Assembly (NCBI GenBank): GCA_022794215.1
Contig: JAAWEH010000005.1
Location: forward strand, 1 to 51,372
DNA from: Oscillospiraceae bacterium
Lineage (GTDB): Bacteria > Bacillota > Clostridia > Oscillospirales > Oscillospiraceae
Reading direction: 5' to 3'
DNA: 51,372 nt
Of this stretch, positions 1 through 51,372 are shown in pieces; positions within the stretch are counted from its first letter, which is position 1; the number at the start of each line of letters is the position of its first letter. The translations under genes and the position numbers were made by a program. The notes beneath the pieces were generated by a model, which saw only the letters and a program-made list of their open reading frames with translations, did not search any database and was not told the origin of the DNA.

Positions 1-51
1 CTTTTAGGTCGAGGTACGCTCTTCTGGCGGTGCCGGGAAGGCTGGGAGCTG

Positions 52-177
52 TTCTTTTCAAGATTCAGAGCCACTTGGCGGCTTTGCCGCTTAGTGGCTC
101 TTATGCTTTAGTAAAAGAATAGTCCTTCGCACCCACGCAACGTATAGCTTTAATCGCAACCACCAAACAAACGGTAC
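52..177 (+). repeat. Dispersed structured repeat, copy A
   Basis: This stretch aligns over about 125 bases with the reverse complement of 30604-30722. Both copies begin with TTCTTTTCA-GATTCAGAGCC, share the hairpin core GGCGGCTTTGCCGC, and end with CCAAACAAACGGTA. Two hairpins are visible. The first is AGAGCCAC...GTGGCTCT (copy B has AGAGCCC...GGGCTCT). The second is CTTT-AGTA-AAAG (copy B has CCTT-CGGA-AAGG). Paired positions change together in both hairpins, so folding appears to be conserved. No transposase is present. Its right edge lies next to the point where a flavin-reductase-like reading frame breaks off. I do not recognise the family. Confidence 0.75.
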
Positions 178-188
178 AACTTACCGAA

Positions 189-341
189 TCAGCGAATGAA
201 ATATATCCAGATGGCTTGATTGCCTACCCGGACAAGGTGGGCGTCAATACCCTCCTGGTGAAGAACGGTTTCCATCTCGTGAAGGGCGATGGAGGTGTTG
301 CGGTTTTTGCGGGGGCTGCCGTTTAGGATTCGGATAAGGAT
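189..341 (-). pseudogene. Truncated NAD(P)H-dependent FMN reductase (flavodoxin-fold) fragment
   Basis: Reading the minus strand directly after the stop codon of the aldo/keto reductase gives ILNGSPRKNRNTSIALHEME, followed by VLHQEGIDAHLVRVGNQAI and then WIYFIR and a stop. The first part is the FMN-phosphate loop and first helix typical of iron-sulfur flavoprotein/NADPH-FMN reductase family members, which run to about 180-200 residues. No in-frame start codon exists between the upstream stop and the motif, and the similarity ends near position 210, beside the repeat. The gene is therefore broken at both ends. Its intact ancestor was probably co-transcribed with the Fe-S aldo/keto reductase, a common partnership of redox enzymes (inference). 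Confidence 0.7.
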
Positions 342-1466
342 TTACTGCTCAAGGGCGGCGGCGCAGTCCTTCAGGTGCCGGATGATGGGAAGGTGCTGGG
401 GGCAGGCGGCCTCGCATTGGCCGCAGGCGATGCATTGGGAGGCTTTGCCCTTGCCCTTGGTATCGGCGGCGTATTCGGTCTTGGCCCTCTGGGTCTGGCC
501 CCAAATGAGATCCAGGTTTCGATCCTCGAAGATATCGGGGATGGGGATGGACATGGGACAGCCGGCAACACAGTAACGGCAGGCGGTGCAGGGGATGGAG
601 ACCACCTGCTTCAGGGCGTCCTGAGCCCGGAGAATGACGGAGCGCTCCGCGGGGGAGAGGGGGTGGAAGTCCTTCATGTAGGAGAGGTTGTCCTTCATCT
701 GTTCCAGATTGGACATACCGGACAGAACGGTGAGGACGCCCTCCAGGGAGGCGGCAAAACGGATGGCCCAGGAGGGGACAGAGACGCTGGGGTCGGCGGC
801 GGTGAGGATCTGCTGCACAGCGGCGGGAGGTGCGGCCAGGGCACCGCCCTTTACCGGCTCCATGATGACCACGGGCTTGTTGTGCTTGCGGGCGACCTCG
901 TAATTGGCGCGGGAGGCCACGGTGGGATCCTCCCAGTCGGCGTAGTTGATTTGAAGCTGGACAAACTCGGCCTCCGGGTGGTCGGTGAGGATCCGATCCA
1001 GAACCTGGGGACTGTCGTGGAAGGAGAAACCCAGGTGCTTGATGAGGCCCTTGGCCTTCTGCTGGGAGACAAAGTCCCAGAGGCGGTATTCCTCGTAGGT
1101 TCCCAGGCGGCTTTCCTGAAGGGCGTGGAGGAGGTAGTAGTCAAAGTAGCCCGCGCCGGTGCGCTCCAGGCTGGTGGTGAACTGTCCGCGGGCTTCGTCA
1201 GCGGTTTTGGCCACCCGGACGTTGAGCTTGGTGGCCAGGGTGAAGCTGTCGCGGGGGTGCCGCTGAACCAGGGCGGCTGCGGCAGCCCGCTCGGAGTCAC
1301 CGTTGTCGTAAACGTAGGCGGTATCAAAGTAGGTCATGCCGGCGGAGAGGAACAGGTCTACCATCTCCTTGGTCTGTTCCAGGTCGATCTGGCCTGAGGG
1401 GAGCTTGGGAAGGCGCATAAGGCCAAAGCCCAGCTTAGGGGTGTGCTGGCCCAGGTATTGTTCCAT
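342..1466 (-). CDS. Aldo/keto reductase with C-terminal [4Fe-4S] domain
   Basis: This 374-residue protein has an N-terminal AKR TIM barrel with the catalytic tetrad visible as Asp48 (FDTA), Tyr53 (YVYDNG), Lys80 (ATKLN) and His114 (LLHALQ). The C-terminal part carries two ferredoxin-type cysteine clusters, CTACRYCVAGCP and CIACGQCEAACP. This is the layout of the Fe-S AKR family found in anaerobes, where electrons may pass between NAD(P)H and the clusters; the substrate is unknown. The start is supported by GAAAGGAG upstream of ATG. The gene is followed immediately by a truncated flavin reductase, suggesting a former two-gene redox operon. It is probably cytoplasmic. Confidence 0.93.
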   Translation of the reverse strand: MEQYLGQHTPKLGFGLMRLPKLPSGQIDLEQTKEMVDLFLSAGMTYFDTAYVYDNGDSERAAAAALVQRHPRDSFTLATKLNVRVAKTADEARGQFTTSLERTGAGYFDYYLLHALQESRLGTYEEYRLWDFVSQQKAKGLIKHLGFSFHDSPQVLDRILTDHPEAEFVQLQINYADWEDPTVASRANYEVARKHNKPVVIMEPVKGGALAAPPAAVQQILTAADPSVSVPSWAIRFAASLEGVLTVLSGMSNLEQMKDNLSYMKDFHPLSPAERSVILRAQDALKQVVSIPCTACRYCVAGCPMSIPIPDIFEDRNLDLIWGQTQRAKTEYAADTKGKGKASQCIACGQCEAACPQHLPIIRHLKDCAAALEQ

Positions 1467-1632
1467 GGGGATTCTCCTTTCTTATATACGGGGGATGGGG
1501 TCGCAACCGATGAAGGCTTTCCATTTTTCAATGCTGGTGTTGAGGCTCAGTTCCGTGCCGGAGGCAAGGCGATCCGGGCGGGGGAGAGGGGCATTGAAGG
1601 CGTCTGCCTTGGAGGGGGTATGGGCATCCGGC

Positions 1633-2667
1633 TTAAAGGGGGCCATGGGGATCATCGCCCCGGGGCTCTGCGGGACAGCAGAGGATGTCGTTGGCGATGG
1701 GGGTGTAGAAGAGTCGGGAGACCTCCGCGGGATCCTGGGTGAGAGAGAGGGCCCACATGAGCTTGGCCACAACTGCTTCGGTGGTCATGTCGTAAGCCTC
1801 CAGCACGCCCAGGTCGCTTTTCAGGCGGTGGCCCACGTTATAGACGGACAGGTCGCTGCCCTCGTTCTGCACCTGGGTGGTCATGGCCACCAGCTTGCCC
1901 CGGGCGATGGCTTGGCGGATGCGGCGGTAAAACTCGCCCTGGTCGCCGGCGGGGATGCCGCCCACACCGTAGCTTTCGATGATGAGGGCGTCGCTGCTGT
2001 CCAGGAAGAAGGAGAGGTGGTCGGGGGAGACGCCGGGGATCAGCTTGAGAAGGGAGACCCGGTCATTGAGGGCGGTATAGAATTTGGGGTTGGGGGCGCA
2101 GGGGGGGATGAGGTAGGGGACAAGGAGACCGTCCTGAACCACCCCCAGAGTGGGGTAATTGATGCTGGAGAAGGCGCCGAAGCTCTTGGAGTATGTCTTT
2201 CGGGCGCGGGTGCCCAGAATCACCGCACCGGCAAAGACCACACTGACGCCGGGGATGCGGCCGTCACAGGCCACGGTGAAGCTGTCCAGCAGGTTGATCT
2301 TGGAATCGGTGATGTCCATGTGGATGGGCTTTTGGCTGCCGGTGAGGACGATGGGCTTGGGGCTGTTTTGGACGAGATAGCTCAGGGCGGCGGCGGTGTA
2401 GGCCATGGTGTCGGTGCCGTGGCAGATGACGAAGCCGTCGTAGGATGAGTAGTTGTTTTGGATGGCTGCGGCCAGGGAGAGCCAGTGGGCGGGGGTCATG
2501 TTGGTGGAGTCGATGTTGCAGATTTGGAGGCAGTCCACCTGACACAGGGTGCGAAGGGAGGGGACATAGCGGAGGAAATCTTCCCCGCCAAGGCCGGGGG
2601 CCAGACCGGCTTCGGTCATTTCGGAGGCGATGGTGCCGCCGGTGCCCAGCATGAGAATCTGTTTCAT
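1633..2667 (-). CDS. ansA: Type I L-asparaginase
   Basis: Cytoplasmic hydrolysis of L-asparagine to aspartate and ammonia is the expected reaction. The start chosen at 2667 gives 344 residues beginning MKQILMLGTGGTIAS, with AAGGAG upstream; a longer frame to 2748 has no ribosome site. The two asparaginase signatures are present: GTGGTIAS with the nucleophilic Thr12, and HGTDTM (residues 83-88) with the second Thr and Asp, plus DST near residue 53 for substrate binding. Length fits the bacterial type I family. No signal peptide is visible, which argues against the secreted type II enzyme. It is divergently oriented to the phage-like cluster with only 83 bases between the starts. Confidence 0.93.
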   Translation of the reverse strand: MKQILMLGTGGTIASEMTEAGLAPGLGGEDFLRYVPSLRTLCQVDCLQICNIDSTNMTPAHWLSLAAAIQNNYSSYDGFVICHGTDTMAYTAAALSYLVQNSPKPIVLTGSQKPIHMDITDSKINLLDSFTVACDGRIPGVSVVFAGAVILGTRARKTYSKSFGAFSSINYPTLGVVQDGLLVPYLIPPCAPNPKFYTALNDRVSLLKLIPGVSPDHLSFFLDSSDALIIESYGVGGIPAGDQGEFYRRIRQAIARGKLVAMTTQVQNEGSDLSVYNVGHRLKSDLGVLEAYDMTTEAVVAKLMWALSLTQDPAEVSRLFYTPIANDILCCPAEPRGDDPHGPL

Positions 2668-2725
2668 AGAGGCTCCTTTTTTGCGGTTGATGTATCGATC
2701 CGTCCCACTGGAAGGTGGAAAACGA

Positions 2726-2742
2726 CCCCCTTTGAAAGGGGG
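2726..2742 (+). promoter_or_regulatory. Hairpin covering the ribosome site of the first phage-like gene
   Basis: CCCCC and GGGGG flank TTTGAAA, making a short strong hairpin. The GGGGG arm is also the only Shine-Dalgarno-like sequence for the ATG at 2751, eight bases downstream. If it folds in mRNA it would limit initiation. It could equally be a worn terminator. No promoter matching the vegetative consensus was found in this gap for the plus strand. Confidence 0.35.
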
Positions 2743-2750
2743 CGGCACAG

Positions 2751-3041
2751 ATGCTGACCATTATAGAGCTGGAAGCCCGGGAGGATGGACGCCACGGGCT
2801 GCAAAGTCAAAGCCACCGAACCCAGTGCTGGCTGGAGGGCTGGGTGGCGGTGCCACCGGAGCTTCAGCAGGAGGCTTGGGACTGCGGGGGCTACTGTGAG
2901 ATCCAGGTGGACAAGAAGGGGGTTCTCACCGGGCTTACGCCCATATCCCGGCCCGAGCAGCCGGAGCCCGAGCCTACGGTGGAGGAACGGCTTCGGGCCG
3001 ATGTGGATTATTTGGCGGCGCTGCAGGGGGTGAGCTTATGA
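2751..3041 (+). CDS. Small phage protein preceding XkdX (XkdW-like position)
   Basis: A 96-residue acidic protein with a Pro/Glu-rich segment (PEQPEPEP) and a C-terminal helix with the pattern TVEERLRADVDYLAALQG. Small proteins with such tails commonly lie between the tail fibre and XkdX in Gram-positive contractile phages; their role is unclear. Its stop overlaps the XkdX start (ATGA). No tail fibre gene lies upstream; asparaginase is the next gene. Family assignment rests mainly on position and composition. Confidence 0.6.
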   Translation: MLTIIELEAREDGRHGLQSQSHRTQCWLEGWVAVPPELQQEAWDCGGYCEIQVDKKGVLTGLTPISRPEQPEPEPTVEERLRADVDYLAALQGVSL

Positions 3042-3166
3042 GCGTTTTTGAGATGGCGAAAAAGTATTATCCCCGGCTGTGGAGCAAGGAGCGGATCCAG
3101 GCTTTGGCCGCCGCGGGGCGGCTGACAAAGGAGGAGGTCCGGCAGGTGCTGGGGACGGAACAATAA
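3038..3166 (+). CDS. XkdX family phage protein
   Basis: A 42-residue protein starting MSVFEMAKKYYPRLWSKERI, with the helix-turn-helix-like pattern 'YY..LWSKERIQALAAAGRLTKEEVRQVLG' typical of XkdX, a short protein found after tail fibre genes in PBSX-like phages. The start overlaps the preceding stop by four bases. It is short enough to be missed by gene callers. Normal neighbours are tail fibre upstream and holin/endolysin downstream; here the fibre is missing but the lysis genes follow. Confidence 0.85.
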   Translation: MSVFEMAKKYYPRLWSKERIQALAAAGRLTKEEVRQVLGTEQ

Positions 3167-3220
3167 GAAGAACTATATTCAGAATAGTGAATCCGGGGAG
3201 AAAAGTCAAGGGGGAAGTGG

Positions 3221-3910
3221 ATGTCTGCAAAGGAAGCGGTGCTGGAGCTGGCCCGGTCTCAGATCGGGGTGCGGGAAGCGCCCATGGGGAGCAACCGGGT
3301 GAAGTACAACACGGAATATTACGGGATGGAGGTTCAGGGAGAGGAGTATCCCTGGTGCTGCGTGTTCCAGTGGTGGCTGTTTCACCACGGGGGAGCGGGA
3401 GAGCTGTTTTACGGCGGAGGGAAAACGGCCTCCTGCACCGCCCTGCTGCGTTTTTATCAGCGGCGGGGGCAGGAGGTGGAGAAGGAGAGGATCCGGCCGG
3501 GAGATCTGGTGTTTTTTGTCTTTGACGGCGGAAAGAGCGGCGGGATGAACCACGTGGGTATCTGCGAGAAGGCGGAGCCGGGGTATGTGACCACCATCGA
3601 GGGCAATACGGGTACGGATCAGGCCAACGGAGGGACGGTGGCCCGGAAACGGCGGGCACTAAAATATGTGGGCGGGGCGGCCCGCCCGGATTATGGAGAA
3701 GAGGGGGAAGGGGACGGGATGAAGCTATACCGGTATGTGGACGAGATGCCCGACTGGGCCAAGGCCGCGGCGGTGAAGGCCATTCAAAACGGGTATGTGA
3801 AGATGGATGACACCGGGGCCGCGGGCGTGTGGGAGAGCAATCTGCAGACCCTGGTGTGGATGGATCGGGCGGGGCTGTTGGACACGCCGGCCAAAGGGGT
3901 GGAAGGATGA
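3221..3910 (+). CDS. Phage endolysin: CHAP-type amidase/peptidase with C-terminal wall-binding-like domain
   Basis: 229 residues. The N-terminal ~160 residues form a CHAP-like cysteine hydrolase: PWCC (Cys46 probable nucleophile), MNHVGI (His111) and a downstream EGNTG. The last ~60 residues (YRYVDEMPDWAKAAAVKAIQ and onward) form the small helical module seen at the C-terminus of many clostridial endolysins, resembling an SLH-type 'DVPDWA..AV..L...GY' repeat. It would cleave peptidoglycan from inside once the holin opens the membrane. GGGGGAAG precedes the ATG. The stop overlaps the holin start. The 54-base gap upstream is AT-rich but has no convincing promoter. Confidence 0.88.
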   Translation: MSAKEAVLELARSQIGVREAPMGSNRVKYNTEYYGMEVQGEEYPWCCVFQWWLFHHGGAGELFYGGGKTASCTALLRFYQRRGQEVEKERIRPGDLVFFVFDGGKSGGMNHVGICEKAEPGYVTTIEGNTGTDQANGGTVARKRRALKYVGGAARPDYGEEGEGDGMKLYRYVDEMPDWAKAAAVKAIQNGYVKMDDTGAAGVWESNLQTLVWMDRAGLLDTPAKGVEG

Positions 3911-4356
3911 GCGACGCGGTAAAGCTGGTGAAGGCGGCCATAGCTGCCGGGGTCGCCGCCCTTACTGCCCTGTGGGGTTGGTTTGGCTGGCTGGTGGTGG
4001 GCTGGATACTGTGCATGGCCCTAGATGTATTTACGGGAATGGCGGTGGGCGCCAAGGCGGGCAAATGGTCCTCCGCCGTGGCCCGGGAGGGCCTTTGGCA
4101 CAAGGCGGGGTGCGTGGCGGCGGTGGCGGCCTCGGGGATGCTGGACATGGTGGTGGCGCTGCTGCTGGAGGAGCTGCCGAAGGGGGCGCTGCCCTTTGAG
4201 TATACGGTGTTTTTGTGCCCGTTGGCGGTGGTGTGGTATCTGCTGACGGAGGTGGGAAGTGTTGTGGAGAACGCGGGGGCCATGGGCGCGCCGATACCGG
4301 GGTGGCTGCGAAGGGCGGTGGCATCCCTGCGGGACCGGGTGGATGAGAGCCTGTAA
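3907..4356 (+). CDS. Phage holin, TcdE/phi29-type (Phage_holin_4)
   Basis: 149 residues beginning MSDAVKLVKAAIAAG, with about three hydrophobic segments (residues ~10-40, ~60-85, ~95-115) and the family pattern WILCMALDVFTGMAVGAKAG near the first hairpin. Members form pores that release the endolysin, and some also release clostridial toxins. The start at 3907 overlaps the endolysin stop (ATGA). A strong terminator follows, so lysis genes form their own transcription unit with XkdX. Confidence 0.9.
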   Translation: MSDAVKLVKAAIAAGVAALTALWGWFGWLVVGWILCMALDVFTGMAVGAKAGKWSSAVAREGLWHKAGCVAAVAASGMLDMVVALLLEELPKGALPFEYTVFLCPLAVVWYLLTEVGSVVENAGAMGAPIPGWLRRAVASLRDRVDESL

Positions 4357-4364
4357 AAGAAGAG

Positions 4365-4397
4365 AAAGAGGGTGGGGTGGTTCCGCCCTCTTTTTTT
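4365..4397 (+). terminator. Rho-independent terminator after holin
   Basis: AAAGAGGG pairs with CCCTCTTT around a short GG/CC extension and is followed by seven T residues. It separates the XkdX-lysis unit from the packaging and structural genes. Confidence 0.8.
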
Positions 4398-4415
4398 CCG
4401 GGAATGGAGAGATGG

Positions 4416-4760
4416 ATGTATAAAAACAGGCAACGGAGCAGGGCGAAACGGGAGGACAAGAGGGGTGAGGCCATGAGGAAAAAAGGGGTGCGCCGGCAGA
4501 TCGAGGAGCTGGCCCAGAGCCGGGTCAACGACGCGGTGCGGCTGGCCTTTCTCAAGGAAGAGGAGCTGGAAGAGCTGAAGGAGCTGGATTTGTCGGCTCT
4601 GACAGAGTTTAGAAGGAGCGGTACGGGGACGGTGGAGATGAAATTTGTGGATCGGCTCTCCGCACTGCGGTGGCTGGCGGAGAACGAGCGGGATCCCCGG
4701 GCCAAGCGGCTTTATGAGGCCCTGGAGAGAGGGGCGCAGAGGCTGGAGGGGGAGAGCTGA
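4416..4760 (+). CDS. Terminase small subunit-like protein
   Basis: 114 residues from the ATG at 4416 (GGAG upstream); an internal ATG at 4473 also has a GAGGGG site, so the start is uncertain. The protein is highly charged and mostly helical, and ends with the pattern VEMKFVDRLSALRWLAENE, which resembles the C-terminal oligomerisation part of PBSX-type small terminases. Such proteins recognise phage DNA and load the large subunit. No clear N-terminal DNA-binding domain is seen, and the protein is shorter than XtmA (about 265 residues), so specific pac recognition is doubtful. It lies directly before TerL. Confidence 0.7.
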   Translation: MYKNRQRSRAKREDKRGEAMRKKGVRRQIEELAQSRVNDAVRLAFLKEEELEELKELDLSALTEFRRSGTGTVEMKFVDRLSALRWLAENERDPRAKRLYEALERGAQRLEGES

Positions 4761-4761
4761 A

Positions 4762-6015
4762 ATGGAGTTTTCGGCCAAGCAGAGGCTGGTGCTGTCCTGG
4801 TGGTGCGACGCTTCGCCCTATCGGGACAGGGAGGCCATTATCTGCGACGGGGCGGTGCGCAGCGGGAAAACCTTTTGCATGGGGCTGTCCTTTTTCTGCT
4901 GGGCCATGCGGCGGTTTGACGGGGCGGGGTTTGCTTTGTGCGGCAAGTCGGCTTTGTCGGTGCGGCGGAACGTGCTGAGCGGGGTGAGGCCGGTGCTGGA
5001 GCAGCTGGGCTTTCAGTTTCGGGAAAAGCGGGGGCAGAACTTGCTGGAGGCTGCCTTTGAGGGGCGGAAAAACACCTTCTATCTCTTTGGCGGCGGCGAT
5101 GAGGCCGCTGGGGGACGGATCCAGGGAATGACGCTGGCGGGGGCTTTTTTGGATGAGGCGGCGCTGATGCCCCGATCCTTTGTGGAGCAGGCGGTGGCCC
5201 GGTGCTCGGTGGAGGGGGCCAAGGTATGGTTTTCCTGCAACCCGGAGGGGCCGGAGCACTGGTTTTATAAGGAGTGGGTCTGCAGGGCCCGGGAGAGGCG
5301 GGCACTGCGGGTTCGGTTTGCCATGGAGGACAACCCCGGCTTGAGCAAACAGATGCTGGAGAGGTACGCCAGAAATTTTCGGGGGGCCTTTTACCGGCGG
5401 TTTGTGCTGGGGGAATGGGCCGTGGCCGAGGGCAGGGTGTATGACTTTTTCCATGAGGGAATGGTGCGCAGGGTGCCGGATGGGCCCTTTCAGGAATGGC
5501 GCGTCTCCTGTGATTACGGTACGGTGAACCCCATGTCCATGGGACTTTGGGGACGGCGGGGGAGGGTTTGGTACCGGGTGGAGGAATTTTATTACGACTC
5601 CCGGCGGGAGGGACGGCAGAAAACCGACGGGGAGTATGTGGAGGAGCTGGAGCGGCTGGCGGCGGGGCGGCAGGTGAGCCGGGTGATCGTGGATCCGTCG
5701 GCGGCCAGCTTTATGGCGGCCCTTCGGCAGAAGGGATGGCCGGTGGAGGCGGCGGACAATGAGGTGCTGTCTGGGATACGGGTGACGGCGGAGCTGCTGA
5801 AAACGGGCAGGCTGGTCATTTGCAGTCCCTGCCGGGACGCCATACGGGAGTTTTCCCTCTACTGCTGGGACGAAAAGGCCAAGGGGGACCGGGTGGTGAA
5901 ACGGTTTGACCACGCGATGGACGAGATCCGGTACTTTGGGATGAGCCTGGAGAAAGAGGGCAGGTTCATTGGCGGCTTTGGCGTGGAGAGAGGCGGAGAG
6001 GGAACGTGGAGATAA
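4762..6015 (+). CDS. Phage terminase large subunit (PBSX family)
   Basis: 417 residues. The N-terminal ATPase has Walker A DGAVRSGKT (29-37) and Walker B LAGAFLDE (125-132). The C-terminal nuclease shows an RNase H-like set of acidic residues: Asp251 (CDYGTVNP), Asp311 (IVDPSA), and Asp383/Asp387 (RFDHAMDE). All expected catalytic residues are intact, so it should cut and translocate DNA into capsids. The start one base after the TerS stop is preferred over an upstream in-frame extension. It overlaps the possible GTG start of the portal gene. Confidence 0.92.
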   Translation: MEFSAKQRLVLSWWCDASPYRDREAIICDGAVRSGKTFCMGLSFFCWAMRRFDGAGFALCGKSALSVRRNVLSGVRPVLEQLGFQFREKRGQNLLEAAFEGRKNTFYLFGGGDEAAGGRIQGMTLAGAFLDEAALMPRSFVEQAVARCSVEGAKVWFSCNPEGPEHWFYKEWVCRARERRALRVRFAMEDNPGLSKQMLERYARNFRGAFYRRFVLGEWAVAEGRVYDFFHEGMVRRVPDGPFQEWRVSCDYGTVNPMSMGLWGRRGRVWYRVEEFYYDSRREGRQKTDGEYVEELERLAAGRQVSRVIVDPSAASFMAALRQKGWPVEAADNEVLSGIRVTAELLKTGRLVICSPCRDAIREFSLYCWDEKAKGDRVVKRFDHAMDEIRYFGMSLEKEGRFIGGFGVERGGEGTWR

Positions 6016-6044
6016 AAGGCGGAGAGGGACAGGGGGAGGAAGAG

Positions 6045-7196
6045 ATGGGAGCGAAATGGTGGAAGAGAAAAGCGCCGGCCCAGGCGGAGGTGCAGACCAG
6101 AGAGGGGGAAAGGCACCCCTTTGGAATGCTGAACGGGTATGTGCCCCTGAGCGGTGGGGAGCTCCGGTTATATAGGGCCATCCGGGAGGCGCTGCCTATT
6201 GTGGACGCGGCGGTGACAAAGCTGGTGCGGCTGACGGGGGGCTTGAAGGTGGAGGTTCCGGAGGGCCAGGAGGAGCTGGAGGAGTTTTTGCGCACGGTGA
6301 ATGTGGGGCGGGGACAGAGGGGCGTGCAGACCTTTTTGGACAGCTACCTGGATTCCATGCTGGTGTGCGGGCAGGGCGTGGGGGAGATGGTGGTGGACTG
6401 GCAGTCGGGGGAGATCGCCGCGCTGCTGTGCGCTGACCCGGCTCACATTGAGATCAAGGAGGGGGACAGTCCCCTGGACTTTTCCGTGTGTGCCCGCAGA
6501 TGGGACGGGACGGTGGAGGAGCTGCCCCGGCAGGAGCTGATCCTGTTTACCCCCTTTCAGCCGGAGCCGGAGAGCCCCTATGGGGTTTCGCTGCTGCGCT
6601 CCATGCCCTTTTTGACCGGGGTGCTGATGAAGATCTACCAGGCCATCGGGATGAACTGGGAGCGGATGGGTAATGCCCGGTTCGCCGTGGTATATAAGCC
6701 GGGCAGCGGGGACGGACACTGGGCCCGGGAGCGGGGGCAGGAGATTGCCCGGGAGTGGTCGGCGGCTATGCAGGCCGGGAAGAACGGGAGCCTGCGGGAC
6801 TTTGTGGCTGTGGGGGATGTGGACATCAAGGTTATCGGGGCGGACAACCAGGTTTTGGATTCCCAGGTACCGGTGCGGCAGATATTGGAGCAGCTGGTGG
6901 CCAAGACGGGGATACCGCCCTTTTTGCTGGGGCTGAGCTGGTCGGCCACCGAGCGGATGAGCGCCCAGCAGGCGGACATGATGACCAGCGAGATCATGGC
7001 CCTGCGGCGAAACCTGACGCCGGTGGTGGAGCGGATCTGTGAGGTGTGGATGCGCCTGCACGGATACGGGGGAAAGCCCCGGGTGGAATGGGAGGACATC
7101 AATTTGCAGGATTTGGTGGAAGAGGCAAGGGCGGAGCTGTACCACGAGCAGGCGGAGACGATGCGGGAGGAACGGGAAGGGGAAAAGAAGAAGTGA
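6045..7196 (+). CDS. Phage portal protein
   Basis: 383 residues from the ATG at 6045, which has an excellent GGGGGAGGAAGAG ribosome site; a GTG at 6006 would add 13 residues. Features match SPP1/DUF935-like portals: ESPYGVSLLRSM in the middle, a long C-terminal helical stretch (SWSATERMSAQQADMMTSEI) and a charged C-terminus. Portals form the dodecameric ring at the capsid vertex through which DNA is pumped. Position between TerL and protease supports the call. Confidence 0.87.
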   Translation: MGAKWWKRKAPAQAEVQTREGERHPFGMLNGYVPLSGGELRLYRAIREALPIVDAAVTKLVRLTGGLKVEVPEGQEELEEFLRTVNVGRGQRGVQTFLDSYLDSMLVCGQGVGEMVVDWQSGEIAALLCADPAHIEIKEGDSPLDFSVCARRWDGTVEELPRQELILFTPFQPEPESPYGVSLLRSMPFLTGVLMKIYQAIGMNWERMGNARFAVVYKPGSGDGHWARERGQEIAREWSAAMQAGKNGSLRDFVAVGDVDIKVIGADNQVLDSQVPVRQILEQLVAKTGIPPFLLGLSWSATERMSAQQADMMTSEIMALRRNLTPVVERICEVWMRLHGYGGKPRVEWEDINLQDLVEEARAELYHEQAETMREEREGEKKK

Positions 7197-7320
7197 GCCG
7201 ACGGAACCACCCCCGATGGATGGGGCCCTGCAAAGGCGATCCGCCGCCTCTGCAGGGAGGGGCAGCGGAGTGAGCGTTCGGCTTTGGCCGGAGGCGAGGG
7301 ATATGGAAGGGAGAGATAGC

Positions 7321-8241
7321 ATGAAAATCATGAAGCAGGCCAACGCCGGCGGGGGCCGGCAGGCTGACGGGGAGGAGCTGGGACTGATCAACCAGCTGGC
7401 ACGGAAGGAGCTGACGGCAGAGGAGGTGTATACCTTTGAGCTGCGGCTGTGCGACAACGAGATTGACCGGGAGTGGGAACGGTTTCCCCGGGAGACCCTG
7501 GAGAGCCTGGGGGAGATGTTTGTGGGAAAGAGCGGGATCTTTGACCACAACTGGTCGGCGGCGGGGCAGAGCGCCCGAATTTACAAGACCCAGGTGGTGG
7601 AGGAAGAGGGAAAGACCACCAAGGCGGGGGATCCGGCCTGTTACCTGAAGGGATGGGCCTATATGCTGCGAACCGAGGGGAACAAGGATCTGATCGCGGA
7701 GATCGAGGGGGGCATCAAGCGGGAGGTCAGCGTGGGCTGCGCGGTGGAGAAGGAGATCTGCTCCATCTGCGGCGGAGAGCTGGGCTCCTGCCGGCACGTG
7801 AAGGGGCGCACCTACAACGGTAAGCTGTGCTGGGGAGAGCTGACAAAGGCCAAGGACGCCTATGAGTGGTCTTTTGTGGCGGTGCCCGCGCAGCCTAAGG
7901 CGGGAGTTATCAAGGGGATGAGCCCCACGCTGAAGGAGATGGCCCGGGGCAGCGGCGCGGCCATGGCGGAGCTGCTGGAGCTGGAAAAGGCTGCTGAGAC
8001 CGGGCGGCGATACCTGGGACAGCTTCGGGATGAGGTGGTGCGGCTCACCGCGGTGAACCAGCCGGAGCTGGATGTGACGGTGGTGCGGTCCATCGCCGGG
8101 AAGCTGGAGGAGGATGAACTGGAGGCGCTGAAGGCCGTTTTTGCCCGACAGGGACGGGAGAGATGGAACGGCGGAGCGCAGCTGACCTATCCGGGGACAG
8201 GAAAGGCGGAGAAGGTCGAGGATGGGGCGTTTCTGGTATAA
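7321..8241 (+). CDS. Capsid maturation protease/scaffold candidate with zinc-ribbon-like insert
   Basis: 306 residues, ATG preceded by GGGAGAG; an upstream in-frame ATG at 7303 is possible. Residues ~30-190 resemble a prohead serine protease: His76 in GIFDHNWS and Ser137 in REVSVG are the expected catalytic pair. Between them and the core end lies a cysteine set C147-x2-C150, C157, C170, which looks like a metal-binding insert and is unusual for this family. The C-terminal ~100 residues are charged and helical, suiting a fused scaffold. Position between portal and capsid supports a role in head assembly. Family identity is inferred, not proven. Positions 7197-7320 before it hold no gene. Confidence 0.68.
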   Translation: MKIMKQANAGGGRQADGEELGLINQLARKELTAEEVYTFELRLCDNEIDREWERFPRETLESLGEMFVGKSGIFDHNWSAAGQSARIYKTQVVEEEGKTTKAGDPACYLKGWAYMLRTEGNKDLIAEIEGGIKREVSVGCAVEKEICSICGGELGSCRHVKGRTYNGKLCWGELTKAKDAYEWSFVAVPAQPKAGVIKGMSPTLKEMARGSGAAMAELLELEKAAETGRRYLGQLRDEVVRLTAVNQPELDVTVVRSIAGKLEEDELEALKAVFARQGRERWNGGAQLTYPGTGKAEKVEDGAFLV

Positions 8242-8280
8242 GCCATTTAAAACGCAAAATGAAAAAAGGAGGATGGAGAG

Positions 8281-8622
8281 ATGAAAGGCAAGGTTTCGTT
8301 TGAGGGGATCGGCGAGGTGGCGGCTACCTTTTACGCCGGAGAGGGCGTGAAGGCGGGACAGGTGGTCAAGGTCAGCGGGGACTCCACTGTGGGGCCCTGT
8401 GCCACCGGGGAGGATTTCTGCGGTGTGGCAGGCCAGGTCAGAGACGGCTGCGTCGGGGTGCAGGTGGAGGGCTTTGCCCAGGTTTCCTGCAGCGACAGCA
8501 CGGTGACGGTGGGCCGGGTGGCTCTGGTTTCCGACGGCAACGGTGGTGTAAAGAAGGGTGAGGGCCGGGAATATCTGGTGGTGACTGACGACGGCGCCGG
8601 CACCATCACCATCAAAATGTAA
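8281..8622 (+). CDS. Capsid decoration/stabilising protein-like
   Basis: 113 residues rich in Gly, Val and Thr with regular beta-strand spacing, no charged helices and a C-terminal TITIKM strand. Small beta-barrel proteins of this kind immediately upstream of the major capsid gene usually coat or stabilise the head. AAAGGAGG precedes the ATG. There is no motif that would prove the function; position and fold class carry the call. Confidence 0.68.
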   Translation: MKGKVSFEGIGEVAATFYAGEGVKAGQVVKVSGDSTVGPCATGEDFCGVAGQVRDGCVGVQVEGFAQVSCSDSTVTVGRVALVSDGNGGVKKGEGREYLVVTDDGAGTITIKM

Positions 8623-8634
8623 GGAGGAATCGAG

Positions 8635-9666
8635 ATGGGGTATCATTTTGACGATCTGAAGCTGGACAAGGGTATGTATTCTGTGGCAGGCAAGAGCTTT
8701 ACCAGTGTGCTGGAGGGAGAGGATCCCTCGGAGCGGTACAAGGGTACGGCTTTGGAGGGACTGGACGCCTATCAGCGGCAGCTCAAACGCTTTGACATTA
8801 AGGTCAAGGGGATGGGCAGCGATGTGGTGGACAAGTTTTTCCAGTCGGCTCAGTCTGCGGTGCTGTTTCCGGAGTACATTGCCCGGAGCGTGAAGCAGGG
8901 CATGGAGGAGGCGGATCTGCTGCCCAGCATTACCGCGGCGGTGACCAACATTGAGGGGCTGGACTACCGCTCTATCACCTCCGTGCCCGACAAGAGCAAA
9001 AAGGAGCTGCGCCGGGTGGAGGAGGGTACCAGCATCCCCCAGACCCAGGTGAAGACCCAGGAGAACCTGGTGAAGCTCCACAAGCGGGGACGGATGCTGG
9101 TGTGCTCCTATGAGGCTATCCGGTATCAGAAGCTGGATCTGTTCTCGGTGGCGCTGCGGCAGATGGGCGCCCACATCAGCCGGCAGCTGCTGGAGGACGC
9201 CATTGACGTGCTGGAAAACGGCGACGGGAACGACAACGCCGCCCAGAAACTGAAGGTGGGCACTGCGCCCATGGGCGGTACGGCCGGAAAGCTGAGCTAC
9301 GGCGATTTGGTGGATTTCTGGGCCCAATTTGACCCCTATGAGATGAATACCCTGCTTGTGAGCGGGGATGTGATGCTTCAGCTTTTGAAGATGGAGGAGC
9401 TGCAGAACCCCCTGACGGGTCTGAACTTCCAGGGAACGGGAAAACTGCAGAGTCCTCTGGGAGCCAACCTGCTGCGGACAGCGGCGCTGGGCAGCGGAAA
9501 GCTCATCGGTTTGGACAAGCGGTATGCCCTGGAGATGGTAAAGTCCGGGGATGTGCTGGTGGAGTACGACAAGCTGATCGACCGACAGCTGGAACGGGCG
9601 GCGGTGACCAGCGTGGTGGGCTTTGCCAAAGTGTTCCCGGAGGCCTGCAAGGTGCTGACGGTGTAA
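8635..9666 (+). CDS. Phage major capsid protein
   Basis: 343 residues with a strong AAGGAGGAA ribosome site, as expected for the most abundant protein of the cluster. Sequence features fit an HK97-fold, PBSX XkdG-like capsid: a helical N-terminal arm, the central VTNIEGLDYRSITSVPD segment, MNTLLVSGDVMLQLLKM, and a C-terminal TSVVGFAKVFPEACKVLTV strand/helix. No separate long scaffold domain is fused to it. Location between decoration and connector genes is canonical. Confidence 0.85.
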   Translation: MGYHFDDLKLDKGMYSVAGKSFTSVLEGEDPSERYKGTALEGLDAYQRQLKRFDIKVKGMGSDVVDKFFQSAQSAVLFPEYIARSVKQGMEEADLLPSITAAVTNIEGLDYRSITSVPDKSKKELRRVEEGTSIPQTQVKTQENLVKLHKRGRMLVCSYEAIRYQKLDLFSVALRQMGAHISRQLLEDAIDVLENGDGNDNAAQKLKVGTAPMGGTAGKLSYGDLVDFWAQFDPYEMNTLLVSGDVMLQLLKMEELQNPLTGLNFQGTGKLQSPLGANLLRTAALGSGKLIGLDKRYALEMVKSGDVLVEYDKLIDRQLERAAVTSVVGFAKVFPEACKVLTV

Positions 9667-9676
9667 GAGGGGGGCG

Positions 9677-9711
9677 GCCCGCGGCGGCCTGGACAGCAGG
9701 CTACCGCGGGC
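9677..9711 (+). promoter_or_regulatory. Strong stem-loop after the capsid gene
   Basis: GCCCGCGG (9677-9684) pairs perfectly with CCGCGGGC (9704-9711). There is no T-run after it, so it is more likely an mRNA-stability or partial-attenuation element that raises capsid transcript over the downstream connector and tail genes (inference) than a full terminator. Confidence 0.5.
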
Positions 9712-9772
9712 GAAGGCCCCTTGTATAGCTGCGGTTCCTGGAGGGTTTGCCGGGACGGTTGGAGGGAGAAGA

Positions 9773-10114
9773 ATGGAAGAAATTTTGAAATTGGCGGCTG
9801 CCTTGGGGAAGGTGGAGGAGACGGAGGAGCTTTCTCTGCTTTGCACCGCGGCGGTGGAGGAGCTGCGGGGATTGCTGCGGGACGGAGTGCAGGCAGAGGA
9901 GTGCGGCGCGGCCTTTGTGCTGGCAGCGGCTTGGATGGCTTTGGCGGGGCTGGATACGGCAGGGGATGACGTGGAGAGCTTTACCGCCGGGGAGGTGTCC
10001 ATCCGCCGGGGAGAGAGCGGCGTCCGGCGGAAGGAACTGCGGATGCAGGCCATGGAGGTAATGAAGCCCTGGCTTCGGGATGAGGGATTTATATTCCGGG
10101 GGGTGCGGGGTTGA
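9773..10114 (+). CDS. Head-tail connector (adaptor-type) protein
   Basis: 113 residues, mainly helical, with RESGVRRKELRMQAMEVMKP near the C-terminus. Short helical proteins directly after the capsid gene are usually the adaptor ring below the portal (YqbG/gp6-like). GGAGGGAG precedes the ATG. Its stop overlaps the next start (TGATG). Identity rests on position and fold. Confidence 0.65.
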   Translation: MEEILKLAAALGKVEETEELSLLCTAAVEELRGLLRDGVQAEECGAAFVLAAAWMALAGLDTAGDDVESFTAGEVSIRRGESGVRRKELRMQAMEVMKPWLRDEGFIFRGVRG

Positions 10115-10446
10115 TGGACGGGAGGGCCTGGAGGATCCTTTTGGGGCGGTATGGACAGAGGATAACGCTGCTTCGGGGGGAGGAGGAAGCCCCGGTGAGG
10201 GCTTTTTTTCAGCCAGTTGGAGAGAAGGCTCCCGGTCAGGAGCCGACCCCTTTGGGGGTGACGCCCAGGGGGTGCTACCTCTATCTGGGGCCGGCGGAGG
10301 AGACGCTGGAGGATGTGGAGGAGCTGATCTGGGAAGGGCGGTCCTTCTGTATTCTGCGCCACCGGGGGTTTCCGGTGGGAGATGGGATGGTTTACCGGTG
10401 GGCCATATGCCAGGAGCTGGATGAGAGAGCCGGGGTGAGGGCATGA
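10114..10446 (+). CDS. Head-closure/stopper-type phage protein
   Basis: 110 residues, with the central segment GVTPRGCYLYLGPAEETL and ELIWEGRSFCILRHRGFPVG, suggestive of the beta-rich head-completion proteins found second after the capsid (YqbH/SPP1 gp16-like). The start at 10114 overlaps the preceding stop and the stop overlaps the next start, consistent with translational coupling. Assignment is from position. Confidence 0.6.
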   Translation: MDGRAWRILLGRYGQRITLLRGEEEAPVRAFFQPVGEKAPGQEPTPLGVTPRGCYLYLGPAEETLEDVEELIWEGRSFCILRHRGFPVGDGMVYRWAICQELDERAGVRA

Positions 10447-10934
10447 AAGGGCTGCTGGAGCTGGGACAGGCCCTGGCGGAGCACCTGCGGGAGCAGGGTG
10501 TGGAGGCGGTGACGGCCTGGACGCCGGAGAGGCGGCTGCGGCCGGGCCGGGCGGTGGTGGCCGTGTCCCTGCGGAAGCTGGAGAGCGGGCCCCCGGGGTT
10601 TCAAAATTACCTGGGGGAGCGCTACAACCAGGAGACGGAACAGTGGGAGGAGCTCTACGGGAAAAAGGTGGAGCTGACTTTCGGACTGGATGTGTATGCG
10701 GCCACGGCCCAAGAGGTTCAGGCGGGGCTGGAGGTTTTGGGAACGGCTTTGGAGCAGAGGGGAGCGGCCGGGATGGCGCCGGTGGAGCTCTCGGCGGGAG
10801 AGACGGAGTACCAGAGTGAGAGCAGACGGTATGTTTGCCCGGTGCAGGCCAGGTTTTCCGCCTGGGCCACGGCGGTGAGCCGGGGAGAGGGAGAGTTCCT
10901 GGACTTTGAGGTGAGAGGAGAGAGTGAAGGATGA
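10443..10934 (+). CDS. Tail terminator/completion-type protein
   Basis: 163 residues, located immediately before the sheath gene, the usual place for the tail terminator (gpU/YqbJ-like) that caps the tube and binds the head. A mixed alpha/beta pattern (KKVELTFGLDVYAATAQEVQ) fits that fold. ATGA overlaps join it to both neighbours. No diagnostic motif is visible. Confidence 0.6.
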   Translation: MKGLLELGQALAEHLREQGVEAVTAWTPERRLRPGRAVVAVSLRKLESGPPGFQNYLGERYNQETEQWEELYGKKVELTFGLDVYAATAQEVQAGLEVLGTALEQRGAAGMAPVELSAGETEYQSESRRYVCPVQARFSAWATAVSRGEGEFLDFEVRGESEG

Positions 10935-11950
10935 ATGTGACGGAGCATCAGAGACCGGGGGTGTACTCGGTATATGACGCATCCTCCGCGGTGAGCAGCC
11001 GGACGGGGGGCAAGGCCGTGGGGATCGCGGCGGTATGCGGCAAGGGGACGGCAGGACAGGTGGAGACACTGACCAGCTATGAACAGGCGGCAGGGCTCTT
11101 TGGCCGGGAGGAGACACTGAGCAAGCTGGTTCAGCTTTTGCTGCGCAACGGGGCATCCAAGGTATACGCAGCGCCGGTGGCGGATGAGAAGGGATATGAG
11201 ACTGCCTTTGCCGCGCTGGAAAGGGTGGAGGATGTGGCTGTGGCAGTCTGCGACAGTGACAGCCTGACGGTGCAGCAAAGTCTGAGAGACAGTGTGAAGC
11301 AGGCCAGCGAGAACCGCAGAGAGCGGCTGGCGGTGGTATGCGGCGGACAGGGAGCCGCCATGGAGGAGCTGATCCGACGGGCGGAGGAGCTGAACTGCGA
11401 GCGGGTGGTGCTGGTTCCCGGTGGGGCGGAGGCGGCCGCCGCTGTGGCAGGGGCCATTGCCGGAGAGAGCGACCCTGCGGCGCCCCTGAGCGGCGTGGAA
11501 CTGAAGGGGGCTGCCGACCTGGAGGAGCAGTGGAGCGACAATGAGATTGACCAGCTGGTGCTGGGAGGCGTGACGCCCTTGGAGGTCAGGGGCGGCGCGG
11601 CCAGCGTGGTGCGGGGGGTGACAACCCGAACCAAGACGGGCTCTGTCAGCGACGCTACCTGGCGGGAACTGACCACCATCCGGGTGGTGGACAATGTGAT
11701 TCCCGGGCTGCGGAATGCGCTGCGGGCCAGGTTTAGCCGGGCCAAGAATACGGAGCAGGGACGGGGAGCCATCCGAAGCCAGGTCATTGTGGAGCTGGAG
11801 CAGAAGATGGCGGAGGAGATCATCACCGGCTACGATGGGGTGACGGTATCGGCCATGGAGGGGAACCCCACGGTTTGCCTGGTGGAGTTCCGGTTTACGG
11901 TGGCCCACGGGATCAACCAGATCTGGCTGACGGCGCACATTACGGTATAA
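10931..11950 (+). CDS. Contractile tail sheath protein
   Basis: 339 residues. The N-terminus HQRPGVYSVYDASSAV and C-terminus VEFRFTVAHGINQIWLTAHITV are characteristic of XkdK-type sheaths, as is the conserved TTIRVVDNVIPGLRNALRARF segment. Sheath subunits contract to drive the tube through the target envelope. It is shorter than PBSX XkdK (about 466 residues); the middle protrusion domain seems reduced. This gene makes the cluster myovirus-type. Confidence 0.9.
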   Translation: MNVTEHQRPGVYSVYDASSAVSSRTGGKAVGIAAVCGKGTAGQVETLTSYEQAAGLFGREETLSKLVQLLLRNGASKVYAAPVADEKGYETAFAALERVEDVAVAVCDSDSLTVQQSLRDSVKQASENRRERLAVVCGGQGAAMEELIRRAEELNCERVVLVPGGAEAAAAVAGAIAGESDPAAPLSGVELKGAADLEEQWSDNEIDQLVLGGVTPLEVRGGAASVVRGVTTRTKTGSVSDATWRELTTIRVVDNVIPGLRNALRARFSRAKNTEQGRGAIRSQVIVELEQKMAEEIITGYDGVTVSAMEGNPTVCLVEFRFTVAHGINQIWLTAHITV

Positions 11951-12000
11951 TCTGGCAGGGCCGGAGGCAAGGGAGACGGAATGTTTAAGGAGGAAGAGAT

Positions 12001-12390
12001 ATGATCGCAGCGCAGTTTCCGACCAGTGCGGACATTTATCTGGAGCTGAACGGGAAGAAGATGGCGGTGGTGCAAAGCTATTCGGTCACCACCACCAAGA
12101 CAAGCTCTGTGGTGGAGGCCTTCGGGGAGAGCGAGCCGGTGGCGACCATACCGGGGCCCAAGAAGCACACCCTGGTGCTGACACGGCTGTATGCCACCGA
12201 GGAGGCGGCCAAGGAGGGAATGAATTTCCACGATCTGGAGGACTTCAACCTGGTGATCTGCAAGCCGGATCGGAGGATCATCTACTCGGGCTGTCAGTGG
12301 GAGAATCTCAGTGAGTCGGGGAAGCTGGGGGATATGGTGCTGGAGAAGGTGACCATCGTGGCGGCACGGCGAGTGGAGAGCGCACTGTGA
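12001..12390 (+). CDS. Phage tail tube protein (XkdM-like)
   Basis: 129 residues, beta-rich, with FPTSADIYLELNGKKMAVVQ at the N-terminus and the central GPKKHTLVLTRLY strand, as in XkdM-family tube proteins that stack into the inner tube. AAGGAGGAAGAG precedes the ATG. The stop overlaps a GTG start of the chaperone gene. Position directly after the sheath is canonical. Confidence 0.87.
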   Translation: MIAAQFPTSADIYLELNGKKMAVVQSYSVTTTKTSSVVEAFGESEPVATIPGPKKHTLVLTRLYATEEAAKEGMNFHDLEDFNLVICKPDRRIIYSGCQWENLSESGKLGDMVLEKVTIVAARRVESAL

Positions 12391-12806
12391 GAGGCGGGCT
12401 GCTGGGACTGCCCCGGTATAAAAAATTGAACGGGGGATGGAGCCTGCGGCTGTTGTCCGCCTGGGAGGAGCTGGAGTGCCGCCGGGAGGGAGAGGAGCTG
12501 GCAAAGGAGGAGAGGGACGGAGCCCTCTGCGCCAATGCCTGTCTGCTGGCTCGGGCCCTTAGGAAGGACAAAAGCCCCCTTTTTGAGAGCGGGGCGGAGG
12601 TGCTGGAGAAGCTGACGGCCGGGCAGATCGCCTATTTTGCGGGGCTGTGGGCGGCGTTTGACCGGGAGTGTGATCCGGGGCCCTGGGACATGGAGGCGGC
12701 GGACGAGGCAAAAAAAGGCTGGAGCACACGCCTTATGAACGCCTTCAGTGGCGTGTGCTCAAGGCTTTTGGCGCTCTTCCAACGGAGGAGCGGGCGAAGG
12801 CGATGA
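12387..12806 (+). CDS. Tail assembly chaperone, short (G-type) product
   Basis: 139 residues from a GTG start that overlaps the tube stop. A helical chaperone-like protein (WEELECRREGEELAKEERDG) in the slot that precedes tape measures. At codons 109-110 (AAA AAA, 12711-12716) it carries a slip site; ribosomes that do not slip read 29 further codons and stop at 12806. Such proteins bind the tape measure and help tube polymerisation, and are not in the finished tail. Confidence 0.82.
   Translation: MRGGLLGLPRYKKLNGGWSLRLLSAWEELECRREGEELAKEERDGALCANACLLARALRKDKSPLFESGAEVLEKLTAGQIAYFAGLWAAFDRECDPGPWDMEAADEAKKGWSTRLMNAFSGVCSRLLALFQRRSGRRR
12692..12760 (+). promoter_or_regulatory. Programmed -1 ribosomal frameshift cassette
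   Basis: Three elements occur in the right order. GGAGG lies at 12692-12696, 13 bases upstream. The slip heptamer A AAA AAA spans 12710-12716, in phase with the zero frame GCA AAA AAA GGC. After a 5-base spacer comes a perfect 11-bp stem, GAGCACACGCC (12722-12732) with GGCGTGTGCTC (12750-12760), loop 17 bases. This matches the architecture of dnaX-type and tail-chaperone frameshift sites. Confidence 0.88.
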
Positions 12807-13003
12807 GCCACCGGGATTACCTGTGGTGTGCCCTGCATCTGGCCTTGGATGGGGAGGAGGAGCTGGAGAGGCTTTGCCCTTCCTGCCGGATGGAGGCGGA
12901 GGAGAGCCGCTGCCCTGTGTGCGGGGCGGCGGTCAGCGACTGTGGGGAGAACCGGGGGTTTGATATGGAGCGGTTTTTGGAGATGGGGGGCGAGAGGGCT
13001 TGA
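12716..13003 (+). CDS. Frameshift extension of tail chaperone (GT-type product), Cys-rich
   Basis: After slipping back one base at 12716 translation continues RLEHTPYERLQWRVLKAFGA and runs 95 residues to 13003, giving a fusion of about 205 residues with the first 110 codons of the upstream gene. The extension has an independent-looking ATG at 12755 but no good ribosome site there. It contains CPSC and CPVC pairs 9 residues apart plus another Cys, a probable zinc knuckle. G/GT pairs of this sort are conserved in long-tailed phages. Confidence 0.8.
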   Translation, partial: RLEHTPYERLQWRVLKAFGALPTEERAKAMSHRDYLWCALHLALDGEEELERLCPSCRMEAEESRCPVCGAAVSDCGENRGFDMERFLEMGGERA

Positions 13004-13578
13004 CCAACTTTTTGGCGATGGCTTTGGAGCAAGAGGCCGTTAGAGACGTGAGGGAGGAAGAGATCCCGTTTCATTTTCGTTTTGCCGGGAACCGGGCCCT
13101 GGGGGAGCCTTTTGCCCAGAAACAGCCCTCAGACCTTCGGCAAGCGCCGGAGGGGGAGAGGTTTGACTCTCGCCCCCTCTGGGCTTCCCCTCTTAACGAC
13201 CGGGGAAGAGAGCCTGGGAGCTCCATTCTGCCGGATCAATCCCGGAGCTTTTCCGAGAAGAGGATGTTTGCTCCGGGGATTTACACTGCAATGCCGCCGG
13301 TGTTTGACAGGCAAGGGGAGCTGACGGAACGGCTGCAAGGGCTAAGGGCTGAAGGGCAAGGCCAAGGGCCGGAGGGCCGTTCCGATGAGATCCCTTTGCT
13401 GGCGGCGGTTCGGAGAGCGGAGAGGACGGCTTCTTTTGTGCAGAGGTCCGGGAGGAACTTGACGGTCACCTTACCTGAAACGGTGGGGGAGAACGGCGGC
13501 GGGCTGAGTGTGGAGGAGCTGGATCGGGCCGTGGAGAGGGACGCCCGGCGGTATGACGGGGGATTTTCATTGTATTGA
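13000..13578 (+). CDS. Unrecognised 192-residue protein at the tape-measure position
   Basis: The frame starts with TTG overlapping the chaperone stop and encodes 192 residues. It lacks what a tape measure normally shows: hundreds of residues of coiled coil and hydrophobic transmembrane-like patches. It is polar, rich in Arg, Gly and Pro (for example GLRAEGQGQGPEGRSDE), with a more ordered C-terminus (SGRNLTVTLPETV ... ERDARRYDGGFSLY). If it is a tape measure, about 1.5 angstrom per residue predicts a tail of no more than about 29 nm. It may instead be an internally deleted tape measure or an unrelated protein. An initiation site other than TTG is not obvious. Confidence 0.55.
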   Translation: MTNFLAMALEQEAVRDVREEEIPFHFRFAGNRALGEPFAQKQPSDLRQAPEGERFDSRPLWASPLNDRGREPGSSILPDQSRSFSEKRMFAPGIYTAMPPVFDRQGELTERLQGLRAEGQGQGPEGRSDEIPLLAAVRRAERTASFVQRSGRNLTVTLPETVGENGGGLSVEELDRAVERDARRYDGGFSLY

Positions 13579-13589
13579 GGAGGGGGAGC

Positions 13590-14168
13590 ATGGAGCTTGC
13601 ACCCATGAAATATAAGGACTTTACCTGGCCCCACAATCCCAGAACCTACACCATTGAATACCGGCGGGAGATGGGAGTACATAAGGTGCCTTTTGGCCGG
13701 TATCATATGCAGGATCTGGGGCTCACCCGACGGGTGATGAAGGGGGAAGGGGAGTTCGTGGGCCCGGGGGCCTATGAGCAGTTTAAGGCGTTGGCGGCGG
13801 TGTTTTACAGCGATGGACCGGGGGCGCTGATCCATCCGGTGTGGCAGGCGGCCAATGTGTATTTTGTGGAGCTTTCCCTGAGTCAAGAACCCCGGCGGGA
13901 TTATGTGAGGTATACCTTTACATTTTGGGAGAGCTATGACGGGTACAAAGCCTATGCCAGAAAAGAGGAGGATCCAGAGGGCGAGAGGATGGCGGCAACA
14001 GAGGGCGGCGTCTCGGGTGAAGAGCTGTGGCACACGGTGGCCAGGGGGGAGAGCCTTTGGAAGATCGCCCGGGATCATGGGGTGGAATTGACCCAGATCA
14101 TTGCCCGGAATCCCCAGATCAAGAATCCCAACCTGATCCATGTGGGAGAGAAGGTGCGGGTGAAATGA
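13590..14168 (+). CDS. LysM-containing tail/baseplate protein (XkdP/gpX-like)
   Basis: 192 residues from the ATG at 13590 with GAGGAGGGGGAG upstream. Residues ~1-120 are beta-rich (FTWPHNPRTYTIEYRREMGV); the last ~45 residues are a LysM domain: WHTVARGESLWKIARDHGVE, then IIARNPQIKNPNLIHVGEKV. In contractile tails this protein joins tube to baseplate hub, with LysM probably gripping the hub. Its stop overlaps the next start. Confidence 0.85.
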   Translation: MELAPMKYKDFTWPHNPRTYTIEYRREMGVHKVPFGRYHMQDLGLTRRVMKGEGEFVGPGAYEQFKALAAVFYSDGPGALIHPVWQAANVYFVELSLSQEPRRDYVRYTFTFWESYDGYKAYARKEEDPEGERMAATEGGVSGEELWHTVARGESLWKIARDHGVELTQIIARNPQIKNPNLIHVGEKVRVK

Positions 14169-15100
14169 TGAAGGGATATTTGCTGACGGCAGAGGGGGAG
14201 AAGATCTGGCTGCCGCCTTTCTCCGGCTGGAGGCTGAGGCGAACCGGATCGGTTCCCTGTGACAGCTTTGAGGGGAACTGTCCCTGGGATGGGGGAGTGG
14301 AGAGCGCCCTTGATAGGGCCTGCCGGCTGATCGTGGAGCAGGAGGGGGCGCGGAGGTTTACCGGCGTGCTGGATGAGTATGAGATATGCTGGGATGAGAC
14401 GGGGGGAGAGCTGACGGTGTCGGGCCGGGGACTGGCGGCGCTGCTGCTGGACAATGAGGCCAGGGGGCAGGATTACCAGGTGGCGACCCTGAAGGATATT
14501 CTCCGCGACCATGTGGAGCCCTACGGGGTGCCGGTGGGCCGGGTTGGGGAGCTGGCGGCGGTGCCGGGGTTTTCCGTGAGCAGCGGGGAGAGCGAGTGGC
14601 AGGTGCTGTATGACTTTGCCCGGTATCACAACGGGGTGCAGCCCCGGCTGGACGCTTGGGGAAGTCTGACGGTGGAGGCCGGGGACGGCGGAAAGACGGT
14701 CTTGGTGGACGACCGAAGCGGCGTTATGGCGGTACGCTGGAGGGACAAGCGGTATGGGGTATGCTCGGAGATCCTGATACAGGATCGGAAACGGCTGGGA
14801 GTGCAGAGGATAACCAATGATCCATTTATAGCCCAGGGCGGGCAGAGGAGACAGGTGATGACCCAGCCGGGAAAAGGAGCCTATCAGGGGCTGCGCTATT
14901 CCGGGCAGTTTCAGCTGGATCGGTCGGCGGAGGAGCGGTTCCGGGCGGAGATAACCCTGCCGGGGAGCTACTTTTGTGAGCCGGGGGATCAGGTGTCTCT
15001 GCGTCTGACCCGGCCGGCCATTCGGGGGGTATGGACGGTACAGGAGACGGAGGCTGTGCTGGACAAAAAGGGCCAGCGGGTAAAGCTGACCCTGGGATAA
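14165..15100 (+). CDS. Tail hub protein (XkdQ/YqbQ, gpD-like)
   Basis: 311 residues starting MMKGYLLTAEGEKIWLPPFS at overlapping ATGATG. The arrangement of small beta-barrels, with VSSGESEWQVLYDFARYHNG in the middle and TRPAIRGVWTVQETEAVLD at the end, matches the late-control-gene-D/XkdQ hub family that forms the trimeric centre of the baseplate. In operon between LysM protein and spike. Confidence 0.82.
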   Translation: MMKGYLLTAEGEKIWLPPFSGWRLRRTGSVPCDSFEGNCPWDGGVESALDRACRLIVEQEGARRFTGVLDEYEICWDETGGELTVSGRGLAALLLDNEARGQDYQVATLKDILRDHVEPYGVPVGRVGELAAVPGFSVSSGESEWQVLYDFARYHNGVQPRLDAWGSLTVEAGDGGKTVLVDDRSGVMAVRWRDKRYGVCSEILIQDRKRLGVQRITNDPFIAQGGQRRQVMTQPGKGAYQGLRYSGQFQLDRSAEERFRAEITLPGSYFCEPGDQVSLRLTRPAIRGVWTVQETEAVLDKKGQRVKLTLG

Positions 15101-15113
15101 GGGGGAGAGACAG

Positions 15114-15503
15114 ATGTGGATAGCGGAGCGGAACCGAAAGGGCAGAGAGACCGGGGGAACGGCCTTTACCGGGCCGGTGACGGTTTCGGGGGATCCGGCG
15201 AGGGTCTACCTGGAGGGAGAACGGCGGGGAGTGGCGGTCTACGCCCCTGGGGGCTATCACTGGGCGCCGGGGCTGGGGGACGATGTGCTGGTACTGAAGG
15301 CGGGTGAGAGCGGAGAGAAGCCCTGCGCTGTGGGCGTGCCCACCAAGACGGAGGGAGAGGCGCTGCAGCCCGGGGAGGTACTTATCACTGGGGGGAAGTG
15401 CTCCATCAAGCTGGGGCTGGACCGGCGGATAGAGGTCACGGGGCTGCTCACTGTCAATGGAACCAGAGTGGGGCCGGAGCCCGAAGTGGAGGAGGATGGC
15501 TGA
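15114..15503 (+). CDS. Baseplate spike protein (gpV-like)
   Basis: 129 residues: an OB-fold-like start (YAPGGYHWAPGLGDDVLVLK) followed by a repetitive beta C-terminus (VLITGGKCSIKLGLDRRIEV, TGLLTVNGTRVG) typical of membrane-puncturing spike tips. AGGGGGAGAG precedes ATG. The spike sits under the hub and is driven into the target on contraction. Confidence 0.75.
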   Translation: MWIAERNRKGRETGGTAFTGPVTVSGDPARVYLEGERRGVAVYAPGGYHWAPGLGDDVLVLKAGESGEKPCAVGVPTKTEGEALQPGEVLITGGKCSIKLGLDRRIEVTGLLTVNGTRVGPEPEVEEDG

Positions 15504-15857
15504 ATGGCGCTGATCTTACGAGAAGGGGACTATGTTCCGGATGGGCAGGGAGGCTTTCGCCAAGCGACGGGGGCGGAGGAACTGTTGGAGCGGGTGCTGT
15601 GGAAGCTGACGATCCGACGGGGGAGCTTTCCCCTTTTGCCGGAGCTGGGCAGCGGGCTTCATCTGTTGGGGAGAGCGGCTCCGGCGGAGCGGGAAGCCCT
15701 GGCGGGGCAGTATGTGGCCCAGGCTTTGGCGGAGGAAGAGGTAAGCGTAACTGGGGTGGAGCTATCTCAGGAGGGACAGCAGGCCCGGGTGGTGGTCCGA
15801 CTGGACTGGAAGGGGCAGGAGCTAACGGCTACAGTGGAGGTGGGAGGACTGGCATGA
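15504..15857 (+). CDS. Baseplate wedge protein (gp25/DUF2634-like)
   Basis: 117 residues with the pattern ELLERVLWKLTIRRGSFPLLPELGSGLHLL, the characteristic helix-turn-'RG.FP..PE.G..L' of the gp25 wedge family. It starts one base after the spike stop and overlaps baseplate J. gp25-like proteins nucleate sheath assembly on the baseplate. Confidence 0.87.
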   Translation: MALILREGDYVPDGQGGFRQATGAEELLERVLWKLTIRRGSFPLLPELGSGLHLLGRAAPAEREALAGQYVAQALAEEEVSVTGVELSQEGQQARVVVRLDWKGQELTATVEVGGLA

Positions 15858-16909
15858 AAACGGTGGAAGAGATCTATGACGAGATGCTGGGAGTATTTCG
15901 GCGGGAGACGGGGGCCGAGGCCTCGGCGGTGAGTGATCTTTCGGTGAAGCTCTACGCGGTGGCGGCCCAGGTATATGGACTGTATGCGCAGGCCCAATGG
16001 CTGGCCAGACAGTGCTTTCCGCAGACGGCGGAGGGGGAGTATCTGGATCGCCATGGACAGCTGCGGGGGCTGGAACGACGGCAGGCAACGCCCTCCGAGG
16101 GAACGATCCGGTTTTCGGTGGATGAAGCGGCGGGGACAGAGCTTACCATCCCGGCGGGGACGGTGTGCGCCACGGCGGGGCTTACCCGGTTTGAGACGGT
16201 AGAGCAGGCGGTTTTGAAAGCGGGGGAGACTTCGGTAGAGGCGGCGGCCCGGGCAATGGAGCCTGGCAGCGGAGGCAATGTGCCGGCCGGAAGCATTTTG
16301 GTGATGGCCACGCCGCCGGTGGGAGTGAGCCGATGCAGCAATCCGGATGCCTTTCGGGGGGGCGTGGATACGGAGGGGGATGAGGCCCTCCGGGCCCGGA
16401 TCTTGGAGACTTACAAACGGATGCCCAACGGGGCCAACGCTGCCTTTTATGAGCAGGGGGCTCTGTCTTTTGACCAGGTGGCCGCCTGCACGGTGCTGCC
16501 CCGGGTGCGGGGGAGGGGTACGGTGGATGTGGCGGTGGCAGTCCAGAGTGGGCTGCCCGGTGAGGCGCTATTGCAGGAGCTTACCGAATATTTTCAGTCC
16601 CGGCGGGAGATCGCTGTGGATGTGCTTGTAAAGGCTCCCGCGGTGAAGAGCGTGAATGTGACGGTAAAGGTCACTGCAAAGGAGGGGGCAGAGCCGGCGG
16701 AGGTGAAGACTCGGGTGGAACAGGTCATCCGGGAATTCTTTTCCGGGGAACGGCTCAGCGAGAATATTTTGACGGCTCGGCTGAATAGCCTGGTGTTTGC
16801 CCAGGAAGGGGTGGCCAACTGCAAAATTACAGCGCCCACCGCAGACGTGGCGGTGGGCGCCGGAGAGCTGCCTCAGCTGGGAACGCTGAAGGTGGAGGTG
16901 GAGGCATGA
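15854..16909 (+). CDS. Baseplate J-like wedge protein (gp47/XkdT)
   Basis: 351 residues, ATG overlapping the gp25 stop. Typical J-like features: N-terminal helix (TVEEIYDEMLGVFRRETG), FPQTAEGEYLDRHGQLRGLE, an insertion barrel (IPAGTVCATAG), and C-terminal DVLVKAPAVKSVNVTVKV followed by the EGVANCKI motif. Length agrees with PBSX XkdT. Confidence 0.92.
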   Translation: MKTVEEIYDEMLGVFRRETGAEASAVSDLSVKLYAVAAQVYGLYAQAQWLARQCFPQTAEGEYLDRHGQLRGLERRQATPSEGTIRFSVDEAAGTELTIPAGTVCATAGLTRFETVEQAVLKAGETSVEAAARAMEPGSGGNVPAGSILVMATPPVGVSRCSNPDAFRGGVDTEGDEALRARILETYKRMPNGANAAFYEQGALSFDQVAACTVLPRVRGRGTVDVAVAVQSGLPGEALLQELTEYFQSRREIAVDVLVKAPAVKSVNVTVKVTAKEGAEPAEVKTRVEQVIREFFSGERLSENILTARLNSLVFAQEGVANCKITAPTADVAVGAGELPQLGTLKVEVEA

Positions 16910-17472
16910 GCTATGCCGAACGGCTGTGGGAGCTGCTGCTTCCCCTGGGGCCGTACAGCCGGCAGGGAGTGTATACCGCAGGGGAGCTGGCGGGGGAGGG
17001 CCACGCCCTGGACGGGGTGGAGGCGGCCCTGGATGAACTGGAGCGGGAGGCTATGCTGGATACGGCAGAGGGGTATGGACTGGAGAAGATCGAGTCGCTG
17101 CTGGTTCACCGGCCGGTGGCGGAGACGGCTCCGGATCGAAGGGCGGCCCTGTCTGCGCTGCTGCGGATCGGCGGGGACAGCTTTACCCTGGCGGCGATCA
17201 ACGACAACCTGAGAGGCTGCGGGCTCAACGTGGCCGTCAGTGAGACGGGGGAGCCGGGGGTGGTGGAGATCCGGTTCCCCGATGTGCCCGGTATTCCGGA
17301 TGGCTTTGAGCAGCTTAGAAAAATCATTGAGGAGATCCTGCCCTGCCATTTGCAGGCAAACTATGTATATTGGTACATTACCTGGAAGATGGTGGAGGAG
17401 AAATTCCACACTTGGGGGGAGATCGGAAGCGGAGACCACACCTGGCAGGAGTTGGAGAAAATGGTGCGGTGA
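16906..17472 (+). CDS. YmfQ/DUF2313-like baseplate protein (XkdU-like)
   Basis: 188 residues with TAEGYGLEKIESLLVHRP near the N-terminus and a C-terminal PCHLQANYVYWYITWKMVEE block seen in YmfQ-type proteins, which link wedges to tail fibres. It is the last gene of the cluster: its stop at 17472 is two bases from the stop of the convergent SLH gene, leaving no room for a terminator or a tail fibre. Confidence 0.85.
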   Translation: MSYAERLWELLLPLGPYSRQGVYTAGELAGEGHALDGVEAALDELEREAMLDTAEGYGLEKIESLLVHRPVAETAPDRRAALSALLRIGGDSFTLAAINDNLRGCGLNVAVSETGEPGVVEIRFPDVPGIPDGFEQLRKIIEEILPCHLQANYVYWYITWKMVEEKFHTWGEIGSGDHTWQELEKMVR

Positions 17473-17474
17473 AG

Positions 17475-17978
17475 CTAAAAAAGTTCCAGGTTAAAATAGG
17501 AGAGGGCTTCGGCCCAGGTCACGGGGGACAGGGGAGCCAAGCGGTTATAGCGCCAGTCCATCCGGCCGGTACCGCAGGCCCAATAGAGGCTGTCGTCAGC
17601 CCAGGGGGAGATATCAAAAAAGTCGTTGCAGGCGGCGGCCCCTTCGGAATAGAAAACGTCCCGCCCCAGATAGGAATCCCAGCGGCGGAGCAGGACGGCG
17701 CATTCCTCGCGGGTCAGAGAGCGATAGGGGGCAAAGAGATCGCTGCCTACACCGCAGATCAAGCCTTCGTTAAAAGCCCAGGCCGCGGCCTGGGAGAAGG
17801 CGTCCTCCTCCAGGTCGGTAAAGGGATGGGCGGTTTTGTCGAAGGGAACCTCTCCGCCGGCCCGCCACAGTAAGAGGAGAAACTGGCCCCGGGTGACGGT
17901 TTCCGAGGCTTGGTGGGCATAGGCCGGGAGGGAGAGGAGCGATAGGACAAGAAAAAGGGAACATAGACGACGGCGCAT
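17475..17978 (-). CDS. Secreted SLH-domain protein
   Basis: 167 residues with a signal peptide (RRRLCSLFLVLSLLSLPAYA, cut after AYA). The mature part has SLH-like repeats, for example DLEEDAFSQAAAWAFNEGLI followed by LFAPYRSLTREECAVLLRRW, which would hold it to wall polysaccharide. It is convergent with the phage-like cluster. Its C-ending codons differ from the phage genes, so it looks host-derived. GAGGG precedes the ATG. No terminator separates it from the antisense phage genes. Confidence 0.82.
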   Translation of the reverse strand: MRRRLCSLFLVLSLLSLPAYAHQASETVTRGQFLLLLWRAGGEVPFDKTAHPFTDLEEDAFSQAAAWAFNEGLICGVGSDLFAPYRSLTREECAVLLRRWDSYLGRDVFYSEGAAACNDFFDISPWADDSLYWACGTGRMDWRYNRLAPLSPVTWAEALSYFNLELF

Positions 17979-17990
17979 GGCGATACCCTC

Positions 17991-18008
17991 CAGACAGATG
18001 TTTGTCTG
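17991..18008 (-). promoter_or_regulatory. Inverted repeat upstream of the SLH gene
   Basis: CAGACA and TGTCTG are separated by six bases, just upstream of the SLH ribosome site. It could be an operator or a small leader hairpin. There is no further support. Confidence 0.3.
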
Positions 18009-18067
18009 AAGGATATCATATTTTTTGTGAGAAACCAGGGGAAAGAAAGCAAAGTGTCCCGCTTCTA

Positions 18068-18096
18068 TTGCGTTGAAAGCCGGTTTTTGGTATGAT
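18068..18096 (+). promoter_or_regulatory. Promoter for the thyA operon
   Basis: TTGCGT at 18068-18073, 17-base spacer, TATGAT at 18091-18096. It lies 34 bases upstream of the thyA ATG. Confidence 0.6.
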
Positions 18097-18129
18097 AAAG
18101 GGCGAAAAACGTGGAATGGGGGACTTGTG

Positions 18130-18960
18130 ATGAGCTATGCTGACGAAGTGTTTTTGCAAAACTGCCGGGAAATCTTGAGCCGGGGAGTTTGGGATACCGA
18201 CCTTCCTGTCCGGCCCAGGTGGGAGGATGGTACTCCGGCCCACACGGTGAAGTGCTTTGGACTGGTAAACCGCTATGACCTGCGCCGGGAGTTCCCTATT
18301 TTGACCGTCCGGCGGCAATATTTGAAGAGCGCCATTGACGAGCTGCTGTGGATCTGGCAGAAAAAGTCCAACAACATCCATGAACTGGGCAGTCATGTCT
18401 GGGACGCCTGGGCCGATGAGGAGGGCTCCATTGGCAAGGCCTACGGCTATCAGCTGGGGGTGAAGTATGATTTCCCCGAGGGAAGGATGGATCAGGTGGA
18501 CTGGATCCTCCACACCCTGAAGCACAGCCCGGCCTCCCGGCGGATGGTGACCAATATTTTTAACCATCGCGATCTGAAGGAAATGAATCTTCAGCCCTGT
18601 GCCTATTCCATGACCTTTAATGTCAGCGGAAAGACCCTCAACGGTATTTTGAACCAGCGCAGCCAGGACATGCTCACCGCCAACGGGTGGAACGTGATGC
18701 AGTATGCGGCGCTGCTGATCATGCTGGCCCAGGTTTCCGGGCTGGAGGCAGGGGAGCTGGTCCATGTCATCGCCGACGCCCACATCTATGACCGGCACGT
18801 GAGCGTGGTGGAGGAACTGCTGAAGCGGCAGCCCTATGAGGCGCCCAAGCTGTGGGTAGATCCCCAGGTGGATGATTTTTATGCCTTTACCAAGAACTCC
18901 TTCAAGCTGGAGGGGTATCAATGCCACGAGCTGGACGAGAAGATCCCGGTGGCGGTATGA
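18130..18960 (+). CDS. thyA: Thymidylate synthase
   Basis: Converts dUMP to dTMP with methylene-THF as methyl donor. The 276-residue protein from ATG 18130 carries the catalytic Cys157 in LQPCAYSMTFNV, the phosphate-binding RSQD (177-180) and the DAHIYDRH motif near 217-223. The residue after the catalytic Pro-Cys is Ala, where ThyA enzymes usually have His (PCH); variants exist. GGGGGACTT upstream is a modest ribosome site; a longer frame from 18073 would overlap the promoter. First gene of an operon with DUF523, DHFR and NUDIX genes. Confidence 0.93.
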   Translation: MSYADEVFLQNCREILSRGVWDTDLPVRPRWEDGTPAHTVKCFGLVNRYDLRREFPILTVRRQYLKSAIDELLWIWQKKSNNIHELGSHVWDAWADEEGSIGKAYGYQLGVKYDFPEGRMDQVDWILHTLKHSPASRRMVTNIFNHRDLKEMNLQPCAYSMTFNVSGKTLNGILNQRSQDMLTANGWNVMQYAALLIMLAQVSGLEAGELVHVIADAHIYDRHVSVVEELLKRQPYEAPKLWVDPQVDDFYAFTKNSFKLEGYQCHELDEKIPVAV

Positions 18961-19412
18961 AGGCACTGATCTCAGCCTGCTTGCTGGGGCTTCCCTGTCG
19001 GTATGACGGCACAGGGAAGCTGTTGACAGAGGTGACGGCCCTGAAGGGGAAGGTGGAATGGATCCCGGTTTGTCCCGAGCAGCTGGGCGGTTTGGCGACT
19101 CCAAGACCTTCTGCTGAGCGGGTGGGGCAGCGGGTGCTCACCAGGGAGGGGGCCGACGTGACCGAGCAGTACCGCCGGGGCGGGGAGCTGGCGGCGGCTT
19201 TGGCGGAGTTTTTGGACTGCCGCTGTGCGCTGCTGAAGGCCCGCAGTCCCTCCTGCGGGAGCGGGATGATCTATGACGGGACCTTCTCTGGAACCAAGGC
19301 GCCGGGTGACGGGGTGACCGCCCAGGCGGTGAAGGCGATGGGGATACCGGTGTTCGACGAGGAACACTGGGAGGAATTTATAGATTTTGTCAGCCGGGAG
19401 GAAATGGAATGA
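18957..19412 (+). CDS. DUF523 family protein
   Basis: 151 residues with the family's N-terminal SACLLGLPCRYDG and the RSPSCG motif in KARSPSCGSGMIYDG. The cysteines suggest a metal or Fe-S role but the function is unknown. It overlaps thyA by four bases and DHFR by four bases, so it is translationally coupled inside the nucleotide/folate operon. Confidence 0.9.
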   Translation: MKALISACLLGLPCRYDGTGKLLTEVTALKGKVEWIPVCPEQLGGLATPRPSAERVGQRVLTREGADVTEQYRRGGELAAALAEFLDCRCALLKARSPSCGSGMIYDGTFSGTKAPGDGVTAQAVKAMGIPVFDEEHWEEFIDFVSREEME

Positions 19413-19888
19413 AAGCCATTGTCGCAGTAGATCAGAACTGGGCCATTGGAAAGGGCGGAGACCAGCTGTGCTATATTTCCGCTGACCTCAAACGCTTTAA
19501 GGCTTTGACCACAGGCTACCCGGTGATTTTGGGGCGAAAGACGCTGGCAACTTTTCCCGGAGGACGGCCTTTGAAGGGGAGGAGGAACCTGATCCTCTCC
19601 AGAAATCCGGCATTCCGGGTGGAGGGGGCGGAGGTGTACCACGATGTGGCTGACCTTTTGAAAGCGGCGCCACAGGACAGCTTTGTCATTGGGGGCGAGA
19701 GTGTTTACCGGGCTATGCTGGAGGCTTGCGATACTGTATATGTGACCAAGATCCACCATAGCTTTCCGGCGGACACCTGGTTTCCCGATTTAGATGAGGA
19801 TCCTTCCTGGCAGGTGAAGCAGGAGGAAGAACCCCTGGAGGAAGGGGAGCTTTCCTTCCGGTATGTGACCTATGAGAGGGTGAAATGA
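19409..19888 (+). CDS. folA: Dihydrofolate reductase
   Basis: 159 residues, full-length DHFR: AIVAVDQNWAIGKGGDQLCY at the N-terminus, NADPH-binding VILGRKT and FVIGGESVY motifs. It regenerates THF from the DHF made by ThyA, which explains the operon. The acidic active-site residue is Asp in ISADLKRFK. Confidence 0.95.
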   Translation: MKAIVAVDQNWAIGKGGDQLCYISADLKRFKALTTGYPVILGRKTLATFPGGRPLKGRRNLILSRNPAFRVEGAEVYHDVADLLKAAPQDSFVIGGESVYRAMLEACDTVYVTKIHHSFPADTWFPDLDEDPSWQVKQEEEPLEEGELSFRYVTYERVK

Positions 19889-20457
19889 TGTATATCGACG
19901 ACATCGCCGCCTTTGTGCCCCAAACGGAGGCAGAGGAGGCGGACAAGCGCCAGATATTAGAATATATCCGCCTTTTTCCTGATGCCATTCTGACCCGGGA
20001 GAACACCATCGCTCACATTACCGCCTCGGGCTTTGTGATCAGCCGGGACGGGGAGTGGGTCCTTATGGCCCACCACAACATTTACAAGGTCTGGGCCTGG
20101 ACCGGCGGACACGCCGACGGGGAGGCAGACCTTCTCTCAGTGGCCCTGCGGGAAGCCCGAGAGGAGACGGGGGCGGGGCACATTGTGCCGCTGTCTTCCG
20201 CCATTGCCTCGGTGGAGATCCTGCCGGTATGGGGTCACGTGAAGCGGGGAAAATATGTCTGTTCCCATCAGCATTTGAATGTGTCCTATCTGCTCACCGC
20301 CGACCGGGAGGGCCCTCTCACCATACGGGAGGGGGAGAACACCAAGGTGGATTGGCTTCCGGCAGAGCGTTTGCTGGAGCTGACCAATGAGTGGCAGATG
20401 GATCCGGTATATACCAAGCTGCTGGAGCGGGGCAGGGCCTTGCTGAGAAAGGGATAG
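19885..20457 (+). CDS. NUDIX hydrolase
   Basis: 190 residues with an intact Nudix box beginning GHADGEADLLSVALREAREE and ending TG. Nudix enzymes cleave nucleoside diphosphates linked to another moiety. Co-transcription with thyA and DHFR suggests a nucleotide- or folate-related substrate (inference). Start ATGATG overlaps the DHFR stop; the second ATG is equally possible. Confidence 0.9.
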   Translation: MMYIDDIAAFVPQTEAEEADKRQILEYIRLFPDAILTRENTIAHITASGFVISRDGEWVLMAHHNIYKVWAWTGGHADGEADLLSVALREAREETGAGHIVPLSSAIASVEILPVWGHVKRGKYVCSHQHLNVSYLLTADREGPLTIREGENTKVDWLPAERLLELTNEWQMDPVYTKLLERGRALLRKG

Positions 20458-20592
20458 CAAGGGGAAAGGGGATCTCTCTTTTGTTTCTGAGCCCGGTAGG
20501 AACGGTGGACGACCCGCTCAGCATCCGGCAGCCCATCCGAGCCTTGCCGAAGCTGGGAGGCAAAAGGAGCTGAGACGGAGAAGATCCCGGGA

Positions 20593-20608
20593 CCCTACGG
20601 AGCGTAGG
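20593..20608 (+). terminator. Possible weak terminator after the thyA operon
   Basis: CCTACG-GAG-CGTAGG forms a small hairpin followed after a few bases by TTTT. The weak T-run makes this tentative. Confidence 0.35.
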
Positions 20609-20637
20609 TTGCCTTTTGATTTGGCCTTTGGTATGCT
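20609..20637 (+). promoter_or_regulatory. Promoter of the XRE/desulfoferrodoxin gene
   Basis: TTGCCT at 20609-20614, 17-base spacer, TATGCT at 20632-20637, 31 bases before the ATG. Confidence 0.55.
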
Positions 20638-20652
20638 GTTCTCAAATCAAAA
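20614..20652 (+). promoter_or_regulatory. Inverted repeat flanking the -10 region (candidate operator)
   Basis: TTTTGATTTG (20614-20623) is perfectly complementary to CAAATCAAAA (20643-20652). One arm is in the promoter spacer and the other just past the expected start of transcription, a layout suited to autoregulation by the XRE protein encoded next. Confidence 0.5.
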
Positions 20653-20667
20653 AAGGAGCGAAAGACA

Positions 20668-21249
20668 ATGAACAGCTATGTAACAGGGCCGGTCATCAAG
20701 GCCCTGCGGGAGAAACAGCACTATACCCAAAAGCAGCTGGCCGCCCGGCTGGCCGTCAGCGATAAGACCATCAGCAAGTGGGAGACGGGTCGGGGCCTTC
20801 CTGATCTGAGCCTGCTGGAGCCGCTGGGGGCTGCCCTGGGGGTATCGGTGGCGGAGCTTCTCTCAGGAGAGCAGATCACCAACCGGAACCGGTCGGCCAA
20901 CCCCCTGCGGGGGAAGTTCTACGTCTGCCCGGTCTGCGGCAACGTGATCCACGCCATGGGGGAGGGCTCCTTCCACTGCTGTGGGGTGGCCCTGCCGCCT
21001 CTGGAGGCGGAGGAACCCGACGAAGAGCATGAGGTCAAGGTGGAGACCTGGGATCTGCAGACCTTGGTGTCCCTGGATCATCCCATGCGGAAGGATCACT
21101 ACATTTCCTTTCTGGCTCAGCTTCGCTTTGACCGGATGGAGCTGGTGAAGCTGTATCCGGAACAGCTTCCGGAGGCGCGGCTTTCCCATTGGCCGGGGGC
21201 GGAGATCTACGCTTACTGCAACCGGCATGGACTGTTCCGGCTGCGGTGA
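20668..21249 (+). CDS. XRE-family regulator fused to a desulfoferrodoxin-like domain
   Basis: 193 residues. Residues 8-65 are an XRE helix-turn-helix (QKQLAARLAVSDKTISKWET). Residues 83-193 follow desulfoferrodoxin: a rubredoxin-like FeS4 site C87-x2-C90 ... C104-C105, then superoxide-reductase iron ligands His121, His138 and His144 (HPMRKDH) and Cys184/His187 (CNRHG). The spacings His138-His144 (6) and Cys184-His187 (3) equal the reference enzyme. The residue before the first His is Glu120 where the enzyme has its catalytic Lys, so sensing rather than turnover is likely. GGAG precedes the ATG. Confidence 0.87.
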   Translation: MNSYVTGPVIKALREKQHYTQKQLAARLAVSDKTISKWETGRGLPDLSLLEPLGAALGVSVAELLSGEQITNRNRSANPLRGKFYVCPVCGNVIHAMGEGSFHCCGVALPPLEAEEPDEEHEVKVETWDLQTLVSLDHPMRKDHYISFLAQLRFDRMELVKLYPEQLPEARLSHWPGAEIYAYCNRHGLFRLR

Positions 21250-21271
21250 GAAGTTTAGGGCATATCAAGAT

Positions 21272-21304
21272 AAAAAAGGCCGGCCCTTCGGGGCCGGCCT
21301 TTTT
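21272..21304. terminator. Bidirectional terminator
   Basis: GGCCGGCCC-TTCG-GGGCCGGCC with A-run before and T-run after, between the convergent regulator and glycosyltransferase genes. Confidence 0.9.
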
Positions 21305-21313
21305 GCTGCCTGT

Positions 21314-22342
21314 TCAGTTGAATTTATAGATCTGCCGTGCCAACCGGTAGAGCCCCACCGACAGCTTCCTGCCCTGGTAGCCGGGGATGACTCCCACCAT
21401 GGATAAAGCCCGGTACTTCAGCTTGTGGTGCAGGGCCGGATCCACTGTGCGCAGATACTCCCAGAGCTCGGTTTTCAAACCCAGCTTCTGAGGGGTGCCG
21501 TCAATGTTCAAAAAGACCGAGGAGATGGTCATCATCATGGACAGATAACTGGTCATATACCGCCACAGCTTGGGGTGAGCCGCCCGAACCTCCCTGAGGT
21601 CGGGGGAGGAGATCATCTGCCGGGTTACCCGAACCTGCTGATCCACCCGGCCCACCATCACTTTTTCATTGACAGACTGGTCGGCCCGGCCGATGAAGTA
21701 ACGGTAGAGATCCAGATCCATATAATAGATGCTCTCCACCCAGGGCAAAGGTTGGTAGACAAAAATATTGTCCACATAGAAAGTATGCTTGGGGAGCTCC
21801 AGAGCGCAGTCCCGCAGCAACTGAGTTCGGTAGATTACCGAGTGCATCAGCAGATACTGGGAGGGGCGGAACCGGCCCATCTCCTCCCAGGTAAAGACCC
21901 GATCCTGGGGGAACACATTGCGGTAGCCGATCACCCGCTGGGTATTGTCCTCCACATGCTCGTAGACGTAGTTGGCGATCATCAGATCCAAAGGCTTGGG
22001 CCACCGGGCGCACTCCCGCAGTTTGTCCAAAACCTTCTGAAGGGCGTCGGTGTCCAGCCAGTCGTCAGAATCCACCACCTTGTAGTACATCCCCCGGGCA
22101 TTGCGGATACCCTGGTTAACACCCTCTCCGTGGCCGCCGTTGGGCTGATGGATGGTGCGGACAATGTCGGGGTACTTCTCCGCATACCGGTCACAGATGG
22201 CGGGGGTGTCGTCCTTGGTGGAACCGTCGTCCACCAGGATGATCTCAATGTCATCCCCGCCGGTGAGCAGGGTCTCAATACAGTGATCCATATAGGCCGC
22301 CGAGTTGTAACAGGGTACGGCAAAGGTTATGATTTTTTCCAC
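21314..22342 (-). CDS. Family 2 glycosyltransferase
   Basis: 342 residues, GT-A fold. N-terminus FAVPCYNSAAYMDHCIETLL, EIILVDDGSTKDDT for nucleotide-sugar binding, and the metal-binding VVDSDDWLD. No clear transmembrane helices. It follows glf by 41 bases on the same strand, so it may transfer galactofuranose to a surface glycan (inference from context). Confidence 0.9.
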   Translation of the reverse strand: MEKIITFAVPCYNSAAYMDHCIETLLTGGDDIEIILVDDGSTKDDTPAICDRYAEKYPDIVRTIHQPNGGHGEGVNQGIRNARGMYYKVVDSDDWLDTDALQKVLDKLRECARWPKPLDLMIANYVYEHVEDNTQRVIGYRNVFPQDRVFTWEEMGRFRPSQYLLMHSVIYRTQLLRDCALELPKHTFYVDNIFVYQPLPWVESIYYMDLDLYRYFIGRADQSVNEKVMVGRVDQQVRVTRQMISSPDLREVRAAHPKLWRYMTSYLSMMMTISSVFLNIDGTPQKLGLKTELWEYLRTVDPALHHKLKYRALSMVGVIPGYQGRKLSVGLYRLARQIYKFN

Positions 22343-22383
22343 GTAAAGTCACCTCGTAGGGACGGGCCAAAGCCCCGCCGTCC

Positions 22384-23556
22384 TTATTTTCCCAATAGCC
22401 CGTCCGCCAGGGCCAGGGCTCGGGCTGCGATGGCGTCCATGTTGTAGTATTTATATTCCGCCAGCCGTCCCAGCAGGTGAAGGCCGGGATACTGGGCAGA
22501 CAGGGCGGCGTATTTACCGTAAAGAGCGTTGTTCTCGTCATTGATAATGGCGTAATAAGGGATCTCCCCCTCGCCGCCGGTATAGGCCCGGGAGAATTCC
22601 TTCATGATGGTGGTGACCCCCGGCATTTCCTGCCCGGTGAGATGCTTAAACTCAGTGATGCGGGTATAGGGCTCATCCACCGTATAGTTCACCGTGCCGT
22701 GGCTCTGGAAATAGTCCTTGTCCAAAGTCTCAAAGCCAAAATCCAAGGTTCGGTAAGGCAGGGGGCCGAAACGGAACCCAAAGAGCTCGTCGGCCTGACC
22801 GGTGTAAACAACGCCGCCGTCGAACGTTTCGCCGTCCAGCCTGATCGCGCCCTCAACCAGCTCCAGCCGCTTCAGAGCGTCGCACCCCAGCTCCACGGTA
22901 ATGTTGGGGTGATCCAGGATCTTTTCAAAAATAGGGGTGTAGCCCTTCAAAGGCATCCCCTGATATGTATCCTGAAAATACCGGTCATCCCGGCTCAGAA
23001 ACACGGGCACCCGGGCAGTGGTGTTGGGGTCGATCTCCTCGGGCTTTTGGCCCCACTGCTTCATGGTATAGTGGACAAAAACGTGCTCATACACATAGTC
23101 CGCAATGGCGGCAATCTCTGGGTCGGCGTTCTGCCGCAGCTCCAGAATGGTGACTTTCTTCTCCCCACCGTAAGCGGCAATGAGCTTTTCCCCCAGCCGC
23201 TTACCCTCCTGAGAGCCAAAGGCGGCCTCCAGAGAGGTCAGGTTGAAGGGCACCGGATACTCCAGCCGCCCGTCCTTACCGGGAATGTTGGCCACCACCC
23301 GGTGCTGGTATTCCCTCCACTGGGTATACTGGGACAAATAGTCAAACACCCGCTTGTCATTGGTGTGGAAAATGTGGGGCCCATATTTATGAATGAGGAT
23401 GCCGCGGTCATCCGGACAGTCATAGGCGTTGCCGCCCAGATGATCCCGGCGCTCCAGCACCAGAACCCGCTTGTCCCCCCGTCGGGCCAGTTCCCCGGCA
23501 ACCACCGCCCCGGCGAAGCCGGCGCCGATGACCAGGTAATCATATTTTTGTGCCAT
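22384..23556 (-). CDS. glf: UDP-galactopyranose mutase
   Basis: 390 residues, the usual length. FAD-binding YLVIGAGFAGAVVAGELA at the N-terminus, GGNAYD and the substrate-site segment HIFHTND are clear. The flavoenzyme interconverts UDP-galactopyranose and UDP-galactofuranose. AAGGAG lies upstream of the ATG. Paired with the following GT2 gene as a galactofuranose module. Confidence 0.96.
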   Translation of the reverse strand: MAQKYDYLVIGAGFAGAVVAGELARRGDKRVLVLERRDHLGGNAYDCPDDRGILIHKYGPHIFHTNDKRVFDYLSQYTQWREYQHRVVANIPGKDGRLEYPVPFNLTSLEAAFGSQEGKRLGEKLIAAYGGEKKVTILELRQNADPEIAAIADYVYEHVFVHYTMKQWGQKPEEIDPNTTARVPVFLSRDDRYFQDTYQGMPLKGYTPIFEKILDHPNITVELGCDALKRLELVEGAIRLDGETFDGGVVYTGQADELFGFRFGPLPYRTLDFGFETLDKDYFQSHGTVNYTVDEPYTRITEFKHLTGQEMPGVTTIMKEFSRAYTGGEGEIPYYAIINDENNALYGKYAALSAQYPGLHLLGRLAEYKYYNMDAIAARALALADGLLGK

Positions 23557-23651
23557 GTCGCGCTCCTTATGGTTGGTGATAGGACTATTGTATCATAGCC
23601 TGCGCCGGGAAAAAAGAAAGATTCTCTTAAGTTTCCCGGGAAGACCGGTTC

Positions 23652-24182
23652 TCAGCAAAAGGTGTCCCGGTAGTGCCGGATGGCCGCCTGGATGACCTTT
23701 ACCGCCTCGGGTCGGTTCTTAATGTCTCCGGCCACCGTATCTTCGCCCTCCAGGGCCTTATACACCGAGAAGAAATGGGACATCTCCTGAAACAGATGAT
23801 TGGGCAGGTGGGTGACATCCTGATATTCGTTATAGGAGGGGTCCGCAAAGGGGATGGCGATGATTTTCTCATCGTTTTTGCCCCCGTCCAGCATGGATAT
23901 GTAGCCAATGGGGAAGCAGCGCACCAAGGTGAGGGGATCCAGAGTCTCCGAGCATAAAACCAGTACATCCAGGGGATCCCCATCGTCTCCGTAGGTGCGG
24001 GGAATAAAGCCGTAGTTGGCCGGATACCGGGTGGAGGTATAGAGGATGCGATCCAGAATGATCATTCCTGTGGGCTTGTCCAGCTCATATTTTTTCTTGC
24101 TGCCCTTGGGGATTTCAATAACAGCCAGGAAATCCTCGGGGGCGATACGTTTTGGATCTACATCATGCCATATATTGTTCAT
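23652..24182 (-). CDS. ppa: Inorganic pyrophosphatase (type I)
   Basis: 176 residues, soluble family I. Motifs: EIPKGSKKKYELDK, YGDDGDPLDVLVL with the metal-binding Asp residues, and GGKNDEKIIAIP. It hydrolyses pyrophosphate to drive biosynthesis. AAAGGAG precedes the ATG. Confidence 0.95.
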   Translation of the reverse strand: MNNIWHDVDPKRIAPEDFLAVIEIPKGSKKKYELDKPTGMIILDRILYTSTRYPANYGFIPRTYGDDGDPLDVLVLCSETLDPLTLVRCFPIGYISMLDGGKNDEKIIAIPFADPSYNEYQDVTHLPNHLFQEMSHFFSVYKALEGEDTVAGDIKNRPEAVKVIQAAIRHYRDTFC

Positions 24183-24223
24183 AAGCGCTCCTTTCGGGGA
24201 TTTAATAACGGGATCCTATGCCT

Positions 24224-24252
24224 ATTATAAACGTTCCAAGCCGGAAATACAA
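24224..24252 (-). promoter_or_regulatory. Promoter for ppa
   Basis: On the minus strand TTGTAT (24247-24252), 17-base spacer, TATAAT (24224-24229). Confidence 0.7.
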
Positions 24253-24272
24253 GCTGAAGCAAAGAAAAAGGA

Positions 24273-24302
24273 AGGGGGCTGTCACTTTCGTGACAGCCCC
24301 CA
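24273..24302 (-). terminator. Terminator of the SASP gene
   Basis: GGGGGCTGTCAC-tttc-GTGACAGCCCCC; on the minus strand it is followed by a T-rich tract (TTCCTTTTTCTTT). Confidence 0.85.
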
Positions 24303-24307
24303 GCCAA

Positions 24308-24499
24308 TTACTTCATGCCGTTCTCGTAAGCCTCGATCATCTTCTTGACCATCTGGCCGCCGACAGAGCCGGCCTGCTTGCTGGTCAGGTCACCGTTGTA
24401 ACCCTGCTTCAGGTTGACGCCCACCTCATTGGCGGCCTCCATCTTGAACTTGTTCAGGGCCTCACGAGCGCTGGGGACAACAGACTTGTTGCTAGACAT
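24308..24499 (-). CDS. Small acid-soluble spore protein, alpha/beta type
   Basis: 63 residues from ATG 24499 (AAGGAG upstream). Both family signatures are present: AREALNKFKMEAANEVGV, the GPR protease cleavage region, and GDLTSKQAGSVGGQMVKKMI. These proteins coat and protect DNA in spores, made late under forespore control. A hairpin-forming inverted repeat GCATAG/CTATGC lies 60-95 bases upstream, but I could not identify a reliable sigma-G promoter. Confidence 0.96.
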   Translation of the reverse strand: MSSNKSVVPSAREALNKFKMEAANEVGVNLKQGYNGDLTSKQAGSVGGQMVKKMIEAYENGMK

Positions 24500-24658
24500 A
24501 CTTCGCATCTCCTTTTTCTTTTTTGTTCTCTCTTTGAGATTCGTTCGGATCGAGAATCCGAGCATAGCTTTGCCCCGCCGCTTTTTTCTATGCACTTTTT
24601 TATTTGCCAATCCATGGCAGCGTTTCCAAAAGCAACTACCTCTTTCTGCGAAAAAAGA

Positions 24659-24687
24659 TTGCGCAAAAGTCCATCATCCCATATAAT
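24659..24687 (+). promoter_or_regulatory. Promoter of the C_GCAxxG_C_C gene
   Basis: TTGCGC at 24659-24664, 17-base spacer, TATAAT at 24682-24687. Confidence 0.65.
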
Positions 24688-24741
24688 AAAAACAGAAAAA
24701 TTTTGTTCCGAAATACCAACAGAGAAAAAGGAGAAGCAGCC

Positions 24742-25245
24742 ATGAGCGAAAAACGAACCTATATACCGGAGGAGATCGAAGCCCTGGCGGAGAAGGCTGC
24801 CCAAAATGCCGTGGAGCATTACCGCCATGGCCTGAGCTGCGGCGAGTGCGTCCTCAAAGGCTTTTTGGAGCTGGGCCTGACCGACTATCCCCCGGAGACC
24901 GTGGCTCTGGTCTCCGGCTTTGGCGGCGGCATGGGCGGCACCGGCCATGCCTGCGGCGCCATCTGCGGCGGCATGATGGCCGTCGGTACCTGCCAGGGGC
25001 GGAAGGATCCTTACGGACTGGAGGCGTTTGAGGCCCGGGTGGATCAGCTGCGGCGGCCGGAGACCGGCGTCTATGCCCGCCACGGCGCCTATATTAAGGC
25101 CTGCGTTACCCAGTGGGGCTCCACCGAGTGCCGGGACATCTCCCTGCCCTTTGGGGATTTCGAGAGCATTGAGCGCAAGCGCAACTGCAAAAAACTCATC
25201 GCCTTCTGCGCCAAGGAAGCGGTGAAGGAAGCGCTGAAGCCGTAA
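24742..25245 (+). CDS. C_GCAxxG_C_C family (putative redox) protein
   Basis: 167 residues with the family cysteine pattern: LSCGECVLKGF, then GGTGHACGAICGGM, KACVTQWG, TECRD and RNCKKLIAFC. Members are thought to be redox-active or Fe-S proteins in anaerobes; the reaction is not established. AAAAGGAGAAG precedes the ATG. Transcribed alone between two strong signals, a promoter and a terminator. Confidence 0.88.
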   Translation: MSEKRTYIPEEIEALAEKAAQNAVEHYRHGLSCGECVLKGFLELGLTDYPPETVALVSGFGGGMGGTGHACGAICGGMMAVGTCQGRKDPYGLEAFEARVDQLRRPETGVYARHGAYIKACVTQWGSTECRDISLPFGDFESIERKRNCKKLIAFCAKEAVKEALKP

Positions 25246-25260
25246 TACATAAAAAGGAAA

Positions 25261-25294
25261 AAGGGCCCCGGTGTGTTCACACCGGGGCCCTTTT
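25261..25294. terminator. Bidirectional terminator
   Basis: AAGGGCCCCGGTGTG and CACACCGGGGCCCTT pair around TT and T-runs flank, between convergent genes. Confidence 0.9.
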
Positions 25295-25309
25295 CTCAGC
25301 TGCGCCAGC

Positions 25310-25726
25310 CTACAAATGTTCCGTATCCACCAGAATGTTGTCCGTACCGTGCTGCTCGAACTCGACGATATAAGCCTCGATCCGGGAGGCCAACTCCTGG
25401 TAGTTGCTCTCGTCGATGGGCACGTCCTCCATGTCCCTCCGGGCCAGATCCTCGGCCAGAATGTCAAAAAAGACGTTGTTTTCATACTCCATAATGGCCT
25501 CGTGGATCCCGCCCTCGGCAAAGGCCTGGGAGGGCACTGCCTGCCCCTGCCAATAATCGGTTAGGGCGTCCATGCCCAGCTCCTTGGCCTTCTGAAAAAG
25601 GATGCTCTCCACCTGGTCATAGTCGGCAAAACGATCCGAGCCCCGGGTGGAATTTAAGATCCAGTTACCGATATAGGCCATGTCCAGCAGACGGCGAAAC
25701 TGCTTTTGGGTCAGCTCCAGCTTCAT
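25310..25726 (-). CDS. Hypothetical protein, all-helical
   Basis: 138 residues from ATG 25726 (GGGAGG upstream); an ATG at 25759 is also in frame. Composition is acidic and helical, with MKLELTQKQFRRLLDMAYIG at the N-terminus. No domain recognised, no signal peptide or membrane segment. It has a strong own promoter and is divergent to murI. Confidence 0.75.
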   Translation of the reverse strand: MKLELTQKQFRRLLDMAYIGNWILNSTRGSDRFADYDQVESILFQKAKELGMDALTDYWQGQAVPSQAFAEGGIHEAIMEYENNVFFDILAEDLARRDMEDVPIDESNYQELASRIEAYIVEFEQHGTDNILVDTEHL

Positions 25727-25771
25727 GGCGTCATACCTCCCTCGCCGTACTAAGATCATCGTACTGCCTAT

Positions 25772-25799
25772 ATTATAATGCGGGAAGAGAAAATGTCAA
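25772..25799 (-). promoter_or_regulatory. Promoter of the 25310-25726 gene
   Basis: Minus strand TTGACA (25794-25799), 16-base spacer, TATAAT (25772-25777): near-consensus. Confidence 0.8.
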
Positions 25800-25843
25800 A
25801 CAGGAATCAGGGGCCGTTTTTGGAAAAGGGCGGAAAATTCCCC

Positions 25844-25872
25844 TTGTCTTTCTACCCAAAACAGCATATCAT
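25844..25872 (+). promoter_or_regulatory. Promoter of murI
   Basis: TTGTCT at 25844-25849, 17-base spacer, TATCAT at 25867-25872, 47 bases before the start codon. Confidence 0.6.
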
Positions 25873-25918
25873 AAAGAAAATACACCATTTGTCCCTTTTT
25901 TGGAAAGGAGAGAGGAAT

Positions 25919-26731
25919 ATGGATCAACGGCCCATCGGAGTATTCGACTCCGGCCTGGGCGGACTTACCGCCCTCCGGGAACTGCGGAAGATCCTGCCCG
26001 GGGAGGATCTGGTCTACTTTGGAGATACCGGCCGGGTGCCCTACGGCACCAAAAGCCGTGAAATCATTCTGCGCTATGCCCGGCAGGATGTAGCCTTTTT
26101 GCGCACCTTTGACCCCAAGGCCATCGTGGTGGCCTGCGGCACCGTCTCTGCCAATGCCCTCACTGAGCTAACGGCGGAAAACGACCTGCCCATTTTCGGT
26201 GTGGTGGGCGCGGCGGCCCAAGCCGCGGTGGAGCAGACCCAAAACGGCCAAGTGGGGCTTATCGGCACTTCCGCCTCCATCCGTTCCGGTGCCTACGAGC
26301 GGGAGATGGCCCGCCTGAACAGCGCCGTAACCGTGACCGCCCGGGCCTGTCCCCTTTTTGTGCCCCTGGTGGAGAACGGCCGCTTCCGCTCCGGAGACCG
26401 GGTGGTGGAGCTGGTGGCCCGGGAGTACTTACAGCCCCTTCAGGATGCGGGGGTAGACACCCTGGTGCTGGGCTGCACTCACTATCCCCTGCTGGCCAAG
26501 GCCATCGGGGAGCTGATGGGGCCCGGCGTAAGGCTGATAGACACCGGCGCAGTCTGTGCCGACAACGCCGCCAAGGTGTTGGAAGAGAAAGATATGCTGG
26601 CCTCCAGAGAGAAGGGCGCCTGCCGCTATTTTGTCAGCGACTCCACAGAGGATTTCGCCCGCCTTGCCTCCATCTTCCTGGGCGAACATATGGAGGGCGA
26701 CGTGGATCGGGTGGACATCGAGAGGTACTGA
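25919..26731 (+). CDS. murI: Glutamate racemase
   Basis: 270 residues. Provides D-glutamate for peptidoglycan. The catalytic cysteines are Cys73 (VVACGTVSAN) and Cys186 (LVLGCTHYPLL), with the N-terminal GVFDSGLGGLT loop. Start chosen at 25919 with AAAGGAGAGAGG upstream; the longer frame is not supported. Confidence 0.95.
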   Translation: MDQRPIGVFDSGLGGLTALRELRKILPGEDLVYFGDTGRVPYGTKSREIILRYARQDVAFLRTFDPKAIVVACGTVSANALTELTAENDLPIFGVVGAAAQAAVEQTQNGQVGLIGTSASIRSGAYEREMARLNSAVTVTARACPLFVPLVENGRFRSGDRVVELVAREYLQPLQDAGVDTLVLGCTHYPLLAKAIGELMGPGVRLIDTGAVCADNAAKVLEEKDMLASREKGACRYFVSDSTEDFARLASIFLGEHMEGDVDRVDIERY

Positions 26732-26803
26732 GAAAGAAAGAGAACCGGCAGGGAACGGGTGCTTTCAGGGGAAAAATGAGGAGAAAGATTGAAAAATCCA
26801 GAC

Positions 26804-26832
26804 TTTACATAGCTCCCAAAGCTGAGTATAAT
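26804..26832 (+). promoter_or_regulatory. Promoter of DUF1934-argS
   Basis: TTTACA at 26804-26809, 17-base spacer, TATAAT at 26827-26832. Confidence 0.7.
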
Positions 26833-26871
26833 ATATCAGTTAGTTCAAATTTGAACCTTTGAGGTTGTATC

Positions 26872-27315
26872 ATGCCGAATACCAACGTACACATCACCGT
26901 CCGCAGCGTCCAACATTTTGAGGGACTGGAGCCCGAACGGCTGGAACAGCAGGCAGACGCCTGCCTGGAAAAGACCCCGGCTGGCTGGACCCTCACCTAC
27001 GAAGAGGCGGAGGAATTCGGCCTGGGCAGCACCCGCACCATCCTGGAGATAGGGGAGACCCGCATTACCCTGACCCGGGCAGGAGAGACCCGCTCCCAGA
27101 TGGTCTTTCAGACTGGACAAGCCCATACCTCCCTTTACGAAACGCCCTACGGGAAACTGCCCATGACCATCCGCACCCTGTCCCTGAAAGCCGACCTGAC
27201 CGGGGAGGGCGGCGGTATACGCATTCATTATCAGATCCAACTGGGAAACAGCCCAGGCGGGGAGACCCGGCTGGAGCTTACCGTCCGAAAAAAGGAGAAC
27301 AGATATGACCGATAA
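26872..27315 (+). CDS. DUF1934 family protein (YwiB-like)
   Basis: 147 residues, beta-rich and lipocalin-like, with TPYGKLPMTIRTLSLKAD and GGIRIHYQIQLGN. Its 11-base overlap with argS and linkage to murI match the arrangement of YwiB-type proteins in Firmicutes. Biochemical role is unknown. Confidence 0.85.
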   Translation: MPNTNVHITVRSVQHFEGLEPERLEQQADACLEKTPAGWTLTYEEAEEFGLGSTRTILEIGETRITLTRAGETRSQMVFQTGQAHTSLYETPYGKLPMTIRTLSLKADLTGEGGGIRIHYQIQLGNSPGGETRLELTVRKKENRYDR

Positions 27316-29059
27316 CATGATTTTAGCCGCCCAGGAGCAGGTGATCGCCCTCACCCAGGGAGCCTATGAAAAGGCCGCCGCCGCGGGGCTTCTGCCTGCC
27401 GGCGCCGCCGTTACCGCCAAGGTAGACATCCCCAAGGATGCCCGAAACGGCGATTACGCCACCTCTTTCGCCCTGGCTGCCGCCAAGCCCCTGGGCAAAT
27501 CCCCCCGGGACATCGCCCAAGCCCTGCTGGAGCACATGGATCTGAGCGGCACCTACTTTGACAAGGTGGAGATGGCCGGCCCCGGCTTCCTCAACTTCAC
27601 CCTGGGCAGCAAGTGGCTGGGAGAGGTGCTCGCTGTGGTGGAGCGGGAAGGCGCCCTCTACGGCAAGAGCGACCTGGGCCACGGGAAAAAGGTGATGGTG
27701 GAGTTCGTCTCCGCCAACCCCACCGGCCCCATGCACATCGGCAACGCCCGGGGCGGCGTGCTGGGCGATGCCCTGGCCTCCGTTCTGGAGCGGGTGGGCT
27801 ACGACGTATGGCGGGAGTTCTACGTCAACGACGCCGGCAACCAGATCCACAAGTTTGCCCTGTCCATCGACGCCCGCTACCGGCAGCTCATTCTGGGGGA
27901 GGACAAGGTGGAGTTTCCCGCAGACGGCTACCAGGGGGAGGACATCCGCGAGCTGGCCCAAGGCTTCCGGGCGCAGTTTGGCGACTCCTGGCTGGAAAAG
28001 AGCGAAGAAGAGCGCTGGAACGCCATGGCGGACTTCGGCCTGAAGAATAATATCCCCCGGATGCAGGAGGATCTGCGCCGGTATAAGATCGAATATGACG
28101 AGTGGTTCCTGGAATCTTCCCTCCACAACAGCGGCTACGTCCGGGCCACGGTGGATAAACTCACCGCGGCGGGTTGGACGTATGAGAAGGACGGAGCCCT
28201 GTGGCTGGACACCACCGGCCTTTTGAAGAAAAAGTATCTTGCCGAGGGCAAGAGCCAGGAGCAGGTGGACAAGCTGGATCTGAAAGACGATGTGCTCTGT
28301 CGGGCCAACGGCTTCTATACCTACTTTGCCGCCGACATCGCCTACCACCGCAACAAGCTGGAGCAGCGGAAGTTCGATACCGCCGTCAACATCTGGGGGG
28401 CCGACCATCACGGCCATGTCCACCGGCTCCAGGCGGCCCTGGACGGCCTGGGGCTGGACGGCTCCCACCGCCTGGTGGTGGTACTGATGCAGCTGGTAAA
28501 CCTCCTCCAGGACGGCCAGCCCGTCCGTATGAGCAAGCGCACCGGCAAGGCCATCGCCCTGCGGGATCTGCTGGACGAGGTGAGCGTAGACGCCGCCCGC
28601 TATTTCTTCAACTCCCGCTCCTCCACCAGCGGCCTGGACTTTGACCTGACCCTGGCCGTCCGGGAGGACAGCGAGAACCCGGTCTATTATGTTCAGTACG
28701 CCCACGCCCGGATCTGCTCCCTCATCGCCAAGGTAGTGGAGGCGGAAGGGACTTCCATCCCCGCCGCCGCTGAGGTGGACGCAAGGCTCCTGTGCAGCCC
28801 TGAGGAGCTCTCTCTGCTGAAAACCATCGCCCGCTTCCCCGAGGAGCTGAAGCTGGCCGCCCGGGACTACGATCCCTCCCAGGTCAACCGCTACCTCACC
28901 ATCCTGGCGGGAGACTTCCACCGTTTCTACAACGCCCACCGCATCAAGGGGGAGACTCCCGAGCTGGTAAAGGCCCGCCTGAAGCTGGCGGACGCCGCCC
29001 GGAGCGTCCTGGCCAACGGCCTGACCCTCATCGGCGTCACCGCCCCGGAAAAGATGTAA
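27305..29059 (+). CDS. argS: Arginyl-tRNA synthetase
   Basis: 584 residues, class I synthetase. HIGH-type motif in SANPTGPMHIGNARGG, KMSKS-type motif in VRMSKRTGK, N-terminal additional domain and C-terminal DALR anticodon domain (VQYAHARICSL ... FYNAHRIKGE). Charges tRNA-Arg. AAAGGAG lies inside the end of the upstream gene. Confidence 0.97.
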   Translation: MTDNMILAAQEQVIALTQGAYEKAAAAGLLPAGAAVTAKVDIPKDARNGDYATSFALAAAKPLGKSPRDIAQALLEHMDLSGTYFDKVEMAGPGFLNFTLGSKWLGEVLAVVEREGALYGKSDLGHGKKVMVEFVSANPTGPMHIGNARGGVLGDALASVLERVGYDVWREFYVNDAGNQIHKFALSIDARYRQLILGEDKVEFPADGYQGEDIRELAQGFRAQFGDSWLEKSEEERWNAMADFGLKNNIPRMQEDLRRYKIEYDEWFLESSLHNSGYVRATVDKLTAAGWTYEKDGALWLDTTGLLKKKYLAEGKSQEQVDKLDLKDDVLCRANGFYTYFAADIAYHRNKLEQRKFDTAVNIWGADHHGHVHRLQAALDGLGLDGSHRLVVVLMQLVNLLQDGQPVRMSKRTGKAIALRDLLDEVSVDAARYFFNSRSSTSGLDFDLTLAVREDSENPVYYVQYAHARICSLIAKVVEAEGTSIPAAAEVDARLLCSPEELSLLKTIARFPEELKLAARDYDPSQVNRYLTILAGDFHRFYNAHRIKGETPELVKARLKLADAARSVLANGLTLIGVTAPEKM

Positions 29060-29074
29060 TAGCAGTGGCATTTT

Positions 29075-29110
29075 AGAACCGCTTCCCATGGGAAGCGGTT
29101 CTGTTTTTTT
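29075..29110 (+). terminator. Terminator of argS
   Basis: AGAACCGCTTCC-catg-GGAAGCGGTTCT followed by seven Ts. Confidence 0.93.
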
Positions 29111-29182
29111 ACGAAAGGCCAGGGCCTTGTGAAGGAAAGAGGAAGCTTTTCTTAACGTTTTCTTAAAAATGCTCCACCCCCC

Positions 29183-29210
29183 TTGAAAACTAATTTTTAG
29201 GTGCTAAAAT
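29183..29210 (+). promoter_or_regulatory. Promoter of the membrane glycosyltransferase
   Basis: TTGAAA at 29183-29188, 16-base spacer, TAAAAT at 29205-29210. Confidence 0.6.
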
Positions 29211-29251
29211 TGGGTTAATTTCAGAGAAAATCGGGAAAGGAGGGGAACGGA

Positions 29252-30547
29252 ATGAAGCTGATCCAGTTTGTGGAGACCTTCAACCTCATCATCGGAATCA
29301 CCATCACCCTACTCTACCTCTACCAAGGCGCTTACCTGGCCCTGGGCCTGGTTCGCCGCAGCTGGCGGGACAGCCGGAGACCTGACAAGCTGCGCCCCTA
29401 TGCCGCCCTCATCTCCGCCCGGAACGAGGAGGGGGTCATCGGTGAGCTGATCGAAAGCCTAAAGCAGCAAAACTACCCCGCCGAGCTGCTGGATATCTAC
29501 GTGGTGGCCGACAACTGCACCGACCGCACCGCCGAAGCAGCCCAGGCCGCCGGCGCCAAGGTCTACCGCCGCTTTAACCACATTGAGGTAGGCAAGGGCT
29601 ACGCCCTGGACTACCTGCTGAAAAAGCTGATGGCCGACGGCCTTTTTGACCGCTACGAGGGCTTTTTCGTCTTTGACGCAGACAACATCGTGGATCCCAA
29701 CTTTGTCTCCGAGATGAACCGCACCTATGACCGGGGCGGCTTCACCGCCATCACCAGCTACCGCAACTCCAAAAATTTCGGCCAAAACTGGATCACCGCC
29801 GGCTACTCCATCTGGTTTTTGCGGGAGGCCCGCTTCCTCAACAGCGCCCGCATGACCCTGGGCACCAACTGCCATGTGTCGGGCACCGGCTTCCTCATCT
29901 CCGCCGCCTTCCTCAAGGAAAAGGGCGGCTGGCCCTACCACCTGCTCACCGAGGACATCCAGTTCTCCGCCGAGTGCGCCGCCGAGGGCCGCAGGATCGG
30001 CTACTGCGAGGGGGCCGTCATCTATGACGAACAGCCCACCTCCTTCCGCCAGTCCTGGGATCAGCGCCTTCGCTGGTCAAAGGGCTTTTACCAGGTGGAC
30101 GGCAAATACGGCCCCGCCCTTCTCAAAGGGGTGTTCCGGGGCGGCCGCCGGGGACTGGGGTGCTATGATATCCTGCTCACCGTTACCCCCGGCGTTCTTC
30201 TGACCCTGCTGGGCGGCGCCCTCCAGATCGTGGTGGCCCTATCCTGCCTGTGGGCTCCCGCCGACGTTGCCAAGCAGGTGCTGGCCGTCACGGTGGACTT
30301 CCTGGCTGCCGGCTTCTGGACCTTCTACCGGGGCTTTTTCCTCTATGGTCTCATCACCGTCCTCAGCGAGTGGCGGAGCATCCGCACCACAGCCCTTCGC
30401 AAGCTGGCTTTCCTGCCCCTGTTTCCCCTGTTTATGCTGACCTACATACCCATTACGGTAGCCGCCCTCTTCCAAAAGGTAGAGTGGAAGCCCATTGCCC
30501 ACAAATCGGTGGCGCAGTTGGAGGCACAACTGGATCAGGCCGCCTGA
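29252..30547 (+). CDS. Membrane-bound family 2 glycosyltransferase
   Basis: 431 residues. One N-terminal helix (FNLIIGITITLLYLYQGAYL), a cytoplasmic GT-A domain with VVADNCTDRTAE and FVFDADNIVD, the QRLRWSKG motif of processive enzymes, and about four C-terminal helices. This is the layout of BcsA/NdvB-like synthases, so polymerisation or transfer of a surface sugar is likely; product unknown. GGAAAGGAGG precedes the ATG. Confidence 0.9.
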   Translation: MKLIQFVETFNLIIGITITLLYLYQGAYLALGLVRRSWRDSRRPDKLRPYAALISARNEEGVIGELIESLKQQNYPAELLDIYVVADNCTDRTAEAAQAAGAKVYRRFNHIEVGKGYALDYLLKKLMADGLFDRYEGFFVFDADNIVDPNFVSEMNRTYDRGGFTAITSYRNSKNFGQNWITAGYSIWFLREARFLNSARMTLGTNCHVSGTGFLISAAFLKEKGGWPYHLLTEDIQFSAECAAEGRRIGYCEGAVIYDEQPTSFRQSWDQRLRWSKGFYQVDGKYGPALLKGVFRGGRRGLGCYDILLTVTPGVLLTLLGGALQIVVALSCLWAPADVAKQVLAVTVDFLAAGFWTFYRGFFLYGLITVLSEWRSIRTTALRKLAFLPLFPLFMLTYIPITVAALFQKVEWKPIAHKSVAQLEAQLDQAA

Positions 30548-30566
30548 AATATGACAGGAAAGAGAT

Positions 30567-30600
30567 GACCCGCCGATGAGCACATGCTCTTCGGCGGGTC
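30567..30600 (+). terminator. Hairpin terminator after the glycosyltransferase
   Basis: GACCCGCCGA and TCGGCGGGTC pair, with an inner GAGCA/TGCTC stem. The T-run after it is weak. Confidence 0.6.
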
Positions 30601-30603
30601 ATA

Positions 30604-30722
30604 CCGTTTGTTTGGCGGTTGAGATCAAAGCGATGGGCTGCGTGGAGGCAAAGAACCATCCCTTTCCGAAGGCAGAGCCCTGCGGCAAAGCCGCCAGGGG
30701 GCTCTGAATCCTGAAAAGAATA
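30604..30722 (-). repeat. Dispersed structured repeat, copy B
   Basis: Inverted copy of the element at 52-177, lying between the convergent glycosyltransferase and PNPOx-like genes. Shares the 14-base hairpin core, TTCTTTTCA at its start and CCAAACAAACGGTA at its end. Hairpin AGAGCCC/GGGCTCT and CCTT/AAGG replace AGAGCCAC/GTGGCTCT and CTTT/AAAG of copy A. It occupies most of the 190-base gap. Confidence 0.75.
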
Positions 30723-30738
30723 GCCCCTCGGAGACGCC

Positions 30739-31245
30739 TCATCTCTCCCCCCGATTTCTCCTCTCCATCAGCTCCCTGCCTTCCTTCCCGGTCATATGGG
30801 AGATCTCCATTTCCAAAATGCACATCCGCCCCATAGCCCCCTGGATCTCCCCGGAAAGGTCTTCCTGGGTTCCGCTGGGATGATACCGCCGCCCCAAGGC
30901 CTCCGCCCCGGCCCGGATGTCCTCCGGCGCCTCCAGGATCCGCACGCACCCAAAGGCGATCACACTGCGGTAATAGGTGGTATACTCCTGGGGAACCACC
31001 TGATCCTGGTCGATGACGCAGAAGGAGGCCCGCCCATCCCGGCGAAGACCGTCCAGCTTGTGTCCCGCGGTGGCGCAGTGGAAAATCAGCTTCCCCTCCC
31101 GGTAGACATAGCTCAGGGGAACCGCATAGGGCCACCCCTCATCCCCGGCTACCGCCAGCACGCCGGAGGTTCCCCGCTCCAATATCCTCCGGCACTCCTC
31201 CTGAGAAAGCTGCTGCCGAAACCGCCGCATGGGTCGAAAGTTCAT
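30739..31245 (-). CDS. Pyridoxamine 5'-phosphate oxidase-like flavoprotein (NimA-like)
   Basis: 168 residues, split-barrel FMN-binding fold. Characteristic parts are GTSGVLAVAGDEGWPYAVPL, IFHCATAGHKLDGLRRDG and ASFCVID. Related proteins reduce nitroimidazoles or other small molecules; the true substrate here is unknown. GGAGGAATC precedes the ATG. Confidence 0.88.
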   Translation of the reverse strand: MNFRPMRRFRQQLSQEECRRILERGTSGVLAVAGDEGWPYAVPLSYVYREGKLIFHCATAGHKLDGLRRDGRASFCVIDQDQVVPQEYTTYYRSVIAFGCVRILEAPEDIRAGAEALGRRYHPSGTQEDLSGEIQGAMGRMCILEMEISHMTGKEGRELMERRNRGER

Positions 31246-31274
31246 GGTAGATTCCTCCCTGAATATTTTTTGTG

Positions 31275-31303
31275 ATTATACCACTTTTCCCACCCATTGT
31301 CAG
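31275..31303 (-). promoter_or_regulatory. Promoter of the PNPOx-like gene
   Basis: Minus strand CTGACA (31298-31303), 17-base spacer, TATAAT (31275-31280). Confidence 0.65.
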
Positions 31304-31310
31304 CCAAACA

Positions 31311-31340
31311 TTGCTTTTTTTCACCCCTTCGTGCTATACT
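31311..31340 (+). promoter_or_regulatory. Promoter of the NUDIX-rsmI operon
   Basis: TTGCTT at 31311-31316, 18-base spacer, TATACT at 31335-31340, back-to-back with the promoter of the opposite gene. Confidence 0.55.
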
Positions 31341-31348
31341 ACCTAAAA

Positions 31349-31455
31349 AGCACAGCGGGGGAGATGTGTGACCGGCGGGAAAGAGCGGAACGCCCTGTCC
31401 GCCTCCCCGGAGCTGAACCGCCCGGGATCCATGGGGGCCGGTTTTACGAAAGACT
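31349..31455 (+). promoter_or_regulatory. Structured 5' leader of the NUDIX-rsmI operon
   Basis: The transcript has a leader of about 130 bases. CGGGGGAG can pair with CTCCCCG across ~40 bases that hold an inner GCGGA/TCCGC hairpin. Downstream, AACCGCCC pairs with GGGCCGGTT and is followed by TTTTA, which resembles a weak terminator. GGCGG and CCGCC could form a long-range contact. I could not match it to ykkC, ZTP or THF riboswitches. A regulatory role is inferred from structure and position only. Confidence 0.4.
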
Positions 31456-31479
31456 TACCGCTGGATTGGAGGCATTGCA

Positions 31480-32082
31480 ATGACCTATGAGGAGCTGACC
31501 CTTCGCATCGAACAGAAAAGGAGCACCGTGGGCAGTCAGGAATACGCGGTGATGATCCCCGTGACCCGGGAGGAGGGCCGCCTTTCCGTCCTCTTTGAAG
31601 TCCGTGCCGCCACGCTCCGAACCCATGCCGGGGAGGTCTGCCTTCCCGGCGGCCGGGTGGAGCCGGGGGAGTCCCCGGCCCAGGCCGCCCTCCGGGAGCT
31701 GGAGGAGGAGCTGGGCCTCCGCCCGCCCCAGGTGGAGCTGGGCTTGTCTCTCCCCCCGGCCTGGCACCCGGCGGGCTTTTGCTCCCCCGCCTTTCTGGGC
31801 CGCCTCGCCCCCGGCTGGCGGGAGAGCCTGCGCTTCAACCCCGCCGAGGTAGCCGAGATCTTCACCGTCCCCCTGGATTTTTTCCAAAACACCCCGCCCG
31901 AAATGTATTACTGCGATATCCTGACCCAGCCTCCCGCCGATTTTCCCCATGAAAAGGTGGGCCATCCCGAGGGCTACGCTTGGCGGCAGGGGAAGATGCC
32001 GGTTCCCCTGTGGATGTGGGAGGGCCGCCCCATCTGGGGCTTGACCGGCCGCATCCTCCTGGGGCTGGTAAAGCTGCTGTGA
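31480..32082 (+). CDS. NUDIX hydrolase, CoA pyrophosphatase type
   Basis: 200 residues. The Nudix box starts at LPGGRVEPGESPAQAALREL and is followed by EEELGL; the N-terminal part matches NudL/YeaB-type CoA diphosphatases (MIPVTREEGRLSVLFEVRAA). It probably cleaves CoA or a related nucleotide. TTGGAGG precedes the ATG. The stop overlaps the GTG start of the next gene. Confidence 0.87.
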   Translation: MTYEELTLRIEQKRSTVGSQEYAVMIPVTREEGRLSVLFEVRAATLRTHAGEVCLPGGRVEPGESPAQAALRELEEELGLRPPQVELGLSLPPAWHPAGFCSPAFLGRLAPGWRESLRFNPAEVAEIFTVPLDFFQNTPPEMYYCDILTQPPADFPHEKVGHPEGYAWRQGKMPVPLWMWEGRPIWGLTGRILLGLVKLL

Positions 32083-32705
32083 GCGGCGGCAGAGAACAGC
32101 TGGGCCCCTACACCTACCGCTGGAGCCCGGAGTGTTTCCCCCTGGGCGGCGATTCCCTGGCCCTGGGGGAATTTGCCACGCTGAGGCCGGGGGGCCGGGT
32201 GCTGGATCTGGGCTGCGGGGCGGGCCTTCTTCTCCTGCTGTGCGCCCGCCGCTGTCCTGACCTGGAGCTGATTGGGGTGGAGCTGGATCCCGCCGCCGGG
32301 GAGCTGGCCCGGCAGAACCTATTGGAAAACGGCCTTTCCGGTCAGATCCTCCTGGGGGATCTGCGGCAGCTGAACCTGCCCGGGGAGATGGATCTGGTGA
32401 TTTCCAACCCGCCCTGGTATCCCTCCGGCAATCTGGGCGGCCCCGCCCGGGTGGAGGGGGGCGGCTTTCCCCAGCTGTGCCGGGCAGCCGCAAAAAGCCT
32501 GAAGTCCAAGGGCCGCTTTGCCCTGGTTCACCGTCCGGAGCGCCTTACCGACTTATTGTGTGCCCTCCGGGAAGCCGGCTTGGAGCCCAAGCGCCTCCGG
32601 CTCTGTCGGGGGAAACCGGAAAAAGCCCCCTACGCCGTGTTGATCGAGGCAGTCAAAGCCGGACGCCCCGGCCTGGAGCTCTTGCCTGACCGGATAGGGA
32701 CGTAG
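32079..32705 (+). CDS. tRNA1(Val) adenine-N6 methyltransferase-like (TrmN6/YabB)
   Basis: 208 residues from a GTG that overlaps the NUDIX stop. SAM-binding VLDLGCGAGLLLLL, acidic loop LIGVELD and the catalytic NPPWY motif of N6-adenine methyltransferases are present. In Bacillus the YabB homologue sits beside rsmI and abrB, exactly as here. Target assignment is from this synteny. Confidence 0.87.
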   Translation: MSGGREQLGPYTYRWSPECFPLGGDSLALGEFATLRPGGRVLDLGCGAGLLLLLCARRCPDLELIGVELDPAAGELARQNLLENGLSGQILLGDLRQLNLPGEMDLVISNPPWYPSGNLGGPARVEGGGFPQLCRAAAKSLKSKGRFALVHRPERLTDLLCALREAGLEPKRLRLCRGKPEKAPYAVLIEAVKAGRPGLELLPDRIGT

Positions 32706-32737
32706 GCACAACATATTTTTTCAAAAGGAGGCCCCCT

Positions 32738-33568
32738 ATGGCCGGCACTCTCTACTTAGTCCCCACCCCCATCGGCAATCTGGGCGACGTGTCCCGCCGC
32801 ACTGTGGAGATTTTGGAAACGGTGGATTTTATCGCCGCCGAAGATACCCGCATCACCCTAAAGCTGCTCAACCACCTGGGAATCAAAAAGCCCCTTGTGA
32901 GCTATTACCGCCACAACACGGATACGGCGGGGAACCAGATCCTGGAGCGGCTGCTGTCCGGGGAGAGCTGCGCTCTGTGCACCGATGCGGGTACCCCCGC
33001 CATCAGCGACCCGGGGGAGGATCTGGTGGCCCTCTGCGCGGCGAATGACGTGTCTGTGGAAGCCCTCCCCGGCCCCTGTGCCCTGGTGGTGGCCCTGTCG
33101 GTCTCGGGCCTTCCCACCGCCCGCTTTGTCTTTGAGGGCTTCCTGCCCCTGAACAAGAAAAACCGCCGTACCCGGCTGGAGGCCCTGGCCGCAGAGGAGC
33201 GAACCATCCTTCTCTACGAGGCCCCCCACAAGCTATGCGCAACCCTGGCCGACCTGTCCGCCGCCCTGGGCGGAGACCGGCGGATCACCCTGTGCCGGGA
33301 ACTGACCAAGCTTCACGAGGAGATCCTGCGCACCACCATATCCCAGGCGGCAGAGCGCTATAAAACCCAGAGCCCCCGGGGAGAGTTTGTCCTGGTGGTC
33401 GAGGGAGCCCCCGCAGTGGAGAAGGCGGCAGCCACCCTGACCGACGGCCTGATGAGGGTGGCCCAGCTGCAATCGGAGGGCCTTTCCCGGAAGGACGCGG
33501 TAAAGCAGGCCGCCAAAGAGCTGGATCTTTCCCGCAACGATCTCTATACCGCCGCACTGGAGCAATAG
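32738..33568 (+). CDS. rsmI: 16S rRNA (cytidine-1402-2'-O)-methyltransferase
   Basis: 276 residues. TLYLVPTPIGNLGDVSRRTV at the N-terminus, AAEDTR, SDAG-type loop CTDAGTPAISDPGEDL and FEGFLP are RsmI hallmarks. Modifies the ribosomal P-site region. AAAAGGAGG upstream. Confidence 0.96.
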   Translation: MAGTLYLVPTPIGNLGDVSRRTVEILETVDFIAAEDTRITLKLLNHLGIKKPLVSYYRHNTDTAGNQILERLLSGESCALCTDAGTPAISDPGEDLVALCAANDVSVEALPGPCALVVALSVSGLPTARFVFEGFLPLNKKNRRTRLEALAAEERTILLYEAPHKLCATLADLSAALGGDRRITLCRELTKLHEEILRTTISQAAERYKTQSPRGEFVLVVEGAPAVEKAAATLTDGLMRVAQLQSEGLSRKDAVKQAAKELDLSRNDLYTAALEQ

Positions 33569-33590
33569 AGCGATTCTCTCCAACAAACAA

Positions 33591-33629
33591 AAAGGGCAAG
33601 GCGACCATCCCGGTTCGCCTTGCCTTTTA
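33591..33629. terminator. Bidirectional terminator between rsmI and abrB
   Basis: GGCAAGGCGA pairs with TCGCCTTGCC, with A- and T-runs on both sides. Confidence 0.9.
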
Positions 33630-33646
33630 TCGTCTTGCGTCTGTTT

Positions 33647-33889
33647 TTACAGGTTTTCCATTTCCTTCAGACAGTTGTGGCAAATATTCTTTCCCTTGTA
33701 GCTCACCACGTCCCCCGCATCCCCGCAGAACACGCAGGAGGGCTCATACTTGCGCAAAATGACCGAAGAGCCGTCCACATAGATCTCCAAAGCGTCCTTC
33801 TCGTCGATCCCCAGTGTGCGGCGCAGCTCGATGGGCAGCACGATCCGCCCCAGCTCGTCCACCTTTCTCACAATGCCGGTAGATTTCAT
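33647..33889 (-). CDS. AbrB-family transition-state regulator with zinc-binding C-terminus
   Basis: 80 residues from ATG 33889. N-terminal swapped-hairpin DNA-binding domain (TGIVRKVDELGRIVLPIELR) and the C-terminal CVFCG ... CHNC pairs, a likely zinc site. Family members repress stationary-phase and sporulation genes. Next to rsmI as in Bacillus. An upstream ATG at 33931 lacks a better ribosome site. Confidence 0.93.
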   Translation of the reverse strand: MKSTGIVRKVDELGRIVLPIELRRTLGIDEKDALEIYVDGSSVILRKYEPSCVFCGDAGDVVSYKGKNICHNCLKEMENL

Positions 33890-33948
33890 AGCTCCATTTC
33901 CCCTTTTTTCAAACTTTTCCTTTATTTCCATACATTGGTACCTCTTCC

Positions 33949-33976
33949 ATTATAAAGGATTTTTTGTCGCTGTCAA
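33949..33976 (-). promoter_or_regulatory. Promoter of abrB-like gene
   Basis: Minus strand TTGACA (33971-33976), 16-base spacer, TATAAT (33949-33954): near-consensus. Confidence 0.82.
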
Positions 33977-34070
33977 GAAAAAAATGGAAAATCAGGAAGA
34001 AATAGTTTATCCCTGGAAATCTCTGGGACATACCTGCCCCCCAAAGCGCATAGAGTAGGGAAGAAAAGGG

Positions 34071-34664
34071 GTGGACAAGATGGCAATGTCAGTGATTTGG
34101 ACCGGCATGGTGGTTCTTTCCGTATTCTATGGCCTCCTCACCGGCAGCGGCCCCGCAGTGGCAGCCGCCGCAGTGGAGGGCGCCGCGGCGGCAGTGGAGC
34201 TGTGCCTCACCATGGCGGGCATCATGTGCCTGTGGATGGGCGTTATGGAGATCATGAAGCGCTCGGGCCTGTCCGCCGCCCTCTCCCGCCTCCTGCGTCC
34301 CATCCTGTGCCGTCTCTATCCCGATTTCAAGCGGGATAAGCAGACCATGGACGCCGTCTCCGCCAACGTCTCCGCCAACCTGCTGGGCCTGGGCAACGCC
34401 GCCACCCCCCTGGGCATCCAGGCCGCCCGGCGCATGGCCCAAAAGACCCCCGGCGTTGCCTCGGACAGCCTGTGTATGCTGGTGGTGTGCAACACCGCCT
34501 CCATCCAGCTCATCCCCACCACCGTGGCCAGCCTCCGCCTTGCCGCGGGCAGCGCCGCCCCCTTTGACATCCTGCCGGCCGTGTGGCTTGCCTCAGCGGT
34601 CTCAGTGGCGGTAGGCGTGCTGGCGGCCAAGCTTATGGGCCGGATCTGGAGGTTGAAAAAATGA
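34071..34664 (+). CDS. spmA: Spore maturation protein A
   Basis: 197 residues, several membrane helices and the nucleoside-recognition (Gate) motif SANLLGLGNAATPLGIQAAR. SpmA and SpmB are needed for normal dehydration of the spore core in Bacillus. AAGAAAAGGGG upstream. Overlaps spmB. A CATACCT resembling a sigma-E -10 lies 39 bases upstream, but no matching -35 was found. Confidence 0.93.
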   Translation: MDKMAMSVIWTGMVVLSVFYGLLTGSGPAVAAAAVEGAAAAVELCLTMAGIMCLWMGVMEIMKRSGLSAALSRLLRPILCRLYPDFKRDKQTMDAVSANVSANLLGLGNAATPLGIQAARRMAQKTPGVASDSLCMLVVCNTASIQLIPTTVASLRLAAGSAAPFDILPAVWLASAVSVAVGVLAAKLMGRIWRLKK

Positions 34665-35185
34665 TGGAACTTCTCTTTCAAATGGTGGTTCCCCTCACCA
34701 TCGCAGCAGTGGCCCTCTGGGGCATAGCCCGTCGTGTAGACGTCTACGACGCCCTGATCGCCGGCGCCGGGGAGGGCCTGGGCGTCCTCATCAAGATCGT
34801 CCCCGCCATGATAGGCCTTCTCACAGCGGTCTATATGCTCCGGGCCTCCGGCCTTCTGACCGCCCTGGGAACCCTCCTGGCCCCCATCCTCACCCGCCTG
34901 GGAGTCCCCCCGGAGACCGTAGGCCTCCTCCTGGTTCGCCCGGTCAGCGGCAACGCCGCCCTGGGCGTAGGGGCCGAGCTCATCTCCACCTATGGCCCCG
35001 ACTCCCCCATCGGCCGCACCGCGGCAGTGATGCTGGGCTCCACCGAGACCACCTTTTATACCATCGCCGTCTACTTTGGCGCCGCCGGCGTCCGCAAGAC
35101 CCGCTATGCCGTACCCGCCGCCCTCTGCGCGGATGTGGCCGCGTTCCTGGCGGCAGCCTGGGCAGTGCGCTGGTGGTTTGGATAA
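34661..35185 (+). CDS. spmB: Spore maturation protein B
   Basis: 174 residues (or 173 from the second ATG), multi-helix, with VRPVSGNAALGVGAELISTYGPDS and MLGSTETTFYTIAVYFGAAG, the conserved Gate-type motif. Translationally coupled to spmA by an ATGA overlap. Confidence 0.94.
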   Translation: MMELLFQMVVPLTIAAVALWGIARRVDVYDALIAGAGEGLGVLIKIVPAMIGLLTAVYMLRASGLLTALGTLLAPILTRLGVPPETVGLLLVRPVSGNAALGVGAELISTYGPDSPIGRTAAVMLGSTETTFYTIAVYFGAAGVRKTRYAVPAALCADVAAFLAAAWAVRWWFG

Positions 35186-35188
35186 AAA

Positions 35189-35216
35189 AAGGCCCGCCGG
35201 ATGGCGGGCCTTTCCT
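35189..35216. terminator. Bidirectional terminator after spmB
   Basis: GGCCCGCC-ggat-GGCGGGCC, flanked by seven As on the left and a T-rich run on the right; works on both strands. Confidence 0.9.
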
Positions 35217-35218
35217 TT

Positions 35219-35311
35219 TCATAACAGCCGCTGAAAAAGCAAGATCAGCAAAATATTTGCCCCAAATACCACCGCCAAAGCGAGCCAGGGCCGCATTTCC
35301 TCCATACGCAT
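35219..35311 (-). CDS. Candidate 30-residue single-pass membrane peptide
   Basis: A minus-strand frame MRMEEMRPWLALAVVFGANI followed by LLILLFQRLL and TGA. The hydrophobic core forms one membrane helix. GGAGG precedes the second ATG (35305) at nine bases and the first more closely, and a terminator with seven Ts follows the stop by two bases. Such a layout is expected of a real small gene; no homologue is known to me. It faces spmB. Confidence 0.5.
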   Translation of the reverse strand: MRMEEMRPWLALAVVFGANILLILLFQRLL

Positions 35312-35412
35312 CGTCCTCCACCCCGCCATTCTACGCACCCTTTCCGGGAGATATGCGGGTATATTTTCCCGCCCCTGGGCCATACTGGAAAGAGAAAAAG
35401 GAGGGAGCGCTC

Positions 35413-35688
35413 ATGATCAAAGGGATCAGCCGCCGTGTCATCGTGGTGCGGTCACCAGACCGCCGTTTTTTTGAGGAGGCCATCTTCATCGTCCGGGAAG
35501 GCGTCATCGGCCAGGGCGGGGTCACCGCCGACCAGGTGGTGGAGGAGGCCAGACGGGTGGCCGACGGCTACGTCAAAAAGCACCACGCCCGCTGGTACCA
35601 CCGCATTCCCGCCCCCCTCTACGCCGCCCTGGGGGCGGCCCTGGCCACCGTCGCCTGGTACGCCGCCGCCCTTTTTCCCTTGGCGTAA
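35413..35688 (+). CDS. Small conserved-looking protein with C-terminal membrane helix
   Basis: 91 residues from ATG 35413 with AAAGGAGGGAG upstream. Residues 1-58 are soluble (RVIVVRSPDRRFFEEAIFIV), residues ~66-88 form a hydrophobic tail anchor (APLYAALGAALATVAWYAAA). Function unknown. It ends at a terminator shared with the blaR1-like gene. Confidence 0.8.
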   Translation: MIKGISRRVIVVRSPDRRFFEEAIFIVREGVIGQGGVTADQVVEEARRVADGYVKKHHARWYHRIPAPLYAALGAALATVAWYAAALFPLA

Positions 35689-35727
35689 AAGTCCGGGATA
35701 AGATCCCTCTAAGTCCCCCATACAGAC

Positions 35728-35769
35728 AAAACCGCCTCCGGAGCGAATCTCGCTCCGAAGGCGGTTTTT
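35728..35769. terminator. Bidirectional terminator
   Basis: AAAACCGCCTCCGGAGCG and CGCTCCGAAGGCGGTTTT pair around AATCT with one mismatch, followed by T-run; serves both convergent genes. Confidence 0.92.
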
Positions 35770-35777
35770 ATACCGGG

Positions 35778-38700
35778 TCAGCCCGTACCAATGCCGGCGC
35801 ACGTCCAAACGTTGTCCTTTTCAGAAAACCACATAGAGCCTCTGCGGGAGTATTCAAAGGCCCCCTCGGGCACATCGGGGTCGTTCCCCTTATATTCCCC
35901 GGTGTTACCCGCCATCAGGTTGTTCAGTGCGTCCTCATTTTCCGGGACAAAGACGGTGCGGAAGGAGAAGGCGAAGTGGGGAACGTCCAGAATATCCGCC
36001 GGGAACCAGCTTTCGGGCTGGTTCTCCAAGATCTCCACATCGGTCACCTTTACAAAGGTGCAGGTATAGCTGCCGCCGGGATAGAGCCGGGTCATAAGCC
36101 CCTCGTGGTTTTCGGCCCACTCCCGGGCGATGTTCAGGTAGCTTTGGTTTTCATCGGGAATCAGGGGCAGGGCGGCTTCCAGGGCCTGATATTCCGCGTC
36201 GTCAAACCAGCTTCGGGCCTGATAGTAGGGGAGGGCCCGGTAAGCGAACACATCCTGGGCAGGGTCGCCGTCATACTGGACCTTATACCACTCAGGTTCC
36301 CGGTTTTCCTGTTTATACATCACAAGGCCGCTGTCCTCCCAGAACCGGAGCGTTTCGTACCAGTCGGGGCTGGAGAAGGTCACGGAAGGCCCGGCGGGGT
36401 CGGCGGCGGGGGCCTGGGCCCGGCTCCAGACCACATCGTTGTCCTTCATCTGGTTCAGATAGTAGGGGCCGTTGCCCTCCGAGGGATCCAGGGTGTAGGC
36501 CGAGCCATGCCCCTGTTCGTCCTCATACTGGATCCGGAGTTCACTCTCCGCCGCAGCGCAGTCGGTGAGGTAGCTCAGGTGTTCCCGGAACCAAAGCCCG
36601 GCGTAGCTGTACCCCTCGGCCAGCTCCACCCCGTGCTCCTCCATATCCCGGGCCAGTCCCTCTCTGCCCATATGGGAGTCCAGGGTGCCGTCGTCGTACC
36701 TCGTCCAGAGATAGGTCAGGCTCCCGTCCTCCTCCCGCCGGAGGAAAATGGTGTTGTCGGCGGTGTAGTTCCAGGTCCAGCCCTCCTCGGTGAGGTAGTT
36801 GCCCCCGGCGATGACGATCTTGCCCGGCTCCATGGCGTGGACTTCGCTGGTGAAGCTCCAGGCCTCCACCCTTACTCCCCCCAGGGTAATGACGGTGGGG
36901 CCGTAAAAGCCCCGGATGCGCCAGTCGTCAAAGAGCTCGGTGTACCCGTCGGCCTCCTGCTCCTGATAGCTGGAGCGGCGGTAAAAGCCCTCCACCTCCA
37001 CCAACCCCAGCTGGGCGGCCTCCATGGCCTTTTCCACTACCACCGCCGGTACTCCAGCGTCGGCCCCCACCACCATGTGATCCACGGTAGGGGCCTCGTC
37101 TTTGTAGACCAGCAGGCTCTCCCCGGTAAAGTAGAGCTGGCGGATCCAGTTATAGCCGTAGTCCCCGGGCTCCTGCCCGTCGGCCAGGCCGCTGGCCCGG
37201 AGGACTTTGCCGTACCGGTCCCAGATGCCGTAGTCCCAGTAGGACAGCTCCGGGCAGGCCTGGGTCAAAAGCTCCGGCAGCCGGGCCTCATAGACCGTCC
37301 CCTCCCGCAGGAAGAAGATCTGCTCCTTGGCGCACAGCTCCTGCTGCCCATCCCCGTCCAGATCCAGGGCGAAGGCCTCCGAGCCGTGGCTCTCGCACCG
37401 GGCCAGCAGGGTCAGCACTCCGTCGGTGTTGAAATAGTAGTAGTCATATACCGTCCCGTAGGCGTGCTCGCTGTACTGCCCGTCATATTTGACGAAAAAC
37501 CCATCCTGGCCCAGCAGGTCGTGGAAGAAGAACACCTCCGCGTACTCGTTCAGGCCGGAGAGAAAGACGTGATAGACGTCGTTCTCCTCATAGGCGGCGT
37601 ACACCACCCCGTCCTCCGCCCGGTAGACCATGATGTGGCGGCCGTCCAGGTTCCAGTTGGCGTAACAGGTTTCATAGTGGAAGGAGTAGTGGTTGGGGTA
37701 GTCGGTCACCGTCACCGCCGGGGCGGCGTATGGCTCCAGAGCGGAGAGGTCGATGGAAGCGACGGGGTCCCAGGCAGGCAGGGGAGTGGGGATAGCCGGG
37801 GCCTCGCACTCCTGGTGGGAGACAAAGTAATATTGCCGCTCCTCTGTACCTTGCTCTCCGTAGGGGCGGGTCCCGGACCCGCCCGCCTCCACCAGCGTCA
37901 CACAATACCAGGAAGTCCCGGCAAAGGAACTGTTGTGATAAAGCTTTACCAGATCCCCATCCCGGACTCCGGCGGCGATCTTCGGCCCGCCGGAGTAGTT
38001 GGTGTCCCCGTGCATCCAGTAGTAGGCGTCGTACTCCTCCAGGTAGGTGAATTGGTCCAGCCCCACCTTGTTGGTCTCCTCCAAAGAGCGGCCAGTGTAC
38101 TCCACCAGGAGCCGGTCCATCTCCCCGGCGGTCATCTTATAGCCCGGGCAGGGCATATCCTCCCAGGCATCAAAGCCAAAGGCCGCCGTTAACTCGGCGT
38201 CGCTGATCTCCCCGTCCCCCATCTTGCAGTAGAACAGCTCATAGAGGTCGATGTCCTCGGGGCGGTCATAGAGGATGAGGGGGTTGGCAAACTGGTTGCG
38301 GAAGTTATAGAGGGAGGCCTCCGGAGAGGAGAAGAACTCCTCATTGAACCACCGCAGCTCCTCCCCGGTGAGGGCCTCTGGCCCACTGACGGGCACCTTG
38401 CCATCACTGCCTGGTTTGCCCCCGGTGAAGGTGCAGGCGGAGACGACACCCGCCAGCACCGCCACCGCCAGCGCGGCGGCTACCAGCTGCCGGGGCCGGC
38501 GGGCGATGCGGCCCACCCGGTCCTTCAGCTGCTTTTTCCCGGCGGTCATGGTGGTGGCGGCAATCATGGGGTTGGATGCCCGCTTCACGGGAATGAGGGA
38601 CAGAAGGGTCTGCCCATAGGGGATACGCTCCTCCTCCCCCAGAATGCGGAGTGCGCCCTCGTCACAGGCCAGCTCACAGTCGGCCCTGGAGCAATGGGCG

Positions 38701-39479
38701 GCGATCCATACCAGGGGGTCGAACCAGTAGACGGTCAAACACACGCACCGCAAAAGAGACCACACCGGATCCCAGTGCCTGGCGTGGGTCTCCTCGTGGG
38801 CCAGCACATGGCGGAGCTTCTTTTCGTCCTCAGCCACCGCCGGGGTGATGTAGATGCTCCGACCGAACAGGCAGGGGGAGGGGATGACCCCCTCAGGAAC
38901 CAGATAAACCTTCCTCGCGGCCCCCTCAAAAAGGGAGGCATAGGGCCTGCGGTTTCTCCGCAATCTGCAGTAGAAGGCCAGATTGCTCAGGAGGAAGAAG
39001 GCCCCCATGAGGATCATACCCACCTTCCAAACCCTGTCCAATATGTCCCAGGGCCCCATCTTCATTTCCTCGTACCGGGTGACCACGTTGGTTTCCGGAT
39101 CCCGAACCAGCCAATTGGTGGAGAAGCGGTTGTCCGGATCGCTCTCCCCCAGCACAAAGAGATCCTGGGCGGTGGGGACGTCCTCCGGGTCGATGTCCCG
39201 CTCCGCCAGCTCCTGCCGGGACACCTGTCCCTGAGGGCGAGAATAGAAGATCCGGTTCAGGTTGATCCGCTCCGCCACCGCCTGTTCCATGGGCTGGGTG
39301 GCGGTGAGGACGGAGAAATCCGCCGCCGGAAGAAGGCTCACGGGGACCAGCAGCCGTACCAGCACCAACCCCCACAGGGCGTATTGAACCCGCCGGGACA
39401 AAACCCCCTTGAATATCTGCCGGATCACCAGCAAAGCCAGGATCAAGGCGGAGGAGGTAATGAGAATTTCCTTCATCAT
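35778..39479 (-). CDS. BlaR1-type M56 membrane metallopeptidase with giant non-PBP extracellular domain
   Basis: 1233 residues from ATG 39479 (AAGGAGGG upstream). Residues 1-320 are a BlaR1/MecR1-like integral-membrane zinc protease: helices at 5-50 and 153-170, HEETH zinc motif at 228-232 and the downstream ADCELACDE. A helix at 331-348 leads to about 880 extracellular residues. That part has no SxxK/SxN/KTG penicillin-binding set; it includes a calcium-binding-like DLDGDGQQE. BlaR1 proteins normally have about 600 residues. It probably cleaves the BlaI-like repressor when an unknown signal is bound. Confidence 0.88.
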   Translation of the reverse strand: MMKEILITSSALILALLVIRQIFKGVLSRRVQYALWGLVLVRLLVPVSLLPAADFSVLTATQPMEQAVAERINLNRIFYSRPQGQVSRQELAERDIDPEDVPTAQDLFVLGESDPDNRFSTNWLVRDPETNVVTRYEEMKMGPWDILDRVWKVGMILMGAFFLLSNLAFYCRLRRNRRPYASLFEGAARKVYLVPEGVIPSPCLFGRSIYITPAVAEDEKKLRHVLAHEETHARHWDPVWSLLRCVCLTVYWFDPLVWIAAHCSRADCELACDEGALRILGEEERIPYGQTLLSLIPVKRASNPMIAATTMTAGKKQLKDRVGRIARRPRQLVAAALAVAVLAGVVSACTFTGGKPGSDGKVPVSGPEALTGEELRWFNEEFFSSPEASLYNFRNQFANPLILYDRPEDIDLYELFYCKMGDGEISDAELTAAFGFDAWEDMPCPGYKMTAGEMDRLLVEYTGRSLEETNKVGLDQFTYLEEYDAYYWMHGDTNYSGGPKIAAGVRDGDLVKLYHNSSFAGTSWYCVTLVEAGGSGTRPYGEQGTEERQYYFVSHQECEAPAIPTPLPAWDPVASIDLSALEPYAAPAVTVTDYPNHYSFHYETCYANWNLDGRHIMVYRAEDGVVYAAYEENDVYHVFLSGLNEYAEVFFFHDLLGQDGFFVKYDGQYSEHAYGTVYDYYYFNTDGVLTLLARCESHGSEAFALDLDGDGQQELCAKEQIFFLREGTVYEARLPELLTQACPELSYWDYGIWDRYGKVLRASGLADGQEPGDYGYNWIRQLYFTGESLLVYKDEAPTVDHMVVGADAGVPAVVVEKAMEAAQLGLVEVEGFYRRSSYQEQEADGYTELFDDWRIRGFYGPTVITLGGVRVEAWSFTSEVHAMEPGKIVIAGGNYLTEEGWTWNYTADNTIFLRREEDGSLTYLWTRYDDGTLDSHMGREGLARDMEEHGVELAEGYSYAGLWFREHLSYLTDCAAAESELRIQYEDEQGHGSAYTLDPSEGNGPYYLNQMKDNDVVWSRAQAPAADPAGPSVTFSSPDWYETLRFWEDSGLVMYKQENREPEWYKVQYDGDPAQDVFAYRALPYYQARSWFDDAEYQALEAALPLIPDENQSYLNIAREWAENHEGLMTRLYPGGSYTCTFVKVTDVEILENQPESWFPADILDVPHFAFSFRTVFVPENEDALNNLMAGNTGEYKGNDPDVPEGAFEYSRRGSMWFSEKDNVWTCAGIGTG

Positions 39480-39480
39480 G

Positions 39481-39855
39481 TCAAAATCCCTCCTTGGCGT
39501 TCTCCAAAATGGCGGTAAGCTCGTCAATGTCCTCCTGGGAGAGGGCTCTGCTGTCCACCATGGCGCTCATCATCAGTCCCAGCCGACCCCCGTAGACCTT
39601 GTCCAGAAAACTCCGTGTCTCGCTGCGGGCCGCGTCCTCCCGCTCCAGTTTGGGATAGTAACGCTTGGCCTGGGTGGTCTCGTCGTGGTATACCGCTCCC
39701 TTGGCCTCCAGCCGGGAGAGCATGGTGATCACCGTGTGCTTGCTCCAGCCTGTTTCCTCCTGCAGGGCGGCGGTGAGCTGGGTGATGGTTCGGGGCTCCT
39801 TTTCCCACAGCTTGTTCATCAGCTTCCACTCGCCGTCGGACAAATTGGTTTTCAT
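39481..39855 (-). CDS. BlaI/MecI-family repressor
   Basis: 124 residues from ATG 39855 with AAAGGAGG upstream. Winged-helix BlaI family: LSDGEWKLMNKLWEKEPRTI, TGWSKHTVITMLSRLEAKGA and the C-terminal dimerisation helix. First gene of the pair, one base before the protease gene. It should bind the paired sites around its own promoter and be inactivated by the protease partner. Confidence 0.94.
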   Translation of the reverse strand: MKTNLSDGEWKLMNKLWEKEPRTITQLTAALQEETGWSKHTVITMLSRLEAKGAVYHDETTQAKRYYPKLEREDAARSETRSFLDKVYGGRLGLMMSAMVDSRALSQEDIDELTAILENAKEGF

Positions 39856-39874
39856 GGCCGCTTCCTCCTTTCGG

Positions 39875-39890
39875 GTAAACATTTGTCTAC
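39875..39890. promoter_or_regulatory. Candidate BlaI operator 1
   Basis: Palindrome GTA-n-ACA-TT-TGT-n-TAC just downstream of the predicted transcription start, containing the ACA/TGT core of BlaI-type sites. Confidence 0.65.
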
Positions 39891-39901
39891 CTTTCGATTT
39901 C

Positions 39902-39930
39902 AGAATACCATATAGGTAGACGGATGTCAA
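39902..39930 (-). promoter_or_regulatory. Promoter of blaI-blaR1-like operon
   Basis: Minus strand TTGACA (39925-39930), 17-base spacer, TATTCT (39902-39907). Confidence 0.8.
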
Positions 39931-39931
39931 C
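39916..39931. promoter_or_regulatory. Candidate BlaI operator 2
   Basis: GTAGAC-n-n-n-TGTCaAC, an imperfect palindrome with the same half-sites as operator 1, overlapping the -35 box. The two sites are 41 bases apart start to start, about four helical turns. Confidence 0.6.
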
Positions 39932-40042
39932 CTACAAAAGGGCAACAAAATGATTACAAATTGGAATCAAATCCGGTTCTTTTCTCCGTTTGGGACAAAC
40001 TGGAAAAATAAGTGGTACGAAAGGGAGGGGAGAAAGCGGCAA

Positions 40043-40078
40043 AAAAGGCGCCTTTCCGGGGTGGAAAGGCGCCTTTTC
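40043..40078. terminator. Terminator of the efflux/SLH operon
   Basis: AAAAGGCGCCTTTCC and GGAAAGGCGCCTTTT pair around a short loop; T-rich on the minus strand. Positions 39932-40042 hold nothing I can identify. Confidence 0.88.
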
Positions 40079-40119
40079 TGTGTTTATGAACCCCTTATAA
40101 AAGGATGATTACGGCCCTC

Positions 40120-41994
40120 TTACTGCTCCTTGGCCACAATGACCCGGATACAGCCGCCGTCGGAAATGCTCTTGTCATAGTACCCCGTCAGGGTATATCC
40201 TGTCCGGACCCGCTCCAGGCTGGAAAGCCTGTAATCACTGCCGCTCAGTTCATACACGGCCACCGAGCTCCACACCGGGAAGCTGGTGTTGTCGGTGGCG
40301 ACGGCGGTGAGGGCATCCACGCTGGCCAGTTTCACCGAGTTCAGCTTGGAAATCTTGCCCGGGGCGTACAGATTGCCTTCAATTCTTACGGGGCCAACGG
40401 TTTGATTGAGAATACCGGTGGCCATCTGATAGGTGTAGCTCACCCCGCCCACATCGTACTGATAAACCCCGAACATGCTGCCGCCCAAGGCGGACAGGTC
40501 AGTTTCGCTGACCGAGGTCAGAACGCCGTAGGAGTAGATATCCCCCGTCACATCGTTGAGGATGAGCCGGTCGATCTCCCCGGCAGCGTTTTTCCGCACG
40601 TATTTCACGTCTCCGCTGTCCAGAGCGATACCCGCCAAACGACTGGGCCAGAGGCGAGTGGCCAGTCCATCTCCGTTCACGTCCAGGATTTCCACATCGT
40701 CAGAAAGGGGGGTGCTGCCCAGCTTGCTGCCATCCCCATTGAACTTGCCGGAGGTGCTGGACTGGCTCAGCCGGCTCAGGTGAGCCGTTCCGCCGGAGGC
40801 AGTGGTGACCTGCACCAGGTTCCCGGCCTTGAAGGAGGACTTGGAATCCACCGGGTAGGAGTAGGTGTTGCCGTCGGTAGCTACAAAGGTCACGGTCTTG
40901 GCGTTGTAAGTGCTGCCGCCCTGGTCGGTGTAGCCTGCGTCGGCCACGGCGCTCACCACCCCGTAGAGGGTGCCGGTGACGCTGGAGGAGGCGGTGACGG
41001 CGGCCACGCCCCCGTCCCGGCCCAGCAGCAGGGTCACGGTGTCGCCGGTTTTATAGCTCCCCAGATTGGACAGGGCGTAGGCCGCGTCGGCGGTCTCGAT
41101 GGCGTAGGTCTTGCCCGCCACGGTGACGGCAGAGGGGCTGGAGGCGTTGGGGCTCGCGGCCTGATAAAGGCCGGTGACCTTGTTGGAGTAGGCCCACAGG
41201 GTGCGCATGGATTTGGACCAATAAATGACGTCGTTGGCCTGCAAAGCCCCCAAGGAGGAGGGATTACCGCCCCGGTAGACTGTGGCGGTATTGACATCGA
41301 AGTTTACCTTGCTCTGCCAATCCCCGGTCATGACCACCGGGCCGTCCATGGCGGCGTTGATGAGGGCAACCCGGTCGATCTCCCCAGTCATGGTAAGGCT
41401 GTGGCCCAGGGTGGTGAGATAGGGCTGGCCCTGCTTGGTCTTGGCGGTGAGCAGGTTATAGAAAAGGTACATGGCGTCCTGCCGTGTCATATAGCTGTCC
41501 TGACCGATAGAAATGCCCTCGTCCAGGTTTAGGTTCCGGTAGAGGGTCATCTGGCCGGAGGGCCAGGCGCCGGAGAAGTCGGCGTCGGTGTAGCCCAGCA
41601 GCCGCACCGCCATGGTGACGCCCATGGCCAGGGTGATGTCCTCGTCGGGGTGGAAGGTGCCGTCCAGGTAGCCGTTGACGTAGCCGGCAGCCACGGCAGC
41701 CTCCACATGGGGGGCGGCCCAATGGCTGTAGGGCACGTCGGGATAGGGGGAGACGGTGGTGGAGGCTCCCACGTTCTCCCCCATGGGAGAGGCGGCCACG
41801 ATCAGCTTGGTGAACTCCGCCCGGGATACCCGCCGGGAGAGCATCAGATCGCCGTTTTCGTTGCCCGTCATGATGTCCAGGGCGGAGAGAACCTGAGCCA
41901 TGTCAGTGATGGCGGCAGGGGCGGCCAGGGCAGAGGGCAGAAGGCTTATGGTCAGGGTCAGGGCCAGAAGGGTGGGAAGGATTCGTTTTTTCAT
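40120..41994 (-). CDS. Secreted SLH-domain protein of the efflux operon
   Basis: 624 residues with signal peptide (KKRILPTLLALTLTISLLPS, ALA). SLH repeats fill residues ~28-210 (for example DVPYSHWAAPHVEAAVAAGY), which anchor it to the wall. The rest is Gly/Ser/Thr/Val-rich beta repeats without an enzyme motif. AAGGAG upstream. It starts 53 bases after the ABC permease and is probably co-transcribed, so it may assist export across or attachment to the envelope (inference). Confidence 0.88.
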   Translation of the reverse strand: MKKRILPTLLALTLTISLLPSALAAPAAITDMAQVLSALDIMTGNENGDLMLSRRVSRAEFTKLIVAASPMGENVGASTTVSPYPDVPYSHWAAPHVEAAVAAGYVNGYLDGTFHPDEDITLAMGVTMAVRLLGYTDADFSGAWPSGQMTLYRNLNLDEGISIGQDSYMTRQDAMYLFYNLLTAKTKQGQPYLTTLGHSLTMTGEIDRVALINAAMDGPVVMTGDWQSKVNFDVNTATVYRGGNPSSLGALQANDVIYWSKSMRTLWAYSNKVTGLYQAASPNASSPSAVTVAGKTYAIETADAAYALSNLGSYKTGDTVTLLLGRDGGVAAVTASSSVTGTLYGVVSAVADAGYTDQGGSTYNAKTVTFVATDGNTYSYPVDSKSSFKAGNLVQVTTASGGTAHLSRLSQSSTSGKFNGDGSKLGSTPLSDDVEILDVNGDGLATRLWPSRLAGIALDSGDVKYVRKNAAGEIDRLILNDVTGDIYSYGVLTSVSETDLSALGGSMFGVYQYDVGGVSYTYQMATGILNQTVGPVRIEGNLYAPGKISKLNSVKLASVDALTAVATDNTSFPVWSSVAVYELSGSDYRLSSLERVRTGYTLTGYYDKSISDGGCIRVIVAKEQ

Positions 41995-42047
41995 CTTGGT
42001 TTCGCTCCTTATGTGAGGATGGGGACAGGGGTGGGAAGGGGGGCGGG

Positions 42048-43271
42048 TTAATCGTAGCGCAGGGCGTCGATGGGGTTCAATTTCGCCGCTTTGTTGGCGG
42101 GGAGGTAGCCGAAAAGGATACCGATGCCTACCGAGACGCCGAAGGCCACCGCGATGCCCCCCAGGGTGGGCAGGGCCACGAAGCCGTTGTTTTCACCGCC
42201 CTGGATGATGTAGGCCATGACCACTGTGATGGCCTGGGCCATGATGATGCCCAGAATGATGCCGATGGTGCCGCCGATGGCCGAGGTGGTGCCCGCCTCG
42301 ATGATAAACTGGCTGCGGATGTCCCGGCCTTTGGCGCCAAGGGACTTGCGGATACCGATCTCCCTTGTCCGCTCGGTGACGGACACCAGCATGATGTTCA
42401 TGATGCCGATGCCGCCCACCAGCAGGGAGATGGCGGCGATGAGGGTCAGGATGGACATCAGCAGATTCACCATGGAATCCATGGCGTCCATCATCTCCGC
42501 CGAGGTCATAGCCAGATAGTAGTCGGTATCATGGTAGGCCTTGAAGAGCCGGTTTTCCACAATGCCCTTGGCAGCGGCGGCGGTGGAGCGGTCGGTGGAG
42601 GTGAAGAGGTACATATCCATGTAGCTGCCCTGGCTGAGACGCTCGGCCTGGGTGTAGGGGATGTAGATGCAGTCGTCGCCGCTGCCCTCGGAGCTGTCCC
42701 CGCTTTTTTCCAGCACCCCCACCACAGTGAAGGGAGCGCCGTTGATGGTGAGGGTCTTGCCCAGGGCGTCCCCGCCGAGAGCCTCGGCCTCCAGGTAGGA
42801 GCCGATGACACACACCGCCTGCTGCCGGGATACATCCACATAGGAGAGGAAGCGGCCCTGGCCCAGGCTGGAGCCCTGCATGGTGGTGCCCTTGCTCTGG
42901 TTATAGAAGGTTTCGCTGACACCGTATATGCTGGTGCGCTTGAACTCGTCGCTGCCCTGGCGGACGGTGCCGGAGACGCTGATATAGGGGGTCACGCCGG
43001 TGAGGTATTCCGGATACTTGCTCACCAGGGCGAACATATCGTTGGCGGTCACGTCCATGGAGCTGCCGGAGGGGTATACATAGACCTGGACCAGGTTGGA
43101 GCCCATCTGCTCGAACTGGTCGTTCATGTAGTTCTGCATGCCGTTGCCCAGAGAGGTGATGATGATGACGGCGGCCACGCCGATGATGATGCCCAGCATG
43201 GTGAGCAAGGCCCGCATTTTGCTGGTCATCAGGCTCTTGATGGCCAGTTTGAAGGATTGACCGAAGTTCAT
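42048..43271 (-). CDS. MacB-type ABC transporter permease
   Basis: 407 residues: N-terminal helix (MRALLTMLGIIIGVAAVIII), a large extracellular MacB-like domain and three C-terminal helices with GIMNIMLVSVTERTREIGIR, the FtsX/MacB signature. Overlaps the ATPase gene by four bases. Forms a tripartite system with the adaptor and ATPase. Confidence 0.95.
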   Translation of the reverse strand: MNFGQSFKLAIKSLMTSKMRALLTMLGIIIGVAAVIIITSLGNGMQNYMNDQFEQMGSNLVQVYVYPSGSSMDVTANDMFALVSKYPEYLTGVTPYISVSGTVRQGSDEFKRTSIYGVSETFYNQSKGTTMQGSSLGQGRFLSYVDVSRQQAVCVIGSYLEAEALGGDALGKTLTINGAPFTVVGVLEKSGDSSEGSGDDCIYIPYTQAERLSQGSYMDMYLFTSTDRSTAAAAKGIVENRLFKAYHDTDYYLAMTSAEMMDAMDSMVNLLMSILTLIAAISLLVGGIGIMNIMLVSVTERTREIGIRKSLGAKGRDIRSQFIIEAGTTSAIGGTIGIILGIIMAQAITVVMAYIIQGGENNGFVALPTLGGIAVAFGVSVGIGILFGYLPANKAAKLNPIDALRYD

Positions 43272-44041
43272 AGAGTTACCGCCTCCTCTCCCGGGACGAC
43301 AGAGAAGCCTTCCTCCGGCTCGGTCTCCTCCTGGGGCTGAACCACTGCCTGGGGATCCTGGGAATCTCCGTCGTAAATGATCTTGCCGTCCTGGAGGCGG
43401 ATGATCCGCTTGGCCTTTACCGCAATGGAGTTATCATGGGTGATGAGGACTACCGTGTCCCCCTCGGCGTTCAGCTTTTGGAGGAAGGAGAGAACCTCGC
43501 GGCCGGTGCGGGAGTCCAGAGCGCCGGTGGGCTCGTCGGCCAGGATCACCGAGGGATTGCCCGCCAGGGCACGGGCGATGGACACCCGCTGCTGCTGGCC
43601 GCCGGAGAGCTGGGAGGGCAGGTTTTTCCGCTTGTCGGCCAGTCCTACCCGCTCCAGGGAGCGGATGGCCCGGTTGTGACGTTCCTCGGCGGAGACTCCG
43701 GCATAGAGAAGGGGCAGCTCCACGTTTTCCTGGACGTTCAGCTTGGGGATAAGGTTATACTGCTGGAAGATGAAACCCAGCATCTTGTTGCGGATCTCCG
43801 CCTGCTGGTCATCCTCCATGGTGGACACATCTACACCCCCCAAGTGGTAGGTGCCCGAGGTGGGCACATCCAGGCAGCCGATGATGTTCATGGCGGTACT
43901 CTTGCCCGAACCGGACTGGCCCACGATGGCTACGAACTCCCCGGGGTCGATGGCCATGGAGACCCCGTCCAGGGCATGAACCGCTTCGTCGCCCATCTGG
44001 TAGATTTTGTAGATATCTTTAAATTCGATGAGATGTTCCAT
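43268..44041 (-). CDS. MacB/LolD-type ABC transporter ATPase
   Basis: 257 residues. Walker [13 protein letters not shown]-loop, signature [15 protein letters not shown], Walker [13 protein letters not shown] and His switch VLITHD are all intact. The C-terminal ~35 residues are an acidic extension (EETEPEEG). Lies between the adaptor and the permease. Confidence 0.96.
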
Positions 44042-44044
44042 GGC

Positions 44045-45751
44045 TTACATCCCCATCATGGCGGACATGAAGCTGGAGGAATTGTTCTGGATGAACACCA
44101 TGTCGCCATCCTCCAGACCGGAGAGGATCTCGATGTATTCGTCGCTGTTCCGGCCCAGGGTGACCTCACGGCTTTCCAGCTTGGTGAAGTCGGTGAGGGT
44201 TCCGTTTTCATCCAGAGCCCCGGGGCCGGCCACCAGCACGGTGTTGCCCCGCTGGACTGCGTCCACGGGGATGGAGAGCACATCCTTGATCTCCTCCACG
44301 ATGATGTTGGCAGAGACGCTCATGCCGGGGAGGAGGCCCTGGCTTGCCAGATCGGAACCCACCCCGTCCACCGCCACGGTGACGGGATAGGAGGTGTTGC
44401 CGTTCTGGGTGGTGCCGTTGATGTTCACCTTTTCCACCACTCCGGTGAACTCCTGACCGTCCAGGGCGTCGGCGGTAAAGGTGACGGTCTGGCCTACCTG
44501 AACCTTTACCACGTCCATCTCGGAGACGTTGATGTCAAAGGTGAGGCGGGACATATCGTAGATGACGGCCATGAAGGCGTTGGCGCCGGTGGCGGCTGCG
44601 GTGGAGGGGTCAATATTGTCCCCGGCCTTGTAGTTCTTTTCGATGACGGTGCCGTCGATGGGGGAGGTGATGGTGTAATCCTCCAGGCTGTCCTCGGTGC
44701 GCTCCAGGCTGTCCTGAGCGTTGCGGAGGGCCAGACGAGCGTTGCTGAGCTGGATGGCAGCGGCGTCGATCTGATCCTGCATCTGGGTCTCCTTGAACTC
44801 ACCCAGGATCTGGCCGTTGTAGACCCGGTCGCCCTCTTTCAGAGTCAGGGTCTCCAGCTCGCCGGAATACTTGGCGACCAGCTGCTTGCTCTCCCCGTAC
44901 TGGAAGGCGCCGGAGGCGGAGGAGGTCACGTCGCCTACGGCGGCGGAGCCCATGGAGGTATCGGACAGGGCCCCGGGGTTTTGGACGGTGATGGTCACGT
45001 TGCGCACCAGGGTGCCGCCCAGACCCACAGAGTCGGTGGCGGCAATCTCGGTAACGGTGCCATAGAGGGTCTCAGCAGTGCCGGAGACGGTGACAGAGGC
45101 AGACTGGCCGATGTAGAAGTTCGCGGCGTTCACTGAGTGGAAGGGGACTTCCAGTTTCATGTTGTCCCGGTCCAGGATGTCGGCGATGGGGGTGCCGGCG
45201 ACCAGGGTGTCGCCGGGATCCACATAGACATGGGTGACGACGCCGCTGGCGTTGGCCTTTACCTGGCGATCTTGGGTATTGTCGTTCCGGGTGCGGATCA
45301 GGCTGTCGTAGTTGAGCTGGGCCGACTCCACCGAGAGCTGGGCTTGTTCCACCCCGGTGCGGGCCTGCTTAATGGCGTTTTCCACGTCGGAGGCGTCCAC
45401 CACGAAGAGGACGTCGTCCTTGCGGATGGAGTCGCCCTCCTCAAAGGGAGCGTTCAGGATCTCGCCCCGAACCAGGGCGGTAGCCCGGTAGGAGTCGTTG
45501 GGCTTGATGGTGCCCGGGCCGGTGACGGCGATCGTCATGTCCTGGATCTGCGCCACCGCGGGCAGGTAGCTGCCGGCCATAGCCTGACTGCCGCCGGCCA
45601 TGCATCGGGACAGAATGAAGACGGCAATGGCCACGACCACAGCCAGGGTGAGGAGACGTTTGGGCCATTTTTTCTTTTTCTTTGGAGCTTGAAATTTAGG
45701 GGCTTCCTTGGCGGGAGCGACGGCTTCCTGAAGGGTGCTTTGTTCAGCCAT
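44045..45751 (-). CDS. HlyD/MacA-like efflux adaptor (membrane fusion) protein
   Basis: 568 residues. An N-terminal basic stretch and membrane helix (RLLTLAVVVAIAVFILSRCM), lipoyl halves (GEILNAPFEEGDSIRKDDVL; ITSPIDGTVIEKNYKAGDNI), a coiled-coil hairpin, and beta-barrel domains. Longer than typical MacA (about 370) because of an extra barrel in the middle. First gene of the operon; substrate unknown. Confidence 0.92.
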   Translation of the reverse strand: MAEQSTLQEAVAPAKEAPKFQAPKKKKKWPKRLLTLAVVVAIAVFILSRCMAGGSQAMAGSYLPAVAQIQDMTIAVTGPGTIKPNDSYRATALVRGEILNAPFEEGDSIRKDDVLFVVDASDVENAIKQARTGVEQAQLSVESAQLNYDSLIRTRNDNTQDRQVKANASGVVTHVYVDPGDTLVAGTPIADILDRDNMKLEVPFHSVNAANFYIGQSASVTVSGTAETLYGTVTEIAATDSVGLGGTLVRNVTITVQNPGALSDTSMGSAAVGDVTSSASGAFQYGESKQLVAKYSGELETLTLKEGDRVYNGQILGEFKETQMQDQIDAAAIQLSNARLALRNAQDSLERTEDSLEDYTITSPIDGTVIEKNYKAGDNIDPSTAAATGANAFMAVIYDMSRLTFDINVSEMDVVKVQVGQTVTFTADALDGQEFTGVVEKVNINGTTQNGNTSYPVTVAVDGVGSDLASQGLLPGMSVSANIIVEEIKDVLSIPVDAVQRGNTVLVAGPGALDENGTLTDFTKLESREVTLGRNSDEYIEILSGLEDGDMVFIQNNSSSFMSAMMGM

Positions 45752-45803
45752 GATGGGTTCTCCTTCCGAATCTGGGTATCCTGTTGGATCAGTTTCTCAA
45801 TAT

Positions 45804-45833
45804 AGCATAGGAAAGCAAAAGGAACATGAACAA
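45804..45833 (-). promoter_or_regulatory. Possible promoter of the efflux operon
   Basis: Minus strand TTGTTC (45828-45833), 18-base spacer, TATGCT (45804-45809). The AbrB gene ends just upstream, so read-through is also possible. Confidence 0.45.
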
Positions 45834-45848
45834 AAGGTTAAAATTCTT

Positions 45849-46094
45849 TTAAGATGAGGGACTGGCGGGGAAAACCCGGGCAAAGACCCGGGCAAAAAAC
45901 TCGCCCATCTCCCTGTACTGGGATTCGGGGATCAGGGCGATCCCACGATCCTGGTCGGCCAGCAGCAGGAGACTGTCCCCCGGCTGAATGTCGTAGAGCT
46001 GCCGAACTTCTTTGGGAATGACGAGCTGGCCCTTGGGCCCCAGCTTTACGGTGGACATATATTTGCCGGTGGGCATTTTGGATTGGTCGGACAT
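45849..46094 (-). CDS. AbrB/MazE-type regulator
   Basis: 81 residues with VKLGPKGQLVIPKEVRQLYD, the swapped-hairpin AbrB domain, and GDSLLLLADQDRGIALIPES. No toxin gene follows; the efflux operon does, on the same strand, so it may control that operon. AAAGGAGG precedes the ATG. Confidence 0.92.
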   Translation of the reverse strand: MSDQSKMPTGKYMSTVKLGPKGQLVIPKEVRQLYDIQPGDSLLLLADQDRGIALIPESQYREMGEFFARVFARVFPASPSS

Positions 46095-46114
46095 GGCGGT
46101 TCCTCCTTTCCAAC

Positions 46115-46134
46115 AAGTAAAACTTTTCCTACTT
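46115..46134. promoter_or_regulatory. Inverted repeat near the AbrB transcription start
   Basis: AAGTA(AAAC) and (TTTTCC)TACTT form an AT-rich inverted repeat downstream of the promoter, a candidate autoregulatory site. Confidence 0.35.
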
Positions 46135-46147
46135 TTTGTCTTTCGAC

Positions 46148-46176
46148 ATGATACGCCGGGGAGAGGGAAAAGTCAA
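46148..46176 (-). promoter_or_regulatory. Promoter of the AbrB/MazE-type gene
   Basis: Minus strand TTGACT (46171-46176), 17-base spacer, TATCAT (46148-46153). Confidence 0.65.
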
Positions 46177-46289
46177 ATGAAATTTCTGTAAATGGAAGGG
46201 CCGGGTACAGACGGAATGAAAAATTTTGCGCTGGGTGGGTATAAGTTCCAAGGGCGATGGCAACAATGAGCCTTGGAGGTGCAAAGCAA

Positions 46290-47012
46290 ATGAAAAGAAC
46301 CATGCAGGATCGTATCAGCGACTTCATGGCGGGGAAGGGCTTCTACATAGTCCTTCTCCTGTGCGTGACGGCGCTGGGAGTTTCGGGCTATTATCTCTTT
46401 TCCGGTATCAGTGAACCGGGCCAGAGCGTTTCTGGGCCGGCCACGGTGGTGGTGACGGCTGCCCCCACCCCTGTTCCTACGGCGGCGGCAACGCCGCCCG
46501 CCACGGCTACCCCGCGGCCTACGCCTACGGCGGCGCCCATTCCGGAGGCTCCGGCGCAGGTGCTGACCACCCCGACGCCGGAGCCGACTACGGCCACGGC
46601 CTCGGTCTTCACCTGGCCGGTGAAGGGGGAGGTGCTGAGGGCCTGGTCGGTGGAAACCCTGGTGTATGACCAGACCATGGGGGATTGGCGCACCCATGAC
46701 GGGGTGGACATTGCCAGCGCTGCGGGCACCCAGGTGATGGCCCCGGCAGGGGGGACGGTGAGCGATCTCTACACCGATGATCTGATGGGCACTACGGTGG
46801 TGATCCTCCATGCCGACGGAGTGATGTCCACTTGCTCCAACCTGGCCTCGGTGCCTACGGTGGAGATCGGGGACACGGTGCGCACCGGGGACGTGATCGG
46901 ATCGGTGGGAACCAGCGCCATCGCGGAGAGCGCGGAGAGCGCCCACCTTCACCTTTCCATGACCAAGGATGGGGTGAGCGTAGATCCGCTGGGCTATTTG
47001 CCGGAGCAGTAA
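46290..47012 (+). CDS. spoIIQ: SpoIIQ-like M23 peptidase domain protein
   Basis: 240 residues from ATG 46290 (GGAGG upstream; ATG at 46257 also in frame). One N-terminal membrane helix (GFYIVLLLCVTALGVSGYYL), a ~60-residue Pro/Thr/Ala linker, then a LytM/M23 domain. Zinc ligands HDGVD and HLH are present, unlike Bacillus SpoIIQ, so the enzyme may be active as in some clostridia. SpoIIQ forms the forespore half of the engulfment channel. The specific SpoIIQ call is inferred from size and topology. Confidence 0.78.
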   Translation: MKRTMQDRISDFMAGKGFYIVLLLCVTALGVSGYYLFSGISEPGQSVSGPATVVVTAAPTPVPTAAATPPATATPRPTPTAAPIPEAPAQVLTTPTPEPTTATASVFTWPVKGEVLRAWSVETLVYDQTMGDWRTHDGVDIASAAGTQVMAPAGGTVSDLYTDDLMGTTVVILHADGVMSTCSNLASVPTVEIGDTVRTGDVIGSVGTSAIAESAESAHLHLSMTKDGVSVDPLGYLPEQ

Positions 47013-47076
47013 GAAGAAGCTAACTCAATTCGATAGATATCTAAATATTAAAATACAGCAAAGAGAGAAAAAAGTC

Positions 47077-47107
47077 AAGGGCCACGGAGAAACCTCCGTG
47101 GCCCTTT
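47077..47107. terminator. Bidirectional terminator
   Basis: AAGGGCCACGGAG-aaac-CTCCGTGGCCCTT, between convergent genes. Confidence 0.88.
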
Positions 47108-47116
47108 GCCTATTTT

Positions 47117-48334
47117 TTATAAACCGACTGCGCTTAGTACAAAGTAATAGAGGAAGCTCAGCAGAGAGAATACGCCCACCATGGGGACGGTTTTCCAGAT
47201 CATGGGGCCAAGAGGAACCTTGTGATCCTCGGCGCAGAGGGTGAGGCAGACATGGACGGGGGAGAGCTGCATGGCGGCGTAGCCCATGCTCATCATCAGC
47301 ACAAAAAGGGAGAGGAAGGGCCCGGCCCCCACCGAGGCCACGGCGATGGGCAGGCACAAAACGGTGATGGCCTGGAGGCTGGCGATGATGGAGCCGAAGA
47401 AGAAAATAAGGGCGAAGACCAGGAAGGAGGGGATGGGCAGCCGGGAGAAGATCCCGGGCAGGGCGGCGATGACGCCGGCGGCGTCCAGCAGCTCTTTGAA
47501 GAGCATGACCATGACGATGTTGGCGATGAGGCGCAGCTCGAAGGCGGTGCGGAGGAAGGTGACGGCCTCCCCAAGCTTGAAGCGGCCCACGAAGAAGTTG
47601 ATGAGGACGCAGATGGCCACGGTGCCGTAGACAGGAAGGCCGGTGACCAGGATGATGAGGATGGACAGGGCAATGGTCCACACGCTTTTGAGCAGCATGA
47701 GCCAATAGGCCTTTTTGGGCTGGTCGGCCACGGTTCCCGTGTCCTTGGGCAGCTTGCGCAGGTAGACCAGCCACCCGGTGGCAAAGAGGGCGATGACGGT
47801 GGGGATCATGGCCAGGATGAAGGTTCCCGGCTTTACCCGGCCGTCGGTGAGCTCCAGGGCGATGGAGACCGAGGTGAAAGTGGGCAGAAAACTTTCGGGT
47901 ATGTGGCGGAAGAAGGAGGTGACTGCGGCGGTCTCGGTAGGGGAGAGGAGAGCGCCTACGCTGTCCCGGACGATGGGGCCGCAGATGAGCACCGTGCTGC
48001 CCCCGGGCAGGCACCCCAGCAGGCAGGGAGCCAGGGAAGCGTTGATCCGCCGGTCGTTGAACAGGCCGTTGAGGGCAGCCTGACATTTGCGCAGGTCGCC
48101 CCGCTTTTCCAGCATACGCTGAAGATATGTAACGGAATAAAGGATCAGTACCGCCTTTATGGTGGAGTGACCGGTAAGGCCCTTCCAAAGTGCGCGGACG
48201 GTTACCTCCAGGGGAAGCTGATAGAGGAGAATGACAGCGATGCCGGCGGTGATCATGGCCAGAGACAAGGGCTTTTTCCAGGCCAGCATCAGGACAATAA
48301 GAGCAAAGGCGCACAGAAGTTTGATGATGTCCAT
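47117..48334 (-). CDS. DUF401 family membrane transporter
   Basis: 405 residues with about ten hydrophobic helices and the family pattern CLLGCLPGGSTVLICGPIVR near residue 105 plus MSMGYAAMQLSPVHVCLTLC late in the protein. Related to ion-transporter-superfamily permeases; substrate not known. GAGGAGG precedes the ATG. Confidence 0.88.
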   Translation of the reverse strand: MDIIKLLCAFALIVLMLAWKKPLSLAMITAGIAVILLYQLPLEVTVRALWKGLTGHSTIKAVLILYSVTYLQRMLEKRGDLRKCQAALNGLFNDRRINASLAPCLLGCLPGGSTVLICGPIVRDSVGALLSPTETAAVTSFFRHIPESFLPTFTSVSIALELTDGRVKPGTFILAMIPTVIALFATGWLVYLRKLPKDTGTVADQPKKAYWLMLLKSVWTIALSILIILVTGLPVYGTVAICVLINFFVGRFKLGEAVTFLRTAFELRLIANIVMVMLFKELLDAAGVIAALPGIFSRLPIPSFLVFALIFFFGSIIASLQAITVLCLPIAVASVGAGPFLSLFVLMMSMGYAAMQLSPVHVCLTLCAEDHKVPLGPMIWKTVPMVGVFSLLSFLYYFVLSAVGL

Positions 48335-48369
48335 GCATGTTGCCTCCTCTGGTAATATCTGTTTTCCTC

Positions 48370-48398
48370 ATTATATAATAGCGATGGAGAAAAGGCAA
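48370..48398 (-). promoter_or_regulatory. Promoter of the DUF401 gene
   Basis: Minus strand TTGCCT (48393-48398), 17-base spacer, TATAAT (48370-48375). Confidence 0.7.
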
Positions 48399-48540
48399 GG
48401 GGAGTGCTGTTTGGCAACGGGTTCTCTATTGATAGGCAGTGCAATTCTGAAGGGCTTCAGAAACACGCAGCGCAGCGGTTGGGGCCGTCCGCCAGCCGAA
48501 CGGCACAGTCTTGCAGCATCATAAAAAAGCGAAAGTTTCA

Positions 48541-48569
48541 TTGACAAGAAAAACAATATTTGTTATCTT
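48541..48569 (+). promoter_or_regulatory. Promoter of the PepSY gene
   Basis: TTGACA at 48541-48546, 17-base spacer, TATCTT at 48564-48569. Between this and 48399 no gene is evident. Confidence 0.7.
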
Positions 48570-48614
48570 TATACTATCCATCCATACAATTAAAATAAAA
48601 GGAGAAGCTTTCTT

Positions 48615-49418
48615 ATGAATAAGGATCGTATGCAGGGCTTTGCCGCCGGTATGCTTGCCTGCCTTTTGGTTTTGGGGGCGGGAGGGTCTGTTTTGGCCGC
48701 AGGGCGAACCATCCAGGTGGAGGACGGGATCACTGTTACCATCAACGGCGCCAAATTCTCCCCCCGGGACGTCACCGGCAAAGAGGTTCCTCTCTTTGCC
48801 TATGAGGGCACCACTTACGCCCCCATCCGGGCCCTGTGCGAGGCCGCCGGCCTGGAGGTCAACTATGATACCGCCACCGGCACTGCCATCCTCACCACCG
48901 GGGATATGGCCCTGGCCGCCGACCCCAAGGCCGCCAGCTACATCTCCGCTGCCCGGGCCCGGGAGCTGGCCCTCCAGCACGCGGGGGTATCCGCTGCCGA
49001 TACCGTCTTTCTCAAATCCAAGCTGGACTGGGATCATGACCACACCTGCTACGAGGTGGAGTTTTACTGCGGCGATACCGAATACGACTATGAGCTGGAC
49101 GCCGTCACCGGGGCGGTGCTGAACTACAGCCATGAGCTGGACTGCTATGACATTCACTACTCCCGGGGCGGCCATCACGCTGAAAAGGGCGGTCACCACG
49201 GCGCTTCCGCCGGCACCGACCTGATCTCCCAGGAGCAGGCCCAGGCCATTGCCCTGGATCGCGCTCCAGCCGGCGCGGTGGTGGTCAAGTGCAAACTGGA
49301 TTGGGACGAGGGCCGGTATGTCTACGAGGTAGAGCTGCGCGGTGGCTCCGCCGAATACGAGTGTGACATCCATGCCGTCACCGGCGTTATCCTGAAGTGG
49401 GATGTAGACTGGGACTGA
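48615..49418 (+). CDS. Secreted stalk-domain protein with two PepSY repeats
   Basis: 267 residues. Signal peptide (MLACLLVLGAGGSVLAA), a copper-amine-oxidase-N-like stalk domain (EGTTYAPIRALCEAAGLEVN) and two PepSY domains (from ISAARARELALQHAGVSAAD and from ISQEQAQAIALDRAPAGAVV). The repeats share KSKLDWD/KCKLDWD, YEVE and DAVTG/HAVTG segments. A His-rich linker (GGHHAEKGGHHG) lies between and could bind metal. PepSY proteins often inhibit proteases. AAAGGAG upstream. Confidence 0.88.
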   Translation: MNKDRMQGFAAGMLACLLVLGAGGSVLAAGRTIQVEDGITVTINGAKFSPRDVTGKEVPLFAYEGTTYAPIRALCEAAGLEVNYDTATGTAILTTGDMALAADPKAASYISAARARELALQHAGVSAADTVFLKSKLDWDHDHTCYEVEFYCGDTEYDYELDAVTGAVLNYSHELDCYDIHYSRGGHHAEKGGHHGASAGTDLISQEQAQAIALDRAPAGAVVVKCKLDWDEGRYVYEVELRGGSAEYECDIHAVTGVILKWDVDWD

Positions 49419-49444
49419 GTTTCCGGCCGCCGACGAGCCACAGC

Positions 49445-49479
49445 AAAAAAGCCCGCCGTTTGAAAACGGCGGGCTTTTT
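49445..49479. terminator. Bidirectional terminator
   Basis: AAAAAGCCCGCCGTTT-ga-AAACGGCGGGCTTTTT. Confidence 0.93.
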
Positions 49480-49482
49480 CAT

Positions 49483-49953
49483 TTACTGTCCTTCTTTCAC
49501 TTCCACTTCCCAGGCGCAGGCGGCCTTGTCCGCCCCCGCCACCTTGAGACGGTTGGCGCCCTCCGGTAAGGTGAGGGTCACTGTGACGCTGTCTGATTCC
49601 CCGGCATGTCCCTCCAAAAGAGTGGTCACATTGCCCTGGGGATCGGCCCACACCAGCTTGGCCTTGCCTACCGTCACCTCTAAACTGCAGCGGAGGGTCA
49701 CTGAGGTTTCCTCTCTTTTATAAAGAGAAAAGACCTCGTGGATTCCCGACAGCTTTCCCACGCTGCCCGAGTAGCCCCCGTTCGTCTGGCGGTTGACAAA
49801 CATAACGGCGGAATAGCTGTTGGCGCTGCCGGCCAGGGCTTTGGGGTCGTCATAGAGTTTGTCGTGATCCATCGTCACCAAAAAGAGGATCCCCGCTATA
49901 CTCAGCAGCAGGACAAGCCCTGTGACCAACGGCCCTCTCATACGCAGCTTCAT
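49483..49953 (-). CDS. Hypothetical secreted or anchored protein
   Basis: 156 residues from ATG 49953. One N-terminal helix (GPLVTGLVLLLSIAGILFLV) and a beta-rich domain (TSVTLRCSLEVTVGKAKLVW; DSVTVTLTLPEGANRLKVAG) resembling small C2/immunoglobulin-like domains. It follows galU by five bases, so it is probably in that operon. No function recognised. Confidence 0.8.
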   Translation of the reverse strand: MKLRMRGPLVTGLVLLLSIAGILFLVTMDHDKLYDDPKALAGSANSYSAVMFVNRQTNGGYSGSVGKLSGIHEVFSLYKREETSVTLRCSLEVTVGKAKLVWADPQGNVTTLLEGHAGESDSVTVTLTLPEGANRLKVAGADKAACAWEVEVKEGQ

Positions 49954-49958
49954 TGCCC

Positions 49959-50828
49959 TTACAGCTCCTTCCCCTTCTTCCGAAGGAAATCCTGCAGCCA
50001 TTCCCCCGTCTCCGGGTGCTCCAGGGCAAAGTCGATGGTGGCCTCCAGGAAGCCTTTCAGGTTGCCGGTGTCGTAACGGCGGCCTTCAAAGTCCACCGCT
50101 ACCATCTTCTCCATCCTGCATAGTTTGCTCAGCCCGTCGGTAAGCTGGATCTCTCCGCCGTAGCCCGGCTCCAGGTTCTCCAGCACGTCAAAGACGCCCG
50201 GGGAGAGCACATACCGGCCCAGAATGGCGTAATTAGAGAACACCTGCTCCGGACGGGGTTTCTCCACCAGATCGCTCACCCCAAAGATCCGCTCTTCCAG
50301 GGCCTCGGTCTTTACCGAGCAGTATTTGCCGATTACATCCAGGCCCACCTGCTGTACACCTACGGCGGAAGCCTCGTACTTTTCCGCTGCCTCTATAAGC
50401 TGGCCGATGACCGGCTTGTCCGAACGCATCACATCGTCGCCCAAAAGGACGGCGAAGGGCTCGTCCCCCACGAAACGTTTGGCCCGCCAGATGGCGTGGC
50501 CCAGGCCCTTGGTCTCCTTTTGCCGAACGTAGAAAATATTGGCCAGATCCGCCACCCGGCGGATCTCGGTCAGCTCCCGATCCTTTCCTCCTTGGTTCAG
50601 ACGGGTTTCCAGCTCGGGGTAGTAGTCGAAGTAATCGTCCATGGCGGACTTGGCCCGGTTGGTGACGATGAGGATATCCTCAATGCCCGCGGCGGCCGCC
50701 TCCTCAATGATATATTGAATGGCAGGCTTGTCCACCAGGGGCAGCATCTCCTTGGGCACCGTCTTGGTAGCGGGCAGCATCCGGGTCCCCAGCCCGGCGG
50801 CGGGAATGACTGCTTTGCGGACTTTCAT
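49959..50828 (-). CDS. galU: UTP-glucose-1-phosphate uridylyltransferase
   Basis: 289 residues from ATG 50828 (AAAGGAGG upstream). Nucleotidyltransferase motif AVIPAAGLGTRMLPATKTVP, then PLVDKPAIQYIIEEAAAAGI and the LLGDDVM metal site. It makes UDP-glucose, the precursor for surface glycans and, through UDP-galactose, for the glf product. Confidence 0.96.
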   Translation of the reverse strand: MKVRKAVIPAAGLGTRMLPATKTVPKEMLPLVDKPAIQYIIEEAAAAGIEDILIVTNRAKSAMDDYFDYYPELETRLNQGGKDRELTEIRRVADLANIFYVRQKETKGLGHAIWRAKRFVGDEPFAVLLGDDVMRSDKPVIGQLIEAAEKYEASAVGVQQVGLDVIGKYCSVKTEALEERIFGVSDLVEKPRPEQVFSNYAILGRYVLSPGVFDVLENLEPGYGGEIQLTDGLSKLCRMEKMVAVDFEGRRYDTGNLKGFLEATIDFALEHPETGEWLQDFLRKKGKEL

Positions 50829-50854
50829 AGGACATCCTCCTTTGAATCTGTTGA

Positions 50855-51372
50855 TTATAGTGCGGAAAGCCGCTTTTCCGGGATCATGCTCCGGAAGGCT
50901 TTGACTTTGGGCATGCCCTCCAGGAGAAGCATTCCCAGGATATAGCACACGCCCAGCTCGCCCAGGCCTACGCTGAGACCGTTGACCAGCCACGCCATGG
51001 GAAGGGCGGCGGTAAAGCCGTTTGCCTCAGCAAAGCCGATGGTGAAGCCCACCAGCACCGTGTTGCAGATGACGGGGGGCAGCGGCGCCAGCCACTTGTT
51101 CTTCAGCTTGCTGGTCCAAAGGGCGGCGATGAGGGTGGCGGCTGACCCTACCACAATATCCAAAACGCCGTAGGGGGAGAGCAGGTTGACGATGAGGCAG
51201 CCCACAAACAGCCCCGGCACGGTGCAGGGGAACAGGAAGGGCAGAACGGTGAGCGCCTCGGCGAAGCGGAACTGGATGGGCCCGAAGGTCAGGCCGAAGA
51301 TGTTGCCAAAATAGCCCATCACAGCATAGAGAGCGGCCACCATTGCGGCCAGGGTCAGGTCTTTGGTACTGA
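50855..51372 (-). CDS. QueT-family transporter, 5' part outside the window
   Basis: About 172 residues are visible; the frame stays open to the window edge (STKDLTLAAMVAALYAVMGY), so the N-terminus lies outside. GPIQFRFAEALTVLPFLFP is the QueT family signature, with about five membrane helices. QueT proteins are substrate-binding components of energy-coupling factor transporters for queuosine precursors. Confidence 0.88.
   Translation of the reverse strand, partial: STKDLTLAAMVAALYAVMGYFGNIFGLTFGPIQFRFAEALTVLPFLFPCTVPGLFVGCLIVNLLSPYGVLDIVVGSAATLIAALWTSKLKNKWLAPLPPVICNTVLVGFTIGFAEANGFTAALPMAWLVNGLSVGLGELGVCYILGMLLLEGMPKVKAFRSMIPEKRLSAL

Follow-up and report, generated by a model that had tools for sequence, protein, structure and literature searches.

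The window, a 51,372-nucleotide stretch of contig JAAWEH010000005.1 from an Oscillospiraceae bacterium, contains at positions 2751–17472 a compact and intact cluster of head, packaging, lysis and contractile-tail genes that probably encodes a phage-derived particle of the gene transfer agent (GTA) type, domesticated by the host and inherited vertically (a GTA-type viriform). The cluster is predicted as an unbroken run of plus-strand genes (Table 1). Its left edge is an asparaginase gene on the minus strand that starts at position 2667, and its right edge is an SLH-domain gene that is followed by a thymidylate synthase gene. Pfam profiles identify the CHAP lysin, holin, TerL, portal (below the curated cut-off), capsid, sheath and baseplate J, and PHROGs families identify the portal, head-tail adaptor, sheath, gp25-like and gpI-like proteins. 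No integrase, repressor or replication gene is observed among the predicted cluster genes, no att-type direct repeat of at least 11 bp links positions 2400–2760 with positions 17440–18100, and the window has no match to a tail-fibre profile built from relatives. Gene prediction, profiles and the repeat scan thus agree with the preliminary description, which had presented the cluster as intact and compact and as devoid of these elements, including the fibre.

Table 1. Features of the particle cluster and of its right-hand neighbour
Feature	Position	Strand	Basis
Small tail-type protein (phrog_22773), presumably XkdW-like by position	2751–3041	+	PHROGs E 1e-23; in window and two genus mates, adjoining lysis genes
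XkdX-like short protein	3038–3166	+	Pfam XkdX, weak (E 0.012, under cut-off)
Endolysin (CHAP)	3221–3910	+	Pfam CHAP 1.8e-9; PHROGs endolysin
Holin	3907–4356	+	Pfam Phage_holin_4_1 1.3e-28
Hairpin and T run resembling a terminator, between lysis and packaging genes	4374–4399	+	Consensus scan only
Small terminase (TerS) without N-terminal DNA-binding half	4416–4760 (start 4416 or 4473)	+	Terminase_2 70–126 of 141 only, E 0.069; N-terminal profile ≤6.5 bits
Large terminase (TerL), catalytic residues intact	4762–6015	+	TIGR01547 6.5e-47
Portal	6006–7196	+	phrog_30703 E 2e-157
Conserved head-region gene g7, perhaps prohead protease/scaffold	7270–8241 (start 7270 or 7321)	+	phrog_16951 E 8e-120, a phrog without assigned function
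Capsid decoration-type protein	8281–8622	+	phrog_4588 virion structural protein
Major capsid protein	8635–9666	+	phrog_3922 E 3e-110; Pfam Phage_capsid_4
Head-tail adaptor (con1)	9773–10114	+	phrog_541
Neck protein (con2)	10114–10446	+	No family match; tblastn finds con2 in 45/61 family clusters
Neck/tail-terminator-type protein (con3)	10443–10934	+	phrog_25177 (function unknown); role from position
Contractile tail sheath	10931–11950	+	Pfam sheath domains; phrog_279
Tail tube	12001–12390	+	Position and weak match: phrog_27038 (unknown function), phrog_985 E 0.0014
Tail chaperone N, short form	12387–12806	+	Position and frameshift; no family match; conserved in family
A7 slippery site, −1 frameshift	12710–12716	+	Register and conservation
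Tail chaperone N2, reached via −1 shift	12717–13003	+	Separate start at 12803 possible
Short protein in tape-measure slot	13018–13578 (start 13000 or 13018)	+	Alignment: ends conserved, middle variable
LysM tail protein (XkdP-like)	13590–14168	+	Pfam LysM 7e-12, DNA_circ_N 7e-6
Baseplate hub, gp44-like	14165–15100	+	Pfam Gp44-like_2nd 5e-6, just under cut-off
Spike-like baseplate protein	15114–15503	+	Position; family conservation only
gp25-like baseplate wedge	15504–15857	+	phrog_43, phrog_975
Baseplate J	15854–16909	+	Pfam Baseplate_J 4e-57
gpI-like baseplate/tail protein, last gene of cluster	16906–17472	+	phrog_521
Secreted SLH-domain protein, genus-shared neighbour; cluster membership uncertain	17475–17978	−	Pfam SLH 2.8e-5

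The capsid gene occurs as a single copy in 144 of 400 sampled genomes of the family, without an in-frame stop in any listed row of these carriers, and likewise occurs once, free of stops, in all 20 genomes of one Flavonifractor genus. It is absent from 256 of the 400 genomes (139 of 245 good-quality ones), some of which belong to carrier genera (three near-complete genomes in g98 and three in g81), and the cluster has therefore often been lost, a point against the GTA reading. Colinear clusters are present in relatives, and a contig of Flavonifractor plautii ATCC 29863 (L025) holds the genes from terS to gp25. Such clusters are also held in IMG/VR, a virus collection, several of them on contigs of 13–14 kb. 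The GenBank entry MT835508.1 ('Bacteriophage sp.', 46.7 kb) was rejected as a phage relative and was recognized by eye as a bacterial chromosome with a ribosomal protein operon.

The head-gene tree follows the host tree, which was built from rpoB in reading frames chosen by motifs that we take to be those of RpoB. In 76 genomes from five families, the Spearman correlation between head genes and host is 0.914, and 40 of 42 strong host splits are compatible with the head-gene tree. Over 58 genomes of the family, the Spearman values are 0.873 for the head and 0.83 for the tail, although the linear correlation of the tail tree with the host is only 0.55. All 12 multi-member genera are monophyletic in both the head and tail trees; genus g1 was scored as non-monophyletic in one comparison, in which G006 belongs to the head and tail trees and lies outside the host set. 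As a control, the capsid of an ordinary prophage yields a Spearman value of 0.057 with the host, whereas the head genes of the same 18 genomes yield 0.93. In the head tree, family f1, which is one clade in the host tree, encloses the cluster of G573, a genome of family f2, and this placement points to at least one transfer between families.

The cluster genes are under purifying selection, with dN/dS values of 0.07–0.36 in seven pairs; the value of 0.36, from the pair G354/G412, is less reliable because of high synonymous change. The values are 0.02–0.26 for the capsid gene and 0.09–0.22 for terL. In 54 full-layout clusters, 740 of 756 gene slots are intact, a count that omits gp25, whose profile was contaminated by an over-extended row. 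Broken copies are few: a deletion has removed 4–5 kb of cluster sequence from G002, and split genes occur in a few other genomes. The domestication proposed in the preliminary description, for which it had called for a search of related genomes and a dN/dS calculation, is strongly supported by the colinear relatives, the dN/dS values far below 1, the host-following tree and the scarcity of broken copies. Structural genes of phage origin carried in the chromosome with no integrase, att site or replication gene seen, long vertical inheritance, with one likely inter-family transfer, and purifying selection combined with an intact packaging motor are among the features that mark a GTA.

TerL is a member of the NCBI PBSX terminase family. 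Its Walker A, Walker B and nuclease motifs, which we take to comprise the catalytic residues, are all present and conserved in 81 of 81 sequences, as claimed earlier for the window. TerS differs from an ordinary small terminase in that its weak profile match is confined to the C-terminal part, a point absent from the preliminary description. The N-terminal profile is present in 22 of 79 genomes, a counterpoint to the GTA reading, and is absent from 57, including the window. Its presence and absence require eight changes by parsimony on both trees, and the N-terminal half appears to have been lost about eight separate times. The Terminase_2 match begins at position 1–6 in five long TerS proteins; two of three short ones match from position 64, and one has no match. 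The missing part is assigned as a helix-turn-helix from the Terminase_2 profile and the accessible text of PMC6854486. There, the TerS of RcGTA likewise appears without this N-terminal DNA-binding domain, and the authors propose its loss as the defining GTA-type change. The form of TerS, as judged from its sequence, favours GTA-type packaging.

The tail genes lack an ordinary tape-measure gene, which the preliminary description did not mention; the slot is occupied by a short ORF with no Pfam or PHROGs family match. The slot protein has 186 residues in the window, and the longest slot ORF across 61 genomes encodes 294. Where contractile tail genes are present, its length is mostly 130–294 residues, and in G717 a 69-residue protein accompanies a retained sheath and tube. 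Where no sheath is found, the slot encodes peptides of 39–51 residues with a similar RD-RRYD-type end, as seen by eye. The 13 clusters of family f23 retain head genes, and one of them has a match to the sheath profile. A fusion of neck protein and tube is firm in G590 (con2 96.7%, tube 97.6%) and would restrict the tail to a single ring. Other putative fusions are observed in G751 (tube part only, 86%), G615 (con3 77%, tube 39%) and G692 (tube 19%). The A7 site lies in the −1 shift register in 25 of 31 loci with both chaperone halves, and the remaining six are single-frame fusions, confirming that the frameshift signal is conserved.

The G-ending codon style reported previously is real, with a fourfold-site G/(G+C) of 0.71 for 22 cluster genes compared with 0.40 for 39 host genes elsewhere in the window, but does not hold as a sign of recent foreign origin, as the G share of the clusters exceeds that of rpoB in every one of 59 genomes. 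Fourfold G+C is alike (0.833 and 0.829). The proposed shared address between ansA and SLH-thyA was not borne out, since none of 60 other cluster regions contains the asparaginase or thyA of the window. An SLH gene lies near the cluster end in seven of nine genus mates with a readable right end, once with one gene intervening, and an HflX-like gene, named by eye, follows four of ten f23 clusters. The integrase that, together with att sites, marks a functional prophage was sought in flanks of a few kb, using motifs that we take to be diagnostic of recombinases; among 696 flanking ORFs, the sole hit, a 666-residue protein, was dismissed by eye as a FeoB-type transporter, and none was credible. 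Tyrosine integrases are present in 20 of 21 genomes searched, and the nearest among the matches listed lies ∼54 kb from the cluster. No means of excision was found for the cluster in these searches. In Flavonifractor plautii YL31, an excision-based method yielded two induced prophages, 37 kb and 42 kb long, and no element of the present kind, according to the accessible text of PMC8008629.

The cluster resembles several known systems in part. It shares with PBSX of Bacillus subtilis a TerL of the same family, contractile tail genes, lysis genes and part of the gene order. PBSX has a full tape measure and fibres, whereas the window has no ordinary tape measure, no fibre and no adjoining regulator; moreover, the lysis genes stand at the end of the PBSX cluster but before terS in the window. 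The gene families are like those of PBSX/XkdK-type temperate myophages, from which the cluster differs in having no visible lysogeny module, a single copy and host congruence. It differs from RcGTA, given the tail type that we take RcGTA to have, in its contractile sheath, and also in its Bacillota host and adjoining lysis genes. The portal profile of the cluster family matched none of three putative Faecalibacterium genomes, assigned through a protein that we take to mark that genus, and this comparison does not support identity with FpGTA. FpGTA of Faecalibacterium is described in the accessible text of PMC12946183 as having a head-packaging operon, a TerS without an obvious DNA-binding domain and no visible or very short tail; it is similar in its Bacillota gut host, head-packaging genes, TerS and tail but is spread over two operons. 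RcGTA-like elements of Alphaproteobacteria, like the cluster, are phage-derived and mostly vertically inherited, as stated in the accessible text of PMC10883770.

The PBSX-family TerL and a contractile sheath retained under selection would also fit a PBSX-like defective particle that packages host DNA without injecting it and is kept for killing competing relatives. According to the accessible text of PMC12946183, PBSX packages 13.4 kb host fragments, which it does not inject, and functions as a tailocin. We consider this reading unlikely, though deserving of weight: the strong constraint on capsid and terL is odd for a tail-only killer, the TerS N-terminal half has been lost repeatedly, f23 has kept its head genes with a sheath match in one of 13 clusters, and the window has no fibre. 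Tailocins and eCIS have no head or terminase genes, but here the head and TerL are present and conserved. A short contractile injection device with protein cargo or none, whose head serves another purpose, would accommodate the short slot protein, the missing fibre, the SLH neighbour and the LysM domain; it is very improbable, because the conserved ATPase and nuclease residues of TerL imply DNA as the substrate.

Co-divergence of ordinary, host-restricted prophages with their hosts, the integration module lying elsewhere or being unrecognized, would explain the phage nature of the genes, the IMG/VR contigs and the misplaced G573 cluster. This account is improbable in view of the one stop-free capsid copy per genome, the incongruent control prophage, the lack of a credible recombinase in the flanks, the distance of the listed integrases and the neighbours kept within the genus and in f23. 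Decay of a prophage remnant, to which the G002 deletion and the split genes could be ascribed, has the slightest probability of all; the intact gene slots, low dN/dS and conserved frameshift site refute it across the family, and it could hold for single genomes. Between a GTA and a PBSX-like killing particle, the sequence of TerS favours, without deciding, the GTA type.

In the preferred GTA-type reading, a host signal would switch the cluster on in a minority of cells. TerL and a TerS without its DNA-binding half would then start packaging anywhere on the chromosome and fill a small head. The short sheath-and-tube tail would be set by the 13018–13578 protein, aided by the frameshifted chaperone, and the holin and lysin would burst the cell. 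The particles may deliver host DNA to kin, with killing less likely; random packaging and DNA delivery are what we infer.

On a wider scale, the odds seem even that the clusters form an order-wide GTA family of gut Clostridia (we take the order of the cluster-bearing families to be Oscillospirales), inherited mostly vertically since about the common ancestor of several families, with some eight parallel losses of the DNA-binding half of TerS in the direction of random packaging and a tail reduced step by step, and that they are the missing cluster behind the GTA-like packaging in gut Oscillospiraceae. Such packaging was reported for Onthomonas in 3 of 25 events, and among four MAGs searched only that of Faecalibacterium contained a strong candidate operon; GTAs with a known gene cluster outside Alphaproteobacteria are very few (accessible text of PMC12946183). 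The present cluster is a candidate for this packaging activity, reported without a gene cluster. No open PMC paper was found to pair Flavonifractor with 'gene transfer agent', and of two that pair Oscillospiraceae with the term, one is relevant. That a large group of gut bacteria has passed the block on at cell division, mostly in working order, suggests that it belongs to them, and its probable use is the packaging and handing out of host DNA fragments. If so, an old GTA would exist among abundant gut bacteria that have strains in culture, tying reported packaging activity to genes, and the family would provide natural replicates both for the change of a phage into a random DNA packager and for the shrinking of a contractile tail without an ordinary tape measure.

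The phage-derived cluster of the window is one uninterrupted forward-strand gene block, with an asparaginase gene on its left and an SLH-domain/thymidylate synthase pair on its right, in an assembly of 29 contigs (1.30 Mb, 68% complete). Several gene roles were assigned from position, not by family match. Gene prediction found no integrase, repressor or replication gene in the block, and a repeat search found no att-like repeats of at least 11 bp around it, confirming the compact layout given in the preliminary description. The secreted SLH-domain protein, whose gene stays near the cluster within the genus, may act as a partner for the particle at the cell surface. Long antisense frames such as that opposite the head genes recur in clusters of this kind, probably because the codons end in G.

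Coordinates and gene order of the cluster and of related features
Feature	Coordinates	Strand	Description
Phage-derived cluster	2751-17472	+	
First part		+	two small tail-type genes, lysin, holin, terminator-like hairpin
Head part		+	terS, terL, portal, g7 (conserved head-region gene), decoration, capsid, three neck genes (con1-con3)
Tail part		+	sheath, tube, frameshifted chaperone pair, short ORF without match, LysM protein, hub, spike, gp25, baseplate genes J and I
Antisense open frame	7099-10362	-	1087 codons, opposite the head genes
Slot protein (short ORF)	13018-13578	+	tape-measure position
SLH-domain gene	17475-17978		faces the cluster end
Small fibre-like gene in L112 (genome G011)	19592-19957	-	∼3.3 kb ahead of terS, with a large opposite-strand SLH gene in between
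Capsid homologue in L249 (listed as viral)	1-276 and 6450-7385		two distant pieces among other genes

Domestication of the cluster is very likely, as proposed earlier, on the grounds of host-congruent descent, low dN/dS and mostly intact genes. In all, 80 cluster regions were fetched (81 with the window), and rpoB was found in 78 of the 79 genomes searched (59/60 and 19/19). In 58 genomes of the family, head-gene distances correlate with those of rpoB (Spearman 0.873, Pearson 0.91; largest of 500 permutations 0.19), as do those of the tail genes (0.83 and 0.55), and 33 of the 34 strong host splits conflict with no strong head split. The correlation extends to 76 genomes from five families (Spearman 0.914; terL 0.81, portal 0.88 and capsid 0.83 individually), where 43 of 73 splits are common to both trees and 40 of 42 strong host splits are compatible with the head tree; five of the 81 regions were left out, with rpoB or a recognised frame missing. 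All 12 genera with at least two members form a single clade for head genes and likewise for tail genes. The cluster of G573, a genome of family f2, is nested within family f1 on the head tree, whereas the host tree holds f1 apart; therefore, some between-family transfer has occurred. As a control, the ordinary prophage capsid family PF05065 was searched in 40 of the same genomes and was found in 18 (1 to 3 copies each, 24 in total). Its best-copy tree, which is rough because the control capsids are very divergent, gives a Spearman value of 0.057 against the host, compared with 0.934 for the cluster in the same 18 genomes.

Conserved neighbors agree in part with vertical inheritance. Of the nine genus mates whose right end could be read, seven have the SLH gene at the end of the cluster, and in family f23, 4 of 10 clusters, from four genera, are followed by an HflX-like gene (identified by eye). 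The asparaginase/thyA address of the window, suggested earlier as the locus to look for in relatives, was detected in none of the 60 other cluster regions searched. The G-ending codon style had been read as a mark of different origin. The excess is real: at equal G+C, fourfold-site G is higher in the cluster than in rpoB in all 59 genomes compared, and it is higher than in flanking genes in 51 of 58. It is a persistent property of the cluster, however, and does not point to recent arrival.

Selection on the genes was assessed in seven close pairs, which gave dN/dS values over all genes of 0.071, 0.112, 0.151, 0.168, 0.195, 0.264 and 0.36, in line with domestication. The TerL catalytic residues are kept in 81 of 81 regions, with serine for threonine in the Walker A motif of two. 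The intactness count took in 15 genes in 61 family clusters (terS, con2, the slot protein and the chaperones excluded) and gave 793 intact gene slots out of 915. The fraction is 740/756 in 54 clusters once gp25 (faulty profile), the contig-end clusters of G036 and G004 and five reduced-layout clusters (four of genus g84 and that of G418) are dropped. Of the 16 failed slots, six trace to a single deletion in G002 and another, gene I of G354, is at a contig end. The G002 deletion (L119) removes 4-5 kb within the cluster, running from the capsid C-terminus as far as the LysM gene. Both chaperone halves were found in 31 loci. In 25 of these, the A7 site for −1 frameshifting is in register; in the other six, the halves are fused in a single frame.

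In the tail region, the gap between the tube and LysM genes was measured in the 61 genomes that have both (57 from the family and four from f23); its median is 1043 nt. No ORF predicted in this gap exceeds 294 aa, so a tape measure of the usual length was found in none of them. The slot protein mostly measures 130-294 aa, with five shorter predictions of 37-104 aa. Its ends (MTDYL and LDR...RDARRYDGGF.LY) are conserved and its middle is variable among 25 aligned members, and it is the fastest-evolving protein in the sole pair where this was measurable (dN/dS 0.55). Six f23 clusters encode short peptides (39 to 69 aa) with a similar end, which was matched by profile in the 69-aa peptide of G717 and by eye in the other five. 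The sheath profile was found in only 1 of 13 f23 clusters (G717), and the five by-eye clusters lack a sheath. In the G590 locus (L341), where no sheath was found, the neck protein con2 is fused to the tail tube, possibly forming a one-ring tail. The tail is thus predicted to be very short, with its length set by the slot protein. Clusters of genera g84 and g81 (L139-L142, L167) consist of head and neck genes, the tail being largely or wholly missing, and sheath and baseplate profiles had no matches there. A small fibre-like protein is encoded downstream of the cluster in seven f23 genomes and near it in G626, G011 and G056; a profile search of the window found none.

Among 110 loci recruited with TerL, many of them too short for the full gene set, window proteins match portal in 90, capsid in 58 and sheath in 56, and 17 loci match in TerL alone. 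Gene order is the same as in the window except for relocation of the decoration-capsid pair, which lies between terL and portal in L029, L032, L033 and others, and also in L156 and L157. The capsid query matched 144 of 400 family genomes, spread over 49 of 106 genera, with no in-frame stops among the matches listed. Two genomes gave two matches, in each case pieces at contig ends. In a Flavonifractor genus, 20 of 20 genomes matched. The capsid was not found in the other 256 genomes; some of these are nearly complete and belong to genera in which it is otherwise present, so cluster losses are common. Across the order, 72 of 394 genomes matched, the matches falling in six other families and the weakest being doubtful. 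The Faecalibacterium candidate gene transfer agent (FpGTA) does not appear to belong to the family: the family's portal profile had no match in three putative Faecalibacterium genomes, assigned to that genus by one protein. L401 (MT835508.1), a GenBank "Bacteriophage sp." from human faeces, is by eye a bacterial chromosome in which the family's head genes adjoin a ribosomal protein operon. L249 and L245-L248, listed as viral, carry a ∼50% identical capsid homologue and lack the other cluster genes.

GTA-type packaging by the putative particles is likely, and its main rival is a killer particle resembling PBSX, the defective particle of Bacillus subtilis. The small terminase bears on random packaging. 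The window TerS matches Pfam Terminase_2 weakly and in its C-terminal part only. An N-terminal profile made from 14 long TerS of relatives scored >17 bits in 22 of the 79 genomes with a TerS match and <8 bits or nothing in 57; two of the 81 regions yielded no TerS. In five long TerS, the Terminase_2 match begins at profile position 1-6, whereas among three short ones it begins at position 64 in two and is missing in the third. The N-terminal pattern requires eight changes on the host and head trees alike, or eight losses if the part was never regained. The TerS of RcGTA, the alphaproteobacterial agent, is reported to lack this part as well, and the authors hypothesize that the loss abolishes sequence specificity (PMC6854486). 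The missing N-terminal part is the best sequence evidence that packaging may be random, short of proof.

GTA-like packaging of host DNA is described for gut Ruminococcaceae and Oscillospiraceae (Onthomonas, 3/25 events), with a strong candidate GTA operon in one Faecalibacterium MAG among four MAGs searched (PMC12946183, Nat Commun 2026). NCBI taxonomy places Onthomonas within Oscillospiraceae. DNA delivery by the putative particles is possible, and the cluster family of the window would be well suited as a candidate for the genes, so far missing, behind GTA-like packaging in Oscillospiraceae.
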